This document shows, piece by piece, positions 1 through 64,000 of a stretch of DNA of 64,000 bases (the stretch's first letter is position 1; the number at the start of each line of letters is the position of its first letter). The position numbers and the translations under genes were made by a program. Under the pieces are notes generated by a model. The model had not been told where the DNA came from. It did not search any database and worked only from the letters and a program-made list of their open reading frames with translations. Source of the stretch: Pseudomonas sp. p1(2021b) (GTDB taxonomy: Bacteria; Pseudomonadota; Gammaproteobacteria; Pseudomonadales; Pseudomonadaceae). The stretch lies in contig NZ_CP083746.1 of the NCBI RefSeq assembly GCF_020151015.1, forward strand, positions 3,811,001 through 3,875,000. Reading direction: 5' to 3'.

Positions 1-47
1 AGCGGGATTATATATGGTTAAGGACAGCCGTGCAGCCCGCCTGGCGA

Positions 48-293
48 TCAGCGCATGCTGGGCGGATCGAGCAACCAGGCCACGCAGATGACCCGAACCA
101 GGCCACTGAAGTTGCGCACCCCACCATGACGCAGGTGCACTTCCCGGTCCACGTAGGACAGCACTGCGCTTACCGTGCACTGGTTGGCCTCGGCGATCCG
201 CTCCAGGATCCGCCAGTACACCACCTCCAGACGCAGGCAGGTAGCAAAGCCATTGAGCCGGACCGAGCGCGAAACCGGCCTGATCTGCACCAT
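48..293 (-). CDS. Ribbon-helix-helix domain protein
   Basis: The 81-residue product carries the pattern of the RHH_4 (PF13467-type) family common in Pseudomonas: a short strand (SRSVRLNG) followed by two helices (LRLEVVYWRILERIAE and SAVLSYVDREV) and a conserved tail (VRNFSGLVRVICVAWL). Such proteins are small putative DNA-binding regulators of unknown target. The frame stays open to position 458, and residues just upstream (KQCIDPFRTDFD) resemble the usual N-terminus of the family, so the true start may be a few codons further out at a non-ATG codon. I used the ATG at 293. No obvious partner gene lies beside it. Confidence 0.6.
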   Translation of the reverse strand: MVQIRPVSRSVRLNGFATCLRLEVVYWRILERIAEANQCTVSAVLSYVDREVHLRHGGVRNFSGLVRVICVAWLLDPPSMR

Positions 294-495
294 GTCGAAA
301 TCCGTCCTGAACGGGTCGATGCATTGCTTGCCCGGCCATTTTCCCTGGCAAGCGCCGCGCTTGCCTTGTTGCGTCCTTATATCCACAGCTCCACTCCATC
401 GCCTGGAAAACACCCAAGTGCTGTGCACGAGGGGCAGGCTCAATAAAGCGCCGCGCACGCTTGGAGAGCAGTGGTAAAACCTTCCTCAAGGAAAT

Positions 496-530
496 GAAAA
501 AGCCTGGCCCCGACACCGGAACCAGGCCCT
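496..530 (-). terminator. Rho-independent terminator of the Dps-like gene
   Basis: On the minus strand GCCTGG ... CCAGGC forms a stem followed by TTTTT. It lies about 25 bases past the stop of the Dps-like gene. Confidence 0.6.
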
Positions 531-552
531 GGCGCACCATTGCGCCAGACGA

Positions 553-1026
553 TCAATTACTATCGAGCAACACCCGCAACATCCAGGCGGTTTTCTCATG
601 CACCTGCATGCGCTGGGTCAGCAGGTCGGCCGTGGGCTCGTCGCTGACCTTGTCGACCACCGGGAAGATGCTGCGCGCAGTACGCACCACCGCCTCCTGG
701 CCCTGGACCAACTGGCGGATCATCTCGTCCGCCGGCGGCACGCCCTCTTCTTCCTTGATCGAGGAATGGCGCGCATAGAAGGCATACGAACCCGGGGCCG
801 GGAAGCCCAGGGCGCGGATCCGCTCGGCGATCGAATCGACCGCCAGGGCCAGCTCGTTGTACTGCTCCTCAAACATCAAGTGCAGGGTACGGAATGACGG
901 GCCGGTGACGTTCCAATGGAAGTTGTGGGTTTTCAGATACAGCACGTAGGTATCCGACAAGAGACGGGAAAGCCCGTCGACGATGGACTTGCGGTCTTCT
1001 TCGCTGATACCGATATCGATTGCCAT
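553..1026 (-). CDS. dps: Dps/ferritin-like DNA-protection protein
   Basis: The 157-residue product matches the Dps family. The ferroxidase signature region ([27 protein letters not shown]) holds the conserved His, His, Asp/Glu ligands that oxidise and store iron at the dodecamer interface, and length fits the four-helix fold. Dps proteins protect DNA from peroxide and starvation stress in the cytoplasm. The ATG at 1026 has an AAAAGGAG ribosome site 6 bases upstream; the longer open frame to 1119 is not supported by one. It is a single-gene unit with its own terminator. It could also be named as a bacterioferritin-like Dps; the N-terminus lacks the long Lys-rich tail of E. coli Dps. Confidence 0.85.
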
Positions 1027-1290
1027 GGATCTCTCCTTTTCACAAGGCTTGGTCATCAAGCGGGCATCACAAACTGTATCAGACCTACCCGTTCCTGCCT
1101 GTGACCCAGGGCAATCCATCCCTCGCGGTTTGAGAACCCCCGGCCTTTGCTGTTAAATAGGCACCGTGCCACCCGTGCGGACTGTCATTGCCGGGTGCAT
1201 AGGCTGCCAACCGTGTGATCGCGCCTTACACCTGCGCACCACCCTGGCAGCTCTTCCTGTGATCGGCCTTATCAATGTGAGCCAACCCAA

Positions 1291-1884
1291 ATGTTCAAGA
1301 TCGTCCATCTGGTGACGGGCGTGGCAGCTTTGCTGCTATCGCTCATACCCAGCCTCAAAACCGAAGCTACGCCTTTCCTCCAGCAACCCGAAGCCGTCTA
1401 CCTGGCCTTGCTCGGCCTGCTCAACCTGCTCCTGGCCCCCGCCCTGCCGCACTACTACAAAGGCCTGCGCCAGCAACTGCAATACCTGGCCTGCGCCCTG
1501 CTGGTGCTGGCCGTGGTCCTGCAGACCGTGACCCTGCTGGCCCGCCCGGAGCTGGGCGACCTCCCTGCCCTGCTCTGCGCCGTCGTCGCCGTCGCCCTGC
1601 ACCTGGGCGCAGGTTTCGCCCGCAGCATCGGCAAGCCCCGCGCCAGCCAGGGCGTCACCCAGGATGGCGGCAAGCGCGATACCGGCACGGTCAAGTGGTT
1701 CAACACTTCCAAAGGTTTCGGCTTCATTTCCCGCGACTCGGGTGACGATATCTTCGTGCACTTTCGCGCCATCCGTGGCGAAGGGCATCGCGTGCTGGTC
1801 GAAGGCCAGCGCGTGGAGTTCTCGGTGATGCACCGTGACAAAGGCCTGCAGGCCGAAGACGTGGTCGCGGTCTCCCGCCGCTGA
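1291..1884 (+). CDS. Membrane-anchored cold-shock-domain protein
   Basis: The 197-residue product has two parts. Residues about 1-115 hold three to four hydrophobic segments, and residues about 128-197 form a complete cold-shock domain with both RNA-binding motifs (KGFGFI and DIFVHF) after the strand GTVKWFN. The domain binds single-stranded nucleic acid; here it is tethered to the inner membrane. Similar membrane-CSD fusions are common in Pseudomonas, but their targets are not established. It is a single gene between dps and the convergent slyX. Confidence 0.8.
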
Positions 1885-1935
1885 CCCTGGGCGGTCGTGG
1901 CGTAGCGGCTTGCCCGCCACGCCATTGGCCGCACT

Positions 1936-2142
1936 TCAATAATGAGGCGGTGGCGCCTCCTCCCCCTCGCTGCCGTACTGCCCCACCATTTCCTCGTAGC
2001 GCTTGATCAACTCGGCCATCTGCAACTGCAGGCGCTCGATCACGCGGGCCTGCTCGACCACCACGTCATTGAGCGCCTGGATGGTGTCATCCTGAAACGC
2101 CTGACGGCTTTCAAGCTCGACGACTCTCGACTCCAGCGACAT
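1936..2142 (-). CDS. slyX: SlyX protein
   Basis: The 68-residue product is a coiled coil ([27 protein letters not shown]) ending in the typical proline-rich tail EAPPPHY, both hallmarks of SlyX. Its molecular role is unknown. I chose the ATG giving MSLESR rather than the longer frame to 2169, because that start sits 5 bases beyond the stop of the upstream HIT gene and gives the usual family length. It is probably co-transcribed with the HIT gene. Confidence 0.88.
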
Positions 2143-2146
2143 GGCG

Positions 2147-2566
2147 TCAGGCCTCCTTGAAGTCTTCATTCAGTACCGCGCGCAAGCGTTGACGGATCGC
2201 CTCGACCTGCTCCGGCGTGTAGTCGACCGCAGGATGGCGCCCCCACACCGGCGCCGGCCAGGCGGCATCGTCACGGCGGCGCACGATGACATGCATGTGC
2301 AGCTGGCTGACCACATTGCCCAGGGTGGCCACATTCATCTTGTCGGCCGCGAAGCACCCCTTGAGGGTTTCAGCCAAGTAGGTGGTTTCCTTCCACAACT
2401 GTTGCTGGTCGGCCTCGCTCAGCTGGAACAACTCGCTGACCTCGGCACGCCGCGGCACCAGGATGAACCAGGGGTAGTTGGCATCCTTGCTCAGCAGCAG
2501 CTGGCACAACGGCAAATTTCCCAGCACCAGGGAATCCTGTTGCAGACGCGAATCCAGGACAAACAC
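2147..2566 (-). CDS. HIT family protein
   Basis: The 139-residue product contains the histidine triad QLHMHVIVR (His-x-His-x-Val form) near residue 95, the nucleotide-binding active site of HIT hydrolases/transferases. It resembles the HIT proteins that act on dinucleoside polyphosphates or nucleoside phosphoramidates; the exact substrate cannot be told. The start is a GTG at 2566 preceded by AGGAGG at 7 bases. The open frame to 2773 has no such signal and no family-like residues. The gene runs into slyX. Confidence 0.85.
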
Positions 2567-3272
2567 GGCAAACCTCCTCAAGACGAAACAGCCCAGCGGG
2601 CACTGCGGGCCAATGACGCAAGGATACCCTGCTTCAGCATCCAGGCAGGAGCACTGTTGTGCTCGTTGCGGTAACACTGCGCTACTTTTCGCACCAAAAG
2701 GAGGCCCGCCCGCGCGATACACCCCACTGCTTTCTACTCGGATTAACAAGTGGCGGTAACACATTGACTTCAATGGCAGGTTTTATCGCGGGCGCTTCAT
2801 GCCACTCCTGGCACACCATCAGACATGCCTCGCCCCGTGTTTGCGGAGGTTTTCTCGCCTCGCCCGCGGCGGATGTGAAAATTTCATGAAGAGCTCGTGA
2901 TTTTGAGCACGCTTGTTGCATTCCTTGTCACTCAAGTCGGCACGATGCCTGCAATCGACAGGTACGCGACAAATAACAACAGCGGCATGGATTTCCAGGG
3001 AGTTTCGCTCGCTTACTTATGTTTGTTACACATTTGTTACGAGAGTGATAACGGCGCTGGCGTTGTACGACCCTGAAAAGGGCGTGATTTGCGACACGGA
3101 TCTAACTAAAAGCGACATTGTAAAAAAGTTATCAAAAGGTTGTTTTTTCTTTGTCGCCAAGCACAGTCAGCGTGATATACATTTTCGCCGACATAAAAAG
3201 AAAGAGCTGCCCCTATAACTAAAAAACCTGGGCGCAGCGGTACTCTTCCTAAAACCAAAGGAGCAAATCACG
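2567..3272. other. 706-bp intergenic region before the porin gene
   Basis: No convincing gene is seen; open frames here (2682-2921 minus, 2913-3218 plus) have no family-like sequence. The right half (about 2990-3230) is clearly AT-richer than its surroundings and holds the porin promoter and long leader, with AAAGGAG just before the porin ATG. No specific regulator site was recognised. Confidence 0.5.
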
Positions 3273-4589
3273 ATGCGCGTGATGAAGTGGAGCATGATCG
3301 CCCTGGCCGTCGCGGCAGGGACCTCGCAGCTGGCCCTGGCCTCTTCGCAGGATGAATCCAAGGGTTTCATCGAAGACAGCACGGCTGGCGTAAAGCTGCG
3401 CAACCTGTACTTCAGCCGTGACTTCCGCAACAACGATCGCGACCCCGATACCGGTGAGCGCCAGAGCCGTGTGGAAGAATGGGGCCAAGGCTTCATTGGC
3501 ACCTTCGAGTCTGGCTTCACCCAAGGTACCGTGGGTGTAGGTGTCGATGCCATCGGCCTGCTGGGCATCAAGCTCGACAGCGGCCGCGGCCGCGCTGGCA
3601 CGGGCCTCTTCCCCGTAGGCGCAGACGGTCGTGCGGAAGATGACTACTCCGAAGCCCATGGCGCCGTCAAAGTGCGCATCTCCGACACTGTTCTGAAATA
3701 TGGCGGCCAGTTCACCGCCATGCCGGTCTTCGCAACCGACGACAGCCGCCTGCTGCCAGAAGTCGCAGAAGGTTTCTTGCTGACCAGCAATGAAATCGAA
3801 GGCCTTGAGCTGAATGCCGGCCATTTCACCCGCCTCAACGCCCAAGCCCAAAGCTACAAAGACAGCATCAACGGCCGCGACGGCGACACTGGCATCAAGA
3901 ACCCAGGCCTGACCGAAGCCAACATCGTCGGCGGCACCTATGCCTTCACCGACAATCTGAGCACCAGCCTCTACTACTCCAAGGTCGAAGACTACTGGCG
4001 CAAGTACTACGCCAACGTCAACTGGGCGCTGCCAATCTCCGACAAGCAAGGCTTGGTGTTCGACTTCAACATCTATGACACCAAGAGCGATGGCGACCGT
4101 GCTCGCGCCTTCGATGGCGACAAACTCGACAACCGTGCCTTCAGCCTGTCGGGCGCTTACAACATTGGCGCGCACACCTTCACCCTGGCCTACCAGAAAG
4201 TCACCGGTGACGGCGACTACGCTTATGGCGTCGATGGCGGCGGTAGTATCTTCCTGGCCAACTCCGTGGCCCGTTCCGACTTCAACGCCGAAGACGAGAA
4301 GTCCTGGCAGGCTCGCTACGACCTGAACTTCGCCGAATACGGCATCCCAGGCCTGACCTTCATGACCCGCTACGTGCGCGGTACCGACGCCAACGTCGCC
4401 GGCACCAGCAACGGCAAGGAATGGGAACGCGACATCGACATCAAGTACGTACTGCAGGAAGGCCCGGCCAAAGACCTGAGCTTCCGCGTGCGCCAGGCCA
4501 CCTACCGCTCCTCCGATGGCGTCTACTACGGTTCCCCATCGCTGGACGAACTGCGCCTGATCGTCGAGTACCCGCTGAGCATCCTGTAA
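3273..4589 (+). CDS. OprD family outer-membrane porin
   Basis: The 438-residue product starts with a signal peptide ending around residue 23 (TSQLALA). The mature part has OprD-family hallmarks: the KLRNLYFSRDF strand, EWGQGFIGTFESGFTQGTVGVGVDAIGLLG, and a C-terminal strand ending in a hydrophobic residue (YPLSIL) as needed for barrel assembly. OprD porins are 18-stranded channels taking up amino acids, peptides or aromatic acids; the substrate of this one cannot be read from sequence. The ATG has an AAAGGAG site. It stands alone, with a terminator after it. Confidence 0.92.
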   Translation: MRVMKWSMIALAVAAGTSQLALASSQDESKGFIEDSTAGVKLRNLYFSRDFRNNDRDPDTGERQSRVEEWGQGFIGTFESGFTQGTVGVGVDAIGLLGIKLDSGRGRAGTGLFPVGADGRAEDDYSEAHGAVKVRISDTVLKYGGQFTAMPVFATDDSRLLPEVAEGFLLTSNEIEGLELNAGHFTRLNAQAQSYKDSINGRDGDTGIKNPGLTEANIVGGTYAFTDNLSTSLYYSKVEDYWRKYYANVNWALPISDKQGLVFDFNIYDTKSDGDRARAFDGDKLDNRAFSLSGAYNIGAHTFTLAYQKVTGDGDYAYGVDGGGSIFLANSVARSDFNAEDEKSWQARYDLNFAEYGIPGLTFMTRYVRGTDANVAGTSNGKEWERDIDIKYVLQEGPAKDLSFRVRQATYRSSDGVYYGSPSLDELRLIVEYPLSIL

Positions 4590-4618
4590 GCCCCTGGCTT
4601 GCATTTGCCCCGCACTGG

Positions 4619-4648
4619 AAAAGCCCGGCGATCCCGCCGGGCTTTTTC
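4619..4648 (+). terminator. Rho-independent terminator of the porin gene
   Basis: The stem AAGCCCGGCG / CGCCGGGCTT has a four-base loop and is followed by TTTTCTT. It lies 30 bases after the porin stop. Confidence 0.85.
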
Positions 4649-4751
4649 TTGGCTGACAAGCGCCCCGCCCTGGGGCATCCTGTACGCCTTCGCTTCGCCC
4701 CCGTACAATGCGGGGTCATTTCAACGTCTTAGGCAATCGACACGGCTCACC

Positions 4752-6467
4752 ATGCGCACCAGTCAATATTTGCTCGCCACCCAGAAAGAAACCCCTGCCG
4801 ACGCAGTGGTCATCAGCCATCAGCTCATGCTGCGCGCCGGCATGATCCGCAAGCTGGCCTCCGGCCTGTACACCTGGCTGCCGATGGGCCTGCGGGTGAT
4901 GCGCAAGGTCGAAGCGGTGGTCCGTGAGGAAATGAACGCTGCCGGCGCCCTGGAAGTGCTGATGCCGAGCATCCAGCCCGCCGAGCTGTGGCAGGAATCC
5001 GGCCGCTGGGAACAGTACGGCCCGGAGCTGCTGCGCCTGAAGGACCGCCACGACCGCGAGTTCTGCGTTGGCCCGACCCACGAGGAGGTCATCACCGACC
5101 TCGCGCGCAACGAGCTGTCCAGCTATAAACAGCTGCCGCTGAACATGTACCAGATCCAGACCAAGTTCCGTGACGAGATCCGTCCGCGCTTCGGCCTGAT
5201 GCGCGGCCGCGAATTCATCATGAAGGACGCCTATTCCTTCCATGCCGACCAGGCTTCCCTGCAGGAAACCTACGACCGCATGCACCAGGCGTACACCAAT
5301 ATCTTCACCCGCCTGGGCCTGGACTTCCGTCCGGTGCAGGCCGACACCGGCTCCATCGGGGGCAGCTACTCCCATGAATTCCACGTCCTGGCCGAGTCCG
5401 GCGAAGACGACGTGATCTTCAGCGACAGCTCCGACTACGCCGCCAACATCGAGAAGGCCGAAGCCATCCCGCGTGAAACCGTGCGCCCTGCCCCCACCGA
5501 GGAGCTGCGCCTGGTCGACACGCCCGATGCCAAGACCATCGCGCAACTGGTCGAAAACTACGGCCTGCCGATCGAGAAGACCGTCAAGACCCTCATCGTG
5601 CGTGGCGCCGAAGAAGGCAAACTGGTCGCCCTGGTGGTGCGTGGCGACCATGAGCTGAACGAGATCAAGGCTGCCAAGCTCGAGCAGGTCGCCGACCCGC
5701 TGGTCATGGCCACCGACGCCGACCTGCGCGCCGCCATTGGCGCCGGTGCCGGCTCCCTGGGCCCGATGAACCTGCCGCTGGAATGCATCATCGACCGCTC
5801 CGTGGCCCTGATGAGCGACTTCTGCATCGGCGCCAACATCGACGACAAGCACTATTTCAGCGTCAACTGGGAACGCGACCTGCCGGTCCCACAGGTCGCC
5901 GACCTGCGCAACGTGGTCGAAGGCGACCCGAGCCCGGACGGCCAAGGTACGCTGGTGATCAAGCGTGGCATCGAGGTTGGCCATATCTTCCAGCTCGGCA
6001 CCAAGTACAGCGAGGCGCTCAAGTGCCAGGTACTGGGCGAGAACGGCAAGCCGGTGACCCTGGCCATGGGTTGCTACGGCATCGGCGTGTCCCGCGTGGT
6101 CGCCGCCGCCATCGAGCAGAGCTATGACGACAAAGGCATCATCTGGAACGACGCCCTGGCTCCCTTCCAGATCGCCCTGGTACCGCTGCGCTACGAGACC
6201 GACGCCGTGCGCGAGGCCACCGACAAGCTGTACGCCGAACTGACCGCCGCCGGCTACGAAGTACTGCTGGACGACCGCGACAAGAAGACCAGCCCTGGCA
6301 TCAAGTTCGCCGACATGGAGCTGATCGGCATTCCGCACCGCATCGTGGTCAGCGACCGCGGCCTGGCCGAAGGCAACCTGGAATACAAGCACCGCACCGA
6401 GCAGGAGGCCCAGACCTTGCCGCTCAACGAGGTACTGACCTTCCTGCAAGCCCGCATTCGCCGCTGA
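4752..6467 (+). CDS. proS: Prolyl-tRNA synthetase
   Basis: The 571-residue product is the bacterial-type (ProS type 1) class II synthetase, charging tRNA-Pro in the cytoplasm. The start [10 protein letters not shown] is the conserved N-terminus. Class II motif 2 ([26 protein letters not shown]) and motif 3 (GCYGIGVSR) are intact. The editing (INS/YbaK-like) domain lies between about residues 230 and 380, and an anticodon-binding domain forms the C-terminus ([24 protein letters not shown]). The frame is open upstream to 4599, but only the ATG at 4752 gives family sequence. A lipoprotein gene follows after 11 bases. Confidence 0.97.
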
Positions 6468-6478
6468 TACGAGTAGCC

Positions 6479-7432
6479 ATGTCCAAGCGAAGTACCTTTG
6501 CCCTGGGGGGCGCCGCACTGTGCGGCGCCCTGCTCGTCAGCGGCTGCGCCAACCAGATGTCCCAGCGCAGCGAGCATGAGGAGCGCGCCGAGCGCAAGCT
6601 GCTCGAACATACCCTGCAGATCGACGTCGGCGAGCCCAAGGTCATGGAGCTTCCACAACGACGCGTGCGGATCCATGAACAGAAGCGCTTCGAAGTCACC
6701 GAGTTCGAAGTCACTCGCCGGTATGACCGCTACACGCCCTACCAACCCTGGCGGGAGATCTACGAGATCCCCCTGGGTGCGGTGGCGGTGGTCGCTGGCA
6801 TCGGCGCCAACGTGGTCAATGTGTTCGCCCTGGGCAACCTGCCGCAAAGCGTTACCCGTGACTGGCTCGGCTACGGCCTGGCCGGGCTCAACCCGTTCAT
6901 GAACGTGCAGTCCAACGGCCGCGCGCAGCAGAACCTGGCGGGTATCAGCGAGGTGCAGAAGGACAAGCGCGAGGAATACACCAGCCTGCCCTGGAACGAA
7001 CGGCTGGTCGAGGTCAAGGCCGGCAAGCTGACCCACGAGCTCACTACCGACCACAACGGTGTGTTGCGCCTGAACCTGCTGGACAGCCCGTTCTCCGAAC
7101 AGAACCTCAACCACGTCGGCACCCTGCACCTGCACGTGGCCGACGAGGACAACGGGGCTCGGGCCGATGCCAGCCTGCTGGTCAGCAGCGCCCTGCGGGG
7201 CAAGCTGCAGGAAGCCCACGAGCTGATCTTCGACGACCTCGAGGATGACGAGGTGGGACAATGGGTCCACCGGGTCAAGCGCTTGTCTGAACTGGGCTTG
7301 GAAGAGGAAGCCAGCGAACTGGAGCAGAGCCTGATCGAGCTGACCCGCAACGATCCGGAGCTGCAACAGGAATTCCTGCATGCCTTGACCAAGGATGCCG
7401 GGCGACTGGTGGCTGATCCAGGCGTTCAGTAG
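6479..7432 (+). CDS. Putative lipoprotein
   Basis: The 317-residue product has a lipoprotein signal peptide with lipobox LVSGC (Cys at residue 23), so it is probably anchored in the outer membrane. The rest includes a hydrophobic segment (IPLGAVAVVAGIGANVVNVFALG, about residues 99-121) and an acidic, helical C-terminus. I do not recognise a functional family; it resembles conserved Pseudomonas hypothetical lipoproteins. The gene starts 11 bases after proS and is probably co-transcribed with it. Confidence 0.75.
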   Translation: MSKRSTFALGGAALCGALLVSGCANQMSQRSEHEERAERKLLEHTLQIDVGEPKVMELPQRRVRIHEQKRFEVTEFEVTRRYDRYTPYQPWREIYEIPLGAVAVVAGIGANVVNVFALGNLPQSVTRDWLGYGLAGLNPFMNVQSNGRAQQNLAGISEVQKDKREEYTSLPWNERLVEVKAGKLTHELTTDHNGVLRLNLLDSPFSEQNLNHVGTLHLHVADEDNGARADASLLVSSALRGKLQEAHELIFDDLEDDEVGQWVHRVKRLSELGLEEEASELEQSLIELTRNDPELQQEFLHALTKDAGRLVADPGVQ

Positions 7433-7440
7433 CTGAGATC

Positions 7441-7490
7441 GATGGGGCCGCTTTGCGGCCCTTTCGCGACGCAAGGTCGCTCCTATTACC
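7441..7490. repeat. REP-like palindromic element
   Basis: GGCCGCTTTGCGGCC followed by CTTTCGCGACGCAAGG and CGCTCCTA matches the extragenic palindromic repeats seen at three other sites in this window. It lies between two convergent genes. Confidence 0.65.
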
Positions 7491-7508
7491 TCTTACGCGC
7501 TTGCCGTT

Positions 7509-8573
7509 CTATTGCGGTGGAAAAAGCTCCAACTGCTCATGGGCCCCGCGCAAATCCCGCAAACGTACTCCCACCCCCAGTAGCCGCACCGGCTTGCCGC
7601 CCCTGGCAAAGGCCTGGCTCAGCAACTGCCGATAGCTCTCCAGGTCTCGCCCTGCGCCCGCCTGCTCCAACGTGGTCTGGCTGAAGTCATGGAACTTGAC
7701 CTTGACGAACGGCTTGTCGGGCCGATAGCTGCTGTCCATCCGCGCGATACGCTCGCTCAAGCTGCGCAGCAGTTCAGGCAGTTTGTCCAGGCAGCTTGCC
7801 AGGTCCGGCAAGTCGGTGTCGTAGGTGTTTTCCACGCTGACCGACTGGCGCCGGCTGTCATTGTGCACACTGCGCTCATCGATACCCCGCGCCAGGCCCC
7901 ACAGCCGCTCGCCAAAACTGCCGAACTCACGCACCAGCGCCAGCCGTGACCAGTCGCGCAGCTCCAGGCAGGTATCGATACCCAGGCGCGCCAGTTTGTC
8001 GGCCGTGACCTTGCCCACTCCATGCAGCCTGGCGACGGGCAACGCGGCCACGAAGGCCTCGACTTCAGGTGGAGTGATGACGAACAGGCCATTGGGCTTG
8101 CGCCAGTCGCTGGCGATCTTGGCCAGGAACTTGTTCGGCGCCACACCGGCAGACACCGTGATGTGCAAGGTCTTGGCGACCCGCCTGCGTATATCCTCGG
8201 CAATGCGCGTGGCACTGCCGGCGTACCACTGGCTGTCACTGACATCCAGGTAGGCCTCGTCCAGCGACAGCGGCTCGATCAGGTCGGTGTAGTCGCGAAA
8301 GATCGCATGGATCTCCCGGGAGGCTTCGCGGTAGGCCTCGAAACGCGGCTTGACGATCAACAGGTCCGGGCACAACTTCAAGGCATGCCGTGACGACATG
8401 GCCGAGCGCACCCCATAGGCACGCGCCTCATAATTGCAGGTAGCGATGACCCCGCGCTGCTCCGGCGCCCCACCCACCGCCATGGGGCGACCGGCCAGCC
8501 GTGGGTCGTCGCGCATCTCGATCGCGGCATAGAAACAATCGCAGTCGATATGGATGATCTTGCGCAGGGACAT
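7509..8573 (-). CDS. dinB: DNA polymerase IV
   Basis: The 354-residue product is a full-length Y-family translesion polymerase. It has the N-terminal IIHIDCDCFYAAIEMRDDP with the first catalytic Asp, the second acidic cluster in EPLSLDEAYLDVS, the thumb and little-finger regions, and an ending (LELFPPQ) that resembles a beta-clamp-binding motif. It copies past damaged bases at stalled forks. The ATG at 8573 lies 15 bases downstream of a LexA box, so the gene is SOS-controlled. It is a single-gene unit. Confidence 0.95.
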   Translation of the reverse strand: MSLRKIIHIDCDCFYAAIEMRDDPRLAGRPMAVGGAPEQRGVIATCNYEARAYGVRSAMSSRHALKLCPDLLIVKPRFEAYREASREIHAIFRDYTDLIEPLSLDEAYLDVSDSQWYAGSATRIAEDIRRRVAKTLHITVSAGVAPNKFLAKIASDWRKPNGLFVITPPEVEAFVAALPVARLHGVGKVTADKLARLGIDTCLELRDWSRLALVREFGSFGERLWGLARGIDERSVHNDSRRQSVSVENTYDTDLPDLASCLDKLPELLRSLSERIARMDSSYRPDKPFVKVKFHDFSQTTLEQAGAGRDLESYRQLLSQAFARGGKPVRLLGVGVRLRDLRGAHEQLELFPPQ

Positions 8574-8588
8574 GGATGACCGTCAGCA

Positions 8589-8604
8589 CTGTAAATTCAT
8601 ACAG
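8589..8604. promoter_or_regulatory. LexA box of dinB
   Basis: CTGTAAATTCATACAG fits the CTGT-N8-ACAG consensus exactly and sits just upstream of the dinB start. Confidence 0.85.
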
Positions 8605-8744
8605 ATACTACTCCATGGGACGAAACGGCGTCAGCAGCCTTCCAGTAAAACCGCCAAATTCCTTGCAAGCCCCGCCATGACTGAGCTGCAGCCACGCCAT
8701 CGACGCTAAGGGATTGAACAAAAAAGGATTTTTCAAAATAAGCC

Positions 8745-8772
8745 TTGACATGGGGCGGGATTTCCGTAGAAT
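8745..8772 (+). promoter_or_regulatory. Sigma-70 promoter of the first initiator tRNA
   Basis: TTGACA and TAGAAT are separated by 16 bases, ending 13 bases before the tRNA. The same arrangement precedes the second copy. Confidence 0.8.
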
Positions 8773-8785
8773 TCGATCTCACAGG

Positions 8786-8862
<77 letters not shown>

Positions 8863-8867
8863 GATTC

Positions 8868-8902
8868 AGAAAAAGGCCACTGTCTACACAGTGGCCTTTT
8901 TT
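8868..8902 (+). terminator. Terminator after tRNA-fMet copy 1
   Basis: AAAAGGCCACTGT and ACAGTGGCCTTTT form a 13-bp stem, with a run of T after it. Confidence 0.88.
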
Positions 8903-8942
8903 CTTGCCCTGAAAAAATCGACGGAAAATCAAAGGGTAATGC

Positions 8943-8970
8943 TTGACAGCCACTCAGAAATCCGTAGAAT
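8943..8970 (+). promoter_or_regulatory. Sigma-70 promoter of the second initiator tRNA
   Basis: TTGACA and TAGAAT are separated by 16 bases, ending 12 bases before the tRNA. Confidence 0.8.
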
Positions 8971-8982
8971 GCGCCCCACTGA

Positions 8983-9059
<77 letters not shown>

Positions 9060-9070
9060 TATTCGTCAGA

Positions 9071-9110
9071 ACAAACCCCGCACTGTGAAAGCAGTGCGGG
9101 GTTTGTTGTT
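9071..9110 (+). terminator. Terminator after tRNA-fMet copy 2
   Basis: ACAAACCCCGCACTG and CAGTGCGGGGTTTGT form a perfect 15-bp stem with a six-base loop, followed by TGTT. Confidence 0.88.
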
Positions 9111-9334
9111 TCCACCCCCGAAAAACACGTCCCCCTGTAGGACCGCCGCACCGCCGCTCCTACAGGAGGGCATGGCAGCGTGCCGCAAAGCCACACCTTC
9201 GGATGAACTATCTTTAACCCTGCCAGTGCGCTGAAAGCGTGCCGGCCAGGAGTAATATCTGGATACGTTTTCCGAAGAGACTTTCACTTGGCCGCACCTC
9301 TGCCCAACCTCGCGCAGCCTGCCCGGGGTTACCT

Positions 9335-11977
9335 ATGAATGCGCATGACGCCCAGAACCCGGTGCCTCTTGCCGGCACACTGCCCAACGCCGCCCGCCGC
9401 CTACCTTGGCTGGAACGGCTGAGCCGATACCGCCAGCCCCTTGGCCTGGCCTTGACCCTGCTGCTGTTCAGCCTGGCCCTGGTCGCCTGTCGCCACTTGC
9501 TGAGCGAACTGGACATCCATGCCCTGCATGACGCCATGCTCAGCGTGCCGGGCCCATCCCTGGCTGGGGCACTGCTGGCCACCGCGCTGGGTTTCACGGC
9601 CCTGCTCGGCTATGAGTGGTCGGCCAGCCGCTACGCCGCGGTGCCCCTCCCCGCGCGCACCCTCGCCCTGGGAGGGTTCAGTGCCTTCGCCATTGGCAAT
9701 GCCGTCGGCCTGTCGATCCTCTCTGGCGGCTCGGTGCGTTATCGCCTGTATGCACGCCACGGCCTGGGCGCGGCGGAAATCGCTCGCATGACCGTATTCG
9801 CCAGCTTGTCGCTGGGCTGTGCCCTGCCTCCCCTGGCGGCACTGGCAACGCTCGGTGACCTGCCGGCCGCCGCCACCGCGCTACGCCTACCCGCCCCCGT
9901 GCTGGCCGGTATCGCCGTGGCGGTGCTGGCGATGACCGCTGTACTGGTGGCCAGCCTCTATCGTCGGCGCCTGCCCGAACAACCCCTGGCCGATAACGTG
10001 CTGGTGCGGTTCGGGCGACGGACCTTGCGCCTGCCAGGCCTACGCCTGGCAGCCTTGCAATTGCTGGTCACGGGCCTGGATGTCATCGCCGCAGCCACGG
10101 TACTTTACCTACTGCTGCCCGACGCCCCGCCGTTCGGCGCCTTTGTCCTGGTCTACCTGCTGGCCCTGGCAGCAGGCGTGCTCAGCCACGTACCGGGCGG
10201 CGTCGGGGTGTTCGAGGCCGTGCTGCTTGCAGCGTTCGCCGAGCAACTGGGCGCCGCACCGCTGGCCGCCGCCTTGCTACTGTACCGCCTCATCTATGTG
10301 GTGCTGCCCCTGCTGGTGGCCTGCGTATTGCTGCTGGCCAGCGAAGCGCGCCGCCTGCTGTTCGCCCGCCAGGCGATCAATGCCGCGGCCGGGCTGGCCG
10401 CGCCGGTGCTGGCGATCCTGGTGTTCCTCTCAGGCGTGGTGCTGCTGTTTTCCGGCGCCACGCCCGAGATCGACACACGCCTGGAACACATGGGCTTTCT
10501 TATCCCCCATCGCCTGATCGACGCCTCGCACTTCGGCGCCAGCCTGGTCGGCGTGCTCTGTCTGCTCCTGGCCCAGGGCCTGAGACGACGGCTGTCAGCG
10601 GCCTGGCTGCTGACCACCGTGCTGTTGCTGGTGGGCGCCGTGTTGTCGCTGCTCAAAGGCTTCGACTGGGAGGAAGCCTGCATACTGAGTGTCACCGCAG
10701 CACTGCTGGCCCTGTTCCGCCGTTCCTTCTACCGGCCCAGCCGACTGCTGGAGCTGCCTCTCTCACCGGTCTACTTGGTGGCCAGCGTCTGCGTGCTCGG
10801 TGCCTCATTGTGGTTGCTGTTGTTCGCCTACCAAGATGTGCCCTACAGCCACGAACTGTGGTGGCAGTTCACCCTGGATGCCGACGCGCCCCGCGGCCTG
10901 CGCGCCGCTATGGGCAGTGCCGTACTGTTGGTGATCGTCGCCCTCACCTGGCTGCTGCGTACCGCGCGGCCGGTCATCCACCTGCCCACCGAAGAAGAAC
11001 TGCAACGGGCCAAGCGCATTCTGCTGGACTCCGACCAACCCGATGGCGGCCTGGCCCTGACCGGCGACAAGGCGCTGCTTTTCCACCCCAACGATGAAGC
11101 CTTTCTCATGTACGCCCGCCGAGGCCGTAGCCTGGTCGCCCTGTACGACCCGATCGGCCCCGCCGAGGCGCGGGCCGAGATGATCTGGCAGTTCCGCGAC
11201 CTGTGCGACCTGCACCATGCCCGCCCGGTGTTCTACCAGGTGCGTGCGCAGAACCTGCCGTACTACATGGACATCGGCCTGACTGCGCTCAAGCTCGGCG
11301 AGGAAGCCCAGGTCGACCTGCAGCGCTTCGATCTGCAGGCCCAAGGCAAGGAAATGAAAGACCTGCGCTACACCTGGAACCGAGGCGGGCGCGATGGCCT
11401 GGCCCTGGAGATCCATGAACCCGGCCAGGCACCGCTGGCGGCACTCAAGGAGATTTCTGACGCCTGGCTCGGCGGCAAGAACGTACGCGAGAAAGGTTTT
11501 TCCCTGGGCCGCTTCAGCCAAGACTACCTGCGCCATTTTCGCATCGCCCTGATCCGCTTCCAGGGGCGCCCGGTGGCCTTCGCCAACCTCCTTGAAACCC
11601 ATGGCAACGAGCTGGCCAGCCTGGACCTGATGCGTGCCCACCCCGAGGCGCCCAAGCTGACCATGGAATTCTTGATGATCGGCCTGATCCAGCACTACAA
11701 AAGCCAGGGCTACGCCCACTTCAGCCTGGGCATGGTACCGCTTTCCGGCCTGCAGCCAAGGCGTGGCGCGCCCCTGACCCAACGCCTGGGCTCGATGGTG
11801 TTCCAGCGCGGCGAGCAGCTCTACAACTTCCAGGGGCTGCGACGCTTCAAGGACAAGTTCCAACCGGACTGGGAACCCCGCTACATGGCCGTGCCGGCCG
11901 GGCTCGACCCGCTGGTGGCGCTGGCCGATACCGCCGCCCTGATCGCAGGCGGCCTGACTGGTTTGGTGAAACGTTGA
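9335..11977 (+). CDS. mprF: MprF-type aminoacyl-phosphatidylglycerol synthase/flippase
   Basis: The 880-residue product has the two-domain MprF layout. Residues about 25-540 hold a dozen or more membrane segments (flippase part), and the C-terminal cytoplasmic domain (from about LPTEEELQRAKRILLD) is the DUF2156 transferase that moves an amino acid from charged tRNA onto phosphatidylglycerol. The P. aeruginosa homologue (PA0920) is an alanyl-PG synthase; the same substrate is an inference here. Alanyl-PG lowers the negative surface charge and aids resistance to cationic peptides and acid. The ATG chosen is the second in frame; the first (9239) has no ribosome site. The stop overlaps the start of the hydrolase gene, as in the PA0920-PA0919 operon. 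Confidence 0.93.
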   Translation: MNAHDAQNPVPLAGTLPNAARRLPWLERLSRYRQPLGLALTLLLFSLALVACRHLLSELDIHALHDAMLSVPGPSLAGALLATALGFTALLGYEWSASRYAAVPLPARTLALGGFSAFAIGNAVGLSILSGGSVRYRLYARHGLGAAEIARMTVFASLSLGCALPPLAALATLGDLPAAATALRLPAPVLAGIAVAVLAMTAVLVASLYRRRLPEQPLADNVLVRFGRRTLRLPGLRLAALQLLVTGLDVIAAATVLYLLLPDAPPFGAFVLVYLLALAAGVLSHVPGGVGVFEAVLLAAFAEQLGAAPLAAALLLYRLIYVVLPLLVACVLLLASEARRLLFARQAINAAAGLAAPVLAILVFLSGVVLLFSGATPEIDTRLEHMGFLIPHRLIDASHFGASLVGVLCLLLAQGLRRRLSAAWLLTTVLLLVGAVLSLLKGFDWEEACILSVTAALLALFRRSFYRPSRLLELPLSPVYLVASVCVLGASLWLLLFAYQDVPYSHELWWQFTLDADAPRGLRAAMGSAVLLVIVALTWLLRTARPVIHLPTEEELQRAKRILLDSDQPDGGLALTGDKALLFHPNDEAFLMYARRGRSLVALYDPIGPAEARAEMIWQFRDLCDLHHARPVFYQVRAQNLPYYMDIGLTALKLGEEAQVDLQRFDLQAQGKEMKDLRYTWNRGGRDGLALEIHEPGQAPLAALKEISDAWLGGKNVREKGFSLGRFSQDYLRHFRIALIRFQGRPVAFANLLETHGNELASLDLMRAHPEAPKLTMEFLMIGLIQHYKSQGYAHFSLGMVPLSGLQPRRGAPLTQRLGSMVFQRGEQLYNFQGLRRFKDKFQPDWEPRYMAVPAGLDPLVALADTAALIAGGLTGLVKR

Positions 11978-13269
11978 TGACCCGACGCTATTGGTTGTAC
12001 GTATGCAGCGCATTTTTCCTGGCCTTGCTGGCAGGCGCCGCGACCTTCTGGCTATGGACCCGCCCCGCTCCCGAGGCCCACTTGGAACACCTGACCCTGG
12101 CCGACGGCAGCCCCCTGCTGCGTGCCACACCCGGCGTGCATGCCCGCAGCCATGTCGCCATCGCCGTCCCTGCAGGGCAGGCGTTGAGCGACAGGCAGCT
12201 GCTTGACCTGAGCCAGGCGGGCGAGGCACAACTGGTGCAGGTCGTCTTGCCGCCAAGCGATTGCACCCGGCAGCAACAGGTACTGGACGAAGCCATGAAG
12301 GCCTTGTCCGCACCTTCGAACCTGGTCGCCGGTATCGGCCCTGGTGCCGCCCAGGCCTGGCGTTGGCTCGCTGCCCAAGACGATGACAAGGCCCGCGCCA
12401 TCTCGGTAGGTTTCACCCTGGAGCAACCCGGCTGCCAGCCCTTGCCCCAAGCGGCCGCCCACGGGCACTGGAACGTGGCCTGGAACGACAACCCCGACGA
12501 TGCCAGCGCAGCCTTCGTGCGCAACCAGGCCAACGCCGAAACCAGCATCAGCGACTATGACATCCACCTGCCGCAGGTACTCAAGGCGCAACTGACCCAG
12601 GCCCTGGTGGGCAACAATGGCAATGCCCTGAGCATTCCGGTGGTCGAGGTCCCGGCCGGGCAGACCACCGACACGGTAACCCTGTTCCTCTCCGGCGATG
12701 GCGGTTGGCGTGACCTGGACCGCGACGTGGCCGGGGAAATGGCCAAGCTCGGCTACCCGGTGGTCGGTATCGATACCCTGCGCTACTACTGGCAGCACAA
12801 GAGCCCGGAACAGAGCGCCGCGGACCTTTCGGAACTGATGCAGCACTACCGCCAGAAGTGGGGGACCAAACGCTTCGTGCTCACCGGCTATTCCTTCGGT
12901 GCCGATGTCCTCCCGGCGATCTACAACCGCTTGCCGGACGAAGACAAGCGACGGGTCGATGCGGTGATCCTGCTGGCGTTCGCCCGTAGTGGCAGTTTCG
13001 AGATCGAGGTCGAGGGCTGGCTGGGCAAGGAAGGCCAGGAAGCGCCAACCGGGCCGGAGATGGCCAGGCTGCCGGCTTCCAAGGTGGTGTGTGTGTATGG
13101 CGTCGAGGAAGCCGACGAGAGTGGTTGCACGGACAAGACCGCTGTCGGCGAACATTTGAAACTTCCAGGCGGCCACCACTTCGACGAGAACTACCCGGCC
13201 CTGGCCAAGCGCCTCATCGGCGAGATCGAGACCCGCCAGGGCAAGGCCAGCGTGGCGGAGCAGAACTGA
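11977..13269 (+). CDS. virJ: AcvB/VirJ-type alanyl-phosphatidylglycerol hydrolase
   Basis: The 430-residue product has an N-terminal membrane anchor or signal segment (ACSAFFLALLAGAATFWLW-like, residues 8-28) and a periplasmic alpha/beta-hydrolase domain of the AcvB/VirJ family. The nucleophile elbow is GYSFGAD (Ser about residue 306), and LFLSGDGGWRDLD is the family's oxyanion region. The P. aeruginosa homologue PA0919 removes alanine from alanyl-PG, tuning the level set by MprF. The start ATG overlaps the mprF stop (TGATG), so translation is coupled. The catalytic role is established for the family, not shown here. Confidence 0.88.
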   Translation: MTRRYWLYVCSAFFLALLAGAATFWLWTRPAPEAHLEHLTLADGSPLLRATPGVHARSHVAIAVPAGQALSDRQLLDLSQAGEAQLVQVVLPPSDCTRQQQVLDEAMKALSAPSNLVAGIGPGAAQAWRWLAAQDDDKARAISVGFTLEQPGCQPLPQAAAHGHWNVAWNDNPDDASAAFVRNQANAETSISDYDIHLPQVLKAQLTQALVGNNGNALSIPVVEVPAGQTTDTVTLFLSGDGGWRDLDRDVAGEMAKLGYPVVGIDTLRYYWQHKSPEQSAADLSELMQHYRQKWGTKRFVLTGYSFGADVLPAIYNRLPDEDKRRVDAVILLAFARSGSFEIEVEGWLGKEGQEAPTGPEMARLPASKVVCVYGVEEADESGCTDKTAVGEHLKLPGGHHFDENYPALAKRLIGEIETRQGKASVAEQN

Positions 13270-13287
13270 AACGCAGGAATGGCCTTG

Positions 13288-13400
13288 CGGGGGGCTGCTT
13301 GGCAGCCCTTTCGCGGCGCAAGGCCGCTCCTACACGACCGCGTCGAGCGCTCTATCGAGGTAGGCTTTGTGCCGCGATTGGGCCGCACAGCGGCCCCCGA
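13288..13400. repeat. REP doublet
   Basis: GCAGCCCTTTCGCGGCGCAA with GGCCGCTCCTACAC is followed by a partial inverted copy (TTGTGCCGCGATTGGGCCGC). This matches the paired REP arrangement at 48,665 and 51,424. It lies between the convergent virJ and kup genes. Confidence 0.65.
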
Positions 13401-13437
13401 TAATCGGCCGCGCAAGGCTACTGCTCAAGACAACGGT

Positions 13438-15336
13438 TCAGATCTCCACCTGCGTCCCCAGCTCGATCACCCGATTCAACGGCAGGTTGAAGAATCGCAG
13501 GTTGCCGTTGGCATTCTTGAGCAGGAAGGCGAACAGGTTGCCACGCCAACGCGCCATGCCTTCGAGCCGTGAAGCGATCACCGTCTCGCGGCTGAGGAAG
13601 TAGGTGGTGCGCATCGGGCTGAAATCCAGTGCGTCCAGATGGCACAAACGCAATGCCGCCGGCACGTCAGGCTCATCCATGAAGCCGAAGTGCAGCAGCA
13701 CCCGGAAGAACCCGTCGCCATAGGCCTCCACCTCGAAGCGTTCATGCTCCGGCACCCGCGGGCGGTCTTCACTGACCACTGTCAGCAGCACGACCTGGCT
13801 GTGCAGCACCTGGTTGTGCAACAGGTTGTGCAATAGTGCATGGGGCACGGCATCCGAGCGTGCGGTCAGAAATACCGCGGTGCCCTCCACTCGGTGCGGC
13901 GGCTGCGCGCGGATGCTGCTGATGAACAGCGGCAGCGGCAGCGCCGCGTCATCGATGCGCTCCACGAGGATCTGCTTGCCACGCTTCCAGGTGCTCATCA
14001 GCACGAACAGCACGATCGCCGCCAGAACCGGGAACGCGCCACCCTGCACGACTTTGGGCAGGTTGGCCGCGAAGAACAGCCCGTCAACCAGCAAGAAGCC
14101 CAGCAGCACCGGCACCGCCAGCACGGGTGGCCACTTCCATAGCAGCAACATCACCACCGACACCAGCACCGTGGTCATCAGCATGGTACCGGTCACTGCC
14201 ACGCCATAGGCTGCGGCCAATGCGCTGGAAGACTCGAAACCGATTACCAGCAACACCACGCCGACCATCAAGGCCCAGTTCACCGCACCGATGTAGATCT
14301 GCCCCTGCTCGTCGCTGGAGGTGTGCTGGATCTGCATGCGCGGCACATAGCCCAGCTGGATGGCCTGTCGGGTCAAGGAGAAAGCGCCGGAAATCACTGC
14401 CTGGGACGCGATCACCGTGGCCAGCGTGGCCAGGCCCACCAAAGGCAACAAGGCCCAGCTTGGCGCCAGCAGGTAGAATGGGTTGCGTGCCGCAGCCGGG
14501 TCCTGCAGCAGCATGGCGCCCTGGCCGAAGTAGTTGAGTACCAGCGCTGGCAGCACCAGGGCGAACCAGGCCCGGGCAATGGGCTTGCGGCCGAAGTGGC
14601 CCATGTCCGCATACAGCGCCTCGGCCCCGGTCAGCGCCAATACCACCGCCCCCAGGATCGCCACCCCCACGCCTGGGTGGACGATGAAGAAACGCACCGC
14701 CCACGCCGGGTTGAGTGCCTTGAGCACCTCGGGGCTCTGCAGGATGCCATGCACGCCCAACGCCGCCAGCACCAGGAACCAGGCGACCATGACCGGCCCG
14801 AACAGGATTCCGATCTTCGCCGTGCCATGCTTTTGCACCAGGAACAAGGCCACCAGGATCACCACGGCAATGGGCACGACCCAGTGGTCGATGCCGTCGA
14901 AGGCCAGCCCCATGCCTTCCACTGCGGACAATACCGACACCGCCGGGGTGATCATGCTGTCGCCATAGAACAACGAGGCACCGATCAACCCGCAGCCGAC
15001 CATGACCATGCGCAGCCTCGGATAAGGCGCCACGGCGCGCCGGGCCAGAGCGGTCAGTGCCATGGTGCCGCCCTCGCCCTGGTTGTCGGCACGCAGGATG
15101 AAGATCACGTACTTGACCGACACCACCCACACCAACGACCAGAAGATCAGCGCCAGGATCCCCAGCACGCCATCATGGTTGACCGTGACGCCATAGCCGC
15201 CGGTGAACACTTCCTTGAGGGTATACAACGGGCTGGTGCCGATGTCGCCATACACCACCCCTACCGCTGCCACCAGCAGGCTCAGCGGCCGGGCCGCTCC
15301 CTGCCCACTTGCGGCGTGACTGCTTGCCTGAACCAT
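13438..15336 (-). CDS. kup: Low-affinity potassium transporter Kup
   Basis: The 632-residue product is the KUP/HAK/KT family K+/H+ symporter of the inner membrane. The family signature [19 protein letters not shown] lies at about residues 25-43. It is followed by about 12 membrane segments including [17 protein letters not shown], and a hydrophilic C-terminal domain of about 170 residues begins around [21 protein letters not shown]. The start MVQASSH was chosen over the frame to 15,378 because the longer N-terminus is not family-like. It stands alone and is divergent from rimO. Confidence 0.95.
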
Positions 15337-15574
15337 CGACCACTCCCGCAGACGGCCTTGCAGGCCGATAGAATTCACACCCGCGCCAAGGCGTCACGCC
15401 TGCCACGTCACAATGGCGCGAAGCATAGCTCAGCGTTCGTCGCTTTTCTGCTGGTCAAGCGTCCTTGCGCTCGCTAGAATTGCGCACTTTTTGATCAGAG
15501 GCGCCAAAAGCGTCCGTCAGGATCGCCCCCTTCAATTCCGGCCGGGCGAGCCGTATTCAATACCGAGGTTAGTC

Positions 15575-15652
15575 ATGTCCACCACTCCCGCCACGCCGAA
15601 GGTCGGCTTTGTTTCCCTGGGCTGCCCCTGTGATACTCAAGCTAAACCCTGA
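15575..15652 (+). pseudogene. rimO: 5' fragment of host rimO, cut by the prophage
   Basis: The host start codon and first 18 codons (MSTTPATPKVGFVSLGCP) of rimO are intact and keep the native upstream region. After that the frame runs into phage DNA and stops 7 codons later. The rest of rimO is at 47,3xx-48,635, where it continues after the same Gly-Cys-Pro. The fragment would give only a 25-residue peptide. Confidence 0.93.
15618..15632 (+). other. attL (left host-prophage junction)
   Basis: The core TGCCC (15,623-15,627) follows host TGGGC and is followed by phage CTGTG. The matching right core is at 47,352-47,356. The short core is normal for a large serine recombinase. Confidence 0.8.
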
Positions 15653-15802
15653 TTTCAACCCCTCCCCTCGCTGTGCCTCAACCGTTAAACTCCTGTCCTA
15701 TGTCACAGTGCCACTGTGTTGAGGTGCCTCATTTTTGAGGAATGCACCGGTTCTGATAAAAATATACAATCACCCATCTGTCTCTTTTAAGGTACATTTT
15801 GT

Positions 15803-16120
15803 ATGTACGAAGTGGAACACGTACTGTCTTCCAATGGGGTGGACATCTACCAAGCTTGGCTCGATACCGTGCGAGACAAGCGCTCAAAAGCCAAGATCAC
15901 CACCCGGGTGGACCGTGCCTCACTAGGCCACTTTGGGGACGTAGAACCGGTGGGTGATGGCGTCTTCGAAATGAAGATCAATTTTGGGCCTGGCTTCCGC
16001 GTCTACTACGCGATCCAGGATCGTAAGATCATTTTCCTGCTGGGCGGCGGCTCGAAAGACAAGCAGCAAAAGGATATCGATCAGGCCAAGGCCCTCTGGA
16101 AATCTCACAAGGTGAACTGA
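15803..16120 (+). CDS. RelE/ParE-family toxin (HI1419/Gp49 type)
   Basis: The 105-residue product matches the phage-derived Gp49-like/HI1419 killer family (PF05973-related). It shows the pattern ITTRVDRASLGHFGDVEPVGDGVFEMKINFGPGFRVYYAIQDRKIIFLLGGGSKDKQQKDIDQAKALW, with the conserved FRVYY and LLGGG.KDKQ..DI..A. Members cleave mRNA at the ribosome. The antitoxin gene starts one base after its stop, in the toxin-first order of this class. The pair is the first gene set inside attL and may stabilise the prophage; that role is inference. Confidence 0.88.
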   Translation: MYEVEHVLSSNGVDIYQAWLDTVRDKRSKAKITTRVDRASLGHFGDVEPVGDGVFEMKINFGPGFRVYYAIQDRKIIFLLGGGSKDKQQKDIDQAKALWKSHKVN

Positions 16121-16121
16121 A

Positions 16122-16454
16122 ATGACAGCTCGTACTCGTTCTCATGAAGACAGCGTGCTCGGTATGCTGCGGGATGACGAGGACTTTGCCATCGAGTATC
16201 TCGCTACCGCGCTTGAGGAAATTGATGAGCCTGGTGGAGAAGATACCTTCCTCCTCGCAATTCGCCGCATCGCTGAGGCAAGAGGTGGAATGAGTAACCT
16301 CTCACAGAGCACAGGCCTAGCACGCCCCAGCCTGTACCGCTCGATCGCGGCAGGAGGTGACCCGAAACTCTCCACCGTTCTGAAGGTGCTTCAAGCTCTG
16401 GGCATCGGTATGTCGAAGGTCGTATCACACAGAGCAGAAGAAGCTTGCGACTGA
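16122..16454 (+). CDS. Antitoxin of the HI1420/HigA type
   Basis: The 110-residue product is an addiction-module antidote with a C-terminal helix-turn-helix (GGMSNLSQSTGLARPSLYRSIAAGGDPKLSTVLKVLQALGI, residues about 62-100) and an N-terminal toxin-binding part (DDEDFAIEYLATALEE). It should neutralise the toxin encoded just upstream and bind the operon promoter. One base separates the two genes and a terminator follows, so they form a closed two-gene operon. Confidence 0.88.
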   Translation: MTARTRSHEDSVLGMLRDDEDFAIEYLATALEEIDEPGGEDTFLLAIRRIAEARGGMSNLSQSTGLARPSLYRSIAAGGDPKLSTVLKVLQALGIGMSKVVSHRAEEACD

Positions 16455-17053
16455 CCCTTTCAGCCGACGATGACATGCCCCAGCCTATCCGGGGCATTTC
16501 TTTTTGCACTCCTCCTCCACACGTGCTGGCTGACGCCTGCAATGCTGTGCAAAGCGCGATCCTCAATGAAAAAGCGAAAAGCCGCGTGATTCCTGGCCTC
16601 CAGCGCTAGACCCAGATCTGGGCTATGACGACCTGGTGCGCATCACCAGGAGTGGTGCGGATTTTGAAAATCGCCCCTTTCGCCGGTTTTCCACTTTTTC
16701 ACCCAGGCGGGCCGGGGGGTTGCGGAAATCCCCCGCTACCCTGCCCTCTGTCATGCCGTGCAAGCACATGACACTTCTTTGCAAATCCTTGCACATCGTG
16801 CAATGCCCTCACAGCTGCTAGGACCCGCAGCGGGCCTGGGCTGGGGGCCCAATTGCACCACACCAGGCGTTTGCACTTTTTTGCGACGAAAAGCCCGTCG
16901 GCGGGAGGGGGATAAGTGATTTTGGTCCACGGATTTTTTTCCAACCCGAGATTTTCATAGATTTGACGAGCGGTGGTTGGGAAAGCCTCCGGCCGCCCTC
17001 ATGTCCCCCTTCCAAGTCATTGGCTTGGTTGGGTATTTCCACTGGGGGCAGGT
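16455..17053. other. 599-bp phage region without a recognised gene
   Basis: The first 50 bases hold the antitoxin terminator. From about 16,740 to 16,880 several TTGCA/TGCAA words are clustered (for example GTGCAAGCACATG, TTTGCAAATCCTTGCAC and TTTGCACTTTTTTGCG). A GC-rich block (GCAGCGGGCCTGGGCTGGGG) lies in the middle. Open frames here have no family-like sequence. A packaging or regulatory site is possible but not shown. Confidence 0.45.
16475..16505 (+). terminator. Terminator of the toxin/antitoxin operon
   Basis: ATGCCCC and GGGGCAT form a stem with a nine-base loop, followed by TTCTTTTT. It begins 20 bases past the antitoxin stop. Confidence 0.8.
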
Positions 17054-17314
17054 ATGGATCAAGACGAGATTTACAAGGCAACACGGGAGCGGGCCACTAT
17101 CGAGCTGAAGGAGTGGGCCGAGCAGAGGTTTCAACGGATGGCAGAAGCGCCAGGCTCAGGCTGGGATCCCGAGGAACAGGAATGGTTGGGGGATCATGAA
17201 GAGATCGACATGGAGAAGAAACTCCTGGCGAAATTCCGCGGCAAGTACCCCAAGGACATTATCGTAGCGATTGCTGGCGAGTTGAACTTTGACGGTGATT
17301 GGACCCGTAGGTAG
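17054..17314 (+). CDS. Small hypothetical phage protein
   Basis: The 86-residue product is charged and helical (EIYKATRERATIELKEWAEQRFQRMAEA) with an acidic middle and the ending ELNFDGDWTRR. I do not recognise a family. The ATG at 17,054 has GGGGGCAGG just upstream. It is on the opposite strand to the late operon and converges on it across a bidirectional terminator. The position, between the antitoxin operon and the tail spike gene, suggests an accessory gene. Confidence 0.6.
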   Translation: MDQDEIYKATRERATIELKEWAEQRFQRMAEAPGSGWDPEEQEWLGDHEEIDMEKKLLAKFRGKYPKDIIVAIAGELNFDGDWTRR

Positions 17315-17316
17315 TT

Positions 17317-17366
17317 CCTAGGGCAAAGAAAAACCGCCGGATTCGGCGGTTTTTCTTTGCCCTAGG
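17317..17366. terminator. Bidirectional terminator with a perfect 23-bp stem
   Basis: CCTAGGGCAAAGAAAAACCG... (17,317-17,339) is an exact inverted copy of 17,344-17,366, with the four-base loop GATT. GC-rich CCGCCG/CGGCGG pairs at the tip and A/T tracts on both sides let it stop transcription from either direction. It separates the rightward small gene from the end of the leftward late operon, and begins 2 bases after one stop and ends 1 base before the other. Confidence 0.92.
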
Positions 17367-17367
17367 G

Positions 17368-18339
17368 CTACATCGTAATGGGCTTGAGTTGCACGCCCAA
17401 GGCCTTGGTGGTTGTGCCGGCGGCGGTGAATGCCCCAGCGTTGTTGGGTGCCGGGCTGGGCCCATGGACGTGCACGGCCAACTGGGTGTTCATCTGTTCC
17501 ACCACGTCCAGCAGATCACACAGCACTTGCAGCACATTGACCCCTTCCGACCCCAACCAGGTCTTGGGCGCCTGCAGGCGCTGACTGACTTTGGCCACGC
17601 TCCGGCGTAAGCCTTGGACCTGCTCCTGCATGTCACCGCCTACCGTGGCGTTGTGCTTCTGCCCCACCACCAGGTTCAGGTCGCGACCAGTGGCCTGGTG
17701 CAGGTCATCGACCGAGGCCAGGCTGGCAGAGCCGCCTGACAGCAGCTTGAGTGCCCCCAGGGCCTCGATCTTCTTGACCCCGCCCACCGACTCGGTGGAA
17801 TGGTCATCTACCTCCCTGGTATGGCTCTGGTACCGCTCGGTGTTGGTCATCGACTCCACTTCCCGCTCGATCGCCTTGTCCAGGATCTTGCCATCCGTCT
17901 GGCGCAGCCAGTTGCCGTCCGCGTCGACGCGCTGCTGGCAGGCCTCGCTGTGCTGCCAGACCTGGTCGCCTTTCGGTACCCGGGGCAGGCTCAGGCCATG
18001 CGGCAGGATCTGCGTGATGAAGGGCTTGTGCGGCAGGCCATAGGCGAACGAAACCACCACAGTGGTGCCCTCCTCGGGGAAGCCGAACATACCGGCCTCC
18101 TGACCGCCCATAGGGGCTGGCAAAGGCAGGCTGTTGAGGATCGGGAGGGCGGGGTCGGGTTCACCGTCAGGCAGCAGGATCTGCACGTCCACGCCGAAGC
18201 GTGGGCGGAAGTCATCGCACAGGCCTTGCGCCTGGGGCGCGTCCGGTACCGCGACGACACGCCCAAAGCGCGGCAAGTGGTAGCCGCCGGTGATTTCAGG
18301 GAATTGGCGCTCTACTGCGCGGCGGATTGCGTCTTCCAT
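17368..18339 (-). CDS. Baseplate spike protein (gpV-like)
   Basis: The 323-residue product has an N-terminal OB-fold-like part (HLPRFGRVVAVPDAPQ ... PALPILNSLPLP ... EEGTTVVVSFAYGLPHKPFITQIL), typical of gpV/Mu gp45 spikes. A repetitive, beta-helix-like middle follows (about residues 125-250, GSASLASVDDLHQATGRDLNLVVGQKHNATVGG). Near the C-terminus is a His-x-His motif (HVHG) like those that bind iron at spike tips. It should pierce the outer membrane when the sheath contracts. It is the last gene of the late operon and starts inside the end of the hub gene. Confidence 0.75.
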   Translation of the reverse strand: MEDAIRRAVERQFPEITGGYHLPRFGRVVAVPDAPQAQGLCDDFRPRFGVDVQILLPDGEPDPALPILNSLPLPAPMGGQEAGMFGFPEEGTTVVVSFAYGLPHKPFITQILPHGLSLPRVPKGDQVWQHSEACQQRVDADGNWLRQTDGKILDKAIEREVESMTNTERYQSHTREVDDHSTESVGGVKKIEALGALKLLSGGSASLASVDDLHQATGRDLNLVVGQKHNATVGGDMQEQVQGLRRSVAKVSQRLQAPKTWLGSEGVNVLQVLCDLLDVVEQMNTQLAVHVHGPSPAPNNAGAFTAAGTTTKALGVQLKPITM

Positions 18340-19016
18340 CGGATGGCCATCTGGTTATCGGCGAGCGCGACGTGGGTCACCCGCTCGCCCTGGTTGATCG
18401 ATGCACCTGGTCGTAGCCCGGGCAGGGCCGCGATCATGGCGCTCTGGTTGCCCTGGTAGCCATCGAACAGCTCGATCGGCAACTGCAGGGCCGGGCGCAC
18501 GCCGAAATAGCTGTCGGCCCAGCTGCCCACGAACACCTCGCCATCGCCCTGTTGTTGCCAGATGAAGTCTGGGATGGTGAACACCTGGGCCAGGCTTTCC
18601 ATGGCCTGGTAACCGGTGGCCAGGCTGTAGAAGTACGGCGCCCGGGTTGTGGCGTAGGTCCGGTCGGGCACGCGGAAGCGCAGGCCTGTCTGACGGCTCA
18701 CCTCCTCGAGCACAGCGCGCAGATCCACATGGCGCAGATTCATTGGCAGCGGCTTGGCTAGGATCGCGGCGAGCTCGCGGCAGAACAGCACCTGGTGCTT
18801 CGTGTTTGCGGCGGTGCTGCGCTCCACGTAGCCGATGAAATGGCGCTGCAGCGGCTTGTCGTTGTAGCCGATGTCGAATGTCACCAGCCCCTTGAGCGGC
18901 GCGCTGGCCTGCACGGTGAATGTAGCCCGCCCCGGGTTGCGCAGCTCAAGGCGCACGTCGGCCTTCACCAGGTCCAGGACCTGGCCACCGACGGAAATCA
19001 CCTGGTGCAGCTTCAC
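18312..19016 (-). CDS. Baseplate hub protein (gpD-like)
   Basis: The 234-residue product resembles the first domain of tail hub proteins (gpD/gp27 type): NPGRATFTVQASAPLKGLVTFDIGYNDKPLQRHFIGYVERSTAA and LREVLEEVSRQTGLRF-like sequence (DLRAVLEEVSRQTGLRFRVPDR). It is shorter than P2 gpD (about 390 residues). It should sit between the tube and the spike encoded downstream, which overlaps it by 28 bases; it overlaps the upstream gene by 4. Function is inferred from position and fold-like pattern. Confidence 0.65.
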   Translation of the reverse strand: MKLHQVISVGGQVLDLVKADVRLELRNPGRATFTVQASAPLKGLVTFDIGYNDKPLQRHFIGYVERSTAANTKHQVLFCRELAAILAKPLPMNLRHVDLRAVLEEVSRQTGLRFRVPDRTYATTRAPYFYSLATGYQAMESLAQVFTIPDFIWQQQGDGEVFVGSWADSYFGVRPALQLPIELFDGYQGNQSAMIAALPGLRPGASINQGERVTHVALADNQMAIRWKTQSAAQ

Positions 19017-19561
19017 GACGCGCTCCCCAGCCAGTCATCCACTTTCTTCAAGGTGGCTTCGAAGCCTGTCAGCTCCTGACCCTTGCCCGCTTCACCGCCG
19101 GTACCGGCGGTACCGCCCACGCCCGAGCCGGTCCCGGACTGGGACTGGACCGCGTTCGGGGCTCGGCGCTTCTCGACCTTCTCGGGGTTCGACTTCTTCT
19201 CGGCCAGGCTGAACTGCACCCGCCAGCAGTTGAGGATGTCGTCTTCCCGGGCGCTAACACCGTCCGAAAACTGCACTTGGCGCATGCCGAAGGCGGCAGC
19301 CGTGTCGTTCACGATGCGGTACATCTTGAGCTGGCCACCGCCCTCGGTGGCCTCGGCCAGGCGCATCAGATTGCGTAGCCATTGGTGGTCGACGTAAGGG
19401 ATGGTCAGCGTCACGGTGAGGGTCTTGGGCTTAAAGCCCTTGTGCGCTGTCTCGGTGTTGCTGGTCTGCCCTGAAAGGTCGTCGGCCTCGATGCGCAGGT
19501 TCGCGGTGATCTTGAGCGTCTTGCCCCGGACTTGCTCGCCGTCTAGGAGTAACTGAGTCAT
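19013..19561 (-). CDS. Baseplate complex protein
   Basis: The 182-residue product starts MTQLLLDGEQVRGKTLKITA and has a soluble, beta-rich first half (KTLTVTLTIPYVDHQWLRNLMRLAEA) and a Gly/Thr/Ser-rich linker near residues 140-160. Its place, directly before the hub and spike and translationally coupled to both neighbours, points to a baseplate component. I chose the ATG at 19,561, which overlaps the preceding stop, rather than the frame to 19,636. Specific function is not known to me. Confidence 0.6.
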   Translation of the reverse strand: MTQLLLDGEQVRGKTLKITANLRIEADDLSGQTSNTETAHKGFKPKTLTVTLTIPYVDHQWLRNLMRLAEATEGGGQLKMYRIVNDTAAAFGMRQVQFSDGVSAREDDILNCWRVQFSLAEKKSNPEKVEKRRAPNAVQSQSGTGSGVGGTAGTGGEAGKGQELTGFEATLKKVDDWLGSAS

Positions 19562-20481
19562 AGGCCTACCAACTCCTGTACGAAGCTCAGGCCTTTCTGG
19601 GAGCCGACCAGGAGCACGCCGGCACAGATCACCCATTCATGCCCTGGGTTATCCCCTTCCAGCAGAGCCCGGCGCAGGTCGCTCACGGTGCCTGGGCCGA
19701 CCAGACGTGCGCGAATGCTGGTGTCCTCGGCACTGTCCTCGAGGAGCTTGCGCAGGTCGGCCAGCATCTGGTCACGGTCGCGCTGCTGGGTAGCTTTGCG
19801 TGTGGCCAATGCGGCCAGGTCTGCCATGGGCGAGCTGTCAGCGGCATAGCCCTCCAGGACGGCCACCTGGCCGGCCATGGATTGCTGGGAGGCTTTGACG
19901 ACCGTGCAGCGCTCCAAGGGCAGCGGCTGCCACCGTGGCAGCGGTCCAGCTTGGGGTATGTCCCACTTTTCGGTTTCCAGCTTCGCTAGGTGGCCTGCTC
20001 GACGCTCAGTACGGACCAACTCAGGCACCGGCATCAGCCCATTGAAGCGGGCCAGGCTCGCCGCGAGGCGGTCATAGCGAGTGGCCAGGAACAGTACACA
20101 GAGCGCGTAACGCTCGCCCTGGGGGCGCCCGGCGTCGGTGGCATCGGTCAATTTGCGGGCTAGCTCCTGGAGCAGGTTCGGCGCTGACAGGAAACGCTGG
20201 TACCCGCGCCCCTGACCAATCCCGCTCTGGAACGGTGTCACCACCAGGCACGCCGGCGGATCGTTCAATTGCTCGGCCAGGGCTTTCCGTCCAGCCTCGA
20301 TCGCGCCTTGGGCAGCGGCGCCGACAGGTCCAGGGCTCGTGCTCGCGATGCCCTGCAGGCCAGCTACCCGTGCGCCGGTGCTGATCAACTCGCTGCCCGC
20401 CAGTTGCTTGGCCGAATCGAGCTGGCCCATCCATTGCGTGGCCTGTGATGGCCAACGCATTTTCACGTTCGACCAGGTCAT
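19558..20481 (-). CDS. Phage tail-region protein of unknown function
   Basis: The 307-residue product begins with an Ala/Gly-rich helical part and has a region resembling a globular tail component (YALCVLFLATRYDRLAASLARFNGLMPVPELVRTERRAGHLAKLETEKWDIPQ). It then has charged helices (ALATRKATQQRDRDQMLADLRKLL). I do not recognise a named family. It overlaps both neighbours by 4 bases in the baseplate part of the late operon, so a structural or assembly role in the baseplate is likely. Confidence 0.55.
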   Translation of the reverse strand: MTWSNVKMRWPSQATQWMGQLDSAKQLAGSELISTGARVAGLQGIASTSPGPVGAAAQGAIEAGRKALAEQLNDPPACLVVTPFQSGIGQGRGYQRFLSAPNLLQELARKLTDATDAGRPQGERYALCVLFLATRYDRLAASLARFNGLMPVPELVRTERRAGHLAKLETEKWDIPQAGPLPRWQPLPLERCTVVKASQQSMAGQVAVLEGYAADSSPMADLAALATRKATQQRDRDQMLADLRKLLEDSAEDTSIRARLVGPGTVSDLRRALLEGDNPGHEWVICAGVLLVGSQKGLSFVQELVGL

Positions 20482-20960
20482 ACTCGCATGCCCTGATCAA
20501 TGTTCCACTTCAGGGATTCGGCCTGCAGCCACTCCGGCATCACCGGCCGCCCGGCGGCAGTAGGGAACTGGGCAAGTTCTGGCCAGTCACGGAGTGCACG
20601 GCGATAAAACTGCAGTTCCTGGTACTGCTCTTCTGTCAGCGTGGTAGCACCTTGTTCAATCTCGTCACGATGTCGAGAAACGAGCGCGTCAGTTGCTGTA
20701 AGTTGAGCATCACGCCAAGCACGCTCAATGATGATGATGACTTCAGGAGCAAGCGGTGGCGCATCTTTGGTAATAGGCTTACCATCGTAGTCAGCACTAA
20801 GTACACGCCCCAGCTCTTGCTCAGCCAGTAACTTGATATGTTGTTCAGCTGAAATATAGACGCCATCCTCCGGCCATCCCTCGGCGCTCTGTGCGTAGAC
20901 GCTCCGTAACACTACGGGATAAAAAGACAAGCGGCTTGGAGAAAATACATAAGCACTCAT
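20478..20960 (-). CDS. Tail fibre assembly protein
   Basis: The 160-residue product follows the fibre gene and ends with the pattern of Tfa/gpG-type chaperones: LTEEQYQELQFYRRALRDWPELAQFPTAAGRPVMPEWL. These chaperones help trimerise the tail fibre encoded upstream. The N-terminal half (GVYISAEQHIKLLAEQELGRVLSADYDGKPI) is also typical. The codon use and base composition of this gene and the fibre tip are a little more AT-rich than the rest of the operon, as is common for exchangeable host-range modules. Confidence 0.82.
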   Translation of the reverse strand: MSAYVFSPSRLSFYPVVLRSVYAQSAEGWPEDGVYISAEQHIKLLAEQELGRVLSADYDGKPITKDAPPLAPEVIIIIERAWRDAQLTATDALVSRHRDEIEQGATTLTEEQYQELQFYRRALRDWPELAQFPTAAGRPVMPEWLQAESLKWNIDQGMRV

Positions 20961-20969
20961 AAATGTCTC

Positions 20970-23339
20970 CTATCGACCAATGGCTCTGATAAAAACTAGA
21001 GACGAAGGGCTGCCGCCACTCCAGTTCAAGCCGAGACGAACCTGTGAGTTGTTGATGAAACTTGCCGAAACGCTTAAAGAACCAGTTGTTCCCGGAGCAG
21101 AACTTGGTCCGACCGGTGTGGCCTGGACGTTAAGTGCTTGATTGGGGAACGCAATGGGCAGGTTGACCACGACTTCGGTATTGTCAGCGCCAGATGCCTG
21201 AATCCACTGTTCGATAAAGCCGGTGTCCTCATCCCGCCACCAACCCGACGTGCTGAGAGAGGCGGTCGCAGGTACACCCGCGCCGATGGTCGATCGAGCT
21301 CCTGCAGGCGTATTCGCTCCAAGCCCGCCGCGAGAAAGTGGCAGGATGCCCGCTTGGACCTTTGAAGCATCCACCGTCAACGGGATAGTGATGTTTGCGC
21401 TGCCGTCGAAATTCGCAGCTCCTGAGCCCGCTCCTGAAATTGAGATGGTGCGAGGTGTGGCGAGCTTCAGTGCCGTCGGGGCCTGGCCGGCCCCGTTGCC
21501 CGTGCCTCCTCGTGCAATGGGTAGAATGCCGGTTGTCAGCTTGGATGTATCCAAAGCGGGAATATCTGCTGCAACTAGCGCAGCCCCGCCAGTGACTAGG
21601 CCCTTAGCATTGACGGTAACTTTAGGGTAACTACCTGCAGCAACACCGCTATTGGCAAGAGTGATAGTCGCAGAGACATTGCTAGTACCATCGAACGCAA
21701 CGGCCCAGCTAGCATCACCAGAAGCGCTCAAGGTGCGCTGTGCGGCAAGCTTGGTTGCTGCGGCTGCCGTGCCATTGACGTTGATGTTGTAGGTTCCAAC
21801 AAGACGTGCAATAGGAACGGTACCCTCGCCCAGATAGTTGGCGTTGAGCTCTACCAAACCGGAACCGTTACCAATGAGCCGGGTGGCGTACAGTTCTCCC
21901 GTTTCCATCTTGAAAACGAACGGGTTGGAAATCCAAGAGCCGTCTAGCCGACTGTAGCGACCAATACGTAGCTCGTTGCCACCCTCTAGACCGCCCGCAT
22001 GGAGCATCACTCGATCGCCATAGCCACCTTGCAATGCGATTGAGGACCACCAATCAGTAGAAATAACGACGTTGCCAGTAAGCGTCCCGCCTGCAGTTGA
22101 AAACTTGCCATCTAGCGCCGCCTGCAACCCAGCAGTTTGCGCAATAGTATGGCCATGCTTGGTAGGGTCCACTACAACCGGAATAGCCAGATCTGCGGCC
22201 CCATCGAAGACGCCGCTACCGGTCGCACCACCGGTCAAGCTGATGGTCCGGGCCGTGGCTAGCCTGGCCGCCTTGCCGACGATCGACACACCCGAAATGA
22301 TGTTGTTGATGGCGGCCTGCAGAAGGTTGCGCACGGCCTGGACCATGTTGGTGGTGGCCAGGACGGCGGTGCTGTTGTTGGCAGGGTCGTTGCTGATGGC
22401 GTTCGGGATCTGGTCCAGCCCCACGTCGCCCTTGGTCGTTGCCTGGGCGCGCAATTGCGGGTAGGTGCCGATCTTGGCCGCGAAGTGCTTCACCACCGGC
22501 CCGGTGATCGCTTCGACCGGGCGTCGATCGCTGATTACCGCGGCTGTCAGATCGGCTAGGGGGATGCAGTAGTGCTGCACGCCCAGGGCGTCTTTGTAGT
22601 CGGGTTTCGCGGCGGCACAGACCAGGCTCCAGCGGGCCACCACGTCATTCAACTGCCGCTCCAGGACAACATCGAGCCAGACTGTTGTCGGCAGGGCCGC
22701 AGCGGGTACGGCCAGCCCGGCAGGGACATTCACCCGAACGCCTTCGACGTAGGCCAGGCCGGGCTTGATCTGGTACGCGGTACCGACCTTTTCCACCTGC
22801 AGGCCGGTGTCGAAGAAACAGGCGCGCCCGAACATGTCGCGGTTGCTCAGACGCTCGCGCTCATCGATGCCGGCCAGGCGCACGGTGAAATCGTGCTGCC
22901 AAGTCTTGGCATCGATGCTGATACCGGTGGTTTCCTGGGCACCGTCGTATTCGACCAGGACGTTTCGTGTGACGTTGTTGCCGAGCTGCAGCGGCGGGAT
23001 GTTCTTGCGCTTCTGCTGCAGCGGCATGTAAGCCACGGCGAACAGCACGCCTTCGGCGGTTTCCAGGCCCATCCAGTTCCAGTCGAAGTCCCCGATGTCG
23101 CTGCCCAGCTGGGCGCTATACACGACCTGGTTGGGGTTCACATAACCGCTGTTTTCCGCCGGAATCACGTAGGTGTAGACGATCTGGTTGGCTGGCGGCT
23201 TGCCTGCAGCCCGGTCGATCGGCGTGTTGGGGTCCAACCCGGGCACGTTCGCGAAGATGAACTTCGACACCACCAGGGCTTGCTTGGCGCCCTGTTTCTG
23301 GGCAATGAGGCTTTCGCCGGCGAGGGTAATTCTTGCCAC
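20970..23339 (-). CDS. Tail fibre protein
   Basis: The 789-residue product starts with a phage tail-collar/DUF3751-type baseplate-attachment domain (about residues 1-170: ARITLAGESLIAQKQGAKQALVVSKFIFANVPGLD, GFDWNW-like DFDWNWMGLE). The shaft carries repeated segments of the type ATARTISLTGGATGSGVFDGAADLAIPV, found at about residues 365, 550 and 660, with the spaced ILPxARGGTG motif between them. The tip (about 700-789) should bind the cell surface. Upstream is gpI, downstream the fibre chaperone. The shaft repeats suggest past duplication. Confidence 0.88.
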   Translation of the reverse strand: MARITLAGESLIAQKQGAKQALVVSKFIFANVPGLDPNTPIDRAAGKPPANQIVYTYVIPAENSGYVNPNQVVYSAQLGSDIGDFDWNWMGLETAEGVLFAVAYMPLQQKRKNIPPLQLGNNVTRNVLVEYDGAQETTGISIDAKTWQHDFTVRLAGIDERERLSNRDMFGRACFFDTGLQVEKVGTAYQIKPGLAYVEGVRVNVPAGLAVPAAALPTTVWLDVVLERQLNDVVARWSLVCAAAKPDYKDALGVQHYCIPLADLTAAVISDRRPVEAITGPVVKHFAAKIGTYPQLRAQATTKGDVGLDQIPNAISNDPANNSTAVLATTNMVQAVRNLLQAAINNIISGVSIVGKAARLATARTISLTGGATGSGVFDGAADLAIPVVVDPTKHGHTIAQTAGLQAALDGKFSTAGGTLTGNVVISTDWWSSIALQGGYGDRVMLHAGGLEGGNELRIGRYSRLDGSWISNPFVFKMETGELYATRLIGNGSGLVELNANYLGEGTVPIARLVGTYNINVNGTAAAATKLAAQRTLSASGDASWAVAFDGTSNVSATITLANSGVAAGSYPKVTVNAKGLVTGGAALVAADIPALDTSKLTTGILPIARGGTGNGAGQAPTALKLATPRTISISGAGSGAANFDGSANITIPLTVDASKVQAGILPLSRGGLGANTPAGARSTIGAGVPATASLSTSGWWRDEDTGFIEQWIQASGADNTEVVVNLPIAFPNQALNVQATPVGPSSAPGTTGSLSVSASFINNSQVRLGLNWSGGSPSSLVFIRAIGR

Positions 23340-23348
23340 AGATGGCTC

Positions 23349-23873
23349 CTACAGGCTGGCGACGACGGTTTGCTGGTCGTCGTTGAAGTCGGCAATGAGG
23401 GTGTGCATGGTCACGGGCGTGACCGTCACGAAGTCGTAGCGGCGGCAGGTGCGGCCGTACTGCTGGATGAGCACGCGCAGCAGCTCGGGGTTCTCGGAAA
23501 GCTGGGAGTCGGAAAGGGTCAGCAAGACCACGTCCCAATCGCGATCCGGCATCCGCTCCTCGATCTCGACGTAACCCACCCCGAGACGGCGCAGGATGCG
23601 TTTCAGGCCTGCCGTGCTGCCGGCGTCCACAGCGTTGACGAAGGCGTACTTCACGCGCAAGCGATACAGGCGCTCGGGTTCACCGTCGAAACGGGTAATG
23701 TCACGCTGCCAGGCCAGCAGATCCAGGATGGTCAGGTGGCAGGTTTCAGCGTCGGCCTGCAGGAGCGGCCATTGCATCCATTCCTCGACCTTTGCCCACC
23801 AGACCTGCGCCGAGGCCTTCAACTTGGTCAGTTCCGGGCCGCTGAGCCAGAACGGCAATTTCAGCTGGATCAT
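23349..23873 (-). CDS. Baseplate wedge protein gpI
   Basis: The 174-residue product matches the P2 gpI family: LTILDLLAWQRDITRFDGEPERLYRLRVKYAFVNAVDAGSTAGLKRILRRLG. It links gpJ to the tail fibre in the baseplate. It overlaps the end of gpJ by 4 bases and precedes the fibre gene by 9. The order J-I-fibre is the P2 order. Confidence 0.85.
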   Translation of the reverse strand: MIQLKLPFWLSGPELTKLKASAQVWWAKVEEWMQWPLLQADAETCHLTILDLLAWQRDITRFDGEPERLYRLRVKYAFVNAVDAGSTAGLKRILRRLGVGYVEIEERMPDRDWDVVLLTLSDSQLSENPELLRVLIQQYGRTCRRYDFVTVTPVTMHTLIADFNDDQQTVVASL

Positions 23874-25039
23874 GCCGGCACCACCGTCAGCGACTTGAGG
23901 CGCGGAATGTTCAACTGCGACACGATGTCCGCGTTATCGAAGCGCAGGGACTGGATGTCCGGGAACTGCTGGTGCAGCTCCTCGCCCAGGCGGCTGAAGG
24001 AGAAGCGCGATTGTGGGAGCGTCAGCGTCGGCTGATAGTCGCTCTGTGTGCTTTCCCGCAACGCGGCGCGGACGAACTGCTCAATGTTGGCCTGCAGGGC
24101 TTCGCGCCGGTCGGCGGTCAAGTTCGGTACCGGCCAATAGGTCATACGCACGTCATGCAGTGTTTCCGGCATGACAAAGACGACCAGGTCATCACCATGG
24201 CCATGGTTTCCGCCGTCCCGGATATGGGCGTTTATCTGCTCCAGGTAGGTGGCCGCCGGCACGTTAGCGTCGAACAGCACATAGGCGTTCGCGCTGCCTG
24301 GCCCGCGTGGCGCACCATGCTCGAAGTAGACGCCGTCGGGGCGCACACCAGGGAAGGCGGCGATCATGGCGCGGTATACCGCATCGGTGTGCCACTGGTT
24401 GACCGCGCTGAACTGGTTGCGCACGCGCAGGCGCAGTTGATCGTCAGGCTCAGGGTCGGCCCCGGGCTCGGTCATCCAGTCATCAGCGTTCACGACCTGG
24501 GCGATGCCCGGGATCGGCTCGACCAGAATGGCGTAGTAGCCCGGGGCGAGGTTGTAACCGCTGCCCACTTCCATTGCCTGCGCAGGGACTGGCTGTTGCA
24601 GCTGGCCATCGGCGAACACAGCGGGTTCAGTGGTCACCAGCCGGTAGACGTGGCCATTGATCGCGGCAGACTGGACCACCACGCCGGCGGGTATCTCCAG
24701 CTCGCCGGCGGTGTTCTCGCGGGTGAACAGCAGCACGCCCTGGGCCTTGGTCGCCCCTTTGCGCTCGACGTTGACCGCCCAGGCCAGCATGTCCAGCCAT
24801 TTACCGCCGGCGGTCTTGACGAAGAAGTTGGGCAACACGGTGTCGCTGACGAAGCCAATCAGCCAAAGCACAGGCTTGGTCACCAGGGCGGTGACCAGGC
24901 GCCAGAACGGCGAATAGGCACTGGTATTGCTGAGCTTGCTGCCCTGCGCGGCTACCTCGGCCTCCCAGGCCTGGCGCAGGTCCGCATCGGTCGTGGGGAT
25001 GCCGGCGTCCTTCAACGCCTGGCGAAAATCTACGTTCAC
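23870..25039 (-). CDS. Baseplate protein gpJ
   Basis: The 389-residue product is a Baseplate_J family protein. It has the signature GVVVQSAAINGHVYRLVTTEPAVFADG and the conserved core EVGSGYNLAPGYYAILVEPIPGIAQVVNADDWMTEPGADPEPDDQLRLRVRNQF. It forms the outer wedge of the baseplate together with gpI. It overlaps the DUF2590 gene by 4 bases upstream and gpI by 4 downstream. Confidence 0.93.
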   Translation of the reverse strand: MNVDFRQALKDAGIPTTDADLRQAWEAEVAAQGSKLSNTSAYSPFWRLVTALVTKPVLWLIGFVSDTVLPNFFVKTAGGKWLDMLAWAVNVERKGATKAQGVLLFTRENTAGELEIPAGVVVQSAAINGHVYRLVTTEPAVFADGQLQQPVPAQAMEVGSGYNLAPGYYAILVEPIPGIAQVVNADDWMTEPGADPEPDDQLRLRVRNQFSAVNQWHTDAVYRAMIAAFPGVRPDGVYFEHGAPRGPGSANAYVLFDANVPAATYLEQINAHIRDGGNHGHGDDLVVFVMPETLHDVRMTYWPVPNLTADRREALQANIEQFVRAALRESTQSDYQPTLTLPQSRFSFSRLGEELHQQFPDIQSLRFDNADIVSQLNIPRLKSLTVVPA

Positions 25040-25353
25040 AGGTGTACCTCGATATCACCGAATTTCAGGGTTTTCGCAGTGACCAGGTACACGCCTGGCC
25101 TGTCCTCGAGGATCCGCGCAGTGCCCGGCACCAAGCGTTCGTCGTCCTCCACCAGCAGCTCCAGTTGCAGAATGCAGTCGGCCTGGCGCTGCCGGCTGCG
25201 CTCGCCCATGAGGGTCACCAGCAGACCACTCTCGCGGATCATGTGAGCGATGTCCTGGGCGATGCTCGCCCGATCCTCGATCAGCAGCGGCTGACGGGAC
25301 GGGTCAAGCACCAGGTCATTGCCTTGGATGAGCAGGTCGATGTATTCGCCCAT
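25036..25353 (-). CDS. DUF2590 baseplate protein (gpW/gp25-like position)
   Basis: The 105-residue product has the DUF2590 pattern: IDLLIQGNDLVLDPSRQPLLIEDRASIAQDIAHMIRESGLL, then QLELLVEDDERLVPGTARI. The family occurs in HP1/K139-like tails, in the place of P2 gpW, a lysozyme-like baseplate wedge piece. The ATG at 25,353 overlaps the tape-measure stop (TGATG); an in-frame TTG lies one codon earlier. Confidence 0.85.
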   Translation of the reverse strand: MGEYIDLLIQGNDLVLDPSRQPLLIEDRASIAQDIAHMIRESGLLVTLMGERSRQRQADCILQLELLVEDDERLVPGTARILEDRPGVYLVTAKTLKFGDIEVHL

Positions 25354-27713
25354 CAACCCACCGCCATGCTGAGCATGCTTTCCAGCTCCAGCGGGGTCAT
25401 GGCCTTGCTGGTGTTGATCTCCACCTTCTCTACATGGAACCTGCGATCCTGGTTCTGGGTGGTGTTCTGGATCTGCTTGAGCAGACCGCCCTGGGGCACG
25501 GCAGTCGGACGGATGGGCGCTACGCTAGGAGCTGCCTGGGCGAGGCGTTCGCGGCTGCGCTCGACCTGGTCGACCGACTCGGTGTGTATCTGGACCTTGG
25601 GCTGCTGCTCCAGGACCTTGAGGACTGGGGTGAGGCTGTCGGGCTGTGCGGGGGAGCGCTCTTGCAGCTTGGCCACCGGCTCCGGTACCGGCGGTACCAG
25701 CTTCAAGGCAGGGACAGCAGGCGCGCTGGGTACCGGTACCACCGGCTGCGCCGGCAGGACCGCCACGGAAGGTGGTACCAGCTGCAGGTGTGGCTTGGGC
25801 TGCTGCTCGAGGACATTGGCCACCGGTGCCGGCGGAACAGCCGCGGCTGGGAGTGGCGTGACCAGGGGGGTAGCCGACTGGACCTGCATCAGGGCCTCGG
25901 CCGAGGGCAGAGGCAGCAGCGGTTCGACCACTGGTGTGACGCCGATCGGTACGGTTTGCCCCGGGATCTCGGGCACCTTGGGAGCCGCCGGCAGGTCACC
26001 GAAACCGGCCTCGATGTTCACACCCGGGATCTTGTTCAGCATGTCGACCAGGCTGCCGATCGCCTTCTGGAAGATCGCGACGATTCCATCCCACGCGGCT
26101 TGTGCCAGGCCAGACCAGCCGCCCATGGAGCCGAACCAGGCGTCGAGCTTCTGCAACTGCTGGTCGACCCACTGGAACGCGGCGGTGTTCATGATCGCCG
26201 CCGACAGCTCGTCCCAGTAGACGATGGCAGCGACGACTGCCGCGACCAGGGCCACGATGCCGGCGACGACCAGCAGCGCGGGGTTTGCCATCATCGCGGC
26301 GTTCACCAGCCAGATCGCGCCCTGCCACAGCAGCATGGCACCCTTGGCCAGGCCCATGACGGCGATCATTGCAAGTACCCGGGCGACCAGCAATACGCAC
26401 TGGATGGAATGGGCAACGAACATGGCGATGCTCTTCCAACCTGTCCAGGTGAGGACTTTCCAGATGGCGACAAGGCCCGTCCAAGTCATCTTGCTCATGC
26501 CGACAATGACGGTCATGGTGCTCAGTGCTGCAGTGATGCCCAGGACGGCCAATGTCGCAATGCCCATCACGCGGGTGAGGTTTGGGAACAGCTGGGTCCA
26601 GCGGGTCAGGGTCTTGCCGATGTCCACTAGGCGGGTCATCAGGGGTTGGAGCATAGGGATCAGGGCCTGACCAAAAGCGATGCGCAGCGCCTGGACTGCA
26701 GCGCCGAACTGTTGCCACGGATCAACCATGGTTTGGGCCATCTTCTCGGCCTGCTCGAGGCCGCGCACCTTGCCCAGCTGATCCATGCCGTTCTTGAAGC
26801 GTTCGGTGTCCTGGGCGAGAGCACCGATCACCTGGGCGCCTTCACCGCCAAAGGCCTCGACCAGCTTGGCATTCGCGGCGGCGTTGCGCAGATCCCCGAA
26901 CCTGCCCTGCAGCTTGGCCAGGATGTCCAGCATCGGCAGGACCTTGCCGTTGGTGTCGGTGAACTTGATCCCCAGCTTGTCCGAGGCGTTGCCGATGTTC
27001 TCGAAGAACGCCTTGTAGCGCCCGCCGGCGTCGCCGCCTTCCATGGTGCTGGACAGGCTGCCGATCACGGCCATTTGCTCGGCCAGGTCGATGCCGGACG
27101 CCGAGGCGATCGCCCCGGCTTCCTTGAAGCCTTCCTTCATCTGCTCGCCACTGGTGCGGAACAGTTGCACAGCCAGGGCGGTCTGGCCGCCCAGTATCTC
27201 GACCCATTGGCTCTTGCCCATGGCGTCGGCCTGCTGCTTCTGCAGGTTGTAGAGCGTGCCGACGTATTCGCCCATCACGTCCTGGTCGGTCTTGGTGGCC
27301 TTGGCCAGCACGCTGCTGGTGTTGGTAAAGGTGGCCAGCTGCTCGCCGGCCAGGCCTTTGATCGCACCTTGGATCTTGTAGGCCGACGCCACGAAGGAGT
27401 CGGCGTTTTCGCCATAGGAGACGGAAAAGTCCAGGGCCTTGGCGTTGAGCGCGTCCAGGGCATCCTCGGCCACACCCAGCGAGCGAACGTCGCCCAGGGC
27501 CCGGTTCACCTGCAGGGCTGGCTCCAGCGAGGCCTCGATGCCGGTCAGCGACCCCCACAGACCGGCCACACCGGTGCCGATCTGCTTGATGTTGGCTTCG
27601 CTTTTCTCGGCCAGGTCGTTGAAACCGGCAGTCACCTTGGCCAGCGGCGCGGTGACCTTGTCGGTCAAAGCCAGGATGAAGTCCAGGCGGCTGGATGCGT
27701 TGTTCGCGCTCAT
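25353..27713 (-). CDS. Tail tape measure protein
   Basis: The 786-residue product is the TP901-type tape measure. An N-terminal helical part (LDFILALTDKVTAPLAKVTAGFNDLAEKSEAN) is followed by TP901 core features (AYKIQGAIKGLAGEQLATFTNTSSVLAKATKTDQDVMGEYVGTLYN). Long hydrophobic segments (about residues 370-500) likely help DNA cross the membrane, and the tail end is rich in Pro, Val and Gln (about 620-740). It sets tail length and is ejected with DNA. It follows the frameshifted chaperone gene, as is usual. Start ATG is at 27,713. Confidence 0.92.
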   Translation of the reverse strand: MSANNASSRLDFILALTDKVTAPLAKVTAGFNDLAEKSEANIKQIGTGVAGLWGSLTGIEASLEPALQVNRALGDVRSLGVAEDALDALNAKALDFSVSYGENADSFVASAYKIQGAIKGLAGEQLATFTNTSSVLAKATKTDQDVMGEYVGTLYNLQKQQADAMGKSQWVEILGGQTALAVQLFRTSGEQMKEGFKEAGAIASASGIDLAEQMAVIGSLSSTMEGGDAGGRYKAFFENIGNASDKLGIKFTDTNGKVLPMLDILAKLQGRFGDLRNAAANAKLVEAFGGEGAQVIGALAQDTERFKNGMDQLGKVRGLEQAEKMAQTMVDPWQQFGAAVQALRIAFGQALIPMLQPLMTRLVDIGKTLTRWTQLFPNLTRVMGIATLAVLGITAALSTMTVIVGMSKMTWTGLVAIWKVLTWTGWKSIAMFVAHSIQCVLLVARVLAMIAVMGLAKGAMLLWQGAIWLVNAAMMANPALLVVAGIVALVAAVVAAIVYWDELSAAIMNTAAFQWVDQQLQKLDAWFGSMGGWSGLAQAAWDGIVAIFQKAIGSLVDMLNKIPGVNIEAGFGDLPAAPKVPEIPGQTVPIGVTPVVEPLLPLPSAEALMQVQSATPLVTPLPAAAVPPAPVANVLEQQPKPHLQLVPPSVAVLPAQPVVPVPSAPAVPALKLVPPVPEPVAKLQERSPAQPDSLTPVLKVLEQQPKVQIHTESVDQVERSRERLAQAAPSVAPIRPTAVPQGGLLKQIQNTTQNQDRRFHVEKVEINTSKAMTPLELESMLSMAVG

Positions 27714-27720
27714 GGGGTGG

Positions 27721-28175
27721 TCAGCTACCGTTGAATGCCTTTGCTATGCCGTTGGCGATCGCGATTTCCATTCGCCGCCAATGCTCGTCCTCCAGCCACT
27801 TGGCGGTGCCCATGACTTCAGCCGTGGGCGGTGTGCCAGGTAGCCAGTGTTCGGCCAGGGCCAGTAATTGGCCCAGGCCGTCTTCCTTCAGGCGGTCAGC
27901 GTGCTCGAGCGCTTTTTTACGGTGACTTCAACCTTTGGCGAGAACTCCTCAACCAGGGCACCGGCGATTTCCAGGGTGGTGGTCGGGTGGGTCAGCAGGG
28001 GCTTGAGCTTGGCCTTTTGCTCCTGAACCACGGCGTTCATCAGCAGGTTGTGGGCAGGGCTGACCTTGTTGGCCTGGGTCAGACCGTTGATGTACTTGGT
28101 GACCAGGGCGGTATCCATGACGAAGTCGAAGTCTTCGCCACCGATTTCCAGGGTGATTTCAGCGCGGTCGGTCAT
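27721..28175 (-). CDS. Long tail assembly chaperone made by -1 frameshift (gpGT-like)
   Basis: The chaperone frame (28,175 to 27,888) contains the slippery heptamer A AAA AAG at 27,918-27,912, six codons before the stop. A -1 slip there opens a 58-codon extension (ALEHADRLKEDGLGQLLALA..., ending ...NGIAKAFNGS) that stops at 27,721, eight bases before the tape-measure ATG. The extension has no start codon of its own and no other gene fills this space. This is the classic G/GT arrangement: the short form coats the tape measure and the long form recruits tube protein. The frameshift is inferred from sequence; the extension is sensible protein with conserved-looking helices. Confidence 0.82.
27888..28175 (-). 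CDS. Tail assembly chaperone, short form
   Basis: The 95-residue product (MTDRAEITLEIGGEDFDFVMDTALVTKYINGLTQANKVSPAHNLLM) matches the putative phage tail assembly chaperone family found in K139/HP1-type phages (DUF2765/PF10963 type). The ATG at 28,175 has CTGGAG upstream and overlaps the Rz stop (ATGA); the longer frame to 28,211 lies within Rz. Near its 3' end it holds the frameshift site that makes the long form. Confidence 0.85.
   Translation of the reverse strand: MTDRAEITLEIGGEDFDFVMDTALVTKYINGLTQANKVSPAHNLLMNAVVQEQKAKLKPLLTHPTTTLEIAGALVEEFSPKVEVTVKKRSSTLTA
27912..27918 (-). promoter_or_regulatory. Programmed -1 frameshift site
   Basis: On the minus strand the codons GTA AAA AAG contain A AAA AAG, the same heptamer used in E. 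coli dnaX, in the correct frame for a -1 shift. It lies between a tail chaperone frame and an overlapping extension frame, upstream of the tape-measure gene. Confidence 0.82.
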
Positions 28176-28669
28176 TGTGTTGCTCCAGTAGTGATGGGTT
28201 GGGTGGGGCAAAGGCTGCTGATGTGGTCCTGCAGCCCGAGAATCATTCGCTCGCTGAGGGCGAGCTGATCGAGGAGGGTGAAATAATCCGGTCGAGCGTC
28301 TGGCGAGAGTTCGGCGGGGCCTGCATGAGCCAGGCTGCCGGTGCCGGTGCCGGCGCGCACGTCGGTACCGGGGCAGGTGGCCTTAACGTGCAGCCGCTGA
28401 TCGCCGCTACGGACAGAATCGCGAAAGTCTTGGTTACGCTTGAGCGCATTCGAAAGTTCCTGGGTGTGCTTGGTGTCGTTGGCGGCAGCGATGGCCAGGC
28501 GCTCGCCGGTGATCCGGGCGGCTTCACGCAGGCCTGTTACCTCGGCCTGGGCGCTGTCACGCTCCGATCGGGCGGCATTGCGTTGGTCCAGGACCTGGTC
28601 GAAGGCGAACCAGGTCGCGAGGCCGGCAACCAGCACGACCAGGAGCACGCGGATCGGGGAAAAGGTCAT
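28172..28669 (-). CDS. Rz-type inner-membrane spanin
   Basis: The 165-residue product has an N-terminal membrane anchor (IRVLLVVLVAGLATWFAFD) and a periplasmic coiled coil (QRNAARSERDSAQAEVTGLREAARITGERLAIAAA), the layout of an Rz i-spanin. It joins the Rz1 lipoprotein to fuse inner and outer membranes at the last step of lysis. The start MTFSPIR overlaps the endolysin stop; the frame to 28,798 is a shadow of the endolysin gene. Rz1 is encoded inside it in another frame. Confidence 0.85.
   Translation of the reverse strand: MTFSPIRVLLVVLVAGLATWFAFDQVLDQRNAARSERDSAQAEVTGLREAARITGERLAIAAANDTKHTQELSNALKRNQDFRDSVRSGDQRLHVKATCPGTDVRAGTGTGSLAHAGPAELSPDARPDYFTLLDQLALSERMILGLQDHISSLCPTQPITTGATQ
28243..28449 (-). 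CDS. Rz1-type outer-membrane spanin lipoprotein
   Basis: Inside the Rz gene, in another frame, a 68-codon frame encodes a lipoprotein. It has the signal peptide MRSSVTKTFAILSVAAISGC with a lipobox AISGC, then a Pro-rich stretch (TLRPPAPVPTCAPAPAPAA), exactly the pattern of Rz1 o-spanins. Full nesting of Rz1 in Rz is known from lambda. The start ATG at 28,449 is the one giving a proper signal peptide. Confidence 0.85.
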   Translation of the reverse strand: MRSSVTKTFAILSVAAISGCTLRPPAPVPTCAPAPAPAAWLMQAPPNSRQTLDRIISPSSISSPSASE

Positions 28670-29196
28670 GAGGCGCACAGCCTCGCCTCGTCGAGCTGGC
28701 GGTTGTGCAGTCCCTGGACGAACACCTTGTTGCCCTGCGCATCGGTGACATAGGCCCACACTGGCCGACCATCGGCGCCCCAGGCCAACGCCCGGCAACC
28801 CTCCTCGATGCGGTCCTGGTTGATGAGCATCAGGGCACGGCTCGCGCAGGTGGCCGAGGTGCCGAAGTGGTGCCCGTGGCTGCTCAGGGCGTCGAAAGTG
28901 TTCTGGCTGACGTTCTCATTGGTCAGGCAATCCGCCAGGTCCAGTTGGCCCCTCTCGACCACCAGTTGCTCCACCTCGGCGCAGCGGGCATCCGACCAGT
29001 AGTCACCTACAATCACGGGATAAGGGCTGGTGTAGCGGGTAATGCCCTTGCATACGGTCGGCAGGCCCCGGGCCAGCTTGTCGGCGTAGACGACGTTCTG
29101 CCCCTCGCCCTCCCACTTGCCCAGGTGGGCCATCAGTGTGCTGCTGCCCAGGACCAGGGCGACCGCCCCCGTCAGGATCTTGTTGCGCAGGCTCAT
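28666..29196 (-). CDS. SAR endolysin (GH24 lysozyme)
   Basis: The 176-residue product has an N-terminal weakly hydrophobic segment without a clear cleavage site (KILTGAVALVLGSSTLMAHLG), as in signal-anchor-release endolysins. The catalytic region (KWEGEGQNVVYADKLARGLPTVCKGITR) gives the Glu, Asp and Thr of the lysozyme triad (Glu29 or 31, Asp39, Thr47), with Cys residues that could hold it inactive until release. It cleaves peptidoglycan. The ATG at 29,196 overlaps the holin stop; the long frame to 29,568 is a shadow. Confidence 0.88.
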   Translation of the reverse strand: MSLRNKILTGAVALVLGSSTLMAHLGKWEGEGQNVVYADKLARGLPTVCKGITRYTSPYPVIVGDYWSDARCAEVEQLVVERGQLDLADCLTNENVSQNTFDALSSHGHHFGTSATCASRALMLINQDRIEEGCRALAWGADGRPVWAYVTDAQGNKVFVQGLHNRQLDEARLCAS

Positions 29197-29399
29197 CGTT
29201 TGCCCGACCATTCGCGAAGCATCTGGCGGTACTTGGGGACCAGCAGAACGATCTGCAGGACCATGTAGAAGGCGGTCAGCATGTAGGCGACTGCCGACCA
29301 ATCGACGGTGCCGGTGACACCGGTAGCGGCCACGCCAATCGCGGGCGCCGCCTTTGCCACAGCAATTGCAGTGTCCTGGGCGGCTTGATTCGCGCTCAT
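29193..29399 (-). CDS. Holin
   Basis: The 68-residue product has one strong membrane segment (SAVAYMLTAFYMVLQIVLLVP), a weaker Gly/Ala-rich one before it (AIAVAKAAPAIGVAATGV), and a basic C-terminus (KYRQMLREWSGKR). Size, charge pattern and place before the endolysin mark it as a small holin, or pinholin given the SAR endolysin. The ATG at 29,399 overlaps the TraR-like gene stop. It should time lysis. Confidence 0.8.
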   Translation of the reverse strand: MSANQAAQDTAIAVAKAAPAIGVAATGVTGTVDWSAVAYMLTAFYMVLQIVLLVPKYRQMLREWSGKR

Positions 29400-29614
29400 C
29401 GCTGAACACCTTTCTCGAAAATGGACTGGCAGGGGACGCAACGAGTGATGCCGCCAAAGGCGCGGCGTGCCTCGGGGATCTCGTCGTCGCAGTCTTCGCA
29501 GTGGGTGAGGCTCGGCCCAGTCGATCGCGCCCGGGCCTGAGCCAAGGCGGCGTCGATCGCCTGGTCACGCTGTCGCTGTTCCAGGGCCTGGGCGCGGTCG
29601 AACGGGCAAACCAT
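29396..29614 (-). CDS. TraR/DksA-type zinc-finger protein
   Basis: The 72-residue product has the small TraR form: a helical part (ALEQRQRDQAIDAALAQARARSTGPS) and the zinc finger C-x2-C-x17-C-x2-C (CEDCDDEI ... RCVPCQ), with the family phrase IPEARRAFGGITRCV. Such proteins bind the RNA-polymerase secondary channel and mimic DksA with ppGpp. In this position in P2-like late operons they are common, but their role in the phage is uncertain. Confidence 0.9.
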   Translation of the reverse strand: MVCPFDRAQALEQRQRDQAIDAALAQARARSTGPSLTHCEDCDDEIPEARRAFGGITRCVPCQSIFEKGVQR

Positions 29615-30063
29615 CAGCGCAGGCCCTCGATCTCTTCCGCATCGAGGTACGGCACGCCGTTGATGTGGATGAAGTCCGGACTGGTGACATCGAAGGGCAC
29701 CTTGTGCTTCGACTTCTCGCCGCCCTTGGGGTCGATGTTGAGCAGGCTGGAAATCTTGGGCTTGCAGCCGAAGGCCTCCACGCGGATCTCATCGGTCGGG
29801 GTCTTGGCGTAGAACAGCGAATCGAAAGGCTCCAGGCGACGGAAGCTGCCCGCCTTGCGAGCGGCCTCGATCAGCAAATTGAAGTTGGCGGTGTCCAGTT
29901 CCAGCTCACCGCTGGCAGACACATCGCCATCGACCCAGCCGTCAGGCACGCCACCGGTCTGGACGGCAGCGCTGTTGTCGGTGATATCGAGAGTGGCGGT
30001 TTCAACGTGAATCATGATGTCGCCCACGTTGATGTCGAAGTTCATACCGCTGATTCGGGACAT
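29614..30063 (-). CDS. Tail tube protein (DUF2597)
   Basis: The 149-residue product has the DUF2597 pattern (ISGMNFDINVGDIMIHVETATLDITDNSAAVQTGGVPDGWVDG and LELDTANFNLLIEAARKAGSF). In HP1/K139-like phages this family follows the sheath gene and takes the place of P2 gpFII, so it is the tail tube. It starts 6 bases after the sheath stop and overlaps the TraR-like start. Confidence 0.85.
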   Translation of the reverse strand: MSRISGMNFDINVGDIMIHVETATLDITDNSAAVQTGGVPDGWVDGDVSASGELELDTANFNLLIEAARKAGSFRRLEPFDSLFYAKTPTDEIRVEAFGCKPKISSLLNIDPKGGEKSKHKVPFDVTSPDFIHINGVPYLDAEEIEGLR

Positions 30064-30069
30064 AGACGG

Positions 30070-31185
30070 TTACTCCTGGTCGTCTTGGGAAAGGTCCAAC
30101 GCGATGTTCGCGGTGATGTCTTTCGGGCAGTTGAGGGGGCGGACCTTGATGTACACCTCGACCTGTTTGCGGCTTTTCCAGACGATGACCAGGGCGTCAT
30201 CCTTCGGCGGCTCGATCTCGCCTGGGAACACCTCGCCAGCAAACTCCACCGACTTGGCCATCTTGCGCAGGGGGGCCATCAAGGCCTTCTTGTTCACCGC
30301 CATGCTGACGGCGCTGTTATTCAGGCGGCGGTCACCGATACGGCGGATCAGCAGCGGGCGGATCTGGCGGGCGGCCTTGTCGACCACTCGCAGGTTTTCG
30401 AGTACCTGATAGTCACTGCCGGCGGTGTCGAGCAGGTTGGCATCACCCCAGTACACGCCCTCGTAGTCGGGGTAGGTCTGGGAAACGGAGAAGCGGGCCT
30501 TGTCCAGCTCGGCCCGTACCGCCGAGGGCAGCGGTACACCTTCGCTATCCGAGGGAACACTGCCCAGGCCGACCAGGGGACCGCTGACAACACGCATCGG
30601 GGTGTCGGCGATGCTCCAGGCAGCATTGGCGAGACGACCGGCTAGGACGCCTAGGTCGTTGCCATGGAGCTGCGGGACTACGACGACACGCGGCGCAGCG
30701 ATACCGATAGTGATTTCCTTTTGCGCCAGCAGATACTCGGACCAGAGCACGCCTGGCAGGATGCCGGAGGACGCAGCCATGACGAACATGCGACGACCAT
30801 ACTGGGCGCCCAGCTGCTCTACTGCAGCGTGCATCGCCAGCAGTTCCTCGCCGGTGGTCACCGGCTGGGTGATAACAATCGCTTCGACCGAAAAGCCCTG
30901 TTGCTGAGTGGCTTCCAACGCAGTGGCCCATTCACCTTCAGGGCCGATCGGCGCAGCCAGGCAGGCCCAGCGGTCGCCGCCGTTCGCCCGGGCAGCGATG
31001 ATCTGGGTCTTGAGATCGCTGTCCGCCACGCCCAAGTCGTTATCCAGGTCGCTATCCGTGTTCAACGGAAGTATCTTGCCGACGTTCTTGCCGGCAGGGC
31101 CGATGAAAAGGAAGTAGCGCTCGATCTCGGCCACTTCACCCTGGCCGAGGTTGAGGTTGTTGACGCTGACTTTTCCGAGTGCCAT
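30070..31185 (-). CDS. Tail sheath protein (DUF2586)
   Basis: The 371-residue product has the DUF2586 start (LGKVSVNNLNLGQGEVAEIERYFLFIGPA), the family that forms the contractile sheath in HP1/K139-like phages. The C-terminal part (VYIKVRPLNCPKDITANIALDLS) is the conserved strand pair that interlocks sheath subunits in many contractile tails. Its presence shows a contractile (myovirus) tail. Confidence 0.88.
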   Translation of the reverse strand: MALGKVSVNNLNLGQGEVAEIERYFLFIGPAGKNVGKILPLNTDSDLDNDLGVADSDLKTQIIAARANGGDRWACLAAPIGPEGEWATALEATQQQGFSVEAIVITQPVTTGEELLAMHAAVEQLGAQYGRRMFVMAASSGILPGVLWSEYLLAQKEITIGIAAPRVVVVPQLHGNDLGVLAGRLANAAWSIADTPMRVVSGPLVGLGSVPSDSEGVPLPSAVRAELDKARFSVSQTYPDYEGVYWGDANLLDTAGSDYQVLENLRVVDKAARQIRPLLIRRIGDRRLNNSAVSMAVNKKALMAPLRKMAKSVEFAGEVFPGEIEPPKDDALVIVWKSRKQVEVYIKVRPLNCPKDITANIALDLSQDDQE

Positions 31186-31195
31186 GTGTGCCTCG

Positions 31196-31876
31196 TTAAC
31201 GGGGTGAATTGATGATTTGCTGCAGGACCTGGTTCACCAGGAGGCTGGTTTCTCGGGCATGGTTGACGCCCAAAAACTGGCGTTTGGGCAGCGTGATGTC
31301 CCAACTGTCTGCGCCGGTGGATTCGCCGCGCTCATCGTCCAGGACGCGGATCAGGACACCAGCTTGCATGTAGCTGACGTGCTCCAGGATCCAGGCCACA
31401 GAGGGCCGGGTGAGCCCCTTCTTGCCAGCCTGACGCACGCGAAAGCCCAGCCGACGCAGTCGTTTGGCCTGTTTCGGTGTGGATACAGCCCCTTCGGGGA
31501 CGCGGTTCCAGCGACGCATCTGCTGGGCTGTCCGGCGCTCGGCGGCACCGTTGTGTTGCTGCGCGGCGATCCACCGAGTGAGGCCGTTTTTCCATCCCAG
31601 AGTCGCCTGGTCAGGGGTCAGGCTGGTGACCTGCAGGAGCTTGCCCAGGCCGGCCTCCATCTTCTTCTGGCTTGGCTCGGTCTTCTTGCGGGGAGCGAAC
31701 GGGGTACCGTCCAGATTCTGCTGGCTGCGGATCCGCTGACGGCTCATGGTGCGCACGCGCTTGGATACGTTGTTGAGCAGGCGCTTGCGCAACTGCGGGG
31801 GCAGTTGCAGCAATGCCAGTTGCTCACGGACGCCGAGCATGCCTCGGGCATCCAGCTCGAACAGGCTACGCCCCAT
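31196..31876 (-). CDS. Virion morphogenesis / tail completion protein (gpS-like)
   Basis: The 226-residue product is of the phage virion morphogenesis family (PF05069). It shows LPPQLRKRLLNNVSKRVRTMSRQRIRSQQNLDGTPFAPRKK and the basic, Arg-rich middle. The family includes P2 gpS, needed for tail completion and joining. It overlaps the end of the gpR-like gene by 11 bases. Confidence 0.87.
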   Translation of the reverse strand: MGRSLFELDARGMLGVREQLALLQLPPQLRKRLLNNVSKRVRTMSRQRIRSQQNLDGTPFAPRKKTEPSQKKMEAGLGKLLQVTSLTPDQATLGWKNGLTRWIAAQQHNGAAERRTAQQMRRWNRVPEGAVSTPKQAKRLRRLGFRVRQAGKKGLTRPSVAWILEHVSYMQAGVLIRVLDDERGESTGADSWDITLPKRQFLGVNHARETSLLVNQVLQQIINSPR

Positions 31877-32327
31877 GACTGACCACCTCGCCTTGCTCAG
31901 CTACCCACAGATCGAAAGGAGCCAGGGCCCAGGTGGTACCGAACGCTTGGAATTCGCCGTCAGGGTCCTCGACCAGGTACTGCGGCTCGACGAACTCCAG
32001 TACCAGGTCCACGTCGAATAGCTCCTGGCCCGCCCCCAGATCCAGAGGTTCAATGGCGAATTCCGGCGCCGGCAGCTCGAACAGGTGGCGATCGGGGTCG
32101 TGGGTTTCCAGCCAGCTGCCGACCAGGGCCATCAGGCGCCCGGGATGGTCGTTGAAGCGCTCCAGGCTGAACACGGCGCGGTAGCGCATGTTGCCCATCT
32201 GCAGGCCCTTCTCGGTCTCCTTCCAGACCAGTTCCAGATTGACCTGCTCGGTCCAGGCGTCCAGTTGCTCAGCGGCAACCAACTGCCGATCGAGCAGGTA
32301 CGCGGTCAGCGCTTTGAGCTGGATCAC
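31866..32327 (-). CDS. Tail completion protein (gpR-like)
   Basis: The 153-residue product matches the P2 gpR-type pattern: QLKALTAYLLDR, and acidic C-terminal strands (FDVDLVLEFVEPQYLVEDPDGEFQAFGTTWALAPFDLWVAEQGE). It is expected at the tail terminus. It lies between L and S, as in P2-like gene order, and overlaps both neighbours. Confidence 0.82.
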   Translation of the reverse strand: MIQLKALTAYLLDRQLVAAEQLDAWTEQVNLELVWKETEKGLQMGNMRYRAVFSLERFNDHPGRLMALVGSWLETHDPDRHLFELPAPEFAIEPLDLGAGQELFDVDLVLEFVEPQYLVEDPDGEFQAFGTTWALAPFDLWVAEQGEVVSHGA

Positions 32328-32785
32328 AGCAGCACCGCCGTGATACGGCTACGGCCCTGCAGGGCGCGCACGGCCTGTTGGCTGAATGCCAAGTAGGTGT
32401 CGGCGCGCTCGGGCGCCTCCTTGCCGGTGTTTTCGGCCACTTCGCGGCGAGTGACCGTGGCAAAGTCGGTCAGGGCGGTGGCCTTGGCGCGGCAATACAC
32501 GGCGCGCTTGTACAGCTTCACCTTGTAGGCGCGCTCCTCGAGGAGCAGCGGATCGGCGGTGGCCACCTCGGTGATACCGATGCTTTTCCAGCTGGCCATG
32601 AGTTTCTTGAGGTCGGCATTGACCTCGCCCATGGCGAGTTCAAGTTGAGTGACCAGCACTTCGCTCAGGTACTCGCCCGGCAGGCGGTAAGCCTTCTGGT
32701 ATTCAGCCAGCGAGAGGTCCGGCCAGAAGCCGTTGTTCTCGATGGTCTGTTCTACGACCGTGGTGGGTTTGCCTGAAAAGCTCAT
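32324..32785 (-). CDS. Head completion protein gpL
   Basis: The 153-residue product matches P2 gpL: FWPDLSLAEYQKAYRLPGEYLSEVLVTQLELAMGEVNADL and YCRAKATALTDFATVTRREVAENTGKEAPERADTY. It seals the packaged head before tail joining. It follows M after a small extra gene, and overlaps the gpR-like gene by 4 bases. Confidence 0.9.
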   Translation of the reverse strand: MSFSGKPTTVVEQTIENNGFWPDLSLAEYQKAYRLPGEYLSEVLVTQLELAMGEVNADLKKLMASWKSIGITEVATADPLLLEERAYKVKLYKRAVYCRAKATALTDFATVTRREVAENTGKEAPERADTYLAFSQQAVRALQGRSRITAVLL

Positions 32786-32882
32786 TGCTGGTCACTCGAA
32801 AAGGGCGGGAGACACCGTTGCCACGGGGCGGGCCAAATGGCCGACTCGTTTCACGGGTTCCCGCTGGGGGGGTAGCCTGGGT

Positions 32883-33077
32883 TTACTGACCTGGTGGGGC
32901 CGGCACGGAGGCCGCTCCGACCTTCACCGAGGCCTTGAAGCACTTCAGCAATTGGGCGACGTAGACCGGCTGGCTCGGCACCTGCTGCAGGTGGGCTTGG
33001 GCGGCGGCTTCGGCCTCCTCCTGGGTGGCGTACAGCTCGTCTTCCTGGAAGTACGGCTTCAGCACGACGTAGGTCAT
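32883..33077 (-). CDS. Small protein between M and L
   Basis: The 64-residue product (TYVVLKPYFQEDELYATQEEAEAAAQAHLQQ ... CFKASVKVGA) is small and partly helical; I do not recognise a family. It overlaps the end of gene M by 4 bases (coupled translation) and is followed by about 97 bases before L. P2 itself has no gene here, so it is an extra of this lineage. Confidence 0.6.
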   Translation of the reverse strand: MTYVVLKPYFQEDELYATQEEAEAAAQAHLQQVPSQPVYVAQLLKCFKASVKVGAASVPAPPGQ

Positions 33078-33811
33078 GGTTGTGGCTCCTGTGCGGCTGG
33101 GCCGCTGGTTGCGGCCTGCTTGCGCAGGGCCTTACGGGCGTTCTCGATGCGGGTGTCCACACCAACCTTCGGATACAGCGCGGTCGCACGCTCCAGGTGC
33201 TCGACCGCCTTGGCCCACTCCTTGGCCTCCAGGGCACGGATTCCGACCAACTTGTGGTACTTGGCCGGGATCTGCTCCGGTAGCTTCCACTCACCATCCA
33301 CGCGGGGCAGCAGGTCGGACAGGTAAGGCTCCGGGCTGCGCTTCGCCTTGTATTCGTCGTAGGCCCATTCGCAGACGGCATCGGCGACAAAGGTCGGGAT
33401 GTCGCGCTTGAAACGCTCCGGCATCTGCTGGCCTTGCGCGATGGCGATGTCCGCCAGTTCCAGGGCATCGTCGAACTGCGCGGTGTCGAACAGCCAGACC
33501 ATGACCTGGACTAGGACGCGGTTCTGGTACACCAGGCCGGATGCCAAGTAGCGCTGGACGTAGTCCTGGTACTTGGGCAGCAGCTCGTTGCGCTTGAGAT
33601 CCTGGCGAGTAGCCATCCCCTTGATCGCACTCAGGCGGGCCAGATCCTCGTCCAGGCCGGCCTCCATCAGCGCCAAGTGCTTGCGGGCGTTCGCTGGGCT
33701 GTTCAGGGCTTCCGCTGGCGAATACGGCAGCGCGGCGGCTTCTGCAGCGGCGGTCACCGCTGCAACGCCCTGGGACAGGATCCGGCGCTTATGCTGCAGC
33801 GCGTAACTCAC
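33074..33811 (-). CDS. Terminase small subunit gpM
   Basis: The 245-residue product matches P2 gpM: HLALMEAGLDEDLARLSAIKGMATRQDLKRNELLPKYQDYV and LVQVMVWLFDTAQFDDALELADIAIAQGQQMPERFKRDIPTFVADAVCEWA. It recognises cos DNA and works with the large subunit gpP. It overlaps the capsid gene by 4 bases. Confidence 0.92.
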   Translation of the reverse strand: MSYALQHKRRILSQGVAAVTAAAEAAALPYSPAEALNSPANARKHLALMEAGLDEDLARLSAIKGMATRQDLKRNELLPKYQDYVQRYLASGLVYQNRVLVQVMVWLFDTAQFDDALELADIAIAQGQQMPERFKRDIPTFVADAVCEWAYDEYKAKRSPEPYLSDLLPRVDGEWKLPEQIPAKYHKLVGIRALEAKEWAKAVEHLERATALYPKVGVDTRIENARKALRKQAATSGPAAQEPQP

Positions 33812-34830
33812 GGCAGCACCTCGACGTTCTCGGTCAGGCCGATCTTCTCCAACTGCTCGATGACGTAGCCTTCGTTACGGCTGTTGTAGTCCTCGACGCG
33901 GGAGCGCTTCGGGTTGTCCACGCTCTGCTTACGCCAGGAGCTGTCCTGGTAGTAGATCGACAGGTTGTCGAAGCTGGTGACCAGCACCGCATTCACCGGG
34001 AAGTAGGGCACGCTGTACGCCGGCAGGCCGCCATAGGTAGCGATCACCTGGGAAAGCTCGATGCGCTCTTTCTCGGTTGGGGTGTCGCCCTGCTTGCTGT
34101 ACAACTTGGCCTTGTCGGAGGCCAGCAGGTCGGTACCGATGATCGCGACCAGGTCGCCACCTTCGCGCAGGCGTTCATCCACCAGTTGCTTGGTGTCGTG
34201 CACCAGGGCGTCGAGGTTGGCATAGTCGCCACCAGCACCCAGGGTCACCTTGCCGGAAGCTGGGACGATCTCCTTGAGCACCTGCTGCGGCGCCTGCTCG
34301 CGCAGTTGCTGCAGCCAGCCCTTGTTCACGTCCTGGAGCAGCGGGTACTGGGTGATGTCGGTTTGGACAGCCACGTGGGTACCGTGGAAACCGATCATGA
34401 TGCGGTCCAGAGCGATTTGCTTCTGAACGGCGGCAGTGTAGCGCTGATGGAAGTCTGGGAATTTGGCCCAGGCGTCGATCTTGGCGTACGGCAGACCCAC
34501 GTCGGACTGGGTGTCGTACAGCTCGTACATGTTGTGATCGAGGGCCGAAGCGTCCTTGGCTTCGCGATCGGTGGTCTTGGTGTTGGTGCGGCCAGTGACC
34601 GGTCCATTGGTGCCGATGAAGACTTTTTCGCCCTTAATCTCGGACACCGGAACGACGTTGATTCGCTCCAAGAAGTCAGCCTTGGCGGTAATCGCGTCGT
34701 TCAGCTCCTGGGCAATCGACGGTTCAACACTGAACTGCTTGGTGACCAGCTCAACACCATAGCTTTCGGCCAGGGCAAGCTGTAGCTCGGCGAACATTTC
34801 CGCGCCGTAGGCGCTCAGGTTACGGGCCAT
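33808..34830 (-). CDS. Major capsid protein gpN
   Basis: The 340-residue product is the P2-family major capsid protein (Phage_cap_P2). It shows FLERINVVPVSEIKGEKVFIGTNGPVTGRTNTKTTDREA and the conserved GFHGTHVAVQTDITQYPLLQDVNKGWLQQLREQAP. It forms the T=7 head and is expected to be processed at its N-terminus by the gpO protease. It follows O directly (1 base). Confidence 0.95.
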   Translation of the reverse strand: MARNLSAYGAEMFAELQLALAESYGVELVTKQFSVEPSIAQELNDAITAKADFLERINVVPVSEIKGEKVFIGTNGPVTGRTNTKTTDREAKDASALDHNMYELYDTQSDVGLPYAKIDAWAKFPDFHQRYTAAVQKQIALDRIMIGFHGTHVAVQTDITQYPLLQDVNKGWLQQLREQAPQQVLKEIVPASGKVTLGAGGDYANLDALVHDTKQLVDERLREGGDLVAIIGTDLLASDKAKLYSKQGDTPTEKERIELSQVIATYGGLPAYSVPYFPVNAVLVTSFDNLSIYYQDSSWRKQSVDNPKRSRVEDYNSRNEGYVIEQLEKIGLTENVEVLP

Positions 34831-34831
34831 A

Positions 34832-35773
34832 TCAGAGCACCCGCTTTTTCGGCTGCTGCACCGGCGCGGAAGTGCGTGGCAACTGCCGACCTGCAGGTGC
34901 GTCGGTCAGGGCCTTGAAGTCCTTACGGACCTGCTTCAGTTCATGCAGCAACTGCTGATTGAAGTTGCTCTGCTTGCGGGATTTGCGGCGGGAACGGTTG
35001 TACTCGCGTTCTTCTTCCGCTGTGGTGACGATCTCGTCGACGGCGTCCTGTACGTCATCGATCAGTTCTTGGTCCGGCTCAGGCGCGTCAGCTGCGGCGC
35101 CTTCAACAACGGCGTTCAGGCCAGCAACTACGACCAGCATTTGGTCGCGCAGAGCCTTCAGCGCTGTAGCGGTAGCTTCATCCATTGGGGGCTTGCTCTC
35201 GGTGGTGGGGGTGGGGGTATCGGCGGACGGCTTGTCGTCGGCGAACCGCTTGAAAAGGCTGCTGATCATGTCGAGCAGCTTGGCCATCTCGCCCTTGGGC
35301 TCGTCATTGGAGAAGGAGCCAAGCGCCTGGGAGGCGGCAAAATAGGTGTGCTTGCTTGCCCTGGCAGAGAAATACAGCTCCTGGGTACCAACGCTCGCGG
35401 GCTCATCAGTAACGGCGATGCCACGCAGGTAAGCCTTCCCACGGCCTCGAAAATTCGGGTCAATCTCAATGCTGCTGAACAGCTTTTCGCCCATGTCATT
35501 AAGGCGCAGCAATTTGTCGTTGGGCTTGAGCTGGGCTTCCAGCGCTACGGCGCCTTCCTCCAAGTCATCCGCTTTCTCAACGAGGCGGACGGCATACACA
35601 GTCCCGAACGCACCATGGATGCGTTCGTGTTCGTACCAGATCACTGCGGTGTAAAGGGCGGGGTCGTAGCTTTCCGCGATCTCTCGCAGCTCCTGCGGCA
35701 AGATCTCGCGCCCATCGACGGTAGGGCCGCTGGTAGCAACACGTTTCCAGTAGGAGACAAGGGAACGGGGCAT
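34832..35773 (-). CDS. Capsid scaffold and protease gpO
   Basis: The 313-residue product is of the gpO family. The N-terminal protease part (residues about 1-150) shows VDGREILPQELREIAESYDPALYTAVIWYEHERIHGAFG, with a conserved His, and the C-terminal scaffold is a charged coiled coil (about 225-300). It shapes the procapsid and then cleaves itself and other head proteins. The ATG at 35,773 was chosen because it gives the family start MPRSLVSYWKRVATSG. It is the first gene of the leftward late operon. Confidence 0.92.
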   Translation of the reverse strand: MPRSLVSYWKRVATSGPTVDGREILPQELREIAESYDPALYTAVIWYEHERIHGAFGTVYAVRLVEKADDLEEGAVALEAQLKPNDKLLRLNDMGEKLFSSIEIDPNFRGRGKAYLRGIAVTDEPASVGTQELYFSARASKHTYFAASQALGSFSNDEPKGEMAKLLDMISSLFKRFADDKPSADTPTPTTESKPPMDEATATALKALRDQMLVVVAGLNAVVEGAAADAPEPDQELIDDVQDAVDEIVTTAEEEREYNRSRRKSRKQSNFNQQLLHELKQVRKDFKALTDAPAGRQLPRTSAPVQQPKKRVL

Positions 35774-35934
35774 GGTCAGTGAAGCGCTCGATGGGGGTAT
35801 TGAGCGCCACGATAGGCAGCCGATCGGCATCGGCCAAACGCTTTGCTTGCGCACTCCTCCTATTTTCAAAATCTAGGAGAAACGCGGAATTTTTCCTGAA
35901 GTTCAAGCACTTATCGCCGCATAGACTGCGGCCC
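35774..35934. promoter_or_regulatory. Divergent late promoter region between gpO and gpP
   Basis: This 161-bp gap separates the leftward (O...) and rightward (P-Q) late units and should hold their Ogr-activated promoters. The visible symmetric element is CTCCTA (35,857-35,862) and TAGGAG (35,874-35,879) flanking an A/T tract, centred near 35,868. I did not find the P2 form TGTT-N12-AACA. Confidence 0.5.
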
Positions 35935-37989
35935 ATGATCTATCCAAGAGAAGTCAAAGAGGCTGCCAAACGCCTCTACCTGCGCCGCTGCTCGGTAAAG
36001 GAAATCCAGGCGCATCTCAAGCTCCCCAACGTGCGGATCATTTATCACTGGATCCGCCAGGGCGAGTGGGACGAGATGCTGACCGATGAGGAACCGGTGA
36101 CTGCTGTCAGCCGGCGGATCACGCTCATCCTGGAAAAGCAGGACACGTTGACCGAGGGCGAACTGAAGGAGCTGGAACGCCTGACATCAATTCGTGAGCG
36201 GCTGATCAAGCAATCGAGCCGCCCGGCTGCAACGCCAGCGACCGACGTAGGAGCGGATCCCGACCAGGACGAGCCGCGTGGCCAGCGCCGTGAGCGTCGA
36301 GATCGAGGCGACAAGGGCGAGCGCGGCGGCAAGCGCAAAGAGAAGAAGGCCAAGAACGATATCAGCGGCCTGACCGAGGTGGACTTCCTGGATAAGTTCA
36401 TCTCCAAAATGTACGGCTACCAGAAAGAGCTGTTCGCCGCCAAACAGAACCCCCTCACCTGCAGAATTCGCAACATCCTGAAGAGCCGGCAGGTTGGCCT
36501 TACCTACTACTTCGCCGGCGAGGCCTTCATGGATGCTGTGCTCACCGGTGACAACCAGGTGTTCCTGTCGGCCAGCCGCGCCCAGTCGGAGATCTTCCGC
36601 AGCTACATCGTGTCGTTCGCCCAGGAGTGGTTCGGCATAGAGCTGACTGGCAACCCTATCGTCCTGAGCAACGGCGCCGAACTGCGCTTCCTGTCCACCA
36701 ACAGCAGCACGGCCCAGGGCTACCATGGCCATGTGTACGTGGACGAATATTTCTGGATCCGCGACTTCGAGAAGCTGAGCAAGGTGGCCAGCGCCATGGG
36801 TACGCACAAGAAGTGGCGCAAGACCTACTTCTCGACGCCCAGCGCCGTATCGCACCAGGCCTACCCGTTCTGGACGGGCGAGGCCTTCCGCAACAGCAAG
36901 CGCGGCAAGCCGACGGCCAACGAATGGCCAGGCGAGGCCGCGTACACCCAGGGCGCGCTCTGCCCAGACGGTCAGTGGCGCAAGACCATTACCCTGGACG
37001 ATGCGATCGCCGGCGGGTGCGATCTGTTCGACCTCGAGCAGCTGCAGCTGGAGTACGACGAAGATAGCTTCCAGCAGCTGTTCTACTGCAAGTTCATCGA
37101 CAGCACGCAGAGCGCCTTTGGCCTGAAAGACCTGGAGAAGTGCTACTCCGACTTCACTCTGTGGGCGGACTTCAATCCAGACGCGGCCCGCCCCTTCGGC
37201 AATGCCCCTGTCTGGCTGGGCTACGACCCGAGCCGTACCCGGGACGATGCGACGTGCGTGGTCGTCGCGCCACCTGCAGAATCCGGCGGCAACTTCAGGA
37301 TCCTGGAAAAGCACAGCTGGCGGGGACAGTCGTTCACCCACCAGGCCGCTCAGGTCAAGAAGATCACCGAACGCTACAACGTCCAACACATCGGCATCGA
37401 TACCACCGGTGTCGGCATCGGCGTGTACGACCTGGTGCGCGACTTCTTCCCAAAAGCCAAGTCGATTCACTACAGCCTGGAGACAAAAACCACCCTGGTG
37501 CTCAAGGCCCAGGATGTCATCCAGGCGGGCCGCATCGAGTGGGACGCCGGCTGGACCGAGATTGCCCAGGCCTTCCTGACCATCAAGCGCGGTACCACCA
37601 ATGGAGGGCAGATCACGTTCAGCGCCTCGAGGACGGACGCCACCGGCCACGCCGACATCGCCTGGGCGGTGATGCACGCATTGCACAACGAACCCCTGAA
37701 CACCAACAAGCGGCGCCGCAGCCGCTACCTCATGAGCGGAGCCCATGTCCAACAAACGCAGAAAGCAGACCACCCAAGCGCCGGAACGACAGCGCGCGCG
37801 CATGTTCACATTCGGGGAGCCCGAGCAGGTGTTGTCCAAGAACATCGCCGAGCACCTGGGCGTGTTCCCCAGCGACGACGGCGAGATCTTCAAGCCGCCG
37901 GTGTCCCGCGTTGGGCTGGCCAAGCTACTGCGCGCCAACGCACACCACGGCGCCATTCCGAAGTTCAAGCGCAACCTGCTGCTGCGTGA
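35935..37989 (+). CDS. Terminase large subunit gpP, with an unusual 3' extension
   Basis: The 684-residue reading frame starts at MIYPREVKEAAKRLYLRRCSVKEIQAHL (a terminase HTH for DNA binding). The ATPase has the P2-type motif SRQVGLTYYFAGEA and the Walker B VYVDEYFW; the nuclease part shows WLGYDPSRTRDDATCVV and IGIDTTGVGIGVYDLVRDFFP. Family length (about 590-600 residues) is reached near 37,735, just before the portal ATG. The frame then runs 245 bases into the portal gene with Arg/Ala-rich, shadow-like sequence. A single-base change just upstream would give a stop (TGA at 37,730) next to the portal ribosome site. Confidence 0.9.
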   Translation: MIYPREVKEAAKRLYLRRCSVKEIQAHLKLPNVRIIYHWIRQGEWDEMLTDEEPVTAVSRRITLILEKQDTLTEGELKELERLTSIRERLIKQSSRPAATPATDVGADPDQDEPRGQRRERRDRGDKGERGGKRKEKKAKNDISGLTEVDFLDKFISKMYGYQKELFAAKQNPLTCRIRNILKSRQVGLTYYFAGEAFMDAVLTGDNQVFLSASRAQSEIFRSYIVSFAQEWFGIELTGNPIVLSNGAELRFLSTNSSTAQGYHGHVYVDEYFWIRDFEKLSKVASAMGTHKKWRKTYFSTPSAVSHQAYPFWTGEAFRNSKRGKPTANEWPGEAAYTQGALCPDGQWRKTITLDDAIAGGCDLFDLEQLQLEYDEDSFQQLFYCKFIDSTQSAFGLKDLEKCYSDFTLWADFNPDAARPFGNAPVWLGYDPSRTRDDATCVVVAPPAESGGNFRILEKHSWRGQSFTHQAAQVKKITERYNVQHIGIDTTGVGIGVYDLVRDFFPKAKSIHYSLETKTTLVLKAQDVIQAGRIEWDAGWTEIAQAFLTIKRGTTNGGQITFSASRTDATGHADIAWAVMHALHNEPLNTNKRRRSRYLMSGAHVQQTQKADHPSAGTTARAHVHIRGARAGVVQEHRRAPGRVPQRRRRDLQAAGVPRWAGQATARQRTPRRHSEVQAQPAAA

Positions 37990-38770
37990 GTTCATCCCCT
38001 CGATCGGCTGCAGTGCCAAGACCATGGGCCAGGCCGGCCTAGACTACATGGTGTTCGGGGAGGCGTACTTCTACCGACGACCCAATGCGTTCGGCCAGAT
38101 CCTGGAGCTGGAACACATGCCCGCGATCAACATGCGCGTGAAGGTGGATGGCGGGTACCGGCAACTGCTGCCAGATAACAAGTTCATCGACTACGACCAG
38201 GACGAGATCGAGCACGTCCTGGACTACGACGTAGAACAGGACATTTACGGTGTACCAGACTACCTGGGCGGCCTGCAGGCATTGTTGCTCAACGAAGCCG
38301 CCACCCTGTTCCGCCGGCGCTACTACAGCAACGGCGCGCATGCGGGCTACATCTTCTACACCAACGACCCGGACCTCACCCAGGAAGACGAGGACGAGCT
38401 GCGCGCCCAGATCAGCGCGAGCAAGGGCGTGGGCAACTTCCGATCGATGTTCGTCAACATTCCCAACGGCGGCGAAAACGCCATCAAGATCATCCCTGTA
38501 GGCGATTTCCAGGCCAAGGACGAGCTGGAAAAGGTCAAGAACATCACCCGCAACGACATCATCGCGGCTTGGCGCATGAATCCCGCGTTGGCGGGGATCA
38601 TCCCGGAGAACACCGGCGGTTTCGGTGACATCGAGAAGATCGATCGCGTGTACACCAGCAATGAAATCCGCCCTATCTGCCAACTATTCGACCAGGTCAA
38701 CAACACTCTACGGGAGGACCGCCGAATCCGATGGGTAGAGCCGGCAAACCTCGGCAAAAATACTGATTAA
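37745..38770 (+). CDS. Portal protein gpQ
   Basis: The 341-residue product matches P2 gpQ (344 residues): FTFGEPEQVLSKNIAEHLGVF, LVFGEAYFYRRPN-like DYMVFGEAYFYRRPNAFGQILELEHMPA, and FRRRYYSNGAHAGYIFYTNDPDLTQEDEDELRAQI. It forms the dodecameric DNA channel of the head. The ATG has GGAGCCC upstream. It overlaps the 3' end of the terminase frame. Confidence 0.94.
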   Translation: MSNKRRKQTTQAPERQRARMFTFGEPEQVLSKNIAEHLGVFPSDDGEIFKPPVSRVGLAKLLRANAHHGAIPKFKRNLLLREFIPSIGCSAKTMGQAGLDYMVFGEAYFYRRPNAFGQILELEHMPAINMRVKVDGGYRQLLPDNKFIDYDQDEIEHVLDYDVEQDIYGVPDYLGGLQALLLNEAATLFRRRYYSNGAHAGYIFYTNDPDLTQEDEDELRAQISASKGVGNFRSMFVNIPNGGENAIKIIPVGDFQAKDELEKVKNITRNDIIAAWRMNPALAGIIPENTGGFGDIEKIDRVYTSNEIRPICQLFDQVNNTLREDRRIRWVEPANLGKNTD

Positions 38771-38845
38771 AAACACAGTAATTTGATGATCGTCGCCTAA
38801 ATTGACGGCATAATGATGGCCATGGAAATCCCTGGGGAGGGACAT

Positions 38846-39106
38846 ATGAGGATCCACTGTACTGCCTGCGACCATAAGGGCCGTATCAGCTCGCGGGAAG
38901 AGACCACCCGAGCTTATGTGAAACTGTACTGCCAATGCCTGAACGCCGAGTGCGGGCACACCTGGGTGTCGGAACTGACCTTCAAGCATACCCTGCGCGC
39001 ACCGGCCCAGCGCCAGACCACTTTGCTAGTTGACCACATTCGCAGCCTGCCTGCCGATCGGCAACAGGAGCTGTTCCAGCAGCTCGGTATCGCGCAAGGG
39101 GCCTGA
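38846..39106 (+). CDS. ogr: Ogr/Delta-type late gene activator
   Basis: The 86-residue product has the zinc motif of the Ogr/Delta family, C-x2-C-x22-C-x4-C, exactly spaced (residues about 5-36: HCTAC ... QCLNAECGHTW). These activators bind late promoters and contact the alpha subunit of RNA polymerase. The ATG at 38,846 has GGGGAGGG upstream; the frame to 38,813 is not needed. In P2 ogr is at the other end of the genome; here it is beside the portal gene. A terminator follows 30 bases on. Confidence 0.93.
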   Translation: MRIHCTACDHKGRISSREETTRAYVKLYCQCLNAECGHTWVSELTFKHTLRAPAQRQTTLLVDHIRSLPADRQQELFQQLGIAQGA

Positions 39107-39791
39107 CCCCCTCCTCTCCTCGATCGCCTCGCCTTCAAGTGCCCCACGCGGGCACTTTCCGTAACGCCCAATGTCCATTCAACACCGGATGCCTGCAGCG
39201 CAGGCATGACAGCCGCCTGCACGATCTTCACTGATGGCCACTGTCTCGGCGCGGCGATACCCGCGCAGCGGCCGATCCCTCGACAAACGCCAAGCCCAAA
39301 GATGTCCGCCGCCCCGCCAAGGCCGGCCCGCGAGCACGCCCGACCACGCAACATCGCGACCGGACGCGCCTGATTACCCGCTTTTACCGCCGTGCTGAAT
39401 CGCCGGCACATTGTGCAGGCGAGGCAGCATGGGTGCAGGGCACTGCCCTGCCGGGGTGCGGGCGAGTAGCCCGCGAAGGTAAAGAATCGAGCGCAGCGAG
39501 CTGAGCCCCTGGGCGAAGGCATCATCATGTTCCCTTGCTGCGATAGGCCAAACACCTCGCAAGCCTCTTACTTTTCACGCTTCGCGGTTACTGGTTGGGG
39601 TTTAAAATTCCATTTATTTCAAAAGCCTGCCGGCGCCCCGATGGGGCTGCCGGCGGCACGGGTGAACCTGGGGGGAAAATGGGCGCGCACGACAACGCCG
39701 GCCAGCCTGTGGCCGTTGTACGCGGGGAAAATGCGGGGGGATGGGGATCGCCTGGCACGGCCAGGCCTCGCAGAGGGTGCGATAAAGGGGG
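39107..39791. other. 685-bp non-coding region, candidate cos and replication origin
   Basis: No gene with family-like sequence is seen (the frame 39,527-39,823 looks random). At 39,125-39,133 the minus strand reads GGCGAGGCG, which matches what I recall as the start of the P2 cohesive end, and the place beside gpQ fits P2 cos. At 39,598-39,625 an AT-rich patch (TTTAAAATTCCATTTATTTC) stands in very GC-rich DNA, and GGGGAAAATG occurs twice (39,672 and 39,724). As the region directly follows a RepA-like gene, an origin is plausible. Confidence 0.45.
39137..39159 (+). terminator. Terminator of ogr
   Basis: AAGTGCCC and GGGCACTT form a perfect 8-bp stem with loop CACGC, followed by TCC. It has only a short T run, so it may be moderate in strength. 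Confidence 0.6.
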
Positions 39792-40697
39792 TTACGTGGT
39801 CTTCTTGGCAGCAACCTTGCTGAGCAAGCGATCCATGGCGCTGGTGACAGCCGTGGGGCCCGTAGGAGGCCGCTGCTGAGGTTTATCGCTTGTTGGTGGC
39901 CCTACCCCACTGGGTAGCGTTCCGGAGGCGTCCTGAAGCGCGGCTTTACGCTCCTCGCTCTTCTGCCACTGATGGCGCTTCTGCTGCCGCTGGAATGCTT
40001 CTAGCGAAGCTTTTTCTAGCCTCGCGGCACGGAACATGCTAATCTGGCGAAGCTCTTTTTCTCGGCTTTTAATGGCCGATTTCTTAGCTTTGATCCACTC
40101 GTAGCGCAGTCCAAGTTCCGCCCAGAATTTCTCGGTGAAGCGCACCAGGACACGGGTGCGCACTAGATTCAGTCCCGCCTCATCCTTCTCGTCCAGCCGC
40201 ACCTTCTCGATACGCCGGTACACGTAGTCGGCTTTCTCCATGCTATGCAGCAGCCGATTCAGCACAGACGGAGATATCCCGCTGTCCTCGGCGATGCTGC
40301 ACTGGGTGTTGAGGAAGAACTGCCCTTGTTCGATATCGAGCCAGCCCAGCACGCCCGTCGCCAGATCGAGGCGCACTAGGATCTGTTCAGGGATCCGCGA
40401 CAAGGCCGCGAACTTCTCGGAGCGCGTACGGCGCCCGCCATGGATCGTGTCGAGGGTACGCAGGTATCGACCGCGCAACTGGCCGATCCGGCTCAGCCGC
40501 CAGAACGCTTTGCGGATCAGCGGCTTTTTCAGTTGCTCGGCAGAGAGCTTGCGCGGGGCCGCGTATCGCAGCGGTCGAATAGGGGCTCGCAAGCCCGCGT
40601 GTGGCTTCTTCTTGTCCACACCACGGGTAGCAGTAGGCCGCTCGTTCCTGGAGCGGCCTGCGGCTTGCTTCGCGACTGTATCGGGCGATGAACTCAC
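39792..40697 (-). CDS. RepA-like replication initiator
   Basis: The 301-residue product resembles plasmid IncFII-type RepA proteins. Features are a basic N-terminus, a winged-helix-like middle (FFLNTQCSIAEDSGISPSVLNRLLHSMEKADYVYRRIEK, compare the QCSIttLAIECGL region of RepA), and VRFTEKFWAELGLRYEWIKAKKSAIKSREKELRQ followed by a basic helical tail. If right, the phage replicates by theta initiation rather than the rolling-circle A protein of P2. It is the third gene of the operon cro-X-rep, overlapping its upstream gene by 4 bases, so it is under the control of the CI/Cro switch. Family assignment is by eye only. Confidence 0.6.
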   Translation of the reverse strand: MSSSPDTVAKQAAGRSRNERPTATRGVDKKKPHAGLRAPIRPLRYAAPRKLSAEQLKKPLIRKAFWRLSRIGQLRGRYLRTLDTIHGGRRTRSEKFAALSRIPEQILVRLDLATGVLGWLDIEQGQFFLNTQCSIAEDSGISPSVLNRLLHSMEKADYVYRRIEKVRLDEKDEAGLNLVRTRVLVRFTEKFWAELGLRYEWIKAKKSAIKSREKELRQISMFRAARLEKASLEAFQRQQKRHQWQKSEERKAALQDASGTLPSGVGPPTSDKPQQRPPTGPTAVTSAMDRLLSKVAAKKTT

Positions 40698-41329
40698 GGG
40701 GCCGAATTCACCTGGTCACTGACAGCCTTCAACCGCGGCTGATCGCGGAGCACTTCTTCAGCCCGGGTGCGCAGTTCACTGCAGCGCGCTTCAGCTGATC
40801 GCAGACGCTCCACAAAATCTGGCAACTTGGCTCGGTCATGGTCATCGATCCGACCGTCCGCCAAGATCTCGCTCCCAAGCGCTACCGTGCTGCCCAGGCG
40901 GGCCACCAACTGGCCGAACACGCCAACGGGATTAGCGTCACCCCGCAATGCGCGAGCGCCGGTCAGGCCGTGCCGGCTTGCCAGTTCGTTCAGGCAGTGC
41001 TCCTGGTAGTCGCCCTCGAGCGCCTGCACCCAGGCCTCCTCGATCCAGCTGGGCAGGTCGACCTCGCCGCTCAACCAGCGTCCGACGCGGCGCAACCAAG
41101 CGCCTGATGCTTTCAGGAAAGCGTCGGTGTCGTTGCCCTGGGCGAGAGCATGAAAGTCAGGCACGTCCTTGGCGATCGCCTTGGCCGGCACCAGGTCGTG
41201 CAGATGGCTGCTGAGTGCCTGGGCAAAATGATCCTGACTGAACCCCGTGCGAGCGATCATGTCGGCGGCATGCGCCACCAGCACCTGGTCGCGGGATACC
41301 AGCAGGTGTCGAGGATTGGACATGTTCAT
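40694..41329 (-). CDS. Early phage protein of unknown function
   Basis: The 211-residue product lies between cro and rep and overlaps both by 4 bases. It starts SNPRHLLVSRDQVLVAHAADMIARTGFSQDHFAQALSSHL and has an ending (VFGQLVARLGSTVALGSEILADGRIDDHDRAKLPDFVERLRSAEARC) that recalls the C-terminal part of the phage regulatory CII (CP76) family. A regulatory or replication-accessory role is likely from position, but I cannot name it with confidence. Confidence 0.6.
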   Translation of the reverse strand: MNMSNPRHLLVSRDQVLVAHAADMIARTGFSQDHFAQALSSHLHDLVPAKAIAKDVPDFHALAQGNDTDAFLKASGAWLRRVGRWLSGEVDLPSWIEEAWVQALEGDYQEHCLNELASRHGLTGARALRGDANPVGVFGQLVARLGSTVALGSEILADGRIDDHDRAKLPDFVERLRSAEARCSELRTRAEEVLRDQPRLKAVSDQVNSAP

Positions 41330-41565
41330 GTAGGACTCAGCGTCTTAGCCTGCCCTTCAATGTCCTGGATTGGTCGGGAGCTTTCTTGACAGGGGAACGG
41401 CCGGGTTTCCTGAGCAGTGCAAGAACCGTCGTCAGCGATTGAGACTGTGATGTTCCGACGGGTTTTGAGAGCCTTTGCAATGGATGCTGGCTTTACATGG
41501 AGAGCCCGCGCAACGCGAGCCTGCCCAATTTTCTGGACAAATTCACCAAGGGGAATCGTTTCCAT
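41326..41565 (-). CDS. cro: Cro-like repressor
   Basis: The 79-residue product lines up well with lambda Cro: PLGEFVQKIGQARVARALHVKPASIAKALKTRRNITVSIADDGSCTAQETRPFPC against lambda's [46 protein letters not shown]. It is longer at the C-terminus. It should bind the operator at 41,631 to commit to lytic growth. The ATG at 41,565 (AGAGGTG upstream) was chosen over the frame to 41,595. It leads the leftward operon cro-X-rep. Confidence 0.88.
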   Translation of the reverse strand: METIPLGEFVQKIGQARVARALHVKPASIAKALKTRRNITVSIADDGSCTAQETRPFPCQESSRPIQDIEGQAKTLSPT

Positions 41566-41630
41566 ATCCGCACACCTCTGACTGATGAGTTGCACGAAAT
41601 GTTACCCGGCGGCATATTTTTTATCAATGT

Positions 41631-41659
41631 CGCTAGCTAACCAAAACTGTTAGCTAGCG
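41631..41659. promoter_or_regulatory. CI/Cro operator
   Basis: CGCTAGCTAAC and GTTAGCTAGCG form a perfect 11-bp inverted repeat with a 7-base spacer, in the gap between cro and cI. Each arm contains the palindrome GCTAGC. Confidence 0.88.
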
Positions 41660-41662
41660 GCT

Positions 41663-41668
41663 TATGAT
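41663..41668 (+). promoter_or_regulatory. -10 box of cI (pRM-like), leaderless start
   Basis: TATGAT ends 6 bases before the cI ATG at 41,675, so transcription should begin at or next to the A of ATG. No ribosome site precedes the ATG. The matching -35 position falls inside the operator and is poor, as in lambda pRM. Confidence 0.6.
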
Positions 41669-41674
41669 TTCCGA

Positions 41675-42391
41675 ATGACCAAGAAGAAACCTATTGCCCC
41701 CCATCTGCTTGCCGAGTGCAAAGCAGCCCATGATCTTTTCCTTTCGAAAAAGAATGGACTCAAACTCACACAACGAAAAATCGCAGACGCAGCAGGGATC
41801 ACCCCAGTATCTGTGAACCATTACCTAAAGGGCATCAACCCACTGAATGCCAAGTTTGCGGCTGTGTTGGCCAAAATGCTTGGGGAGCCCATAGAAAGTT
41901 TCAGCCCGCGCCTTGCAGCTGAAATCGCTGATATGGCCGCTGCCAGCCATGGCAACGTTTCTCCAATGCTGCAGCCACATCGCGAAGCTAGGGAGTACCC
42001 TTTACTCACTTGGGTGGTCGCAGGTGAGGCGATCGAGTCCTCGGTTTCCCACCCCACCGGAGTCGCCGAAGAATGGCTGTCGTCGACTGAGAATGCCGGC
42101 CCCAACGGCTATTGGCTGGAAGTGAAGGGGAAATCGATGACCTCCGACACCCCACCCAGCTTTCCGCCTGGCACTCCCATACTAATCCGTCCCGAAGGTT
42201 TCGATCTGGTCAGCGGAAAGTTCTATGTCGCGCTGCACATACCCACTGGCGAACACACCTTCAAGCAGTACGTCCTGGACGCCGGCGTTGCCTATCTGGT
42301 CCCCCTCAATCCCGAGTACCAGACGGTTGTTTTGGACGAGAACTGGCAGATCGTAGGCCGGGCGATTGATGCCAAGATCACCGGCATGTAA
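41675..42391 (+). CDS. cI: CI-type repressor with S24 autocleavage domain
   Basis: The 238-residue product is a lambda CI-type repressor. An N-terminal HTH (QRKIADAAGITPVSVNHYLKGINPLNAKFAAVLAKML, about residues 28-68) is followed by an S24 peptidase domain with cleavage site Ala-Gly in TWVVAGEAIES (about 112-113), catalytic Ser in VKGKSM (about 151) and Lys in TFKQYV (about 193). RecA* would trigger self-cleavage and prophage induction. It is divergent from cro across the shared operator, and its mRNA is probably leaderless. Confidence 0.93.
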   Translation: MTKKKPIAPHLLAECKAAHDLFLSKKNGLKLTQRKIADAAGITPVSVNHYLKGINPLNAKFAAVLAKMLGEPIESFSPRLAAEIADMAAASHGNVSPMLQPHREAREYPLLTWVVAGEAIESSVSHPTGVAEEWLSSTENAGPNGYWLEVKGKSMTSDTPPSFPPGTPILIRPEGFDLVSGKFYVALHIPTGEHTFKQYVLDAGVAYLVPLNPEYQTVVLDENWQIVGRAIDAKITGM

Positions 42392-42402
42392 CTAATGGAC
42401 TT

Positions 42403-42957
42403 ATGATGCTACTTCCAAGACCAAGCAACCCAGATTCAACTCACGTTATCGACTTCTGCAGAAGTGTGGCCCAGGACCAAACACCCCTTATCGTTCCGTA
42501 CAAACCGCTGCATGGAAAGCCAATGGGAGAATGCTTCAGTATTGTTCCAGAGCAGGTCATCGCGCACGGTGGAGAACAGCTGGTAGGCTGGGCCATCTGG
42601 GAGACTCCTGGCATGCTCATTGAGGCCGAGTTTCACGCTATCTGGCAAGACCCACACGGAAACTTGGTCGATCTTTCCCCCCGCCCCGTTCACTACCAGA
42701 GCACCCTCTTCCTCCCGGATCCGAGCAGAGAATATCGCGGACGACAGGTCGATAACATCCGACGCGCACTGGTGGACGACACTGACGTAATCCGCTTTAT
42801 CCACCTCGCAAGCAAACGATTCGCGATACTCAACAAGGGCGACTTGGCCGACCAACATGGTGCCATTAACCTGCCTCCCCGAGCCGAGCGGGAGTATCGG
42901 AATGTTGAAAAGGAGATGATGCAACTTCAACATCGACTCACTCGACGCTATGAGTAG
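42403..42957 (+). CDS. Unknown protein expressed with the repressor (moron candidate)
   Basis: The 184-residue product follows cI by 11 bases on the same strand and so is probably made in the lysogen. It has a conserved-looking core: CFSIVPEQVIAHGGEQLVGWAIWETPGMLIEAEFHAIWQDPHGNLVDLSPRP. I recall similar GW-IWE ... EAEFHA-W cores in bacterial proteins that sometimes carry SEC-C motifs, but their function is not established. Lysogenic conversion or defence against other phages are open possibilities, not shown. Confidence 0.6.
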   Translation: MMLLPRPSNPDSTHVIDFCRSVAQDQTPLIVPYKPLHGKPMGECFSIVPEQVIAHGGEQLVGWAIWETPGMLIEAEFHAIWQDPHGNLVDLSPRPVHYQSTLFLPDPSREYRGRQVDNIRRALVDDTDVIRFIHLASKRFAILNKGDLADQHGAINLPPRAEREYRNVEKEMMQLQHRLTRRYE

Positions 42958-43016
42958 GGACGGACCTATGCTTCTGGATTTGCATATGACTGTTTTCATG
43001 ATTCCCCGCTAACTAC

Positions 43017-43439
43017 TTACTCGTGAAAATTTAAACTTGCTAGTGCAGCAGGATGCGCGAAATGGTCTATTTCGCCGGGGCCAGCGACCCGCCAGTGGGT
43101 CACCCCGCTGATGTTCACGGCCATGCCCTCATGCCACCACCCCAGGTCGGTGAATTGACAGCGCAGCAAATCACCACCAAAGCTCGGGCTGTAGACCATG
43201 TAGCGTAACTGCCCATAGCGATCATCATGGGGTAACCAATCGCAGCACTCCACCCAGGACTGGGCAGCTTTGACGATTGACTGCAGATGGGGCAACTGCG
43301 ACGGCGGTACCGTCAAATACTCTTTGCCCTGCATCCAATGGCGCAACTGCTCTTGCGGGGCCATTTGCTGGAAGGCCACGACCGCTTGCCATTCCTCATC
43401 CGCGTCGACCAGCACCGACTTCGAAGAACAAGCGGTCAT
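43017..43439 (-). CDS. Unknown early phage protein
   Basis: The 140-residue product (MTACSSKSVLVDADEEWQAV ... GEIDHFAHPAALASLNFHE) contains many Trp and His residues (LGWWHEGMAVNISGVTHWRVAGPGEIDHF). I do not recognise a family. The chosen ATG overlaps the stop of a 51-codon frame upstream. It is the last gene of the leftward early set. Confidence 0.55.
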   Translation of the reverse strand: MTACSSKSVLVDADEEWQAVVAFQQMAPQEQLRHWMQGKEYLTVPPSQLPHLQSIVKAAQSWVECCDWLPHDDRYGQLRYMVYSPSFGGDLLRCQFTDLGWWHEGMAVNISGVTHWRVAGPGEIDHFAHPAALASLNFHE

Positions 43440-43591
43440 CGTGCAGTCTCTCCGATCGAGCGCAAGAAGCCATGCCAAGCAACCAGACAACACTCTTGCT
43501 TGAAGTAGGCCTTCACTTTCTCTCGGTTCACTGGATCTACCGCCTCGCGCAGGCTCATCCTACGAACTGTGGTATAGTCACGTTCGGACAT
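43436..43591 (-). CDS. Small 51-residue phage protein
   Basis: A short frame starts at an ATG (43,591) with AGGGA 8 bases upstream and ends at a TGA overlapping the next ATG (ATGA), showing translational coupling. The product begins MSERDYTTVRRMSLREAVDP and ends FLRSIGETAR. It is charged, with one Cys-Cys pair. No family is recognised. Confidence 0.6.
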   Translation of the reverse strand: MSERDYTTVRRMSLREAVDPVNREKVKAYFKQECCLVAWHGFLRSIGETAR

Positions 43592-43657
43592 GATTGATTC
43601 CCTAAAAGTTGGTCAGTCCTGCCAGGACATCGGTGGCCGCCGCTGTCCTGGCGCCTC

Positions 43658-43870
43658 TCAATCAGGTTGATGCCTGAGCAACAGCATCCCACCTTCTTGT
43701 ATGGGTTTGGCCTGGTCGGCCATTCGGTCGCGCCCTACATCAACGCGGATATCTAACGCCATCCCGGCGTACCACAATTGGCTGCCCTGAATCCGCACCG
43801 CATGCTTCCGCAACCAGCGATAGCGATCGGCGTCACGACGTAGTGCCTCCAGCTCATCCGCATTGATCAT
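43658..43870 (-). CDS. Small phage protein (RYRWLR type)
   Basis: The 70-residue product contains EALRRDADRYRWLRKHAV, a pattern often seen in small phage hypothetical proteins, and then a strand-rich C-terminus. Its start overlaps the end of the upstream zinc-ribbon gene by 17 bases. Function is unknown. Confidence 0.6.
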   Translation of the reverse strand: MINADELEALRRDADRYRWLRKHAVRIQGSQLWYAGMALDIRVDVGRDRMADQAKPIQEGGMLLLRHQPD

Positions 43871-44120
43871 TCGTCCGCCCTGATCCAACCTCGCTGGAAA
43901 TGAGGGCATAGACCTTGGTGCCCACGGTGATTTTCATGAACAAGACATTGCAATAGGGGCACTGCGACAGGGTGTCCCACTGCTCGCCTCGGGGGGCTGG
44001 ACGCGTCTCTAAGGTCTGGCGACAGCCAGGGCATGCAAACTCAATGAATGTGATGCCCTGGGACTTGAGTCGGTTGTTGTACTCGGTATACCGCTCCAAT
44101 AAGGTCGGCGTAGCGCTCAT
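43854..44120 (-). CDS. Zinc-ribbon phage protein
   Basis: The 88-residue product has two Cys pairs, C-x2-C (ACPGCRQ) and C-x2-C (QCPYCNV), about 20 residues apart, which form a zinc ribbon. The flanks are helical at the N-terminus (LLERYTEYNNRLKSQG). It overlaps the upstream gene by 4 bases. A DNA- or protein-binding role is likely; the target is unknown. Confidence 0.62.
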   Translation of the reverse strand: MSATPTLLERYTEYNNRLKSQGITFIEFACPGCRQTLETRPAPRGEQWDTLSQCPYCNVLFMKITVGTKVYALISSEVGSGRTNDQCG

Positions 44121-44404
44121 TGGGCAGCTCTCCCCTTACGCGGTATTTCCTGCGCCGCAGCTCCTGGCGGTGCGCTGTGCACCACGATATGGCCCTGCCC
44201 GATCATGAACTTCTTGATGACCGTGACGCAGACGTTCCAGGTTTCCTGGGCGACGGTTTCGCCCGCCTCCACCACGTTGCCCTGGTCGTCGATGATCGCC
44301 AGGCGCGCCGGGCGACCATCTGCGGTGGTGAAGCGATAGCCCGTGGTCACGTTGGCACTGATGCAGCTGTGCTCGAGGGCGCCGGTCTTGGGAATCCCGA
44401 TCAT
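44117..44404 (-). CDS. Unknown early phage protein
   Basis: The 95-residue product (IPKTGALEHSCISANVTTGYRFTTADGRPARLAIIDDQGNVVEAGETVAQETW) is beta-rich. No family is recognised. It overlaps both neighbours by 4 bases, so it belongs to the coupled early operon. Confidence 0.6.
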   Translation of the reverse strand: MIGIPKTGALEHSCISANVTTGYRFTTADGRPARLAIIDDQGNVVEAGETVAQETWNVCVTVIKKFMIGQGHIVVHSAPPGAAAQEIPRKGRAAQ

Positions 44405-44622
44405 GCTGGCACCCCTTCCCCAATGAAGATGGGAGTGCAGTTGTTGATGATTGCTGCGATGGTGTGAGCCTGCAGGTCACGACTACCTTGCAACGTGTGG
44501 ATGGTCCCCCAGGCTTCGGACTGGATAGCGAACTCTAGGTCATCGATCGCTTTCCGGTAGAGGGCAAGGGCGGTTTCGAGCTGCGCCTGGGCTTTGCTGG
44601 GCAGGGCGATTTGGATAGTCAT
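44401..44622 (-). CDS. Unknown early phage protein
   Basis: The 73-residue product is mainly helical (KAQAQLETALALYRKAIDDLEFAIQSEAW). No family is recognised. It follows its upstream gene by 9 bases and overlaps the downstream one by 4. Confidence 0.6.
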   Translation of the reverse strand: MTIQIALPSKAQAQLETALALYRKAIDDLEFAIQSEAWGTIHTLQGSRDLQAHTIAAIINNCTPIFIGEGVPA

Positions 44623-44631
44623 ATCGCCCCC

Positions 44632-45201
44632 TCAAGCCGCAATGCGGTAATTGGCCACGAACTCTTGGACGCAGCCGCTAAGCAACGCGTAAGCCAGTTC
44701 GCGATCGTTCGGCAGCAGCACCGGCAAAGTGAGGCACACCCCGTCTAACTCGAAGCGGAACGCTACACGCTTCGGATCAAACGCACTCTGACGGAGCAAC
44801 AACGCCAGGCTTTCGACACCTTCAACCGGCAGGTAGTAAGAGCCTCGACGTTCCCGCACAGCATCGCGCAGCATCGCCTCCAGATCGCTGGCAAGCTGGG
44901 TCTCGCCCTCTTCCAGAGTACCGATCGGCACCGCGACATCGTTCGCCAACGATTCGATGAAAACGGCCAGCCGTGTGCCGTTGTCCTCGCGTTGGGCCAG
45001 GGTGATGGTATTGACGGATTCACCCAGCTCAACCCGAGCAGTTACGCCATCGCAGCACTGCTCAATTACAACGCGAGCAGTAGCCCGGATCTCGGTCGTA
45101 ACGGCGTCGTGCAGATCATGGTGGTAGGTGCCATTCACGCCGACTTGGCGGGCCAGCGCATGACGGCTGGCCAAGGAAAGGCGAAGCGGAAGGTTTTGCA
45201 T
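44632..45201 (-). CDS. Unknown early phage protein
   Basis: The 189-residue product starts MQNLPLRLSLASRHALARQVG and has a mixed alpha/beta pattern, with no motif I recognise. The ATG at 45,201 is preferred to the one at 45,225 because it follows a purine-rich stretch. It is the first gene of the five-gene coupled early operon that runs to about 43,658, downstream of a small inverted repeat at 45,261. Confidence 0.6.
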   Translation of the reverse strand: MQNLPLRLSLASRHALARQVGVNGTYHHDLHDAVTTEIRATARVVIEQCCDGVTARVELGESVNTITLAQREDNGTRLAVFIESLANDVAVPIGTLEEGETQLASDLEAMLRDAVRERRGSYYLPVEGVESLALLLRQSAFDPKRVAFRFELDGVCLTLPVLLPNDRELAYALLSGCVQEFVANYRIAA

Positions 45202-45260
45202 GCGACTCATCTCCAAAGCGATCACAGCAGGGTGGCCTGCTGTGAACCGATGGCAATAAG

Positions 45261-45275
45261 TTAGCCCCAGGCTAA
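45261..45275. promoter_or_regulatory. Possible second repressor operator
   Basis: TTAGCC and GGCTAA form an inverted repeat with spacer CCA, upstream of the early gene at 45,201. With its flanking G it shares the half-site GTTAGC with the CI/Cro operator. Confidence 0.45.
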
Positions 45276-45333
45276 TTGCAAGTCAAACACCAGCGACATA
45301 TTTTCCTCGGATAAATTAACCGCAGACACTCTT

Positions 45334-45597
45334 TCATCGATGCTGGTTTGTCCAGGACAATTGGATTGCCCCGCCATCCAAACGTGTCAACCGCACGCTT
45401 TCCTCGACCTCCAGTTGGTCGAGCAGCTTATCCCAATCATCCACTCGCTCCCCCGGTAAGCGTCTGATTACCGTTCGTCGCCTATCTTGAGCTGCTGAGC
45501 TATTCACCTGCCGGTGGATTCGTCGCGTGAGTTGTTCGAAACGAGTCGCGGAAGGAGGAGGGAAGATGGTTGGGACGGTAAACATAAGCTGATCCAT
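45334..45597 (-). CDS. DUF1654-like protein under LexA control
   Basis: The 87-residue product resembles the DUF1654 family of Pseudomonas: FEQLTRRIHRQVNSSAAQDRRRTVIRRLPGERVDDWDKLLDQLEVEESVRLTRLDGGAIQLSW. The function of the family is unknown, but members are frequent in or near prophages. The start MDQLMF lies 5 bases downstream of a LexA box; the longer frame to 45,672 would run across that box and the integrase end. It is thus predicted to be switched on by DNA damage. Confidence 0.72.
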   Translation of the reverse strand: MDQLMFTVPTIFPPPSATRFEQLTRRIHRQVNSSAAQDRRRTVIRRLPGERVDDWDKLLDQLEVEESVRLTRLDGGAIQLSWTNQHR

Positions 45598-45602
45598 AAG
45601 CA

Positions 45603-45618
45603 CTGTACACACATACAG
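45603..45618. promoter_or_regulatory. LexA box in the prophage
   Basis: CTGTACACACATACAG fits CTGT-N8-ACAG exactly, with an alternating core like CTGTATATATATACAG. It is 5 bases from the start of the DUF1654-like gene. Confidence 0.85.
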
Positions 45619-45655
45619 TATAAATTCTCTCCAATCGAAGGCAATACGCCACCAG

Positions 45656-47275
45656 CTATGTCCAGTCCTCACTCGCCAGCCAAGCTCCCGTCCTCCGGTT
45701 GATCTGAATCAGACGGTGCTGCCCAGTGCGGGAGAACAGCTGCACATCGATGGTGCGGCTGGTTCGATCCGTTGCACCTATCCCCCGCATGTAGATGACG
45801 ATCCGTTCGAAGGTATCCATAACCAACTGCCGAACCTGCTCGCGGGCGCTGTAGTCACCTGCCTCGACCTGGCTCGCCAACTCCCTCCAACGTCCAGCAT
45901 GTACGGGTCGCTCTACGCTGGAGAATGCCGATACCTGGTGCTCCAGATCCTTCACCTTTCGCTCTGCAGCCTCTTGCAGCTGCTCGAGCTCACGGGCCTT
46001 ACGGACAAACGCCAACGGCGCCGCACCACTGTCATCGGCAAGCAAGGCATCGGTCACCTTCGCAAGCTGACTCGAAAATTTGTCGACCTCTGCGCGAGCA
46101 GCAGCCAGTTGATGTTGCAACCCACGTCCATCGTCTCCGTCTTGGAGCAAGCGCTGCAGGTTGAACTGATCAGAGCAGAAGTTGAGCAGCGCCCGCTCGA
46201 TCGGCACCACGCTGCAACTGCCGCCTGCTGAACAACCGCCGTTTTTGCTGTAGGAGGTACATTGCAGTCGACGATGGCCGTCCGCCAAACTGCCGTCTGC
46301 ACGTCGTCGATTCATGATGTTCTGAGCCACCAAAGCTGTACCGCAGTAACCACAGTACGCCAGGCCCACTCCGGTCACGATCCCCGGGATTTCTCCATGA
46401 CCTCGGCGACGAAGACGCTGGCCAGCTAGGTGCTGGAGCTCCCCCCACTCCGCCTCCGACAGTATCCGAGGGTAATAGTCCTCCAGCTCATGCTCCTCAC
46501 CATCAAGCGTCAGCCGCTTCACCCCGCGTAGGGCTGGCAACTTAATCAGCCGATAGATCTGCAGTCCAGATATACCCCAATCGGTCAGTTCGTAGCCTTC
46601 CTGGTGCATCAATTTGGCAGCCCGGCCTGCCCCCATACCTTGGCGGTAAAGGGCCAGAGCTCGCTGGACTGCCGCTACTCTTTCCGGGATCAGCTCCCAG
46701 GAATCCCCAGTCCAGCGCACCCACTGCGGATCCTTGCCATTGCGTATCAACCCGCGATAGGTACCGGCCTTCCACCCCTCGCACTGGCGCCGAATCGCCG
46801 CCTTCACACGTTTACTCTTGGTGTCCGACTCCTCATGCGCACGGATCATGACGAGTAGCGAATAGACCAAGTCCATTGGTTGAGCCTTCAGCCCGGCGCG
46901 GTTGTATTCCCTACCATCGCTGGCTGTGACCACTGTGATACCGGCGTTGATGATCTGTGCCAGCTGAGCTTGGGCCTGGATCGGCTCAGCACGACTCAGA
47001 CGGTCCAAGCCCTCCACGACAAGAACAGAACCGTGAGCGATGCGCCCGTTTTCGATCGCTTCCAAGAACACACCCAGCGCGCCCTGCTTGACGTGTCGTT
47101 CATGGTAGGCAGATAAACCCTCATCTCTCAGCGACAACGTGTCGTCCAAGATCAGGCCCTTGCCCGCAGCCCAGTTCTGGGCGTACTGCAGCTGACGGTC
47201 GGCACTGCTGCCGGTCGCTTGCCGTGGATCGGAAAACCGCAAATAGCTGTATACTCTCGCGCCGTTTTTTGCCAT
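45656..47275 (-). CDS. int: Large serine integrase
   Basis: The 539-residue product is a large serine recombinase. The resolvase domain (residues about 5-150) has the nucleophile in YLRFSDPRQ (Ser15) and the conserved [10 protein letters not shown] recombinase domain follows (about 165-290), then a zinc ribbon (YCGYCGTA ... C ... C, about 308-350) and a coiled coil (about 375-450) that controls directionality. It inserts the phage at rimO. It reads toward the prophage centre, with its start only 31 bases from the chimeric rimO start; the rimO promoter must therefore lie in its 5' end. No obvious directionality factor is found nearby. Confidence 0.94.
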
Positions 47276-47306
47276 TACGAAAATTCACCCTGATGAGGAT
47301 CATCCT

Positions 47307-48635
47307 ATGATGACAGAGAAACCCCCACGTATAGGAATGATATCGTTAGGGTGCCCGAAAGCTCTGGTCGATTCCGAGCGCATCCTGACCCAGCTGCGCA
47401 TGGAAGGCTACGAAGTCGTGCCCACCTACGAGGACGCCGACGTGGTGGTGGTCAACACTTGCGGCTTCATCGACAGCGCCAAGGCCGAGTCGCTGGAAGT
47501 GATCGGCGAGGCGATCAAGGAAAACGGCAAGGTCATCGTCACCGGTTGCATGGGCGTCGAGGAAGGCAACATCCGCGACGTGCACCCGAGCGTGCTGTCG
47601 GTCAGCGGCCCGCAGCAGTACGAGCAGGTGGTCAACGCCGTGCATGAGGTGGTGCCTCCACGCCAGGACCACAACCCACTGATCGACCTGGTACCGCCCC
47701 AGGGCGTCAAGCTGACCCCGCGCCACTACGCCTACCTGAAGATTTCCGAAGGCTGCAACCACAGCTGCAGCTTCTGCATCATCCCGTCCATGCGCGGCAA
47801 GCTGGTCAGCCGCCCGGTGGGCGAGGTACTGAGCGAGGCCGAGCGCCTGGTCAAGGCCGGGGTCAAGGAAATCCTGGTGATCTCCCAGGACACCAGCGCC
47901 TACGGCGTGGACGTCAAGTACAAGACCGACTTCTGGAACGGCCGCCCGGTCAAGACCCGCATGCTCGAGTTGTGCGAAGCCCTGAGCAGCCTGGGCGCCT
48001 GGGTGCGTCTGCACTACGTCTACCCGTACCCGAACGTCGACGACGTAATCCCGCTGATGGCTGCCGGCAAGATCCTGCCGTACCTGGACATCCCCTTCCA
48101 GCACGCCAGCCCCAAGGTCCTCAAGGCCATGAAGCGCCCGGCCTTCGAAGACCGTACCCTGGCCCGCATCAAGCGCTGGCGCGAGCAGTGCCCGGAACTG
48201 GTCATCCGCTCCACCTTCATCGTCGGCTTCCCGGGCGAGACCGAAGAAGACTTCCAGTACCTGCTCGACTGGCTGACCGAAGCCCAGCTCGACCGTGTCG
48301 GCTGCTTCCAGTATTCGCCTGTCGAAGGCGCCCCAGCCAACGACCTGGGCCTGGACGAGGTACCGGACGACGTCAAGCAGTCGCGCTGGGACCGCTTCAT
48401 GGCGCACCAGCAGGCGATCAGCGCCGCACGCCTGCAGCTACGTATCGGCAAGGAAATCGACGTGCTGATCGACGAAGTCGAGGAACAGGGCTCGGTCGGT
48501 CGCAGCTTCTTCGACGCGCCGGAAATCGACGGTAGCGTGTTCATCGACGGCGACCACGGCTTCAAACCGGGCGACAAGGTACGCTGCCGCATCGTCGATG
48601 CCGACGAGTACGACATGTGGGCCGAGCCTGTCTGA
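47307..48635 (+). CDS. rimO: Chimeric RimO: ribosomal protein S12 methylthiotransferase
   Basis: The 442-residue product is a full-length RimO, which adds a methylthio group to an Asp of S12. The MTTase domain keeps its three Cys ([20 protein letters not shown]), the radical SAM motif is C-x3-C-x2-C ([16 protein letters not shown]), and a TRAM domain ends the protein. The first 16 codons ([16 protein letters not shown]) are phage DNA and replace host MSTTPATPKVGFVSLGC; from Pro17 on the gene is host. The start has GAGGAT upstream, also from the phage. Expression must use a phage-supplied promoter, perhaps TATACT at 47,250. Confidence 0.95.
47348..47362 (+). other. attR (right host-prophage junction)
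   Basis: The core TGCCC (47,352-47,356) follows phage TTAGGG and is followed by host GAAAGCTCTGG. Joining the host sides of attL and attR restores GGGCTGCCCGAAAGC, an intact rimO reading frame. Confidence 0.8.
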
Positions 48636-48664
48636 GGCTTTCTACCAGCCACTTAAGATCGTCG

Positions 48665-48765
48665 GGGCCGGCCTTGCGGCCCTTTCGCGGCACAAGGCCG
48701 CTCAGGGTTTGCGCGAACCTGTAGGAGCGGCCTTGTGCCGCGATGGGCTGCGCAGCAGCCCCAGG
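48665..48765. repeat. REP doublet
   Basis: GGCCTTGCGGCCCTTTCGCG with CACAAGGCCGCTC is followed by an inverted copy (GAGCGGCCTTGTGCCGCG). The two face each other about 30 bases apart, as in REPINs. Confidence 0.75.
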
Positions 48766-48840
48766 CAGGCGAAAGCGCTCTCACTGGCAGGGTATTTTTT
48801 AGCATCTATGTTTTCCTCTATGCCCCACGAGGAAAGCCCA

Positions 48841-49299
48841 ATGTCATCGCCCCTGACGCTACAGACCCCACACGTGAGCGACTACCCGGAGCTGGTCCGG
48901 ATCTGGGAAGCGTCGGTGCGTGCCACCCATGATTTCCTGCCAGACGCCTATATCGTGCTGCTGCGCGAATACGTGCTGCGCCGGTACCTCGACGCCGTCA
49001 TGCTGGTCTGCTGCAAAGACACCGCCAAGCGCATCCGTGGCTTCGCGGGCGTGGCCAACGGGCGACTGGACATGCTGTTCGTGGATCCGGATTTCATCGG
49101 CCAGGGTATCGGCAAACGCCTGCTGCGCTATGCCGTCGACGAACTGAACGCCGAGTGCCTGGACGTCAACGAACAAAACCCCAAGGCCCTAGGCTTCTAC
49201 CTGCATGAGGGCTTCGAAGTCAGTGGCCGCTCGGAAACCGACGGCCTGGGCCAACCCTATCCCCTGCTGCACATGCGGCGTATTCGTACAAAACCTTGA
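48841..49299 (+). CDS. GNAT family acetyltransferase
   Basis: The 152-residue product has the GNAT fold. It shows LVRIWEASVRATHDFL at the N-terminus, the acetyl-CoA loop in VDPDFIGQGIGKRLLRYAV (residues about 80-98), and NEQNPKALGFYLHEGFEVSGR near the end. It resembles the YjaB/YafP type, whose substrates are uncertain. The ATG at 48,841 has GAGGAAAG upstream. Confidence 0.85.
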   Translation: MSSPLTLQTPHVSDYPELVRIWEASVRATHDFLPDAYIVLLREYVLRRYLDAVMLVCCKDTAKRIRGFAGVANGRLDMLFVDPDFIGQGIGKRLLRYAVDELNAECLDVNEQNPKALGFYLHEGFEVSGRSETDGLGQPYPLLHMRRIRTKP

Positions 49300-49421
49300 G
49301 ATTGGGGTGAAGGACGCCGTAAACCTCCCCTGAAATGGCGTAAATGGCGTAGATTCCCAGCCCCAATGCCGCCTGGGCAGGTACAATGTCGGCTTCCCCT
49401 GCCCTTATGCGAATCGCTTTC

Positions 49422-50132
49422 ATGTCTGAACCCGTGCGCCTGTCCAAACGCCTCATCGAGCAACTCGGCTGCTCGCGCCGGGAGGCCGAGCTGTATATCG
49501 AGGGCGGCTGGGTCACGGTGGACGGCGTGGTGGTCGAACAACCCCAGTACAAGGTCTCCGCCGAACAGGTCGCCCTGCTGCCCGGTGCCCGTGCCGAGCA
49601 ATTGCCGCCGGTCACCCTGCTGCTCAACCATCTGGCCGGCCAGGACGCCGAGACGGGCCGGGCCAGCATGACCATGGCCACCCTCAGCGAAACCCACCCG
49701 CCAGCGGTACGCCCGCTGCACGGGCATTTCGCCCGGCTGACCTGCGTCGCCCCCCTGGAGCCAGGCGCCAGCGGGCTGCAGCTCTATACCCAGGATTGGC
49801 GGGTAACGCGCAAGGTCGAGGCGGACCTGCATCGCCTGGAGCAGGAATACATCGTCCAGGTCGAAGGCCAGGCGCCTGCAGAAGCCTTGCAACGCTTGGC
49901 CCGGGGTATCACCCGTAGCGGCCAGGAGCTGCCCAAGGCCAAGGCCAGTTGGCAGAACGAAAACCACCTGCGCCTGGCCCTGAAGAACCCACGCCCCGGG
50001 CAGATCGGCGCCCTGTGCGCCAGCCTCGGCCTGAAGGTGCTGGGCATGCGTCGTATCCGCCTGGGCGGCGTGTCCATGGGCAAGCTGCCTACCGGCCAAT
50101 GGCGCTACCTGGCTGTCAACGAACGCTTCTAG
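49422..50132 (+). CDS. RsuA/RluE-like pseudouridine synthase with altered active site
   Basis: The 236-residue product has an S4 RNA-binding domain (RLSKRLIEQLGCSRREAELYIEGGWVTVDG, about residues 5-35) and a pseudouridine synthase fold (EQEYIVQVEG; GALCASLGLKVLGMRRIRLGGVSMGKLPTGQWRYL). The catalytic motif, RLDxxTSGLLL in active enzymes, reads PLEPGASGLQL here, so the catalytic Asp is replaced by Glu (about residue 112). Activity may be lost or changed. The ATG at 49,422 was chosen for the family-like start MSEPVRLSKRL. Confidence 0.82.
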   Translation: MSEPVRLSKRLIEQLGCSRREAELYIEGGWVTVDGVVVEQPQYKVSAEQVALLPGARAEQLPPVTLLLNHLAGQDAETGRASMTMATLSETHPPAVRPLHGHFARLTCVAPLEPGASGLQLYTQDWRVTRKVEADLHRLEQEYIVQVEGQAPAEALQRLARGITRSGQELPKAKASWQNENHLRLALKNPRPGQIGALCASLGLKVLGMRRIRLGGVSMGKLPTGQWRYLAVNERF

Positions 50133-50181
50133 CATTACCGCCACGCCATGGTCTGCGTGGCGCTTGAACAGGATCTGTCAC

Positions 50182-50643
50182 ATGAACCACAACGATGTCC
50201 TGCGTAGCCTGCGCTACATGCTCAAGGTGAACGACGCCAAAATGGCCGAGATCATCGGGCTGTCCGGCCTCGAGGTACACCCGCTGGTACTGGCCACCTA
50301 CCTGAAGAAAGAGGACGAAGCCGGCTTCGTGCGCTGCCCTGAACGGGTCATGGCGCACTTTCTCGACGGCCTGGTGATCCATCGCCGCGGCCGCGACGAC
50401 AGCCGCGCACCACAACCGATCGAAGTGCCGGTGAGCAACAACACCATCCTGAAGAAACTGCGCGTAGCCTTCGAGCTCAAGGAAGAAGACCTGCACGAGA
50501 TTCTCAAGTCGGTGAACTTCCCGGTGTCCAAGCCAGAGCTGAGCGCCCTGTTCCGTAAGGTCGGGCACGACAACTACCGCCCTTGCGGCGACCAGTTGCT
50601 GCGCAACTTCCTCAAGGGCCTGACCCTGCGCGTGCGTGGCTGA
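50182..50643 (+). CDS. DUF1456 (YehS-like) protein
   Basis: The 153-residue product has two repeats of the DUF1456 unit: NDVLRSLRYMLKVNDAKMAEIIGLSGLEV and NNTILKKLRVAFELKEEDLHEILKSVNFPVSKPELSALFR. Function of YehS is not known. It lies between two RNA-modification-type genes; the TrmO gene begins 6 bases after its stop. Confidence 0.9.
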   Translation: MNHNDVLRSLRYMLKVNDAKMAEIIGLSGLEVHPLVLATYLKKEDEAGFVRCPERVMAHFLDGLVIHRRGRDDSRAPQPIEVPVSNNTILKKLRVAFELKEEDLHEILKSVNFPVSKPELSALFRKVGHDNYRPCGDQLLRNFLKGLTLRVRG

Positions 50644-50649
50644 GTGAGC

Positions 50650-51345
50650 ATGCAGCATACGGTTTCACCGGTCGGTATCGTCCGCTCCTGCTTCAAGGAG
50701 AAATTCGCCATCCCGCGCCAACCGCAGTTGGCGCCAGCGGCGCGTGGCGTGCTGGAACTGTTGCCGCCATTCGACCAGGGCGATGCGGTGGCCGGGCTCG
50801 AGCAGGTCAGCCATGTCTGGCTGCTGTTCCTGTTCCACCAGGCCCTGGAAGACAAGCCGCGCCTTAAGGTCCGCCCGCCCCGCCTGGGCGGCAACAAGAG
50901 CATGGGCGTGTTCGCCACCCGTGCGACCCATAGGCCCAATGGCATTGGCCAGTCGGTGGTGCGCCTGGAAGGCGTGGAACCGGGGCGCCTGCTGCTGTCG
51001 GGCATCGACCTGCTCGATGGCACGCCGGTGCTGGATATCAAGCCCTATGTGCCGTACGCCGACCGTATCGACGGCGCCGTCAACCAGATGGCCAGCGATG
51101 CACCTGAGGCGATTGCCGTAGGCTGGAGTGAAAGCGCCCTGCCCCAGGCCCATGCCCATGCCGTGCGCCTGGGGGAGCCGTTGGTGGAGCTGATCGAGCA
51201 ATGCCTGGCGCAGAACCCGCGACCGGCGTACCAGGTGCCGCCGGCCGAGCGGGTGTATGGGGTGAAGTTCTGGGACGTGCAGGTACGCTGGCACTACCCG
51301 CAGCCTGATGAGATTCGCGTATTGGAAGTAGTGCAAGACCTTTGA
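50650..51345 (+). CDS. trmO: TrmO: tRNA m6t6A37 methyltransferase
   Basis: The 231-residue product belongs to the TrmO (TsaA/YaeB) family, which methylates N6-threonylcarbamoyladenosine at position 37 of tRNA-Thr. The core SPVGIVRSCFKEKFAIPRQP, VSHVWLLFLFHQ and THRPNGIGQSVVRLEG is intact, with DIKPYVPYAD following and a C-terminal domain (PPAERVYGVKFWDVQVRW). A GTG lies two codons upstream; I used the ATG. It is probably co-transcribed with the DUF1456 gene. Confidence 0.9.
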   Translation: MQHTVSPVGIVRSCFKEKFAIPRQPQLAPAARGVLELLPPFDQGDAVAGLEQVSHVWLLFLFHQALEDKPRLKVRPPRLGGNKSMGVFATRATHRPNGIGQSVVRLEGVEPGRLLLSGIDLLDGTPVLDIKPYVPYADRIDGAVNQMASDAPEAIAVGWSESALPQAHAHAVRLGEPLVELIEQCLAQNPRPAYQVPPAERVYGVKFWDVQVRWHYPQPDEIRVLEVVQDL

Positions 51346-51423
51346 TTTGCAGCGCTACCAATGGCCGATCGCGGGGCAAGCCCTATAGAACAACTCATAA
51401 CTATTTGATATTACGAGCTCTTT

Positions 51424-51518
51424 GTGGGAGCGGGCTTGTCCCGCGATTAGGCTCGACCCGATATCACCGCCCCTGGCAAGGGCCTCGCCCTTGATCGCGG
51501 GACAAGCCCGCTCCTACA
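51424..51518. repeat. REPIN-like inverted pair
   Basis: GTGGGAGCGGGCTTGTCCCG at the left is a near-perfect inverted copy of CGGGACAAGCCCGCTCCTAC at the right, about 45 bases apart. Confidence 0.8.
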
Positions 51519-51562
51519 GGGGGCAGCACTGATCAATAGTTCTCTGTATTCCACAGGCAATA

Positions 51563-51594
51563 AAAAACGCAAGCCGAGGCCTGCGTTTTCTTAT
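51563..51594 (-). terminator. Terminator of fpr
   Basis: AAAACGCA and TGCGTTTT flank a ten-base GC-rich loop. On the minus strand the stem is followed by TTTTTATTG. Confidence 0.8.
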
Positions 51595-51606
51595 GCAGCG
51601 TGCCGC

Positions 51607-52386
51607 TTACTTCTCGACGAAGGCACGCTCGATCAGGTAATCGCCCGGCTCGCGCATGCGCGGGGAGATCTTCAGGCCGAAGCTGTCCAGGACCTCGGCG
51701 GTCTCGTCGAGCATGCTCGGGCTGCCGCAGATCATGGCGCGGTCGTCCTGCGGGTTGATCGGCGGCAGGCCGATGTCGCTGAACAGCTTGCCGCTGCGCA
51801 TCAGGTCGGTCAGACGGCCCTGGTTCTCGAACGGCTCACGGGTCACGGTCGGATAGTAGATCAGTTTTTCACGTACCGCATCGCCGAAGAACTCGTTCTG
51901 CGGCAGGTGCTCGGTGATGAATTCGCGGTAGGCCACTTCGTTGACGTAGCGTACACCGTGAACCAGGATCACCTTCTCGAAGCGCTCGTAGGTTTCCGGA
52001 TCCTGGATGACGCTCATGAACGGCGCCAGGCCAGTGCCGGTGCTGAGCAGGTACAGGTGCTTGCCCGGGTTCAGGTCGTCGAGGACCAGCGTACCGGTAG
52101 GCTTCTTGCTGATGATGATCTCATCGCCTTCCTTCAGGTGCTGCAGCTGGGAGGTCAGCGGACCATCCGGCACCTTGATGCTGAAGAACTCCAGGTGCTC
52201 TTCCCAGTTCGGCGAGGCGATGGAGTAGGCGCGCATGAGCGGGCGACCATTGTCCTGCTGCAGGCCGATCATCACGAACTGACCGTTCTCGAAGCGCAGG
52301 CCCGGGTCACGGGTGCACTTGAAGCTGAACAGAGTGTCGTTCCAGTGGTGCACACTGAGGACACGTTCGTGGTTCATGTTGCTCAT
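51607..52386 (-). CDS. fpr: Ferredoxin-NADP+ reductase
   Basis: The 259-residue product is a class I bacterial Fpr. It has the FAD-binding RAYSIASPNWEEHLEFFSIKVPDGPLTSQL (about residues 52-80), the NADP-binding LLSTGTGLAPFMSVIQDP (about 112-130), and the end YLIERAFVEK. It shuttles electrons between NADPH and ferredoxin or flavodoxin and is part of the oxidative-stress response in P. putida. The ATG at 52,386 has AGGAG upstream. It is divergent from finR, its known LysR regulator, with 120 bases between. Confidence 0.95.
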   Translation of the reverse strand: MSNMNHERVLSVHHWNDTLFSFKCTRDPGLRFENGQFVMIGLQQDNGRPLMRAYSIASPNWEEHLEFFSIKVPDGPLTSQLQHLKEGDEIIISKKPTGTLVLDDLNPGKHLYLLSTGTGLAPFMSVIQDPETYERFEKVILVHGVRYVNEVAYREFITEHLPQNEFFGDAVREKLIYYPTVTREPFENQGRLTDLMRSGKLFSDIGLPPINPQDDRAMICGSPSMLDETAEVLDSFGLKISPRMREPGDYLIERAFVEK

Positions 52387-52506
52387 CTATGGGGCTCCTG
52401 AAGAAAGACGCAGCGCGGACCAAGCGCACTATTGCGCGATATTTTAGGGGCAGCGACAATATCTGTTAAATGGATTATCAAGATATGTCTTATCGGTTAT
52501 ATAGAT

Positions 52507-53433
52507 ATGCGATTCACGCTTCGTCAGCTACAAGTCTTTGTCGCCGTCGCCCAGCACCAGAGCGTGTCACGGGCGGCGAGCGTCCTGGCGTTGTCGCAAT
52601 CGGCTGCCAGTACCTCGATCACTGAACTGGAGCGTCAATCCAGCTGCCAGCTGTTCGACCGCGCCGGCAAGCGGTTGAGCCTCAATGCCCTAGGCCACCA
52701 GTTGTTGCCCCAGGCCGTGGCCCTGCTCGACCAGGCCAAGGAAATCGAAGACCTGCTCAATGGCAAGACCGGTTTCGGCTCATTGGCGGTCGGTGCCACC
52801 CTGACCATCGGCAACTATCTGGCCACCTTGCTCATCGGCAGCTTCATGCAGGGCCACCCCGAGAGCCAGGTCAAGCTCCATGTGCAGAACACCGTACATA
52901 TCGTGCAGCAGGTGGCCCACTATGAAATTGACCTGGGTCTAATCGAAGGTGACTGCAGCCACCCGGACATCGAGGTGCAGCCATGGGTGGAAGATGAACT
53001 GGTCGTGTTCTGTGCGCCGCAGCACCCTTTGGCCAAGGCCGGCTGGGCAGACGTGGAGACACTGTCCCACGAAGCCTGGATCCTGCGCGAACAAGGCTCC
53101 GGCACCCGCCTGACCTTCGACCAGGCCATGCGCCACCATCGTGCCAACCTGAACATCCGCCTGGAGCTGGAACACACCGAGGCGATCAAGCGCGCCGTGG
53201 AGTCGGGCCTGGGCATCGGCTGCATCTCGCGCCTGGCCCTGCGCGATGCGTTCCGCCGTGGCAGCCTGGTGCCGGTGGAAACCCCGCAACTGGACCTGTC
53301 GCGGCAGTTCTATTTCATCTGGCACAAGCAGAAGTACCAGACCTCTGCCATGCGAGAATTCCTCGAACTGTGCCGCAGCTTCACCGCCGGCGTCAGCCGC
53401 AGCGACGAGATCGTCCTGCCGCCGATCGCCTGA
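52507..53433 (+). CDS. finR: LysR-type regulator FinR
   Basis: The 308-residue product has a LysR HTH (RQLQVFVAVAQHQSVSRAASVLALSQSAASTSITELERQ, residues about 6-45) and an effector domain (VGATLTIGNYLATLLIGSF onward). In P. putida, FinR next to fpr activates fpr under superoxide stress; the divergent layout here is the same. The ATG at 52,507 gives the usual start MRFTLRQL; the frame to 52,432 would extend into the shared promoter. Confidence 0.93.
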   Translation: MRFTLRQLQVFVAVAQHQSVSRAASVLALSQSAASTSITELERQSSCQLFDRAGKRLSLNALGHQLLPQAVALLDQAKEIEDLLNGKTGFGSLAVGATLTIGNYLATLLIGSFMQGHPESQVKLHVQNTVHIVQQVAHYEIDLGLIEGDCSHPDIEVQPWVEDELVVFCAPQHPLAKAGWADVETLSHEAWILREQGSGTRLTFDQAMRHHRANLNIRLELEHTEAIKRAVESGLGIGCISRLALRDAFRRGSLVPVETPQLDLSRQFYFIWHKQKYQTSAMREFLELCRSFTAGVSRSDEIVLPPIA

Positions 53434-53796
53434 TCAGAGCAGGATCACGCCCCACACCAGCGCCACCATGGTCATGGCGACCAGTTGGGCGGCGCTGCCC
53501 ATGTCCTTGGCGTTCTTCGACAAGGGGTGACGCTCCAGGGAGATGCGGTCGATGGCTGCCTCCACCGCCGAGTTGAGCAGTTCGACGATCAACCCCAGCA
53601 GGCAGACGGCGATGAGGATCGCCCGCTCCACACGGGTGACCGGCAGCCAGAACGCCAGGGGAATCAGCACCAGGTTGGCGATCACCAGTTGACGGAACGC
53701 GGCCTCGCCCTTGAAGGCGGCACGCAGGCCGTCCAGCGAATAGCCGGCGGCGTTGAAGATACGTTTGAGGCCGGTCTGGCCCTTGAATGGCGACAT
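53434..53796 (-). CDS. dgkA: Diacylglycerol kinase
   Basis: The 120-residue product is the small integral-membrane DgkA. The cytoplasmic start helix (GLKRIFNAAGYSLDGLRAAFKGEAAFRQ) is followed by three membrane segments, and the signature VELLNSAVEAAIDRISLERHPLSKNAKDMGSAAQ (about residues 70-103) holds catalytic Glu and Asn. It recycles diacylglycerol to phosphatidic acid. Its stop abuts the finR stop (convergent), and the gene lies downstream of erdR on the same strand. Confidence 0.95.
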   Translation of the reverse strand: MSPFKGQTGLKRIFNAAGYSLDGLRAAFKGEAAFRQLVIANLVLIPLAFWLPVTRVERAILIAVCLLGLIVELLNSAVEAAIDRISLERHPLSKNAKDMGSAAQLVAMTMVALVWGVILL

Positions 53797-53869
53797 GGGA
53801 GTCACTTCACCGGTAAAGGGCCGGCAGATTAGTCCAACCCGAGTCAAAAAAGCGTGAACGGACGGGGAC

Positions 53870-54520
53870 TTAGCTGCTCGCAACCGATTCCAGTTGTTGC
53901 AGCAGCAAGGCCGCCTGGGTGCGGGTACGCACGCCGAGCTTGCGGAAGATCGCCGTCACGTGGGCCTTGATGGTCGCCTCCGAGACATTCAGCTCATAGG
54001 CGATCTGTTTGTTCAGCAAACCTTCGCAGACCATCGTCAACACCCGGAACTGCTGCGGCGTGAGGCTCGCCAGACCTTCGCTGGCGGCCTTGGCTTCGGC
54101 CGAGACATCAACCTTCTCGAACGCCTGGGGCGGCCACCAGACTTCGCCGTCGAGCACTTTCTGCACGGCCTCCTGGATAACGTCCAGGTTGCTGGATTTA
54201 GGAATGAAGCCACTGGCGCCGAACTCGCGGGACTTGACCACCACGGCCGCTTCTTCCTGGGCCGACACCATCACCACCGGGATCTGCGGGTACTGCCCAC
54301 GCAGCAGGACCAGGCCGGAGAAACCATAGGCACCGGGCATGTTCAGGTCCAGTAGGACCAAGTCCCAATCGGCCTTCTCGGTCAGGCGGGTTTCCAGTTC
54401 GGCGATGCTCGCCACCTCGACCAGGCGCACGTCGGGCCCCAGGCCGAGGGTAACGGCCTGGCGCAGGGCGCTGCGGAACAGTGGGTGGTCATCGGCAATC
54501 AGGATTTCGTATGTGGCCAT
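53870..54520 (-). CDS. erdR: LuxR-type response regulator ErdR
   Basis: The 216-residue product has a receiver domain (ILIADDHPLFRSALRQAV; phospho-Asp in DLVLLDLNMPGA, about residue 58; MVSAQEE; FIPKSS with Lys) and a C-terminal LuxR HTH (LTPQQFRVLTMVCEGLLNKQIAYELNVSEATIKAHVTAIFRKLGV). The dgkA-erdR linkage matches P. aeruginosa PA3603-PA3604, where ErdR takes part in ethanol and acetate metabolism control. The symbol rests on this synteny. Confidence 0.85.
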   Translation of the reverse strand: MATYEILIADDHPLFRSALRQAVTLGLGPDVRLVEVASIAELETRLTEKADWDLVLLDLNMPGAYGFSGLVLLRGQYPQIPVVMVSAQEEAAVVVKSREFGASGFIPKSSNLDVIQEAVQKVLDGEVWWPPQAFEKVDVSAEAKAASEGLASLTPQQFRVLTMVCEGLLNKQIAYELNVSEATIKAHVTAIFRKLGVRTRTQAALLLQQLESVASS

Positions 54521-54778
54521 CGATCTATGGATCCTGTTCTGTGCCAGGCGCTAGAGGGGTGGAGGAAGCACCAGGCAGGCAACTCAAGGCGCGAACGGCA
54601 GGGCCGCCGGCCGGTAAGGCACGGCGAAGTCCGGGGTAACAGCATCTTCGTCGTGCCCGAATCGGCGCCAAGAATGCCGAGCACGCTCCGGGTGGTCAAG
54701 CCAATCGCCCGGTCGTCCTCGCCTTCCTGGCTGCCAGCCCGGACATTATGAACCAATCCGGCGCACCTGCCCCTTGGA

Positions 54779-55489
54779 CTATAGGAAGGTATGCAAGCGC
54801 TGGTGGGTATCGTCCTGCAAGTCCAGCGGCAAATGCCGCTTGGCACTGAGGTAATGCAGGCTGAAGACGTCCAGGTAGGCATCCAAGGCCCGGGCGGCCT
54901 GCTGATCGCCGGCCAGCTCCAGGCACATGGCGGCAACCTCGGCCGTGCAGAAATGGTCGTCACGCTTGGAACGACGCAGGCGATAGCGCGACATCTGCTC
55001 GGCCTGCAGGCTCAGCACCGGGAAGCGGTCAAGGTACGGGCTCTTGCGGAACATCTTGCGGGCTTCGGTCCAGGTCGCATCGAGCAGGATGAACAGCGGC
55101 CGCTTGCCAGGCTCACGCACCACGTCGCTGACCACCCGCTCCGGCGCCACGAACTCGCCCGGGAAAACGATATAGGGCTGCCACTGGGGGTCATCGAGCA
55201 AGGCCAAAAGGCGCGGGTCGACCTCGGTGCGCTGCCAGCCAAACGCTGCGGTATCTTCGACCAGGTCGGCAATCAGCCAGCCGGTGTTGGTCGGCTTCAA
55301 CGGCTCGGTATCGTGCATCACCAGGCACACCCCGGCGTCGGCTTGCACCTTGGGCTTGAGGGCGCATAGACAATGGCTGGCGATCACCCGGCAATCCGGA
55401 CAGCGCAGGGCGCGCGAGCCACGGGCAATGAAAGGTTTGTTGCTGCGGGCCAGGCGCTCGGCGCGCAGGCGCGCTACCGCGTGGCTCAT
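54779..55489 (-). CDS. DTW-domain tRNA-uridine aminocarboxypropyltransferase
   Basis: The 236-residue product has the DTW domain: a zinc-binding start (CPDCRVIASHCLC, residues about 30-42), HDTEPLKPTNTGWLIAD, and the signature LDATWTEARKMFRKSPYL with DATW in place of DTW. Family members (TapT/DTWD type) make acp3U in tRNA using SAM. The E. coli enzyme acts at U47. It stands alone. Confidence 0.87.
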   Translation of the reverse strand: MSHAVARLRAERLARSNKPFIARGSRALRCPDCRVIASHCLCALKPKVQADAGVCLVMHDTEPLKPTNTGWLIADLVEDTAAFGWQRTEVDPRLLALLDDPQWQPYIVFPGEFVAPERVVSDVVREPGKRPLFILLDATWTEARKMFRKSPYLDRFPVLSLQAEQMSRYRLRRSKRDDHFCTAEVAAMCLELAGDQQAARALDAYLDVFSLHYLSAKRHLPLDLQDDTHQRLHTFL

Positions 55490-55708
55490 GGCTGCAAGCC
55501 TCTGGGGAGATAAGGAACGGACACTGCGACAACTCGGCGAGAAACGAGCTGCCAGTCTACCAGAGGCGGCGTCATTTGCCGTGCAGGCGGCCGGACGCCT
55601 CCTTTATAATCACGCTTTTGCGACCTGGGATCCCCATCGATGCGGGGGCCACGGAACGCCGCTCGCCGGCGCAGGTCAAAGTGCCAGTCATCGAACCAGG
55701 AGAGATTC

Positions 55709-56131
55709 ATGCTGCGTTTTACCATCCCGGCCTTGAGCCTGTTGCTCGCCCTGCCCCTGGCGGCCCAGGCAGCCTCCAAGCAGGAATACGAGCTCAACCA
55801 GATGCTGGAGAAGGTCGCCAAGGAAAGCAGCGTCGGCACGCCCCGCGCCATCAACGAAGATATTCTCGACCAGGGCTACACAGTCGAGAAAGGCAAGGCA
55901 CTGGTCAACCACCTGAGCGTGCGCGAGAGCCATGCCGAGCGAATGCGCGCCAACCCGGAGCAAGTGCGCAGCCAGCTGGGTGACAGCGTTTGCCGTAACA
56001 ACGGCTACCGTCAGCTGATGTCCAAGGGCGCCGTACTGGTCTACCGATTCACCGTGTACAAGACCAACCAGCCGATCATGGATCAGGCGTTCGATAACGC
56101 CAGTTGCGTAGCAGGCAACAAGAAGAAGTAA
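55709..56131 (+). CDS. Secreted PA3611-like protein
   Basis: The 140-residue product has a signal peptide ending about residue 21 (LALPLAAQA). The mature part resembles P. aeruginosa PA3611, a periplasmic protein of the quorum-sensing regulon with two Cys (DSVCRNNGYRQLMSKGA and NASCVAG) that can pair. Its function is not known. The ATG has GGAGAG upstream. A small convergent gene shares the next base. Confidence 0.8.
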   Translation: MLRFTIPALSLLLALPLAAQAASKQEYELNQMLEKVAKESSVGTPRAINEDILDQGYTVEKGKALVNHLSVRESHAERMRANPEQVRSQLGDSVCRNNGYRQLMSKGAVLVYRFTVYKTNQPIMDQAFDNASCVAGNKKK

Positions 56132-56338
56132 TCAGGCCACCCGGCCGTTGTCATTGGCGCGCCGCTGCTCTTCGTCGGCGCGCAGCTCTGCCAGCAGGGC
56201 CTGAAGGTAGCGCGACCGCCGCTCGCCGTCGCCCAACCTGCGCAGGCACTCCGCTTCAAGGCTCAGGTGGTTGGCCTGAGCTGCCCGCTTCAGCAGCAGG
56301 TACAGCTGCCTATCCACCTCGATCACCAGCCGATGCAT
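56132..56338 (-). CDS. Small ribbon-helix-helix-like protein
   Basis: The 68-residue product starts with a strand-helix-helix pattern (HRLVIEVDRQLYLLLKRAAQANHLSLEAECLRRL) like FitA/Arc-type DNA-binding antitoxins, followed by a charged tail. No toxin gene is seen next to it. It may be an orphan regulator. Start ATG is at 56,338. Confidence 0.65.
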   Translation of the reverse strand: MHRLVIEVDRQLYLLLKRAAQANHLSLEAECLRRLGDGERRSRYLQALLAELRADEEQRRANDNGRVA

Positions 56339-56739
56339 ATCGCAACCTCCTGCATCGAGACGCCGCGCCTTCAGTTAACCAGAGCTTCGCAAGGCTTGGA
56401 TCCGATCCGACGAGTGGAGATTGTTCGTTCTGTTTTGCCTGTTTGCGTGACCTTCGCCTGGCCTGGGTCACCCGAGGCAGCACGTTCGCGCGCCAGGGTC
56501 TAGATTGATAGCAACCCCCATATATTTCCGGCAAACCGAGGAGAATGCCGAGGGCACGGTATTTGCGGTCCAAAATAAAACGACAACGTGATGGATTTGC
56601 CACTGCACCACGGCCTTGAAGGCCTACTGCAATGCTCGGTGTGCACACTCGAGCTAGAGCAGCCAGCGACACACGCAGTGTCGCGGCCGGGATACGCCAT
56701 CGACCCGGTCAGAGGTTCTGCTGCAGAAGGAGACGTTGA
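56339..56739. other. 401-bp intergenic region
   Basis: No gene is supported here. The right end holds the ribosome site (GAAGGAGACG) of the LOG-family gene, and the rest shows no repeat or motif I recognise. Confidence 0.5.
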
Positions 56740-57858
56740 ATGCCTTACCAACCGAACGAACTCTTGTTCAATCACTTCAGGGACAACGGTATCGACCTGA
56801 GCAAGATTGAAGAACAGCTGCAACTGGTCGCCCCCGGCAGCCCCAACCTACCGCTGTACCGCGACATGATGTTGACCATCCTGCGTATGGCCCACGACGA
56901 CAGCAACCGCTGGAATGCCAAGATCACCTTGCAGGCCCTGCGCGAACTCGACCATTCCTTCCGCACCCTGGAACGCTACAAGGGGCGGCGCAAGGTCACG
57001 GTGTTCGGCTCGGCACGTACGCCGCTGGAGCACCCCATGTATGCCCTGGCCCGAGAGCTGGGAGCGACCCTGGCCCGCTCGGACCTGATGGTCATCACCG
57101 GGGCCGGCGGCGGCATCATGGCTGCCGCCCATGAAGGCGCTGGCACCGAGCACAGCCTGGGTTTCAATATCACGCTGCCTTTCGAGCAGCATGCCAACGC
57201 CACGGTGGACGGCACGGAGAAGCTGCTGTCGTTCCACTTCTTCTTCATCCGCAAGCTGTTCTTCGTCAAGGAAGCCGACGCGCTGGTCCTGTGCCCGGGC
57301 GGCTTCGGTACCCTCGATGAAGCACTGGAAGTGCTCACCTTGATCCAGACCGGCAAGAGCCCGCTGGTGCCAGTGGTGCTGCTGGACTCGCCTGGTGGTA
57401 GCTTCTGGCGCGACGCCCTGGCGTTCATCAGCCGGCAACTGGAAGAAAACCGCTACATCCTGCCCAGCGATCTGAAACTGCTACGCCTGGTGCATAGCGC
57501 CGACGAAGCCGTCGAGGAGATCAACCAGTTCTACAGCAACTACCACTCCAGCCGCTGGCTGAAAAACCAGTTCGTCATCCGCATGCACCACCCGTTGAGC
57601 GACGCGGCGCTCTATGACATCCAGGAGGGGTTCGCGGACCTGCGCCTGAGCGGCAAATACCACCAACAGCCTGATAGCGGACTTGAACACGAGGTTGGCA
57701 ATTTCAGCCATCTCACGCGGCTGACCTTCGCCTTCAACGGTCGAGACCAAGGCCGCCTGCGCGAGCTGGTGGACTTCATCAACCTGCCGGAAAACTGGGC
57801 CAAGCCGCAGCCGATGCATACCACCCAACGGGCGCGGGAGGCGCTGAAGGTCGATTGA
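56740..57858 (+). CDS. LOG-family (Rossmann-fold) nucleotide-binding protein
   Basis: The 372-residue product has the two LOG-family motifs: GAGGGIMAAAHEGA (residues about 127-140) and PGGFGTLDEALEVLTLIQTGK (about 186-206). Typical members release nucleobases from nucleoside 5'-monophosphates. This one has extra N- and C-terminal parts relative to the 190-residue short form, so its substrate may differ. The ATG has GAAGGAGACG upstream. Confidence 0.88.
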   Translation: MPYQPNELLFNHFRDNGIDLSKIEEQLQLVAPGSPNLPLYRDMMLTILRMAHDDSNRWNAKITLQALRELDHSFRTLERYKGRRKVTVFGSARTPLEHPMYALARELGATLARSDLMVITGAGGGIMAAAHEGAGTEHSLGFNITLPFEQHANATVDGTEKLLSFHFFFIRKLFFVKEADALVLCPGGFGTLDEALEVLTLIQTGKSPLVPVVLLDSPGGSFWRDALAFISRQLEENRYILPSDLKLLRLVHSADEAVEEINQFYSNYHSSRWLKNQFVIRMHHPLSDAALYDIQEGFADLRLSGKYHQQPDSGLEHEVGNFSHLTRLTFAFNGRDQGRLRELVDFINLPENWAKPQPMHTTQRAREALKVD

Positions 57859-57872
57859 AGGAGCAATAATGC

Positions 57873-58340
57873 TCAGTCGTCCAGATCCCGACCGCTGAGC
57901 AGGCGGCCGATGAGTTCCATGGGGAAGCCACGGTAAGCCAGGAATCGGGTCTGCTGGGCACGGCTACGAGGGTCATGAGGGCGCTGCCCGGCGAACTTGC
58001 GTTGCCAGACATCCTGCAACCGGGCCGCCCAGTCCACCCCGCTGTCACGCAGGGCCTGGTCGATATCAGCACGGTTCAGGCCACGCTGGCCAAGCTCTTC
58101 GCGAATACGCGCGGGGCCATAGCCGGCATTGGAGCGGTAGGAGATGAAACTTTCGAGATAGCGGGCCTCACTGAGCAGCCCTTCTTCGGCAAGCCGATCG
58201 AGCGCAGGCTCGATCAGCTCATCCGGCGCGCCGCGCTGACGCAGTTTTCGCGTCAGCTCGACACGACCATGCTCGCGACGTGCGAGCAGGTCCATGGCTG
58301 TCCGTCGAACGGCGACGGGGGTGTCGAGTACGACGGACAT
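57873..58340 (-). CDS. recX: Regulatory protein RecX
   Basis: The 155-residue product is a typical RecX with three-helix repeats ([55 protein letters not shown], and [26 protein letters not shown]). It limits RecA filament growth. It begins 8 bases after the recA stop, so the two share the LexA-controlled promoter. Confidence 0.93.
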
Positions 58341-58348
58341 GGAGCCAC

Positions 58349-59416
58349 TCAATAACCAGCGTCGGCGTCAGCCATGTCGTCGGCATCGGCCTCGGCGGCA
58401 GCAGCCTTGCCTGCAGCAGCGACGGCACCCGCGTTGAGCAGCTTCTCGCGGATCTGCTTCTCGATCTCGGCGCCCACGGCTGGGTTCTCTTGCAGGAACT
58501 TGGCGGCGTTCGCCTTGCCCTGGCCGATCTTGTTGCCTTGGTAGCTGTACCAGGCACCGGACTTCTCCACCAGGCCTTGGGCCACGCCCAGGTCGATGAT
58601 TTCGCCGTTGCGATAGATACCCTTGCCGTAGAGGATCTGGAACTCGGCCTGGCGGAACGGTGGCGAAACCTTGTTCTTGACGATCTTGACGCGAGTTTCG
58701 CTGCCCACGACTTCGTCGCCTTCCTTGACCGCGCCAGTACGACGGATGTCCAGGCGCACAGAGGCGTAGAACTTCAGGGCGTTACCACCGGTGGTGGTTT
58801 CCGGGCTGCCGAACATCACGCCGATCTTCATACGGATCTGGTTAATGAAGATGACCAGGCAGTTGGCGTTCTTGATGTTACCGGTGATCTTGCGCAGCGC
58901 CTGGGACATCAGGCGAGCCTGCAGGCCCACGTGCATGTCGCCCATCTCGCCTTCGATCTCGGCCTTGGGTACCAGAGCCGCCACGGAGTCGACGATGATC
59001 ACGTCGACGGCGTTGGAGCGCACCAGCATGTCGGTGATTTCCAGGGCCTGTTCACCGGTATCCGGCTGGGAAACCAGCAGGTCGTCGACATTGACACCCA
59101 GCTTGCCGGCATATTCCGGGTCGAGGGCGTGTTCGGCGTCGACGAAGGCGCAGGTGGCGCCATTCTTCTGGGCTTCGGCAATGACCGACAGGGTCAGCGT
59201 GGTCTTACCCGAGGATTCCGGGCCATAGATCTCGACGATACGGCCTTTTGGCAGGCCGCCGATGCCCAAGGCGATGTCCAGGCCCAGGGAGCCGGTGGAG
59301 ATGGCTGGAATGGCCTGACGCTCGTGATCGCCCATGCGCATGACTGCGCCCTTGCCGAACTGGCGTTCGATTTGACCCAGGGCCGCAGCCAAGGCGCGCT
59401 TCTTGTTGTCGTCCAT
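58349..59416 (-). CDS. recA: Recombinase RecA
   Basis: The 355-residue product is complete RecA. It has Walker [11 protein letters not shown] (about residues 65-74), Walker [22 protein letters not shown], the loop L2 [29 protein letters not shown] and the acidic C-terminus. It drives homologous recombination and the self-cleavage of LexA, phage CI and PrtR. The ATG giving [13 protein letters not shown] lies 45 bases downstream of a LexA box. It is followed by recX. Confidence 0.97.
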
Positions 59417-59461
59417 TGAAATCCTCACGTGATCGACTGGCGGCCCTGGGGCCGGGAATAC

Positions 59462-59477
59462 CTGTATAAGTAGCCAG
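59462..59477. promoter_or_regulatory. LexA box of recA
   Basis: CTGTATAAGTAGCCAG has the CTG-N10-CAG frame of Pseudomonas LexA sites, with one deviation from ACAG. It lies in the recA promoter region. Confidence 0.75.
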
Positions 59478-59521
59478 TATTATTCCACAGGGATACGATT
59501 CCGCAAACCCCCGCCAGCGAT

Positions 59522-60004
59522 TTACTCCGCTCCAAGCTGTAACAAGCCGTCTAACGCGGCGATCACCGTCTGTCGGCGCACCGCTTCGCGGTCACCGTCG
59601 AAGTGCCGGCGCTCACTGGTCACATGGGCGCCGTCGGCCCAGGCCAGCCATACGGTACCCACCGGTTTGGCCGGTGAACCGCCGTCCGGCCCGGCCACGC
59701 CACTGACCGCCACGGCAAAGCGCGCCCCGCTGGCAGCCTGGGCCCCGCGGACCATGGCCTCGACCACTTCCTGGCTGACGGCGCCCACGTCGGCGAACAG
59801 CGCTTCAGGCACCCCCAGCTGACGGGTCTTCTGGCGATTGGAGTAGGTCACGTAGCCGGCCTCGAACCAGGCCGAGCTCCCGGGGATGCGGGTGATGGCC
59901 TCGGCGATGCCCCCACCGGTGCAGGATTCAGCAGTGGTCACCTGGGCTTTGAAGCGCCGCAGGTGCTCGCCCAAGCGGGTGGAGAGAACGGTGATCGGGT
60001 CCAT
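59522..60004 (-). CDS. pncC: CinA-type nicotinamide-nucleotide amidase
   Basis: The 160-residue product is the CinA C-terminal domain alone (PncC form): TTAESCTGGGIAEAITRIPGSSAWFEAGYVTYSNRQKTRQLGV and GARFAVAVSGVAGPDGGSPAKPVGTVWLAWA. It hydrolyses NMN to nicotinic acid mononucleotide in pyridine-nucleotide recycling. It lies directly upstream of recA; this cinA-recA border is where Pseudomonas tailocin clusters of one type are often inserted. Confidence 0.93.
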   Translation of the reverse strand: MDPITVLSTRLGEHLRRFKAQVTTAESCTGGGIAEAITRIPGSSAWFEAGYVTYSNRQKTRQLGVPEALFADVGAVSQEVVEAMVRGAQAASGARFAVAVSGVAGPDGGSPAKPVGTVWLAWADGAHVTSERRHFDGDREAVRRQTVIAALDGLLQLGAE

Positions 60005-60121
60005 GGTGTACTCCTTGAAGACTGCTCGTCACCCTAGCACAGACGCCGCGAACGGAGAGCGGCCATGCATCAATGCGGCTCCTGCAAGCTCCTACACACA
60101 ATAGGAATAAATTCAGTTAAA

Positions 60122-60670
60122 TCAAGATCGCCCCAAAAGCACCCGGCGATGTTTCCACGCAATCAAGAGTGCAACAAAAATAAACCCCATGGCGGCGAGG
60201 GTACAAAGCACCACTGCCTGCCAAATCGATTCGTTATTCCAAGCCACGACCTGTTGATTGAAGTTATCATCGAAAAGCACCTTCCCTTCTGGGCTCACTA
60301 ACGCTCGAAGCACAGTCTCTTGCTCACCCACTTCAATGGTCATACGCAGCCTTGAACCTATTCGCAGTTTTTCTCGTTCATAAACGCCAGCATCCAAAAA
60401 AGCCGATTGGACCTGCCTCCCCTCCTGATCAATATAGGAAACACCAAATCTGAGCACCGAACGATTATATTCCCACGGAGAAGCATAGCCATTAATCCAT
60501 GCCTCTACAGTGACCAAATTTTTCGCATCCGGCGGCATATAGGTTCTGAGGCCGCTATGGTAAAGTGCCGCCATCGCTAAAAGGGTTACCCCTACCAGCA
60601 AGACATTCAAGACCTGCACCTTAGGGGGTTGTGTTTTAAGCAGTGCGGCAAATTGAGCAATCGACGACAT
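60122..60670 (-). CDS. Two-TM membrane protein (possible immunity protein)
   Basis: The 182-residue product has two membrane segments, at about 19-39 (VLNVLLVGVTLLAMAALYHSG) and 151-172 (AVVLCTLAAMGFIFVALLIAW), enclosing a beta-rich periplasmic part. No family is recognised. It starts 42 bases after the glycine-rich protein gene and is the third gene of an AT-richer operon. As partner of a putative toxin it could be an immunity protein, which is only an inference. Confidence 0.6.
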   Translation of the reverse strand: MSSIAQFAALLKTQPPKVQVLNVLLVGVTLLAMAALYHSGLRTYMPPDAKNLVTVEAWINGYASPWEYNRSVLRFGVSYIDQEGRQVQSAFLDAGVYEREKLRIGSRLRMTIEVGEQETVLRALVSPEGKVLFDDNFNQQVVAWNNESIWQAVVLCTLAAMGFIFVALLIAWKHRRVLLGRS

Positions 60671-60711
60671 TTAATACCTGAGCACGTTCGTGGCTATGAA
60701 CCGACGGACAT

Positions 60712-61506
60712 TCAATGGTAACGATCGATACCAAAAGCGCCCTGCGGGCTGACAATTTCAATAGGCCCAATATCGATTCGCCATCCCGGTGGCTCCGGGA
60801 GCGGAAAAATCATAGGCCCTGAATGTCCGTTCTCGATGTAGCCTCCAGTAGACCCTATAGTGCCGCTATAAAGATGCCGGCTTTTTCCTACAAGTGTAAC
60901 AACACGTGTACTTGGATCCCACTGGTTAACTGCGATGCGGTTCCCATAGAGAGAGTCGATTTGCGCTAGCGATACAAGCTTCAAGTCAGGGGCCACCCAG
61001 TAATTGGGGTACGCCGACTTCGGATTGGCACGAAAATGCCTTTCCCATAATGGTTTCAGCAGGGTGGCATGCAACTTCGTCGCTACATCTGACAAAACAA
61101 TGCCCGCTACGTTAGCGCCTATGCCCATCGCAACGAACGGGAGAGATGCTTGAGCGGCGCCAGTCAGCAACATCACACTCCCCACGACACCCGCCACATT
61201 CCCGACCAAACTAAGAATATCGCCAGCTTCAAAAGTTTTATTCGTACGATATTGAGCCGTTATTTTCAGAAACACCGTCGTCGCCGCAAGCGTATTCGTT
61301 TTGATATTGAGAAACGGAGTAAACCCAGCGGTCAATTTCACGATCGAGATTACACCCGCCACCGCCGCTCCTGTCTGGGCATTTTGATTGACGAGGGCGA
61401 ACCCCTTCTTGTCACTATTGTACTGGTCGATCAGTGAAGTACCGGCCGCTGCCACGCCCACGGGTTTGTCGACATACCCCAAAATAATTTCAACCGTCCT
61501 GGCCAT
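60712..61506 (-). CDS. Glycine/alanine-rich protein with membrane-active-looking region
   Basis: The 264-residue product has a long hydrophobic helical stretch, about residues 20-150. It includes GAAVAGVISIVKLTAGFTPFLNI and DILSLVGNVAGVVGSVMLLTGAAQASLPFVAMGIGANVAGIVLSD. A polar C-terminal part then carries YPNYWVAPDLKLVSLAQIDSLYGNR. The helical part recalls the pore-forming or translocation regions of bacterial effectors, but no family can be named. It starts 6 bases after the 2OG oxygenase stop with AAGGAG upstream (start MARTVEIIL), and is followed by a two-TM protein. Confidence 0.6.
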   Translation of the reverse strand: MARTVEIILGYVDKPVGVAAAGTSLIDQYNSDKKGFALVNQNAQTGAAVAGVISIVKLTAGFTPFLNIKTNTLAATTVFLKITAQYRTNKTFEAGDILSLVGNVAGVVGSVMLLTGAAQASLPFVAMGIGANVAGIVLSDVATKLHATLLKPLWERHFRANPKSAYPNYWVAPDLKLVSLAQIDSLYGNRIAVNQWDPSTRVVTLVGKSRHLYSGTIGSTGGYIENGHSGPMIFPLPEPPGWRIDIGPIEIVSPQGAFGIDRYH

Positions 61507-61511
61507 GCGCC

Positions 61512-62096
61512 TTACTCCTTGATCAACGTTTTGAACGCCACGCTCATGCGCAATCTGTTGCAACTCGTCGCTGGCGCTCTTGCGCCATGGGGAATTTCGC
61601 CATCGAACACCACGACTCGCCTTGGTTTAGGTTGGACGGCCCTGAGAATCGTTTCCTTGTCATCACCGTAGAACATCAATTCGCCGCCCCAGCAGGTAGC
61701 CCAATGCTCACTGCAGAACAGCATCACGGTGCGTCCCGGTTCCTCGGCTGTATTGTCCCGATGTATAGGACCATCCTGGCCACTGGTCTGGCCGTTGGCG
61801 TACACACCCAATAACGTTGCCTCAGGCATGTGAACCGCTTTTATTCGCGCCCAAAAATCAGCCAGGAATGCCCAATCCGGTCGTGATCGTAATTCAGGCT
61901 CGCAGTCCTCCAGTTCGTTTCGCTGCGTACCTGCGATGAAGCTGTGCCAACACGGGCGCTCGAGCGGAGAATACGGATAGGGCCACCCGTAACGCCAAAC
62001 GGCACCACTCAATAGTCCAAGTAACTTGGCGTGCTCATCCCCCGTCAATCCATCATCTATGACACATATATTCTGGTAGGCCGTTAACGCAGTCAT
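61512..62096 (-). CDS. 2OG-Fe(II) oxygenase
   Basis: The 194-residue product has the double-stranded beta-helix signature of prolyl-4-hydroxylase-type enzymes. The iron ligands are H-x-D in GPIHRDNT (about residues 117-119) and the distal His in IPHGARAPATSCNRLRMSVAFK (about 169), with an Arg for 2-oxoglutarate. It hydroxylates an unknown protein or small molecule. The ATG has GAGGAGGG upstream. It is the first gene of the cassette between the holin and cinA. Confidence 0.85.
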   Translation of the reverse strand: MTALTAYQNICVIDDGLTGDEHAKLLGLLSGAVWRYGWPYPYSPLERPCWHSFIAGTQRNELEDCEPELRSRPDWAFLADFWARIKAVHMPEATLLGVYANGQTSGQDGPIHRDNTAEEPGRTVMLFCSEHWATCWGGELMFYGDDKETILRAVQPKPRRVVVFDGEIPHGARAPATSCNRLRMSVAFKTLIKE

Positions 62097-62238
62097 TCTC
62101 TACCCTCCTCGTCTGGCTCATGGCTGTGCCGATGAACGTTAGGGTGCTTTCGCAGCCATCGGCATAGGGAAAACCCTGCGCGTGACCACCCTCTTCACAG
62201 GCATGCCTTGCCGTAGCGAACAACGAAGTCGAGAACAC

Positions 62239-62568
62239 TTACCGATCCTGGGAAACATCCTTCAATCCCAGCCGCCTGGCTGCCCAGCGCTCGTAAAAAC
62301 CGATGGCGATGTCGGCCCCCGACAGCGCGGTCATGCACCCCAAGGCACAAGCACTCCAGATCGAGATACCGCTGGCATACGACAACATGACAGTCGAAAC
62401 ACCACAGATCATGCACGCCCCGGATCGCAACGCCAGCCGTCGCATTAAGGACCAGCCTCGAGCACCGGCCTTGTCGGCCCGCCACATCTCGCCACAGAGT
62501 CCGCCCACCAACGCCAGAACGATCACCAGCCAGAACGGCACCTCCAGCAACATTGGTTGCTCGTTCAT
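62239..62568 (-). CDS. Tailocin-type holin
   Basis: The 109-residue product strongly resembles holins of Pseudomonas R-type pyocin/tailocin clusters. It has VPFWLVIVLALVGGLCGEMWRADKAGARGWSLMRRLALRSGACMICGVSTVMLSYASGISIWSACALGCMTALSGADIAIGFYERWAARRLGL, with two to three membrane segments and the typical ending YERWAARR. The start at 62,568 has GGAGG 9 bases upstream. The gene lies just downstream of the ATGCAT cluster and the PrtR-like gene, but no tail genes follow. Confidence 0.85.
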   Translation of the reverse strand: MNEQPMLLEVPFWLVIVLALVGGLCGEMWRADKAGARGWSLMRRLALRSGACMICGVSTVMLSYASGISIWSACALGCMTALSGADIAIGFYERWAARRLGLKDVSQDR

Positions 62569-62650
62569 CACTGCCCCGCCTCCTATATGAATTCCAAAGG
62601 CCTCCATCACCGCCATTCCGTAATTCATTCAGCGGCTTCGCAGACAAAAT

Positions 62651-62720
62651 ATGCATCAATGCATAGACGGTCAATGCATTTCATCATGCTTTTATGCATA
62701 TGGATTTTGCCGTTATGCAT
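62651..62720. promoter_or_regulatory. Cluster of five ATGCAT palindromes
   Basis: ATGCAT occurs at 62,651, 62,659, 62,674, 62,694 and 62,715. Together they lie in the AT-rich promoter between the holin and the PrtR-like gene. They are candidate operators of the tailocin regulator. Confidence 0.65.
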
Positions 62721-62762
62721 GCAAGCCATACGCGACACGGCTTGTAGGGATTTTCCACAGGC

Positions 62763-62792
62763 AAAAAAAAACCCGCCGAAGCGGGTTTTCTT
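62763..62792 (-). terminator. Terminator of the PrtR-like gene
   Basis: AAAACCCGC and GCGGGTTTT form a 9-bp stem with loop CGAA. The minus strand continues with a run of T. Confidence 0.88.
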
Positions 62793-62807
62793 GAAATTGG
62801 CTGTCGA

Positions 62808-63554
62808 TCAGCGGGCGTACATACCCCACCAGAACACATGTCCCAGCAGGCTGATCTGTTCGTCCTGCATCTGCTGGAAGCTGTAATCTTCGTCGGGGTG
62901 CTCGTCGCGGTTGAAGCTGCGCAGGCGGATGCCAGTGGGCAGGCGATAGACCTGCTTCACCCGCAGCTGGCCGTTGTGGTTGATGGCATAGAGGTCGCCA
63001 TCGATGATGTCGCCAATGGAGCACTTGCCGGTGTTGACGCCTACCGTTGCCCCATCGCGCAGCACCGGCAACATGCTGTTGCCCCGTACCGTCACGCACT
63101 TGGCCTGGTCGAACTGCACGCCATTGTGGCGCAGGCTGCGCTTGCCGAAACGCAGGCGCGCGCGTTCGCTTTCCTCGATGACGAATCGTCCTGATCCTGC
63201 TGCCAACTCGACCTCTCGAAGGAAGGGAACGGAAACCTCGTCGTCCTCGACCGGGGTTTCGTCGTCCCACAGGCTGATGTCGCTCAGCTCCGCATGGCCA
63301 TGGGCCGGCTGCGCCGACTCGCGAAGCTCGCGGGTCTCGCCCAGCTCGGCACGGCCTCTCAGCTGATCGGTACTCACGCCGAAATAATCGGCGATCTTCG
63401 ACACGTGCTTGTCGGACGGGTCGACGATCTTCTCGCTGAGGATGCGCGACAAGGTGGATTGGGGAACGCCCGTGCGCCGGTGCAGCTCCGTCGGGGACAG
63501 GCCGTGGCGATCGAGCAGTGCTCTGAGTACGGTGGCAACGTTGCGTTTTTGCAT
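62808..63554 (-). CDS. prtR: PrtR-like tailocin repressor
   Basis: The 248-residue product is an S24-type repressor. The N-terminal HTH (VLRALLDRHGLSPTELHRRTGVPQSTLSRILSEKIVDPSDKHVSKIADYFGV, residues about 8-60) is followed by a LexA-like peptidase domain with cleavage Ala-Gly in LAAGSGRFV, Ser in RGNSMLPVL (about residue 165) and Lys in LRVKQVYR (about 202). PrtR keeps pyocin or tailocin genes silent until RecA triggers its cleavage. The start MQKRNVATVL was chosen; ATGs 9 and 12 bases upstream are alternatives. The open frame to 63,986 is antisense to the LysR gene. Confidence 0.85.
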   Translation of the reverse strand: MQKRNVATVLRALLDRHGLSPTELHRRTGVPQSTLSRILSEKIVDPSDKHVSKIADYFGVSTDQLRGRAELGETRELRESAQPAHGHAELSDISLWDDETPVEDDEVSVPFLREVELAAGSGRFVIEESERARLRFGKRSLRHNGVQFDQAKCVTVRGNSMLPVLRDGATVGVNTGKCSIGDIIDGDLYAINHNGQLRVKQVYRLPTGIRLRSFNRDEHPDEDYSFQQMQDEQISLLGHVFWWGMYAR

Positions 63555-63702
63555 ACCGTGCATCATGGATGTGCTGCAACGCAAATGCAATCCATGCAGG
63601 CCATTTCTCTTGTCGTTCCCCATGAACAAGCAATTCCTTGTAGGCTCATGGGCCCGGTGGCGCAGGATGATTTCGCCTGCCAACAGAAGGACAAGAACAA
63701 CA

Positions 63703-64000
63703 ATGATCGGCTTTACCTTCCGCCAGCTCGAATACTTCGTGGCCACTGCCGAACAAGGCAGCGTCAGTGCCGCGGCCCGGGCCAAGCATATTTCGCAACC
63801 TTCGGTGTCGCTGGCGATCTCCCAGCTCGAGGCGATCCTGGGCGAGAAGCTGTTCCTGCGCCAGGCCAGCCGCGGCCTGGAACTGAGCCCGGCCGGGCGC
63901 CAGCTGCTCGAGCAGGCGCGCGAAATCCTGGCCATGGCTGCTGGCATCGGCACAGCGGGGGATGAACCGGAAGTGCTGCGCGGCAACCTGAGCCTGATCT
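63703..64000 (+). CDS. LysR-type regulator (cut by window end)
   Basis: The first 99 residues of a LysR-family protein are present: HTH FRQLEYFVATAEQGSVSAAARAKHISQPSVSLAISQLEAILGEKLF (residues about 5-50), then the helix QLLEQAREILAMAAG and the start of the effector domain (LRGNLSLI). The ATG at 63,703 has AGAAGGA upstream. The rest lies outside the window, so the target cannot be judged. Confidence 0.9.
   Translation, partial: MIGFTFRQLEYFVATAEQGSVSAAARAKHISQPSVSLAISQLEAILGEKLFLRQASRGLELSPAGRQLLEQAREILAMAAGIGTAGDEPEVLRGNLSLI

Follow-up and report, generated by a model that had tools for sequence, protein, structure and literature searches.

The window, by which we mean the whole 64,000-nucleotide stretch that was analysed, comes from a genome judged by its relatives to be of Pseudomonas type and holds a prophage that splits the host gene rimO near its 5' end, with the native start of the gene at the left junction and a start supplied by the phage at the right. 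The features concerned are as follows.

15474..15510, plus strand: native rimO promoter region left behind (TAGAAT, then TTGCGCACTTTTTGATCAG and GGCGCC)
15575..15652, plus strand: truncated 5' end of host rimO, made up of 18 codons of the host followed by phage codons up to a stop (25-aa peptide)
15623..15627: attL core TGCCC from the junction comparison, with phage-unique sequence from 15628
15623..47353: prophage, read as P2/HP1-like, 31,729 bases (31.7 kb) from TG to TG
45656..47275, minus strand: large serine integrase, 539 aa (Pfam Resolvase, Recombinase and Zn_ribbon_recom; phrog_95 integrase)
47250..47255, plus strand: TATACT, which probably serves the new rimO promoter as its -10 box and lies antisense to integrase codons 7-9
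47295..47298, plus strand: putative ribosome-binding site GAGG, 8 nt before the ATG (crude sequence match)
47307..47353, plus strand: phage-supplied rimO leader, 15 codons and the first two bases of a Cys codon, which is also the left half of attP
47307..48635, plus strand: chimeric rimO, 442 aa, from its sequence, domains and alignment to a solved RimO
47352..47356: attR core TGCCC from the junction comparison, with host sequence from 47357

At the left junction, native rimO opens at ATG 15575 and reads MSTTPATPKVGFVSLGCP before passing into phage sequence and a stop at 15650-15652, with the crossover falling within codon 17. At the right junction, ATG 47307 opens 16 codons in frame with host rimO, and this frame runs to 48635; a second candidate start, ATG 47310, follows directly. 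The sequence at both junctions thus confirms an earlier sequence-only reading in which host rimO was split at its 5' end and given an in-frame start by the phage; its count of 16 new codons stands as to start, ribosome site and frame, but strictly only codons 1-15 belong to the phage, as codon 16 (Cys) holds the exchange. The same reading had the first iron-sulphur Cys retained, and this is what we found: the leader ends S-L-G-C, and the chimeric protein, which carries UPF0004, radical SAM and TRAM_2 domains by Pfam search, aligns with the solved RimO 4jc0 from residue 8, the first LGCPK and with it the first conserved Cys motif included. The second intact rimO elsewhere that had been named as possible counter-evidence is absent from the genome (listed as 100% complete), where the sole other match is a 33% MiaB-like paralogue. 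Comparison with phage-free relatives, also proposed in that reading, showed a native rimO start in all 29 empty-site loci (L061-L089, with the window's own L060 set aside), and the start left behind in the window matches theirs in kind. The left neighbour of rimO in the window, kup, is present in 25 of these 29 stretches. Upstream of the native start, the promoter region is conserved in relatives and a promoter scan returned TGGTCA-17-TAGAAT (9/12). The native 5' leader (window 15480-15515) shows a conserved TTGCGCACTTTTTGATCAGAGGCGCC together with a GGCGC/GCGCC inverted repeat in relatives; a conserved 19-base element of this upstream region, which occurs once in the genome, is possibly a regulatory element lost in the lysogen.

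Profile matches within the prophage identified portal, terminase, scaffold, capsid, sheath, tape measure, baseplate and endolysin genes, along with a CI-like repressor, a CII-like activator and the large serine integrase. We interpret the P2-type capsid and scaffold, the divergent terminase and portal, the contractile tail and the baseplate genes, all of which were found, as suggesting a P2/HP1-like family. The integrase is a single long protein in which a Resolvase N-terminal domain, a Recombinase domain and a zinc ribbon each score above the Pfam cut-off. Its gene lies at the right end of the prophage and is divergent from the rimO leader, 31 nt separating its first codon from the leader ATG. 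At the left end (window 15803-16454) there is a toxin-antitoxin-like pair consisting of a Gp49-like gene, whose match of 23.6 bits is just under the Pfam cut-off, and an HI1420-type antidote. A search of 13000-49000 for known RNA families gave none at gathering score; outside the prophage, two tRNA-Met genes stand in tandem at 8786-9059. GG(C/G)TGCCC is common to both junctions (left core GGCTGCCC, right core GGGTGCCC), and because host and phage differ just before TG, the host reading GGC and the phage GGG, the exchange is placed within TGCCC. Its point is probably TG itself, which is the centre of a weak dyad in attP (13/30 positions, p 0.024; 9/30 in the empty site).

The arrangement is not peculiar to this phage. 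Relatives of the integrase were found on 12 genome contigs (Pseudomonas, Azotobacter and Atopomonas) and 35 viral contigs, and the phage leader is fused to rimO in 12/12 of the former and 14/35 of the latter. Among the remaining 21 viral contigs, in 18 the sequence runs out no more than 20 bases from the integrase match, L049 represents free attP, and at the leader position of L047 and L048 other sequence is found, i.e. another site. The integrase is present at E 1e-60 or better in 8 of 398 genomes of the genus, seven of which hold the leader block, the exception being L097. Scanning viral contigs with an attP pattern returned 31 stretches, three of them already in the integrase-relative contig set; the pattern asks for the SLGCP codons, and its matches therefore carry no information on those codons. 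Every one of the 31 has an integrase relative and 30 have an in-frame ATG (L109 probably uses GTG), with 20 running on into rimO and 11 representing free attP in which the frame stops within 24 codons. The fusion is more than chance because the same design recurs in so many related phages, and this recurrence, together with the frame and codon tests described below, rules out a chance in-frame fusion.

A sister integrase branch, represented by L048 and L097, has inserted mid-gene in a LysE-type gene and left it broken. The LysE-type remnant in L048 matches profile positions 110-191, just under cut-off, and in neither locus does the element supply the first ~109 positions; L048 meets a stop at the junction, and in L097 the frame stays open and begins with a short stretch of unrelated sequence.

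Codon-level selection is apparent in the leader itself. For the nine phage codons that precede the exchange, comparing in pairs the 28 distinct blocks obtained from 40 integrase-found loci gave differences of 0.31/0.06/0.41 at codon positions 1/2/3, so that second positions are nearly frozen and third positions free, whereas the 15 distinct attP right halves read in the same frame gave 0.41/0.54/0.53 and no such pattern. The 14 distinct free attP left halves, from 15 loci, gave 0.24/0.08/0.48, but 11 of the 15 loci were drawn from the pattern that fixes some of these positions. Of 57 distinct leaders, 56 have an in-frame ATG ahead of any stop, compared with 2/57 and 3/57 in the other frames; in these counts, as in those of frozen codons below, L100, L112 and L096 were left out by hand, L051/L094 was counted twice, and L107 entered through a partial match with no data at the frozen columns. 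By a crude search of the same 57 leaders, the ribosome-site match extends to at least 4 bases in 23 and to 3 bases in 19, and the 15 with a shorter match or no ATG come mostly from more distant phages. These patterns point to selection on the leader codons for a protein start, beyond integrase binding, and lend weight to the earlier proposal that the phage has evolved to keep rimO readable.

We next consider transcription, for which the first codons of the integrase are a plausible source. Loci were divided into an adjacent layout, in which the first aligned integrase residue lies 45-92 nt from the SLGC block, and a distant layout, in which it lies 173-1,381 nt away. Adjacent-layout integrases of the Pseudomonas clade spell (R/K)VYSY as NNA GTA TAC AGC TAT, and the opposite strand of these codons reads ATAGCTGTATACT, a -10 box facing rimO. 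The integrase tree comprises 80 rows, 62 of which bear both traits (layout and codon motif); it omits the window's own four copies, which the window integrase represents, seven duplicates, the short rows L053 and L118, and rows whose codon motif could not be read, and it retains some redundancy (L051/L094 and L052/L096 are each the same genome, and L037-L041 and L045 are near-identical). In its 49-row Pseudomonas clade the TATACT codons occur in 20/20 adjacent-layout rows vs 0/12 distant-layout rows. Integrase codons 8-11 show no synonymous variation in the 21 adjacent-layout rows with data, one locus being counted twice; only 10 of 337 testable columns are equally invariant in the adjacent group, and of the 2 of 346 that are so in the distant group neither belongs to codons 8-11. 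Layout changed five times on the tree, and the codons followed in 4.7 of five independent pairs on average and never in reverse (p 0.0625, the lowest value reachable with five pairs). Against this, TATACT is missing from 23 of the 50 adjacent-layout tree rows, all of them among the 30 outside the Pseudomonas clade; six have TAAACT, one TATAAT (L120) and 16 neither.

Distant-layout leaders bear a -10 of their own, TAGAAT in 10/12 and TACAAT in 1/12, and in the twelfth, L105, a fossil. In L105 the integrase lies ~800 bases away and its codons read CGC GTC TAT, and at the leader (11719 onward) the first 12 integrase codons survive as a fossil that includes TATACT. Among 10 distant-layout phages compared with the native rimO region, some resemble it: L004, L005 and L053 (0/200 shuffles as good) and L044 (1/200) share a TTGCGCANTTTTTNATCAG-like sequence with it, a pattern whose single occurrence in the host genome is at rimO. 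The likeness is less clear in L018 (4/200), and L093 (11/200), L091 (13/200), L030 (43/200), L105 (65/200) and L043 (157/200) show none beyond shuffles. Since this likeness was seen by eye before testing, we regard it as suggestive only. For the window's own phage (L001) a host-derived promoter can be rejected, as no likeness to the native region was detected (153/200 shuffles as good); in the adjacent-layout L003, L007, L009 and L037, 114-199 of 200 shuffles were as good.

Together, these observations support a model in which a temperate P2/HP1-like phage would use its large serine integrase to enter rimO at codon 17, and in which the attP half that lands upstream of the host gene would double as coding sequence, providing a start and a RimO-like N-terminus ending S-L-G-C. 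The new rimO promoter probably sits inside the integrase gene, although the promoter scan gave no good -35 for it, and the -10 box in the first integrase codons, on the opposite strand, would most likely drive transcription into rimO; preservation of this box in the Pseudomonas clade favours the earlier claim of phage-borne expression signals. With start, N-terminus and candidate promoter all supplied by the phage, the lysogen would keep full-length RimO under phage signals, an account of the locus that we hold with considerable confidence. The promoter would be expected to be active, the chimera to be translated and to retain RimO activity, including S12 modification, and the prophage to be capable of excision from the lysogen. 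With somewhat less assurance, we favour the further view that ~110 bases serve several uses at once, namely integrase N-terminal codons, host-gene promoter on the other strand, ribosome site, half of attP and N-terminus of a host enzyme, that synonymous integrase codons are frozen only to run the host gene, and that a move of the integrase leads to the cassette being reassembled with a different promoter.

Other explanations can be set against this one. The leader might be conserved only through integrase binding to this attP half, with the open rimO frame as a by-product; the leader block is indeed well conserved as DNA (GTRTAGG, GGGTGCCC) and attP has its weak dyad, but variation in the leader is concentrated at third positions and in conservative first-position changes, unlike in the right half, and the start codons, although placed beyond the conserved block, keep the frame in those 56 of 57 leaders, which makes a mere by-product very improbable. 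Part of the leader set was found with the SLGCP pattern and the block finder asked for SLGC, biases of which the integrase-found set is free of the first only. It is likewise improbable, if a little less so, that the integrase gene uses the frozen GTATAC codons for its own control, as an operator or promoter element, with rimO driven from elsewhere or not at all. The element does sit in the integrase gene, and the promoter scan of the right junction found no -35 near TATACT that reaches its threshold, giving instead TTCACC-16-TATGAT at 47284-47311, which overlaps the start codon. However, distant-layout integrases also need regulation and yet none of the 12 keeps the element, in L105 it stays with the leader and is missing from the displaced integrase, and the distant-layout leaders have -10 boxes of their own.

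About as doubtful is the idea that the phage alters RimO expression to its own gain, for instance through promoter strength or growth-rate control: the phage substitutes for the whole of the native promoter and 5' leader, and the new dusA promoter of the island IMEVchUSA3 gave lower expression according to the part of the report available (PMC8409611), but there is no sign of benefit in the window's phage. On our preferred account, in which the phage preserves RimO, a phage family repairs the front of the gene it breaks across many hosts, and this implies that RimO, although dispensable in the laboratory, matters in nature. The description of RimO as essential-like is doubtful, given the rimO knockout mutants cited in the accessible part of PMC9144972. 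The locus also amounts to a natural experiment: certain phage-gene codons seem to be frozen because their opposite strand serves a host gene.

Insertion within the first codons and an in-frame start supplied by the element are both found in the window's prophage, as in phage JC1, the dusA islands and SXT. The integrases of dusA islands belong to another family, the tyrosine type, as does that of SXT/R391. Within the open-licence literature, the JC1 paper was the sole one found on phage entry into rimO, and an integrase-embedded promoter kept by frozen codons, or a codon test on attP, was not found described; the portions available of the JC1 paper do not discuss a promoter inside the integrase gene (PMC9144972), and those of another report give one sentence to rimO of Polaromonas (PMC4482086). 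In B. cenocepacia Van1 the target of JC1 is the 5' end of rimO, where an ATG from the phage keeps RimO in frame, and its authors predict a functional RimO, as stated in those portions (PMC9144972). Its integrase is 59.1% identical to the window's serine integrase and uses the same 5' site in the same gene, and its attP reads MSKKYSIGIVSLGCP, the window's phage likewise supplying an in-frame ATG; JC1, however, is a podovirus of Burkholderia with TAAACT at the -10 position, whereas the window's phage is read as P2/HP1-like and has TATACT. The dusA islands, IMEVchUSA3 among them, are inserted in the 5' end of dusA and supply promoter and N-terminus (PMC8409611 and PMC4482086, in the parts consulted), and a lacZ fusion in IMEVchUSA3 showed dusA expression, lower than before integration (PMC8409611, same part). 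The likeness lies in the 5' end of an RNA-modification gene as target, and the difference in that IMEVchUSA3 is a mobilizable island in another gene. ICE SXT/R391, a conjugative element in prfC and so unlike the window's prophage, also supplies promoter and N-terminus by the available text of PMC8409611 and PMC12210918. Because JC1 in rimO, SXT in prfC and IMEVchUSA3 in dusA, as far as these partial sources go, do the same, the rarity that the sequence-only reading ascribed to 5' replacement was overstated: replacement of a 5' end by an integrating element is already known, and the window's prophage adds another case.
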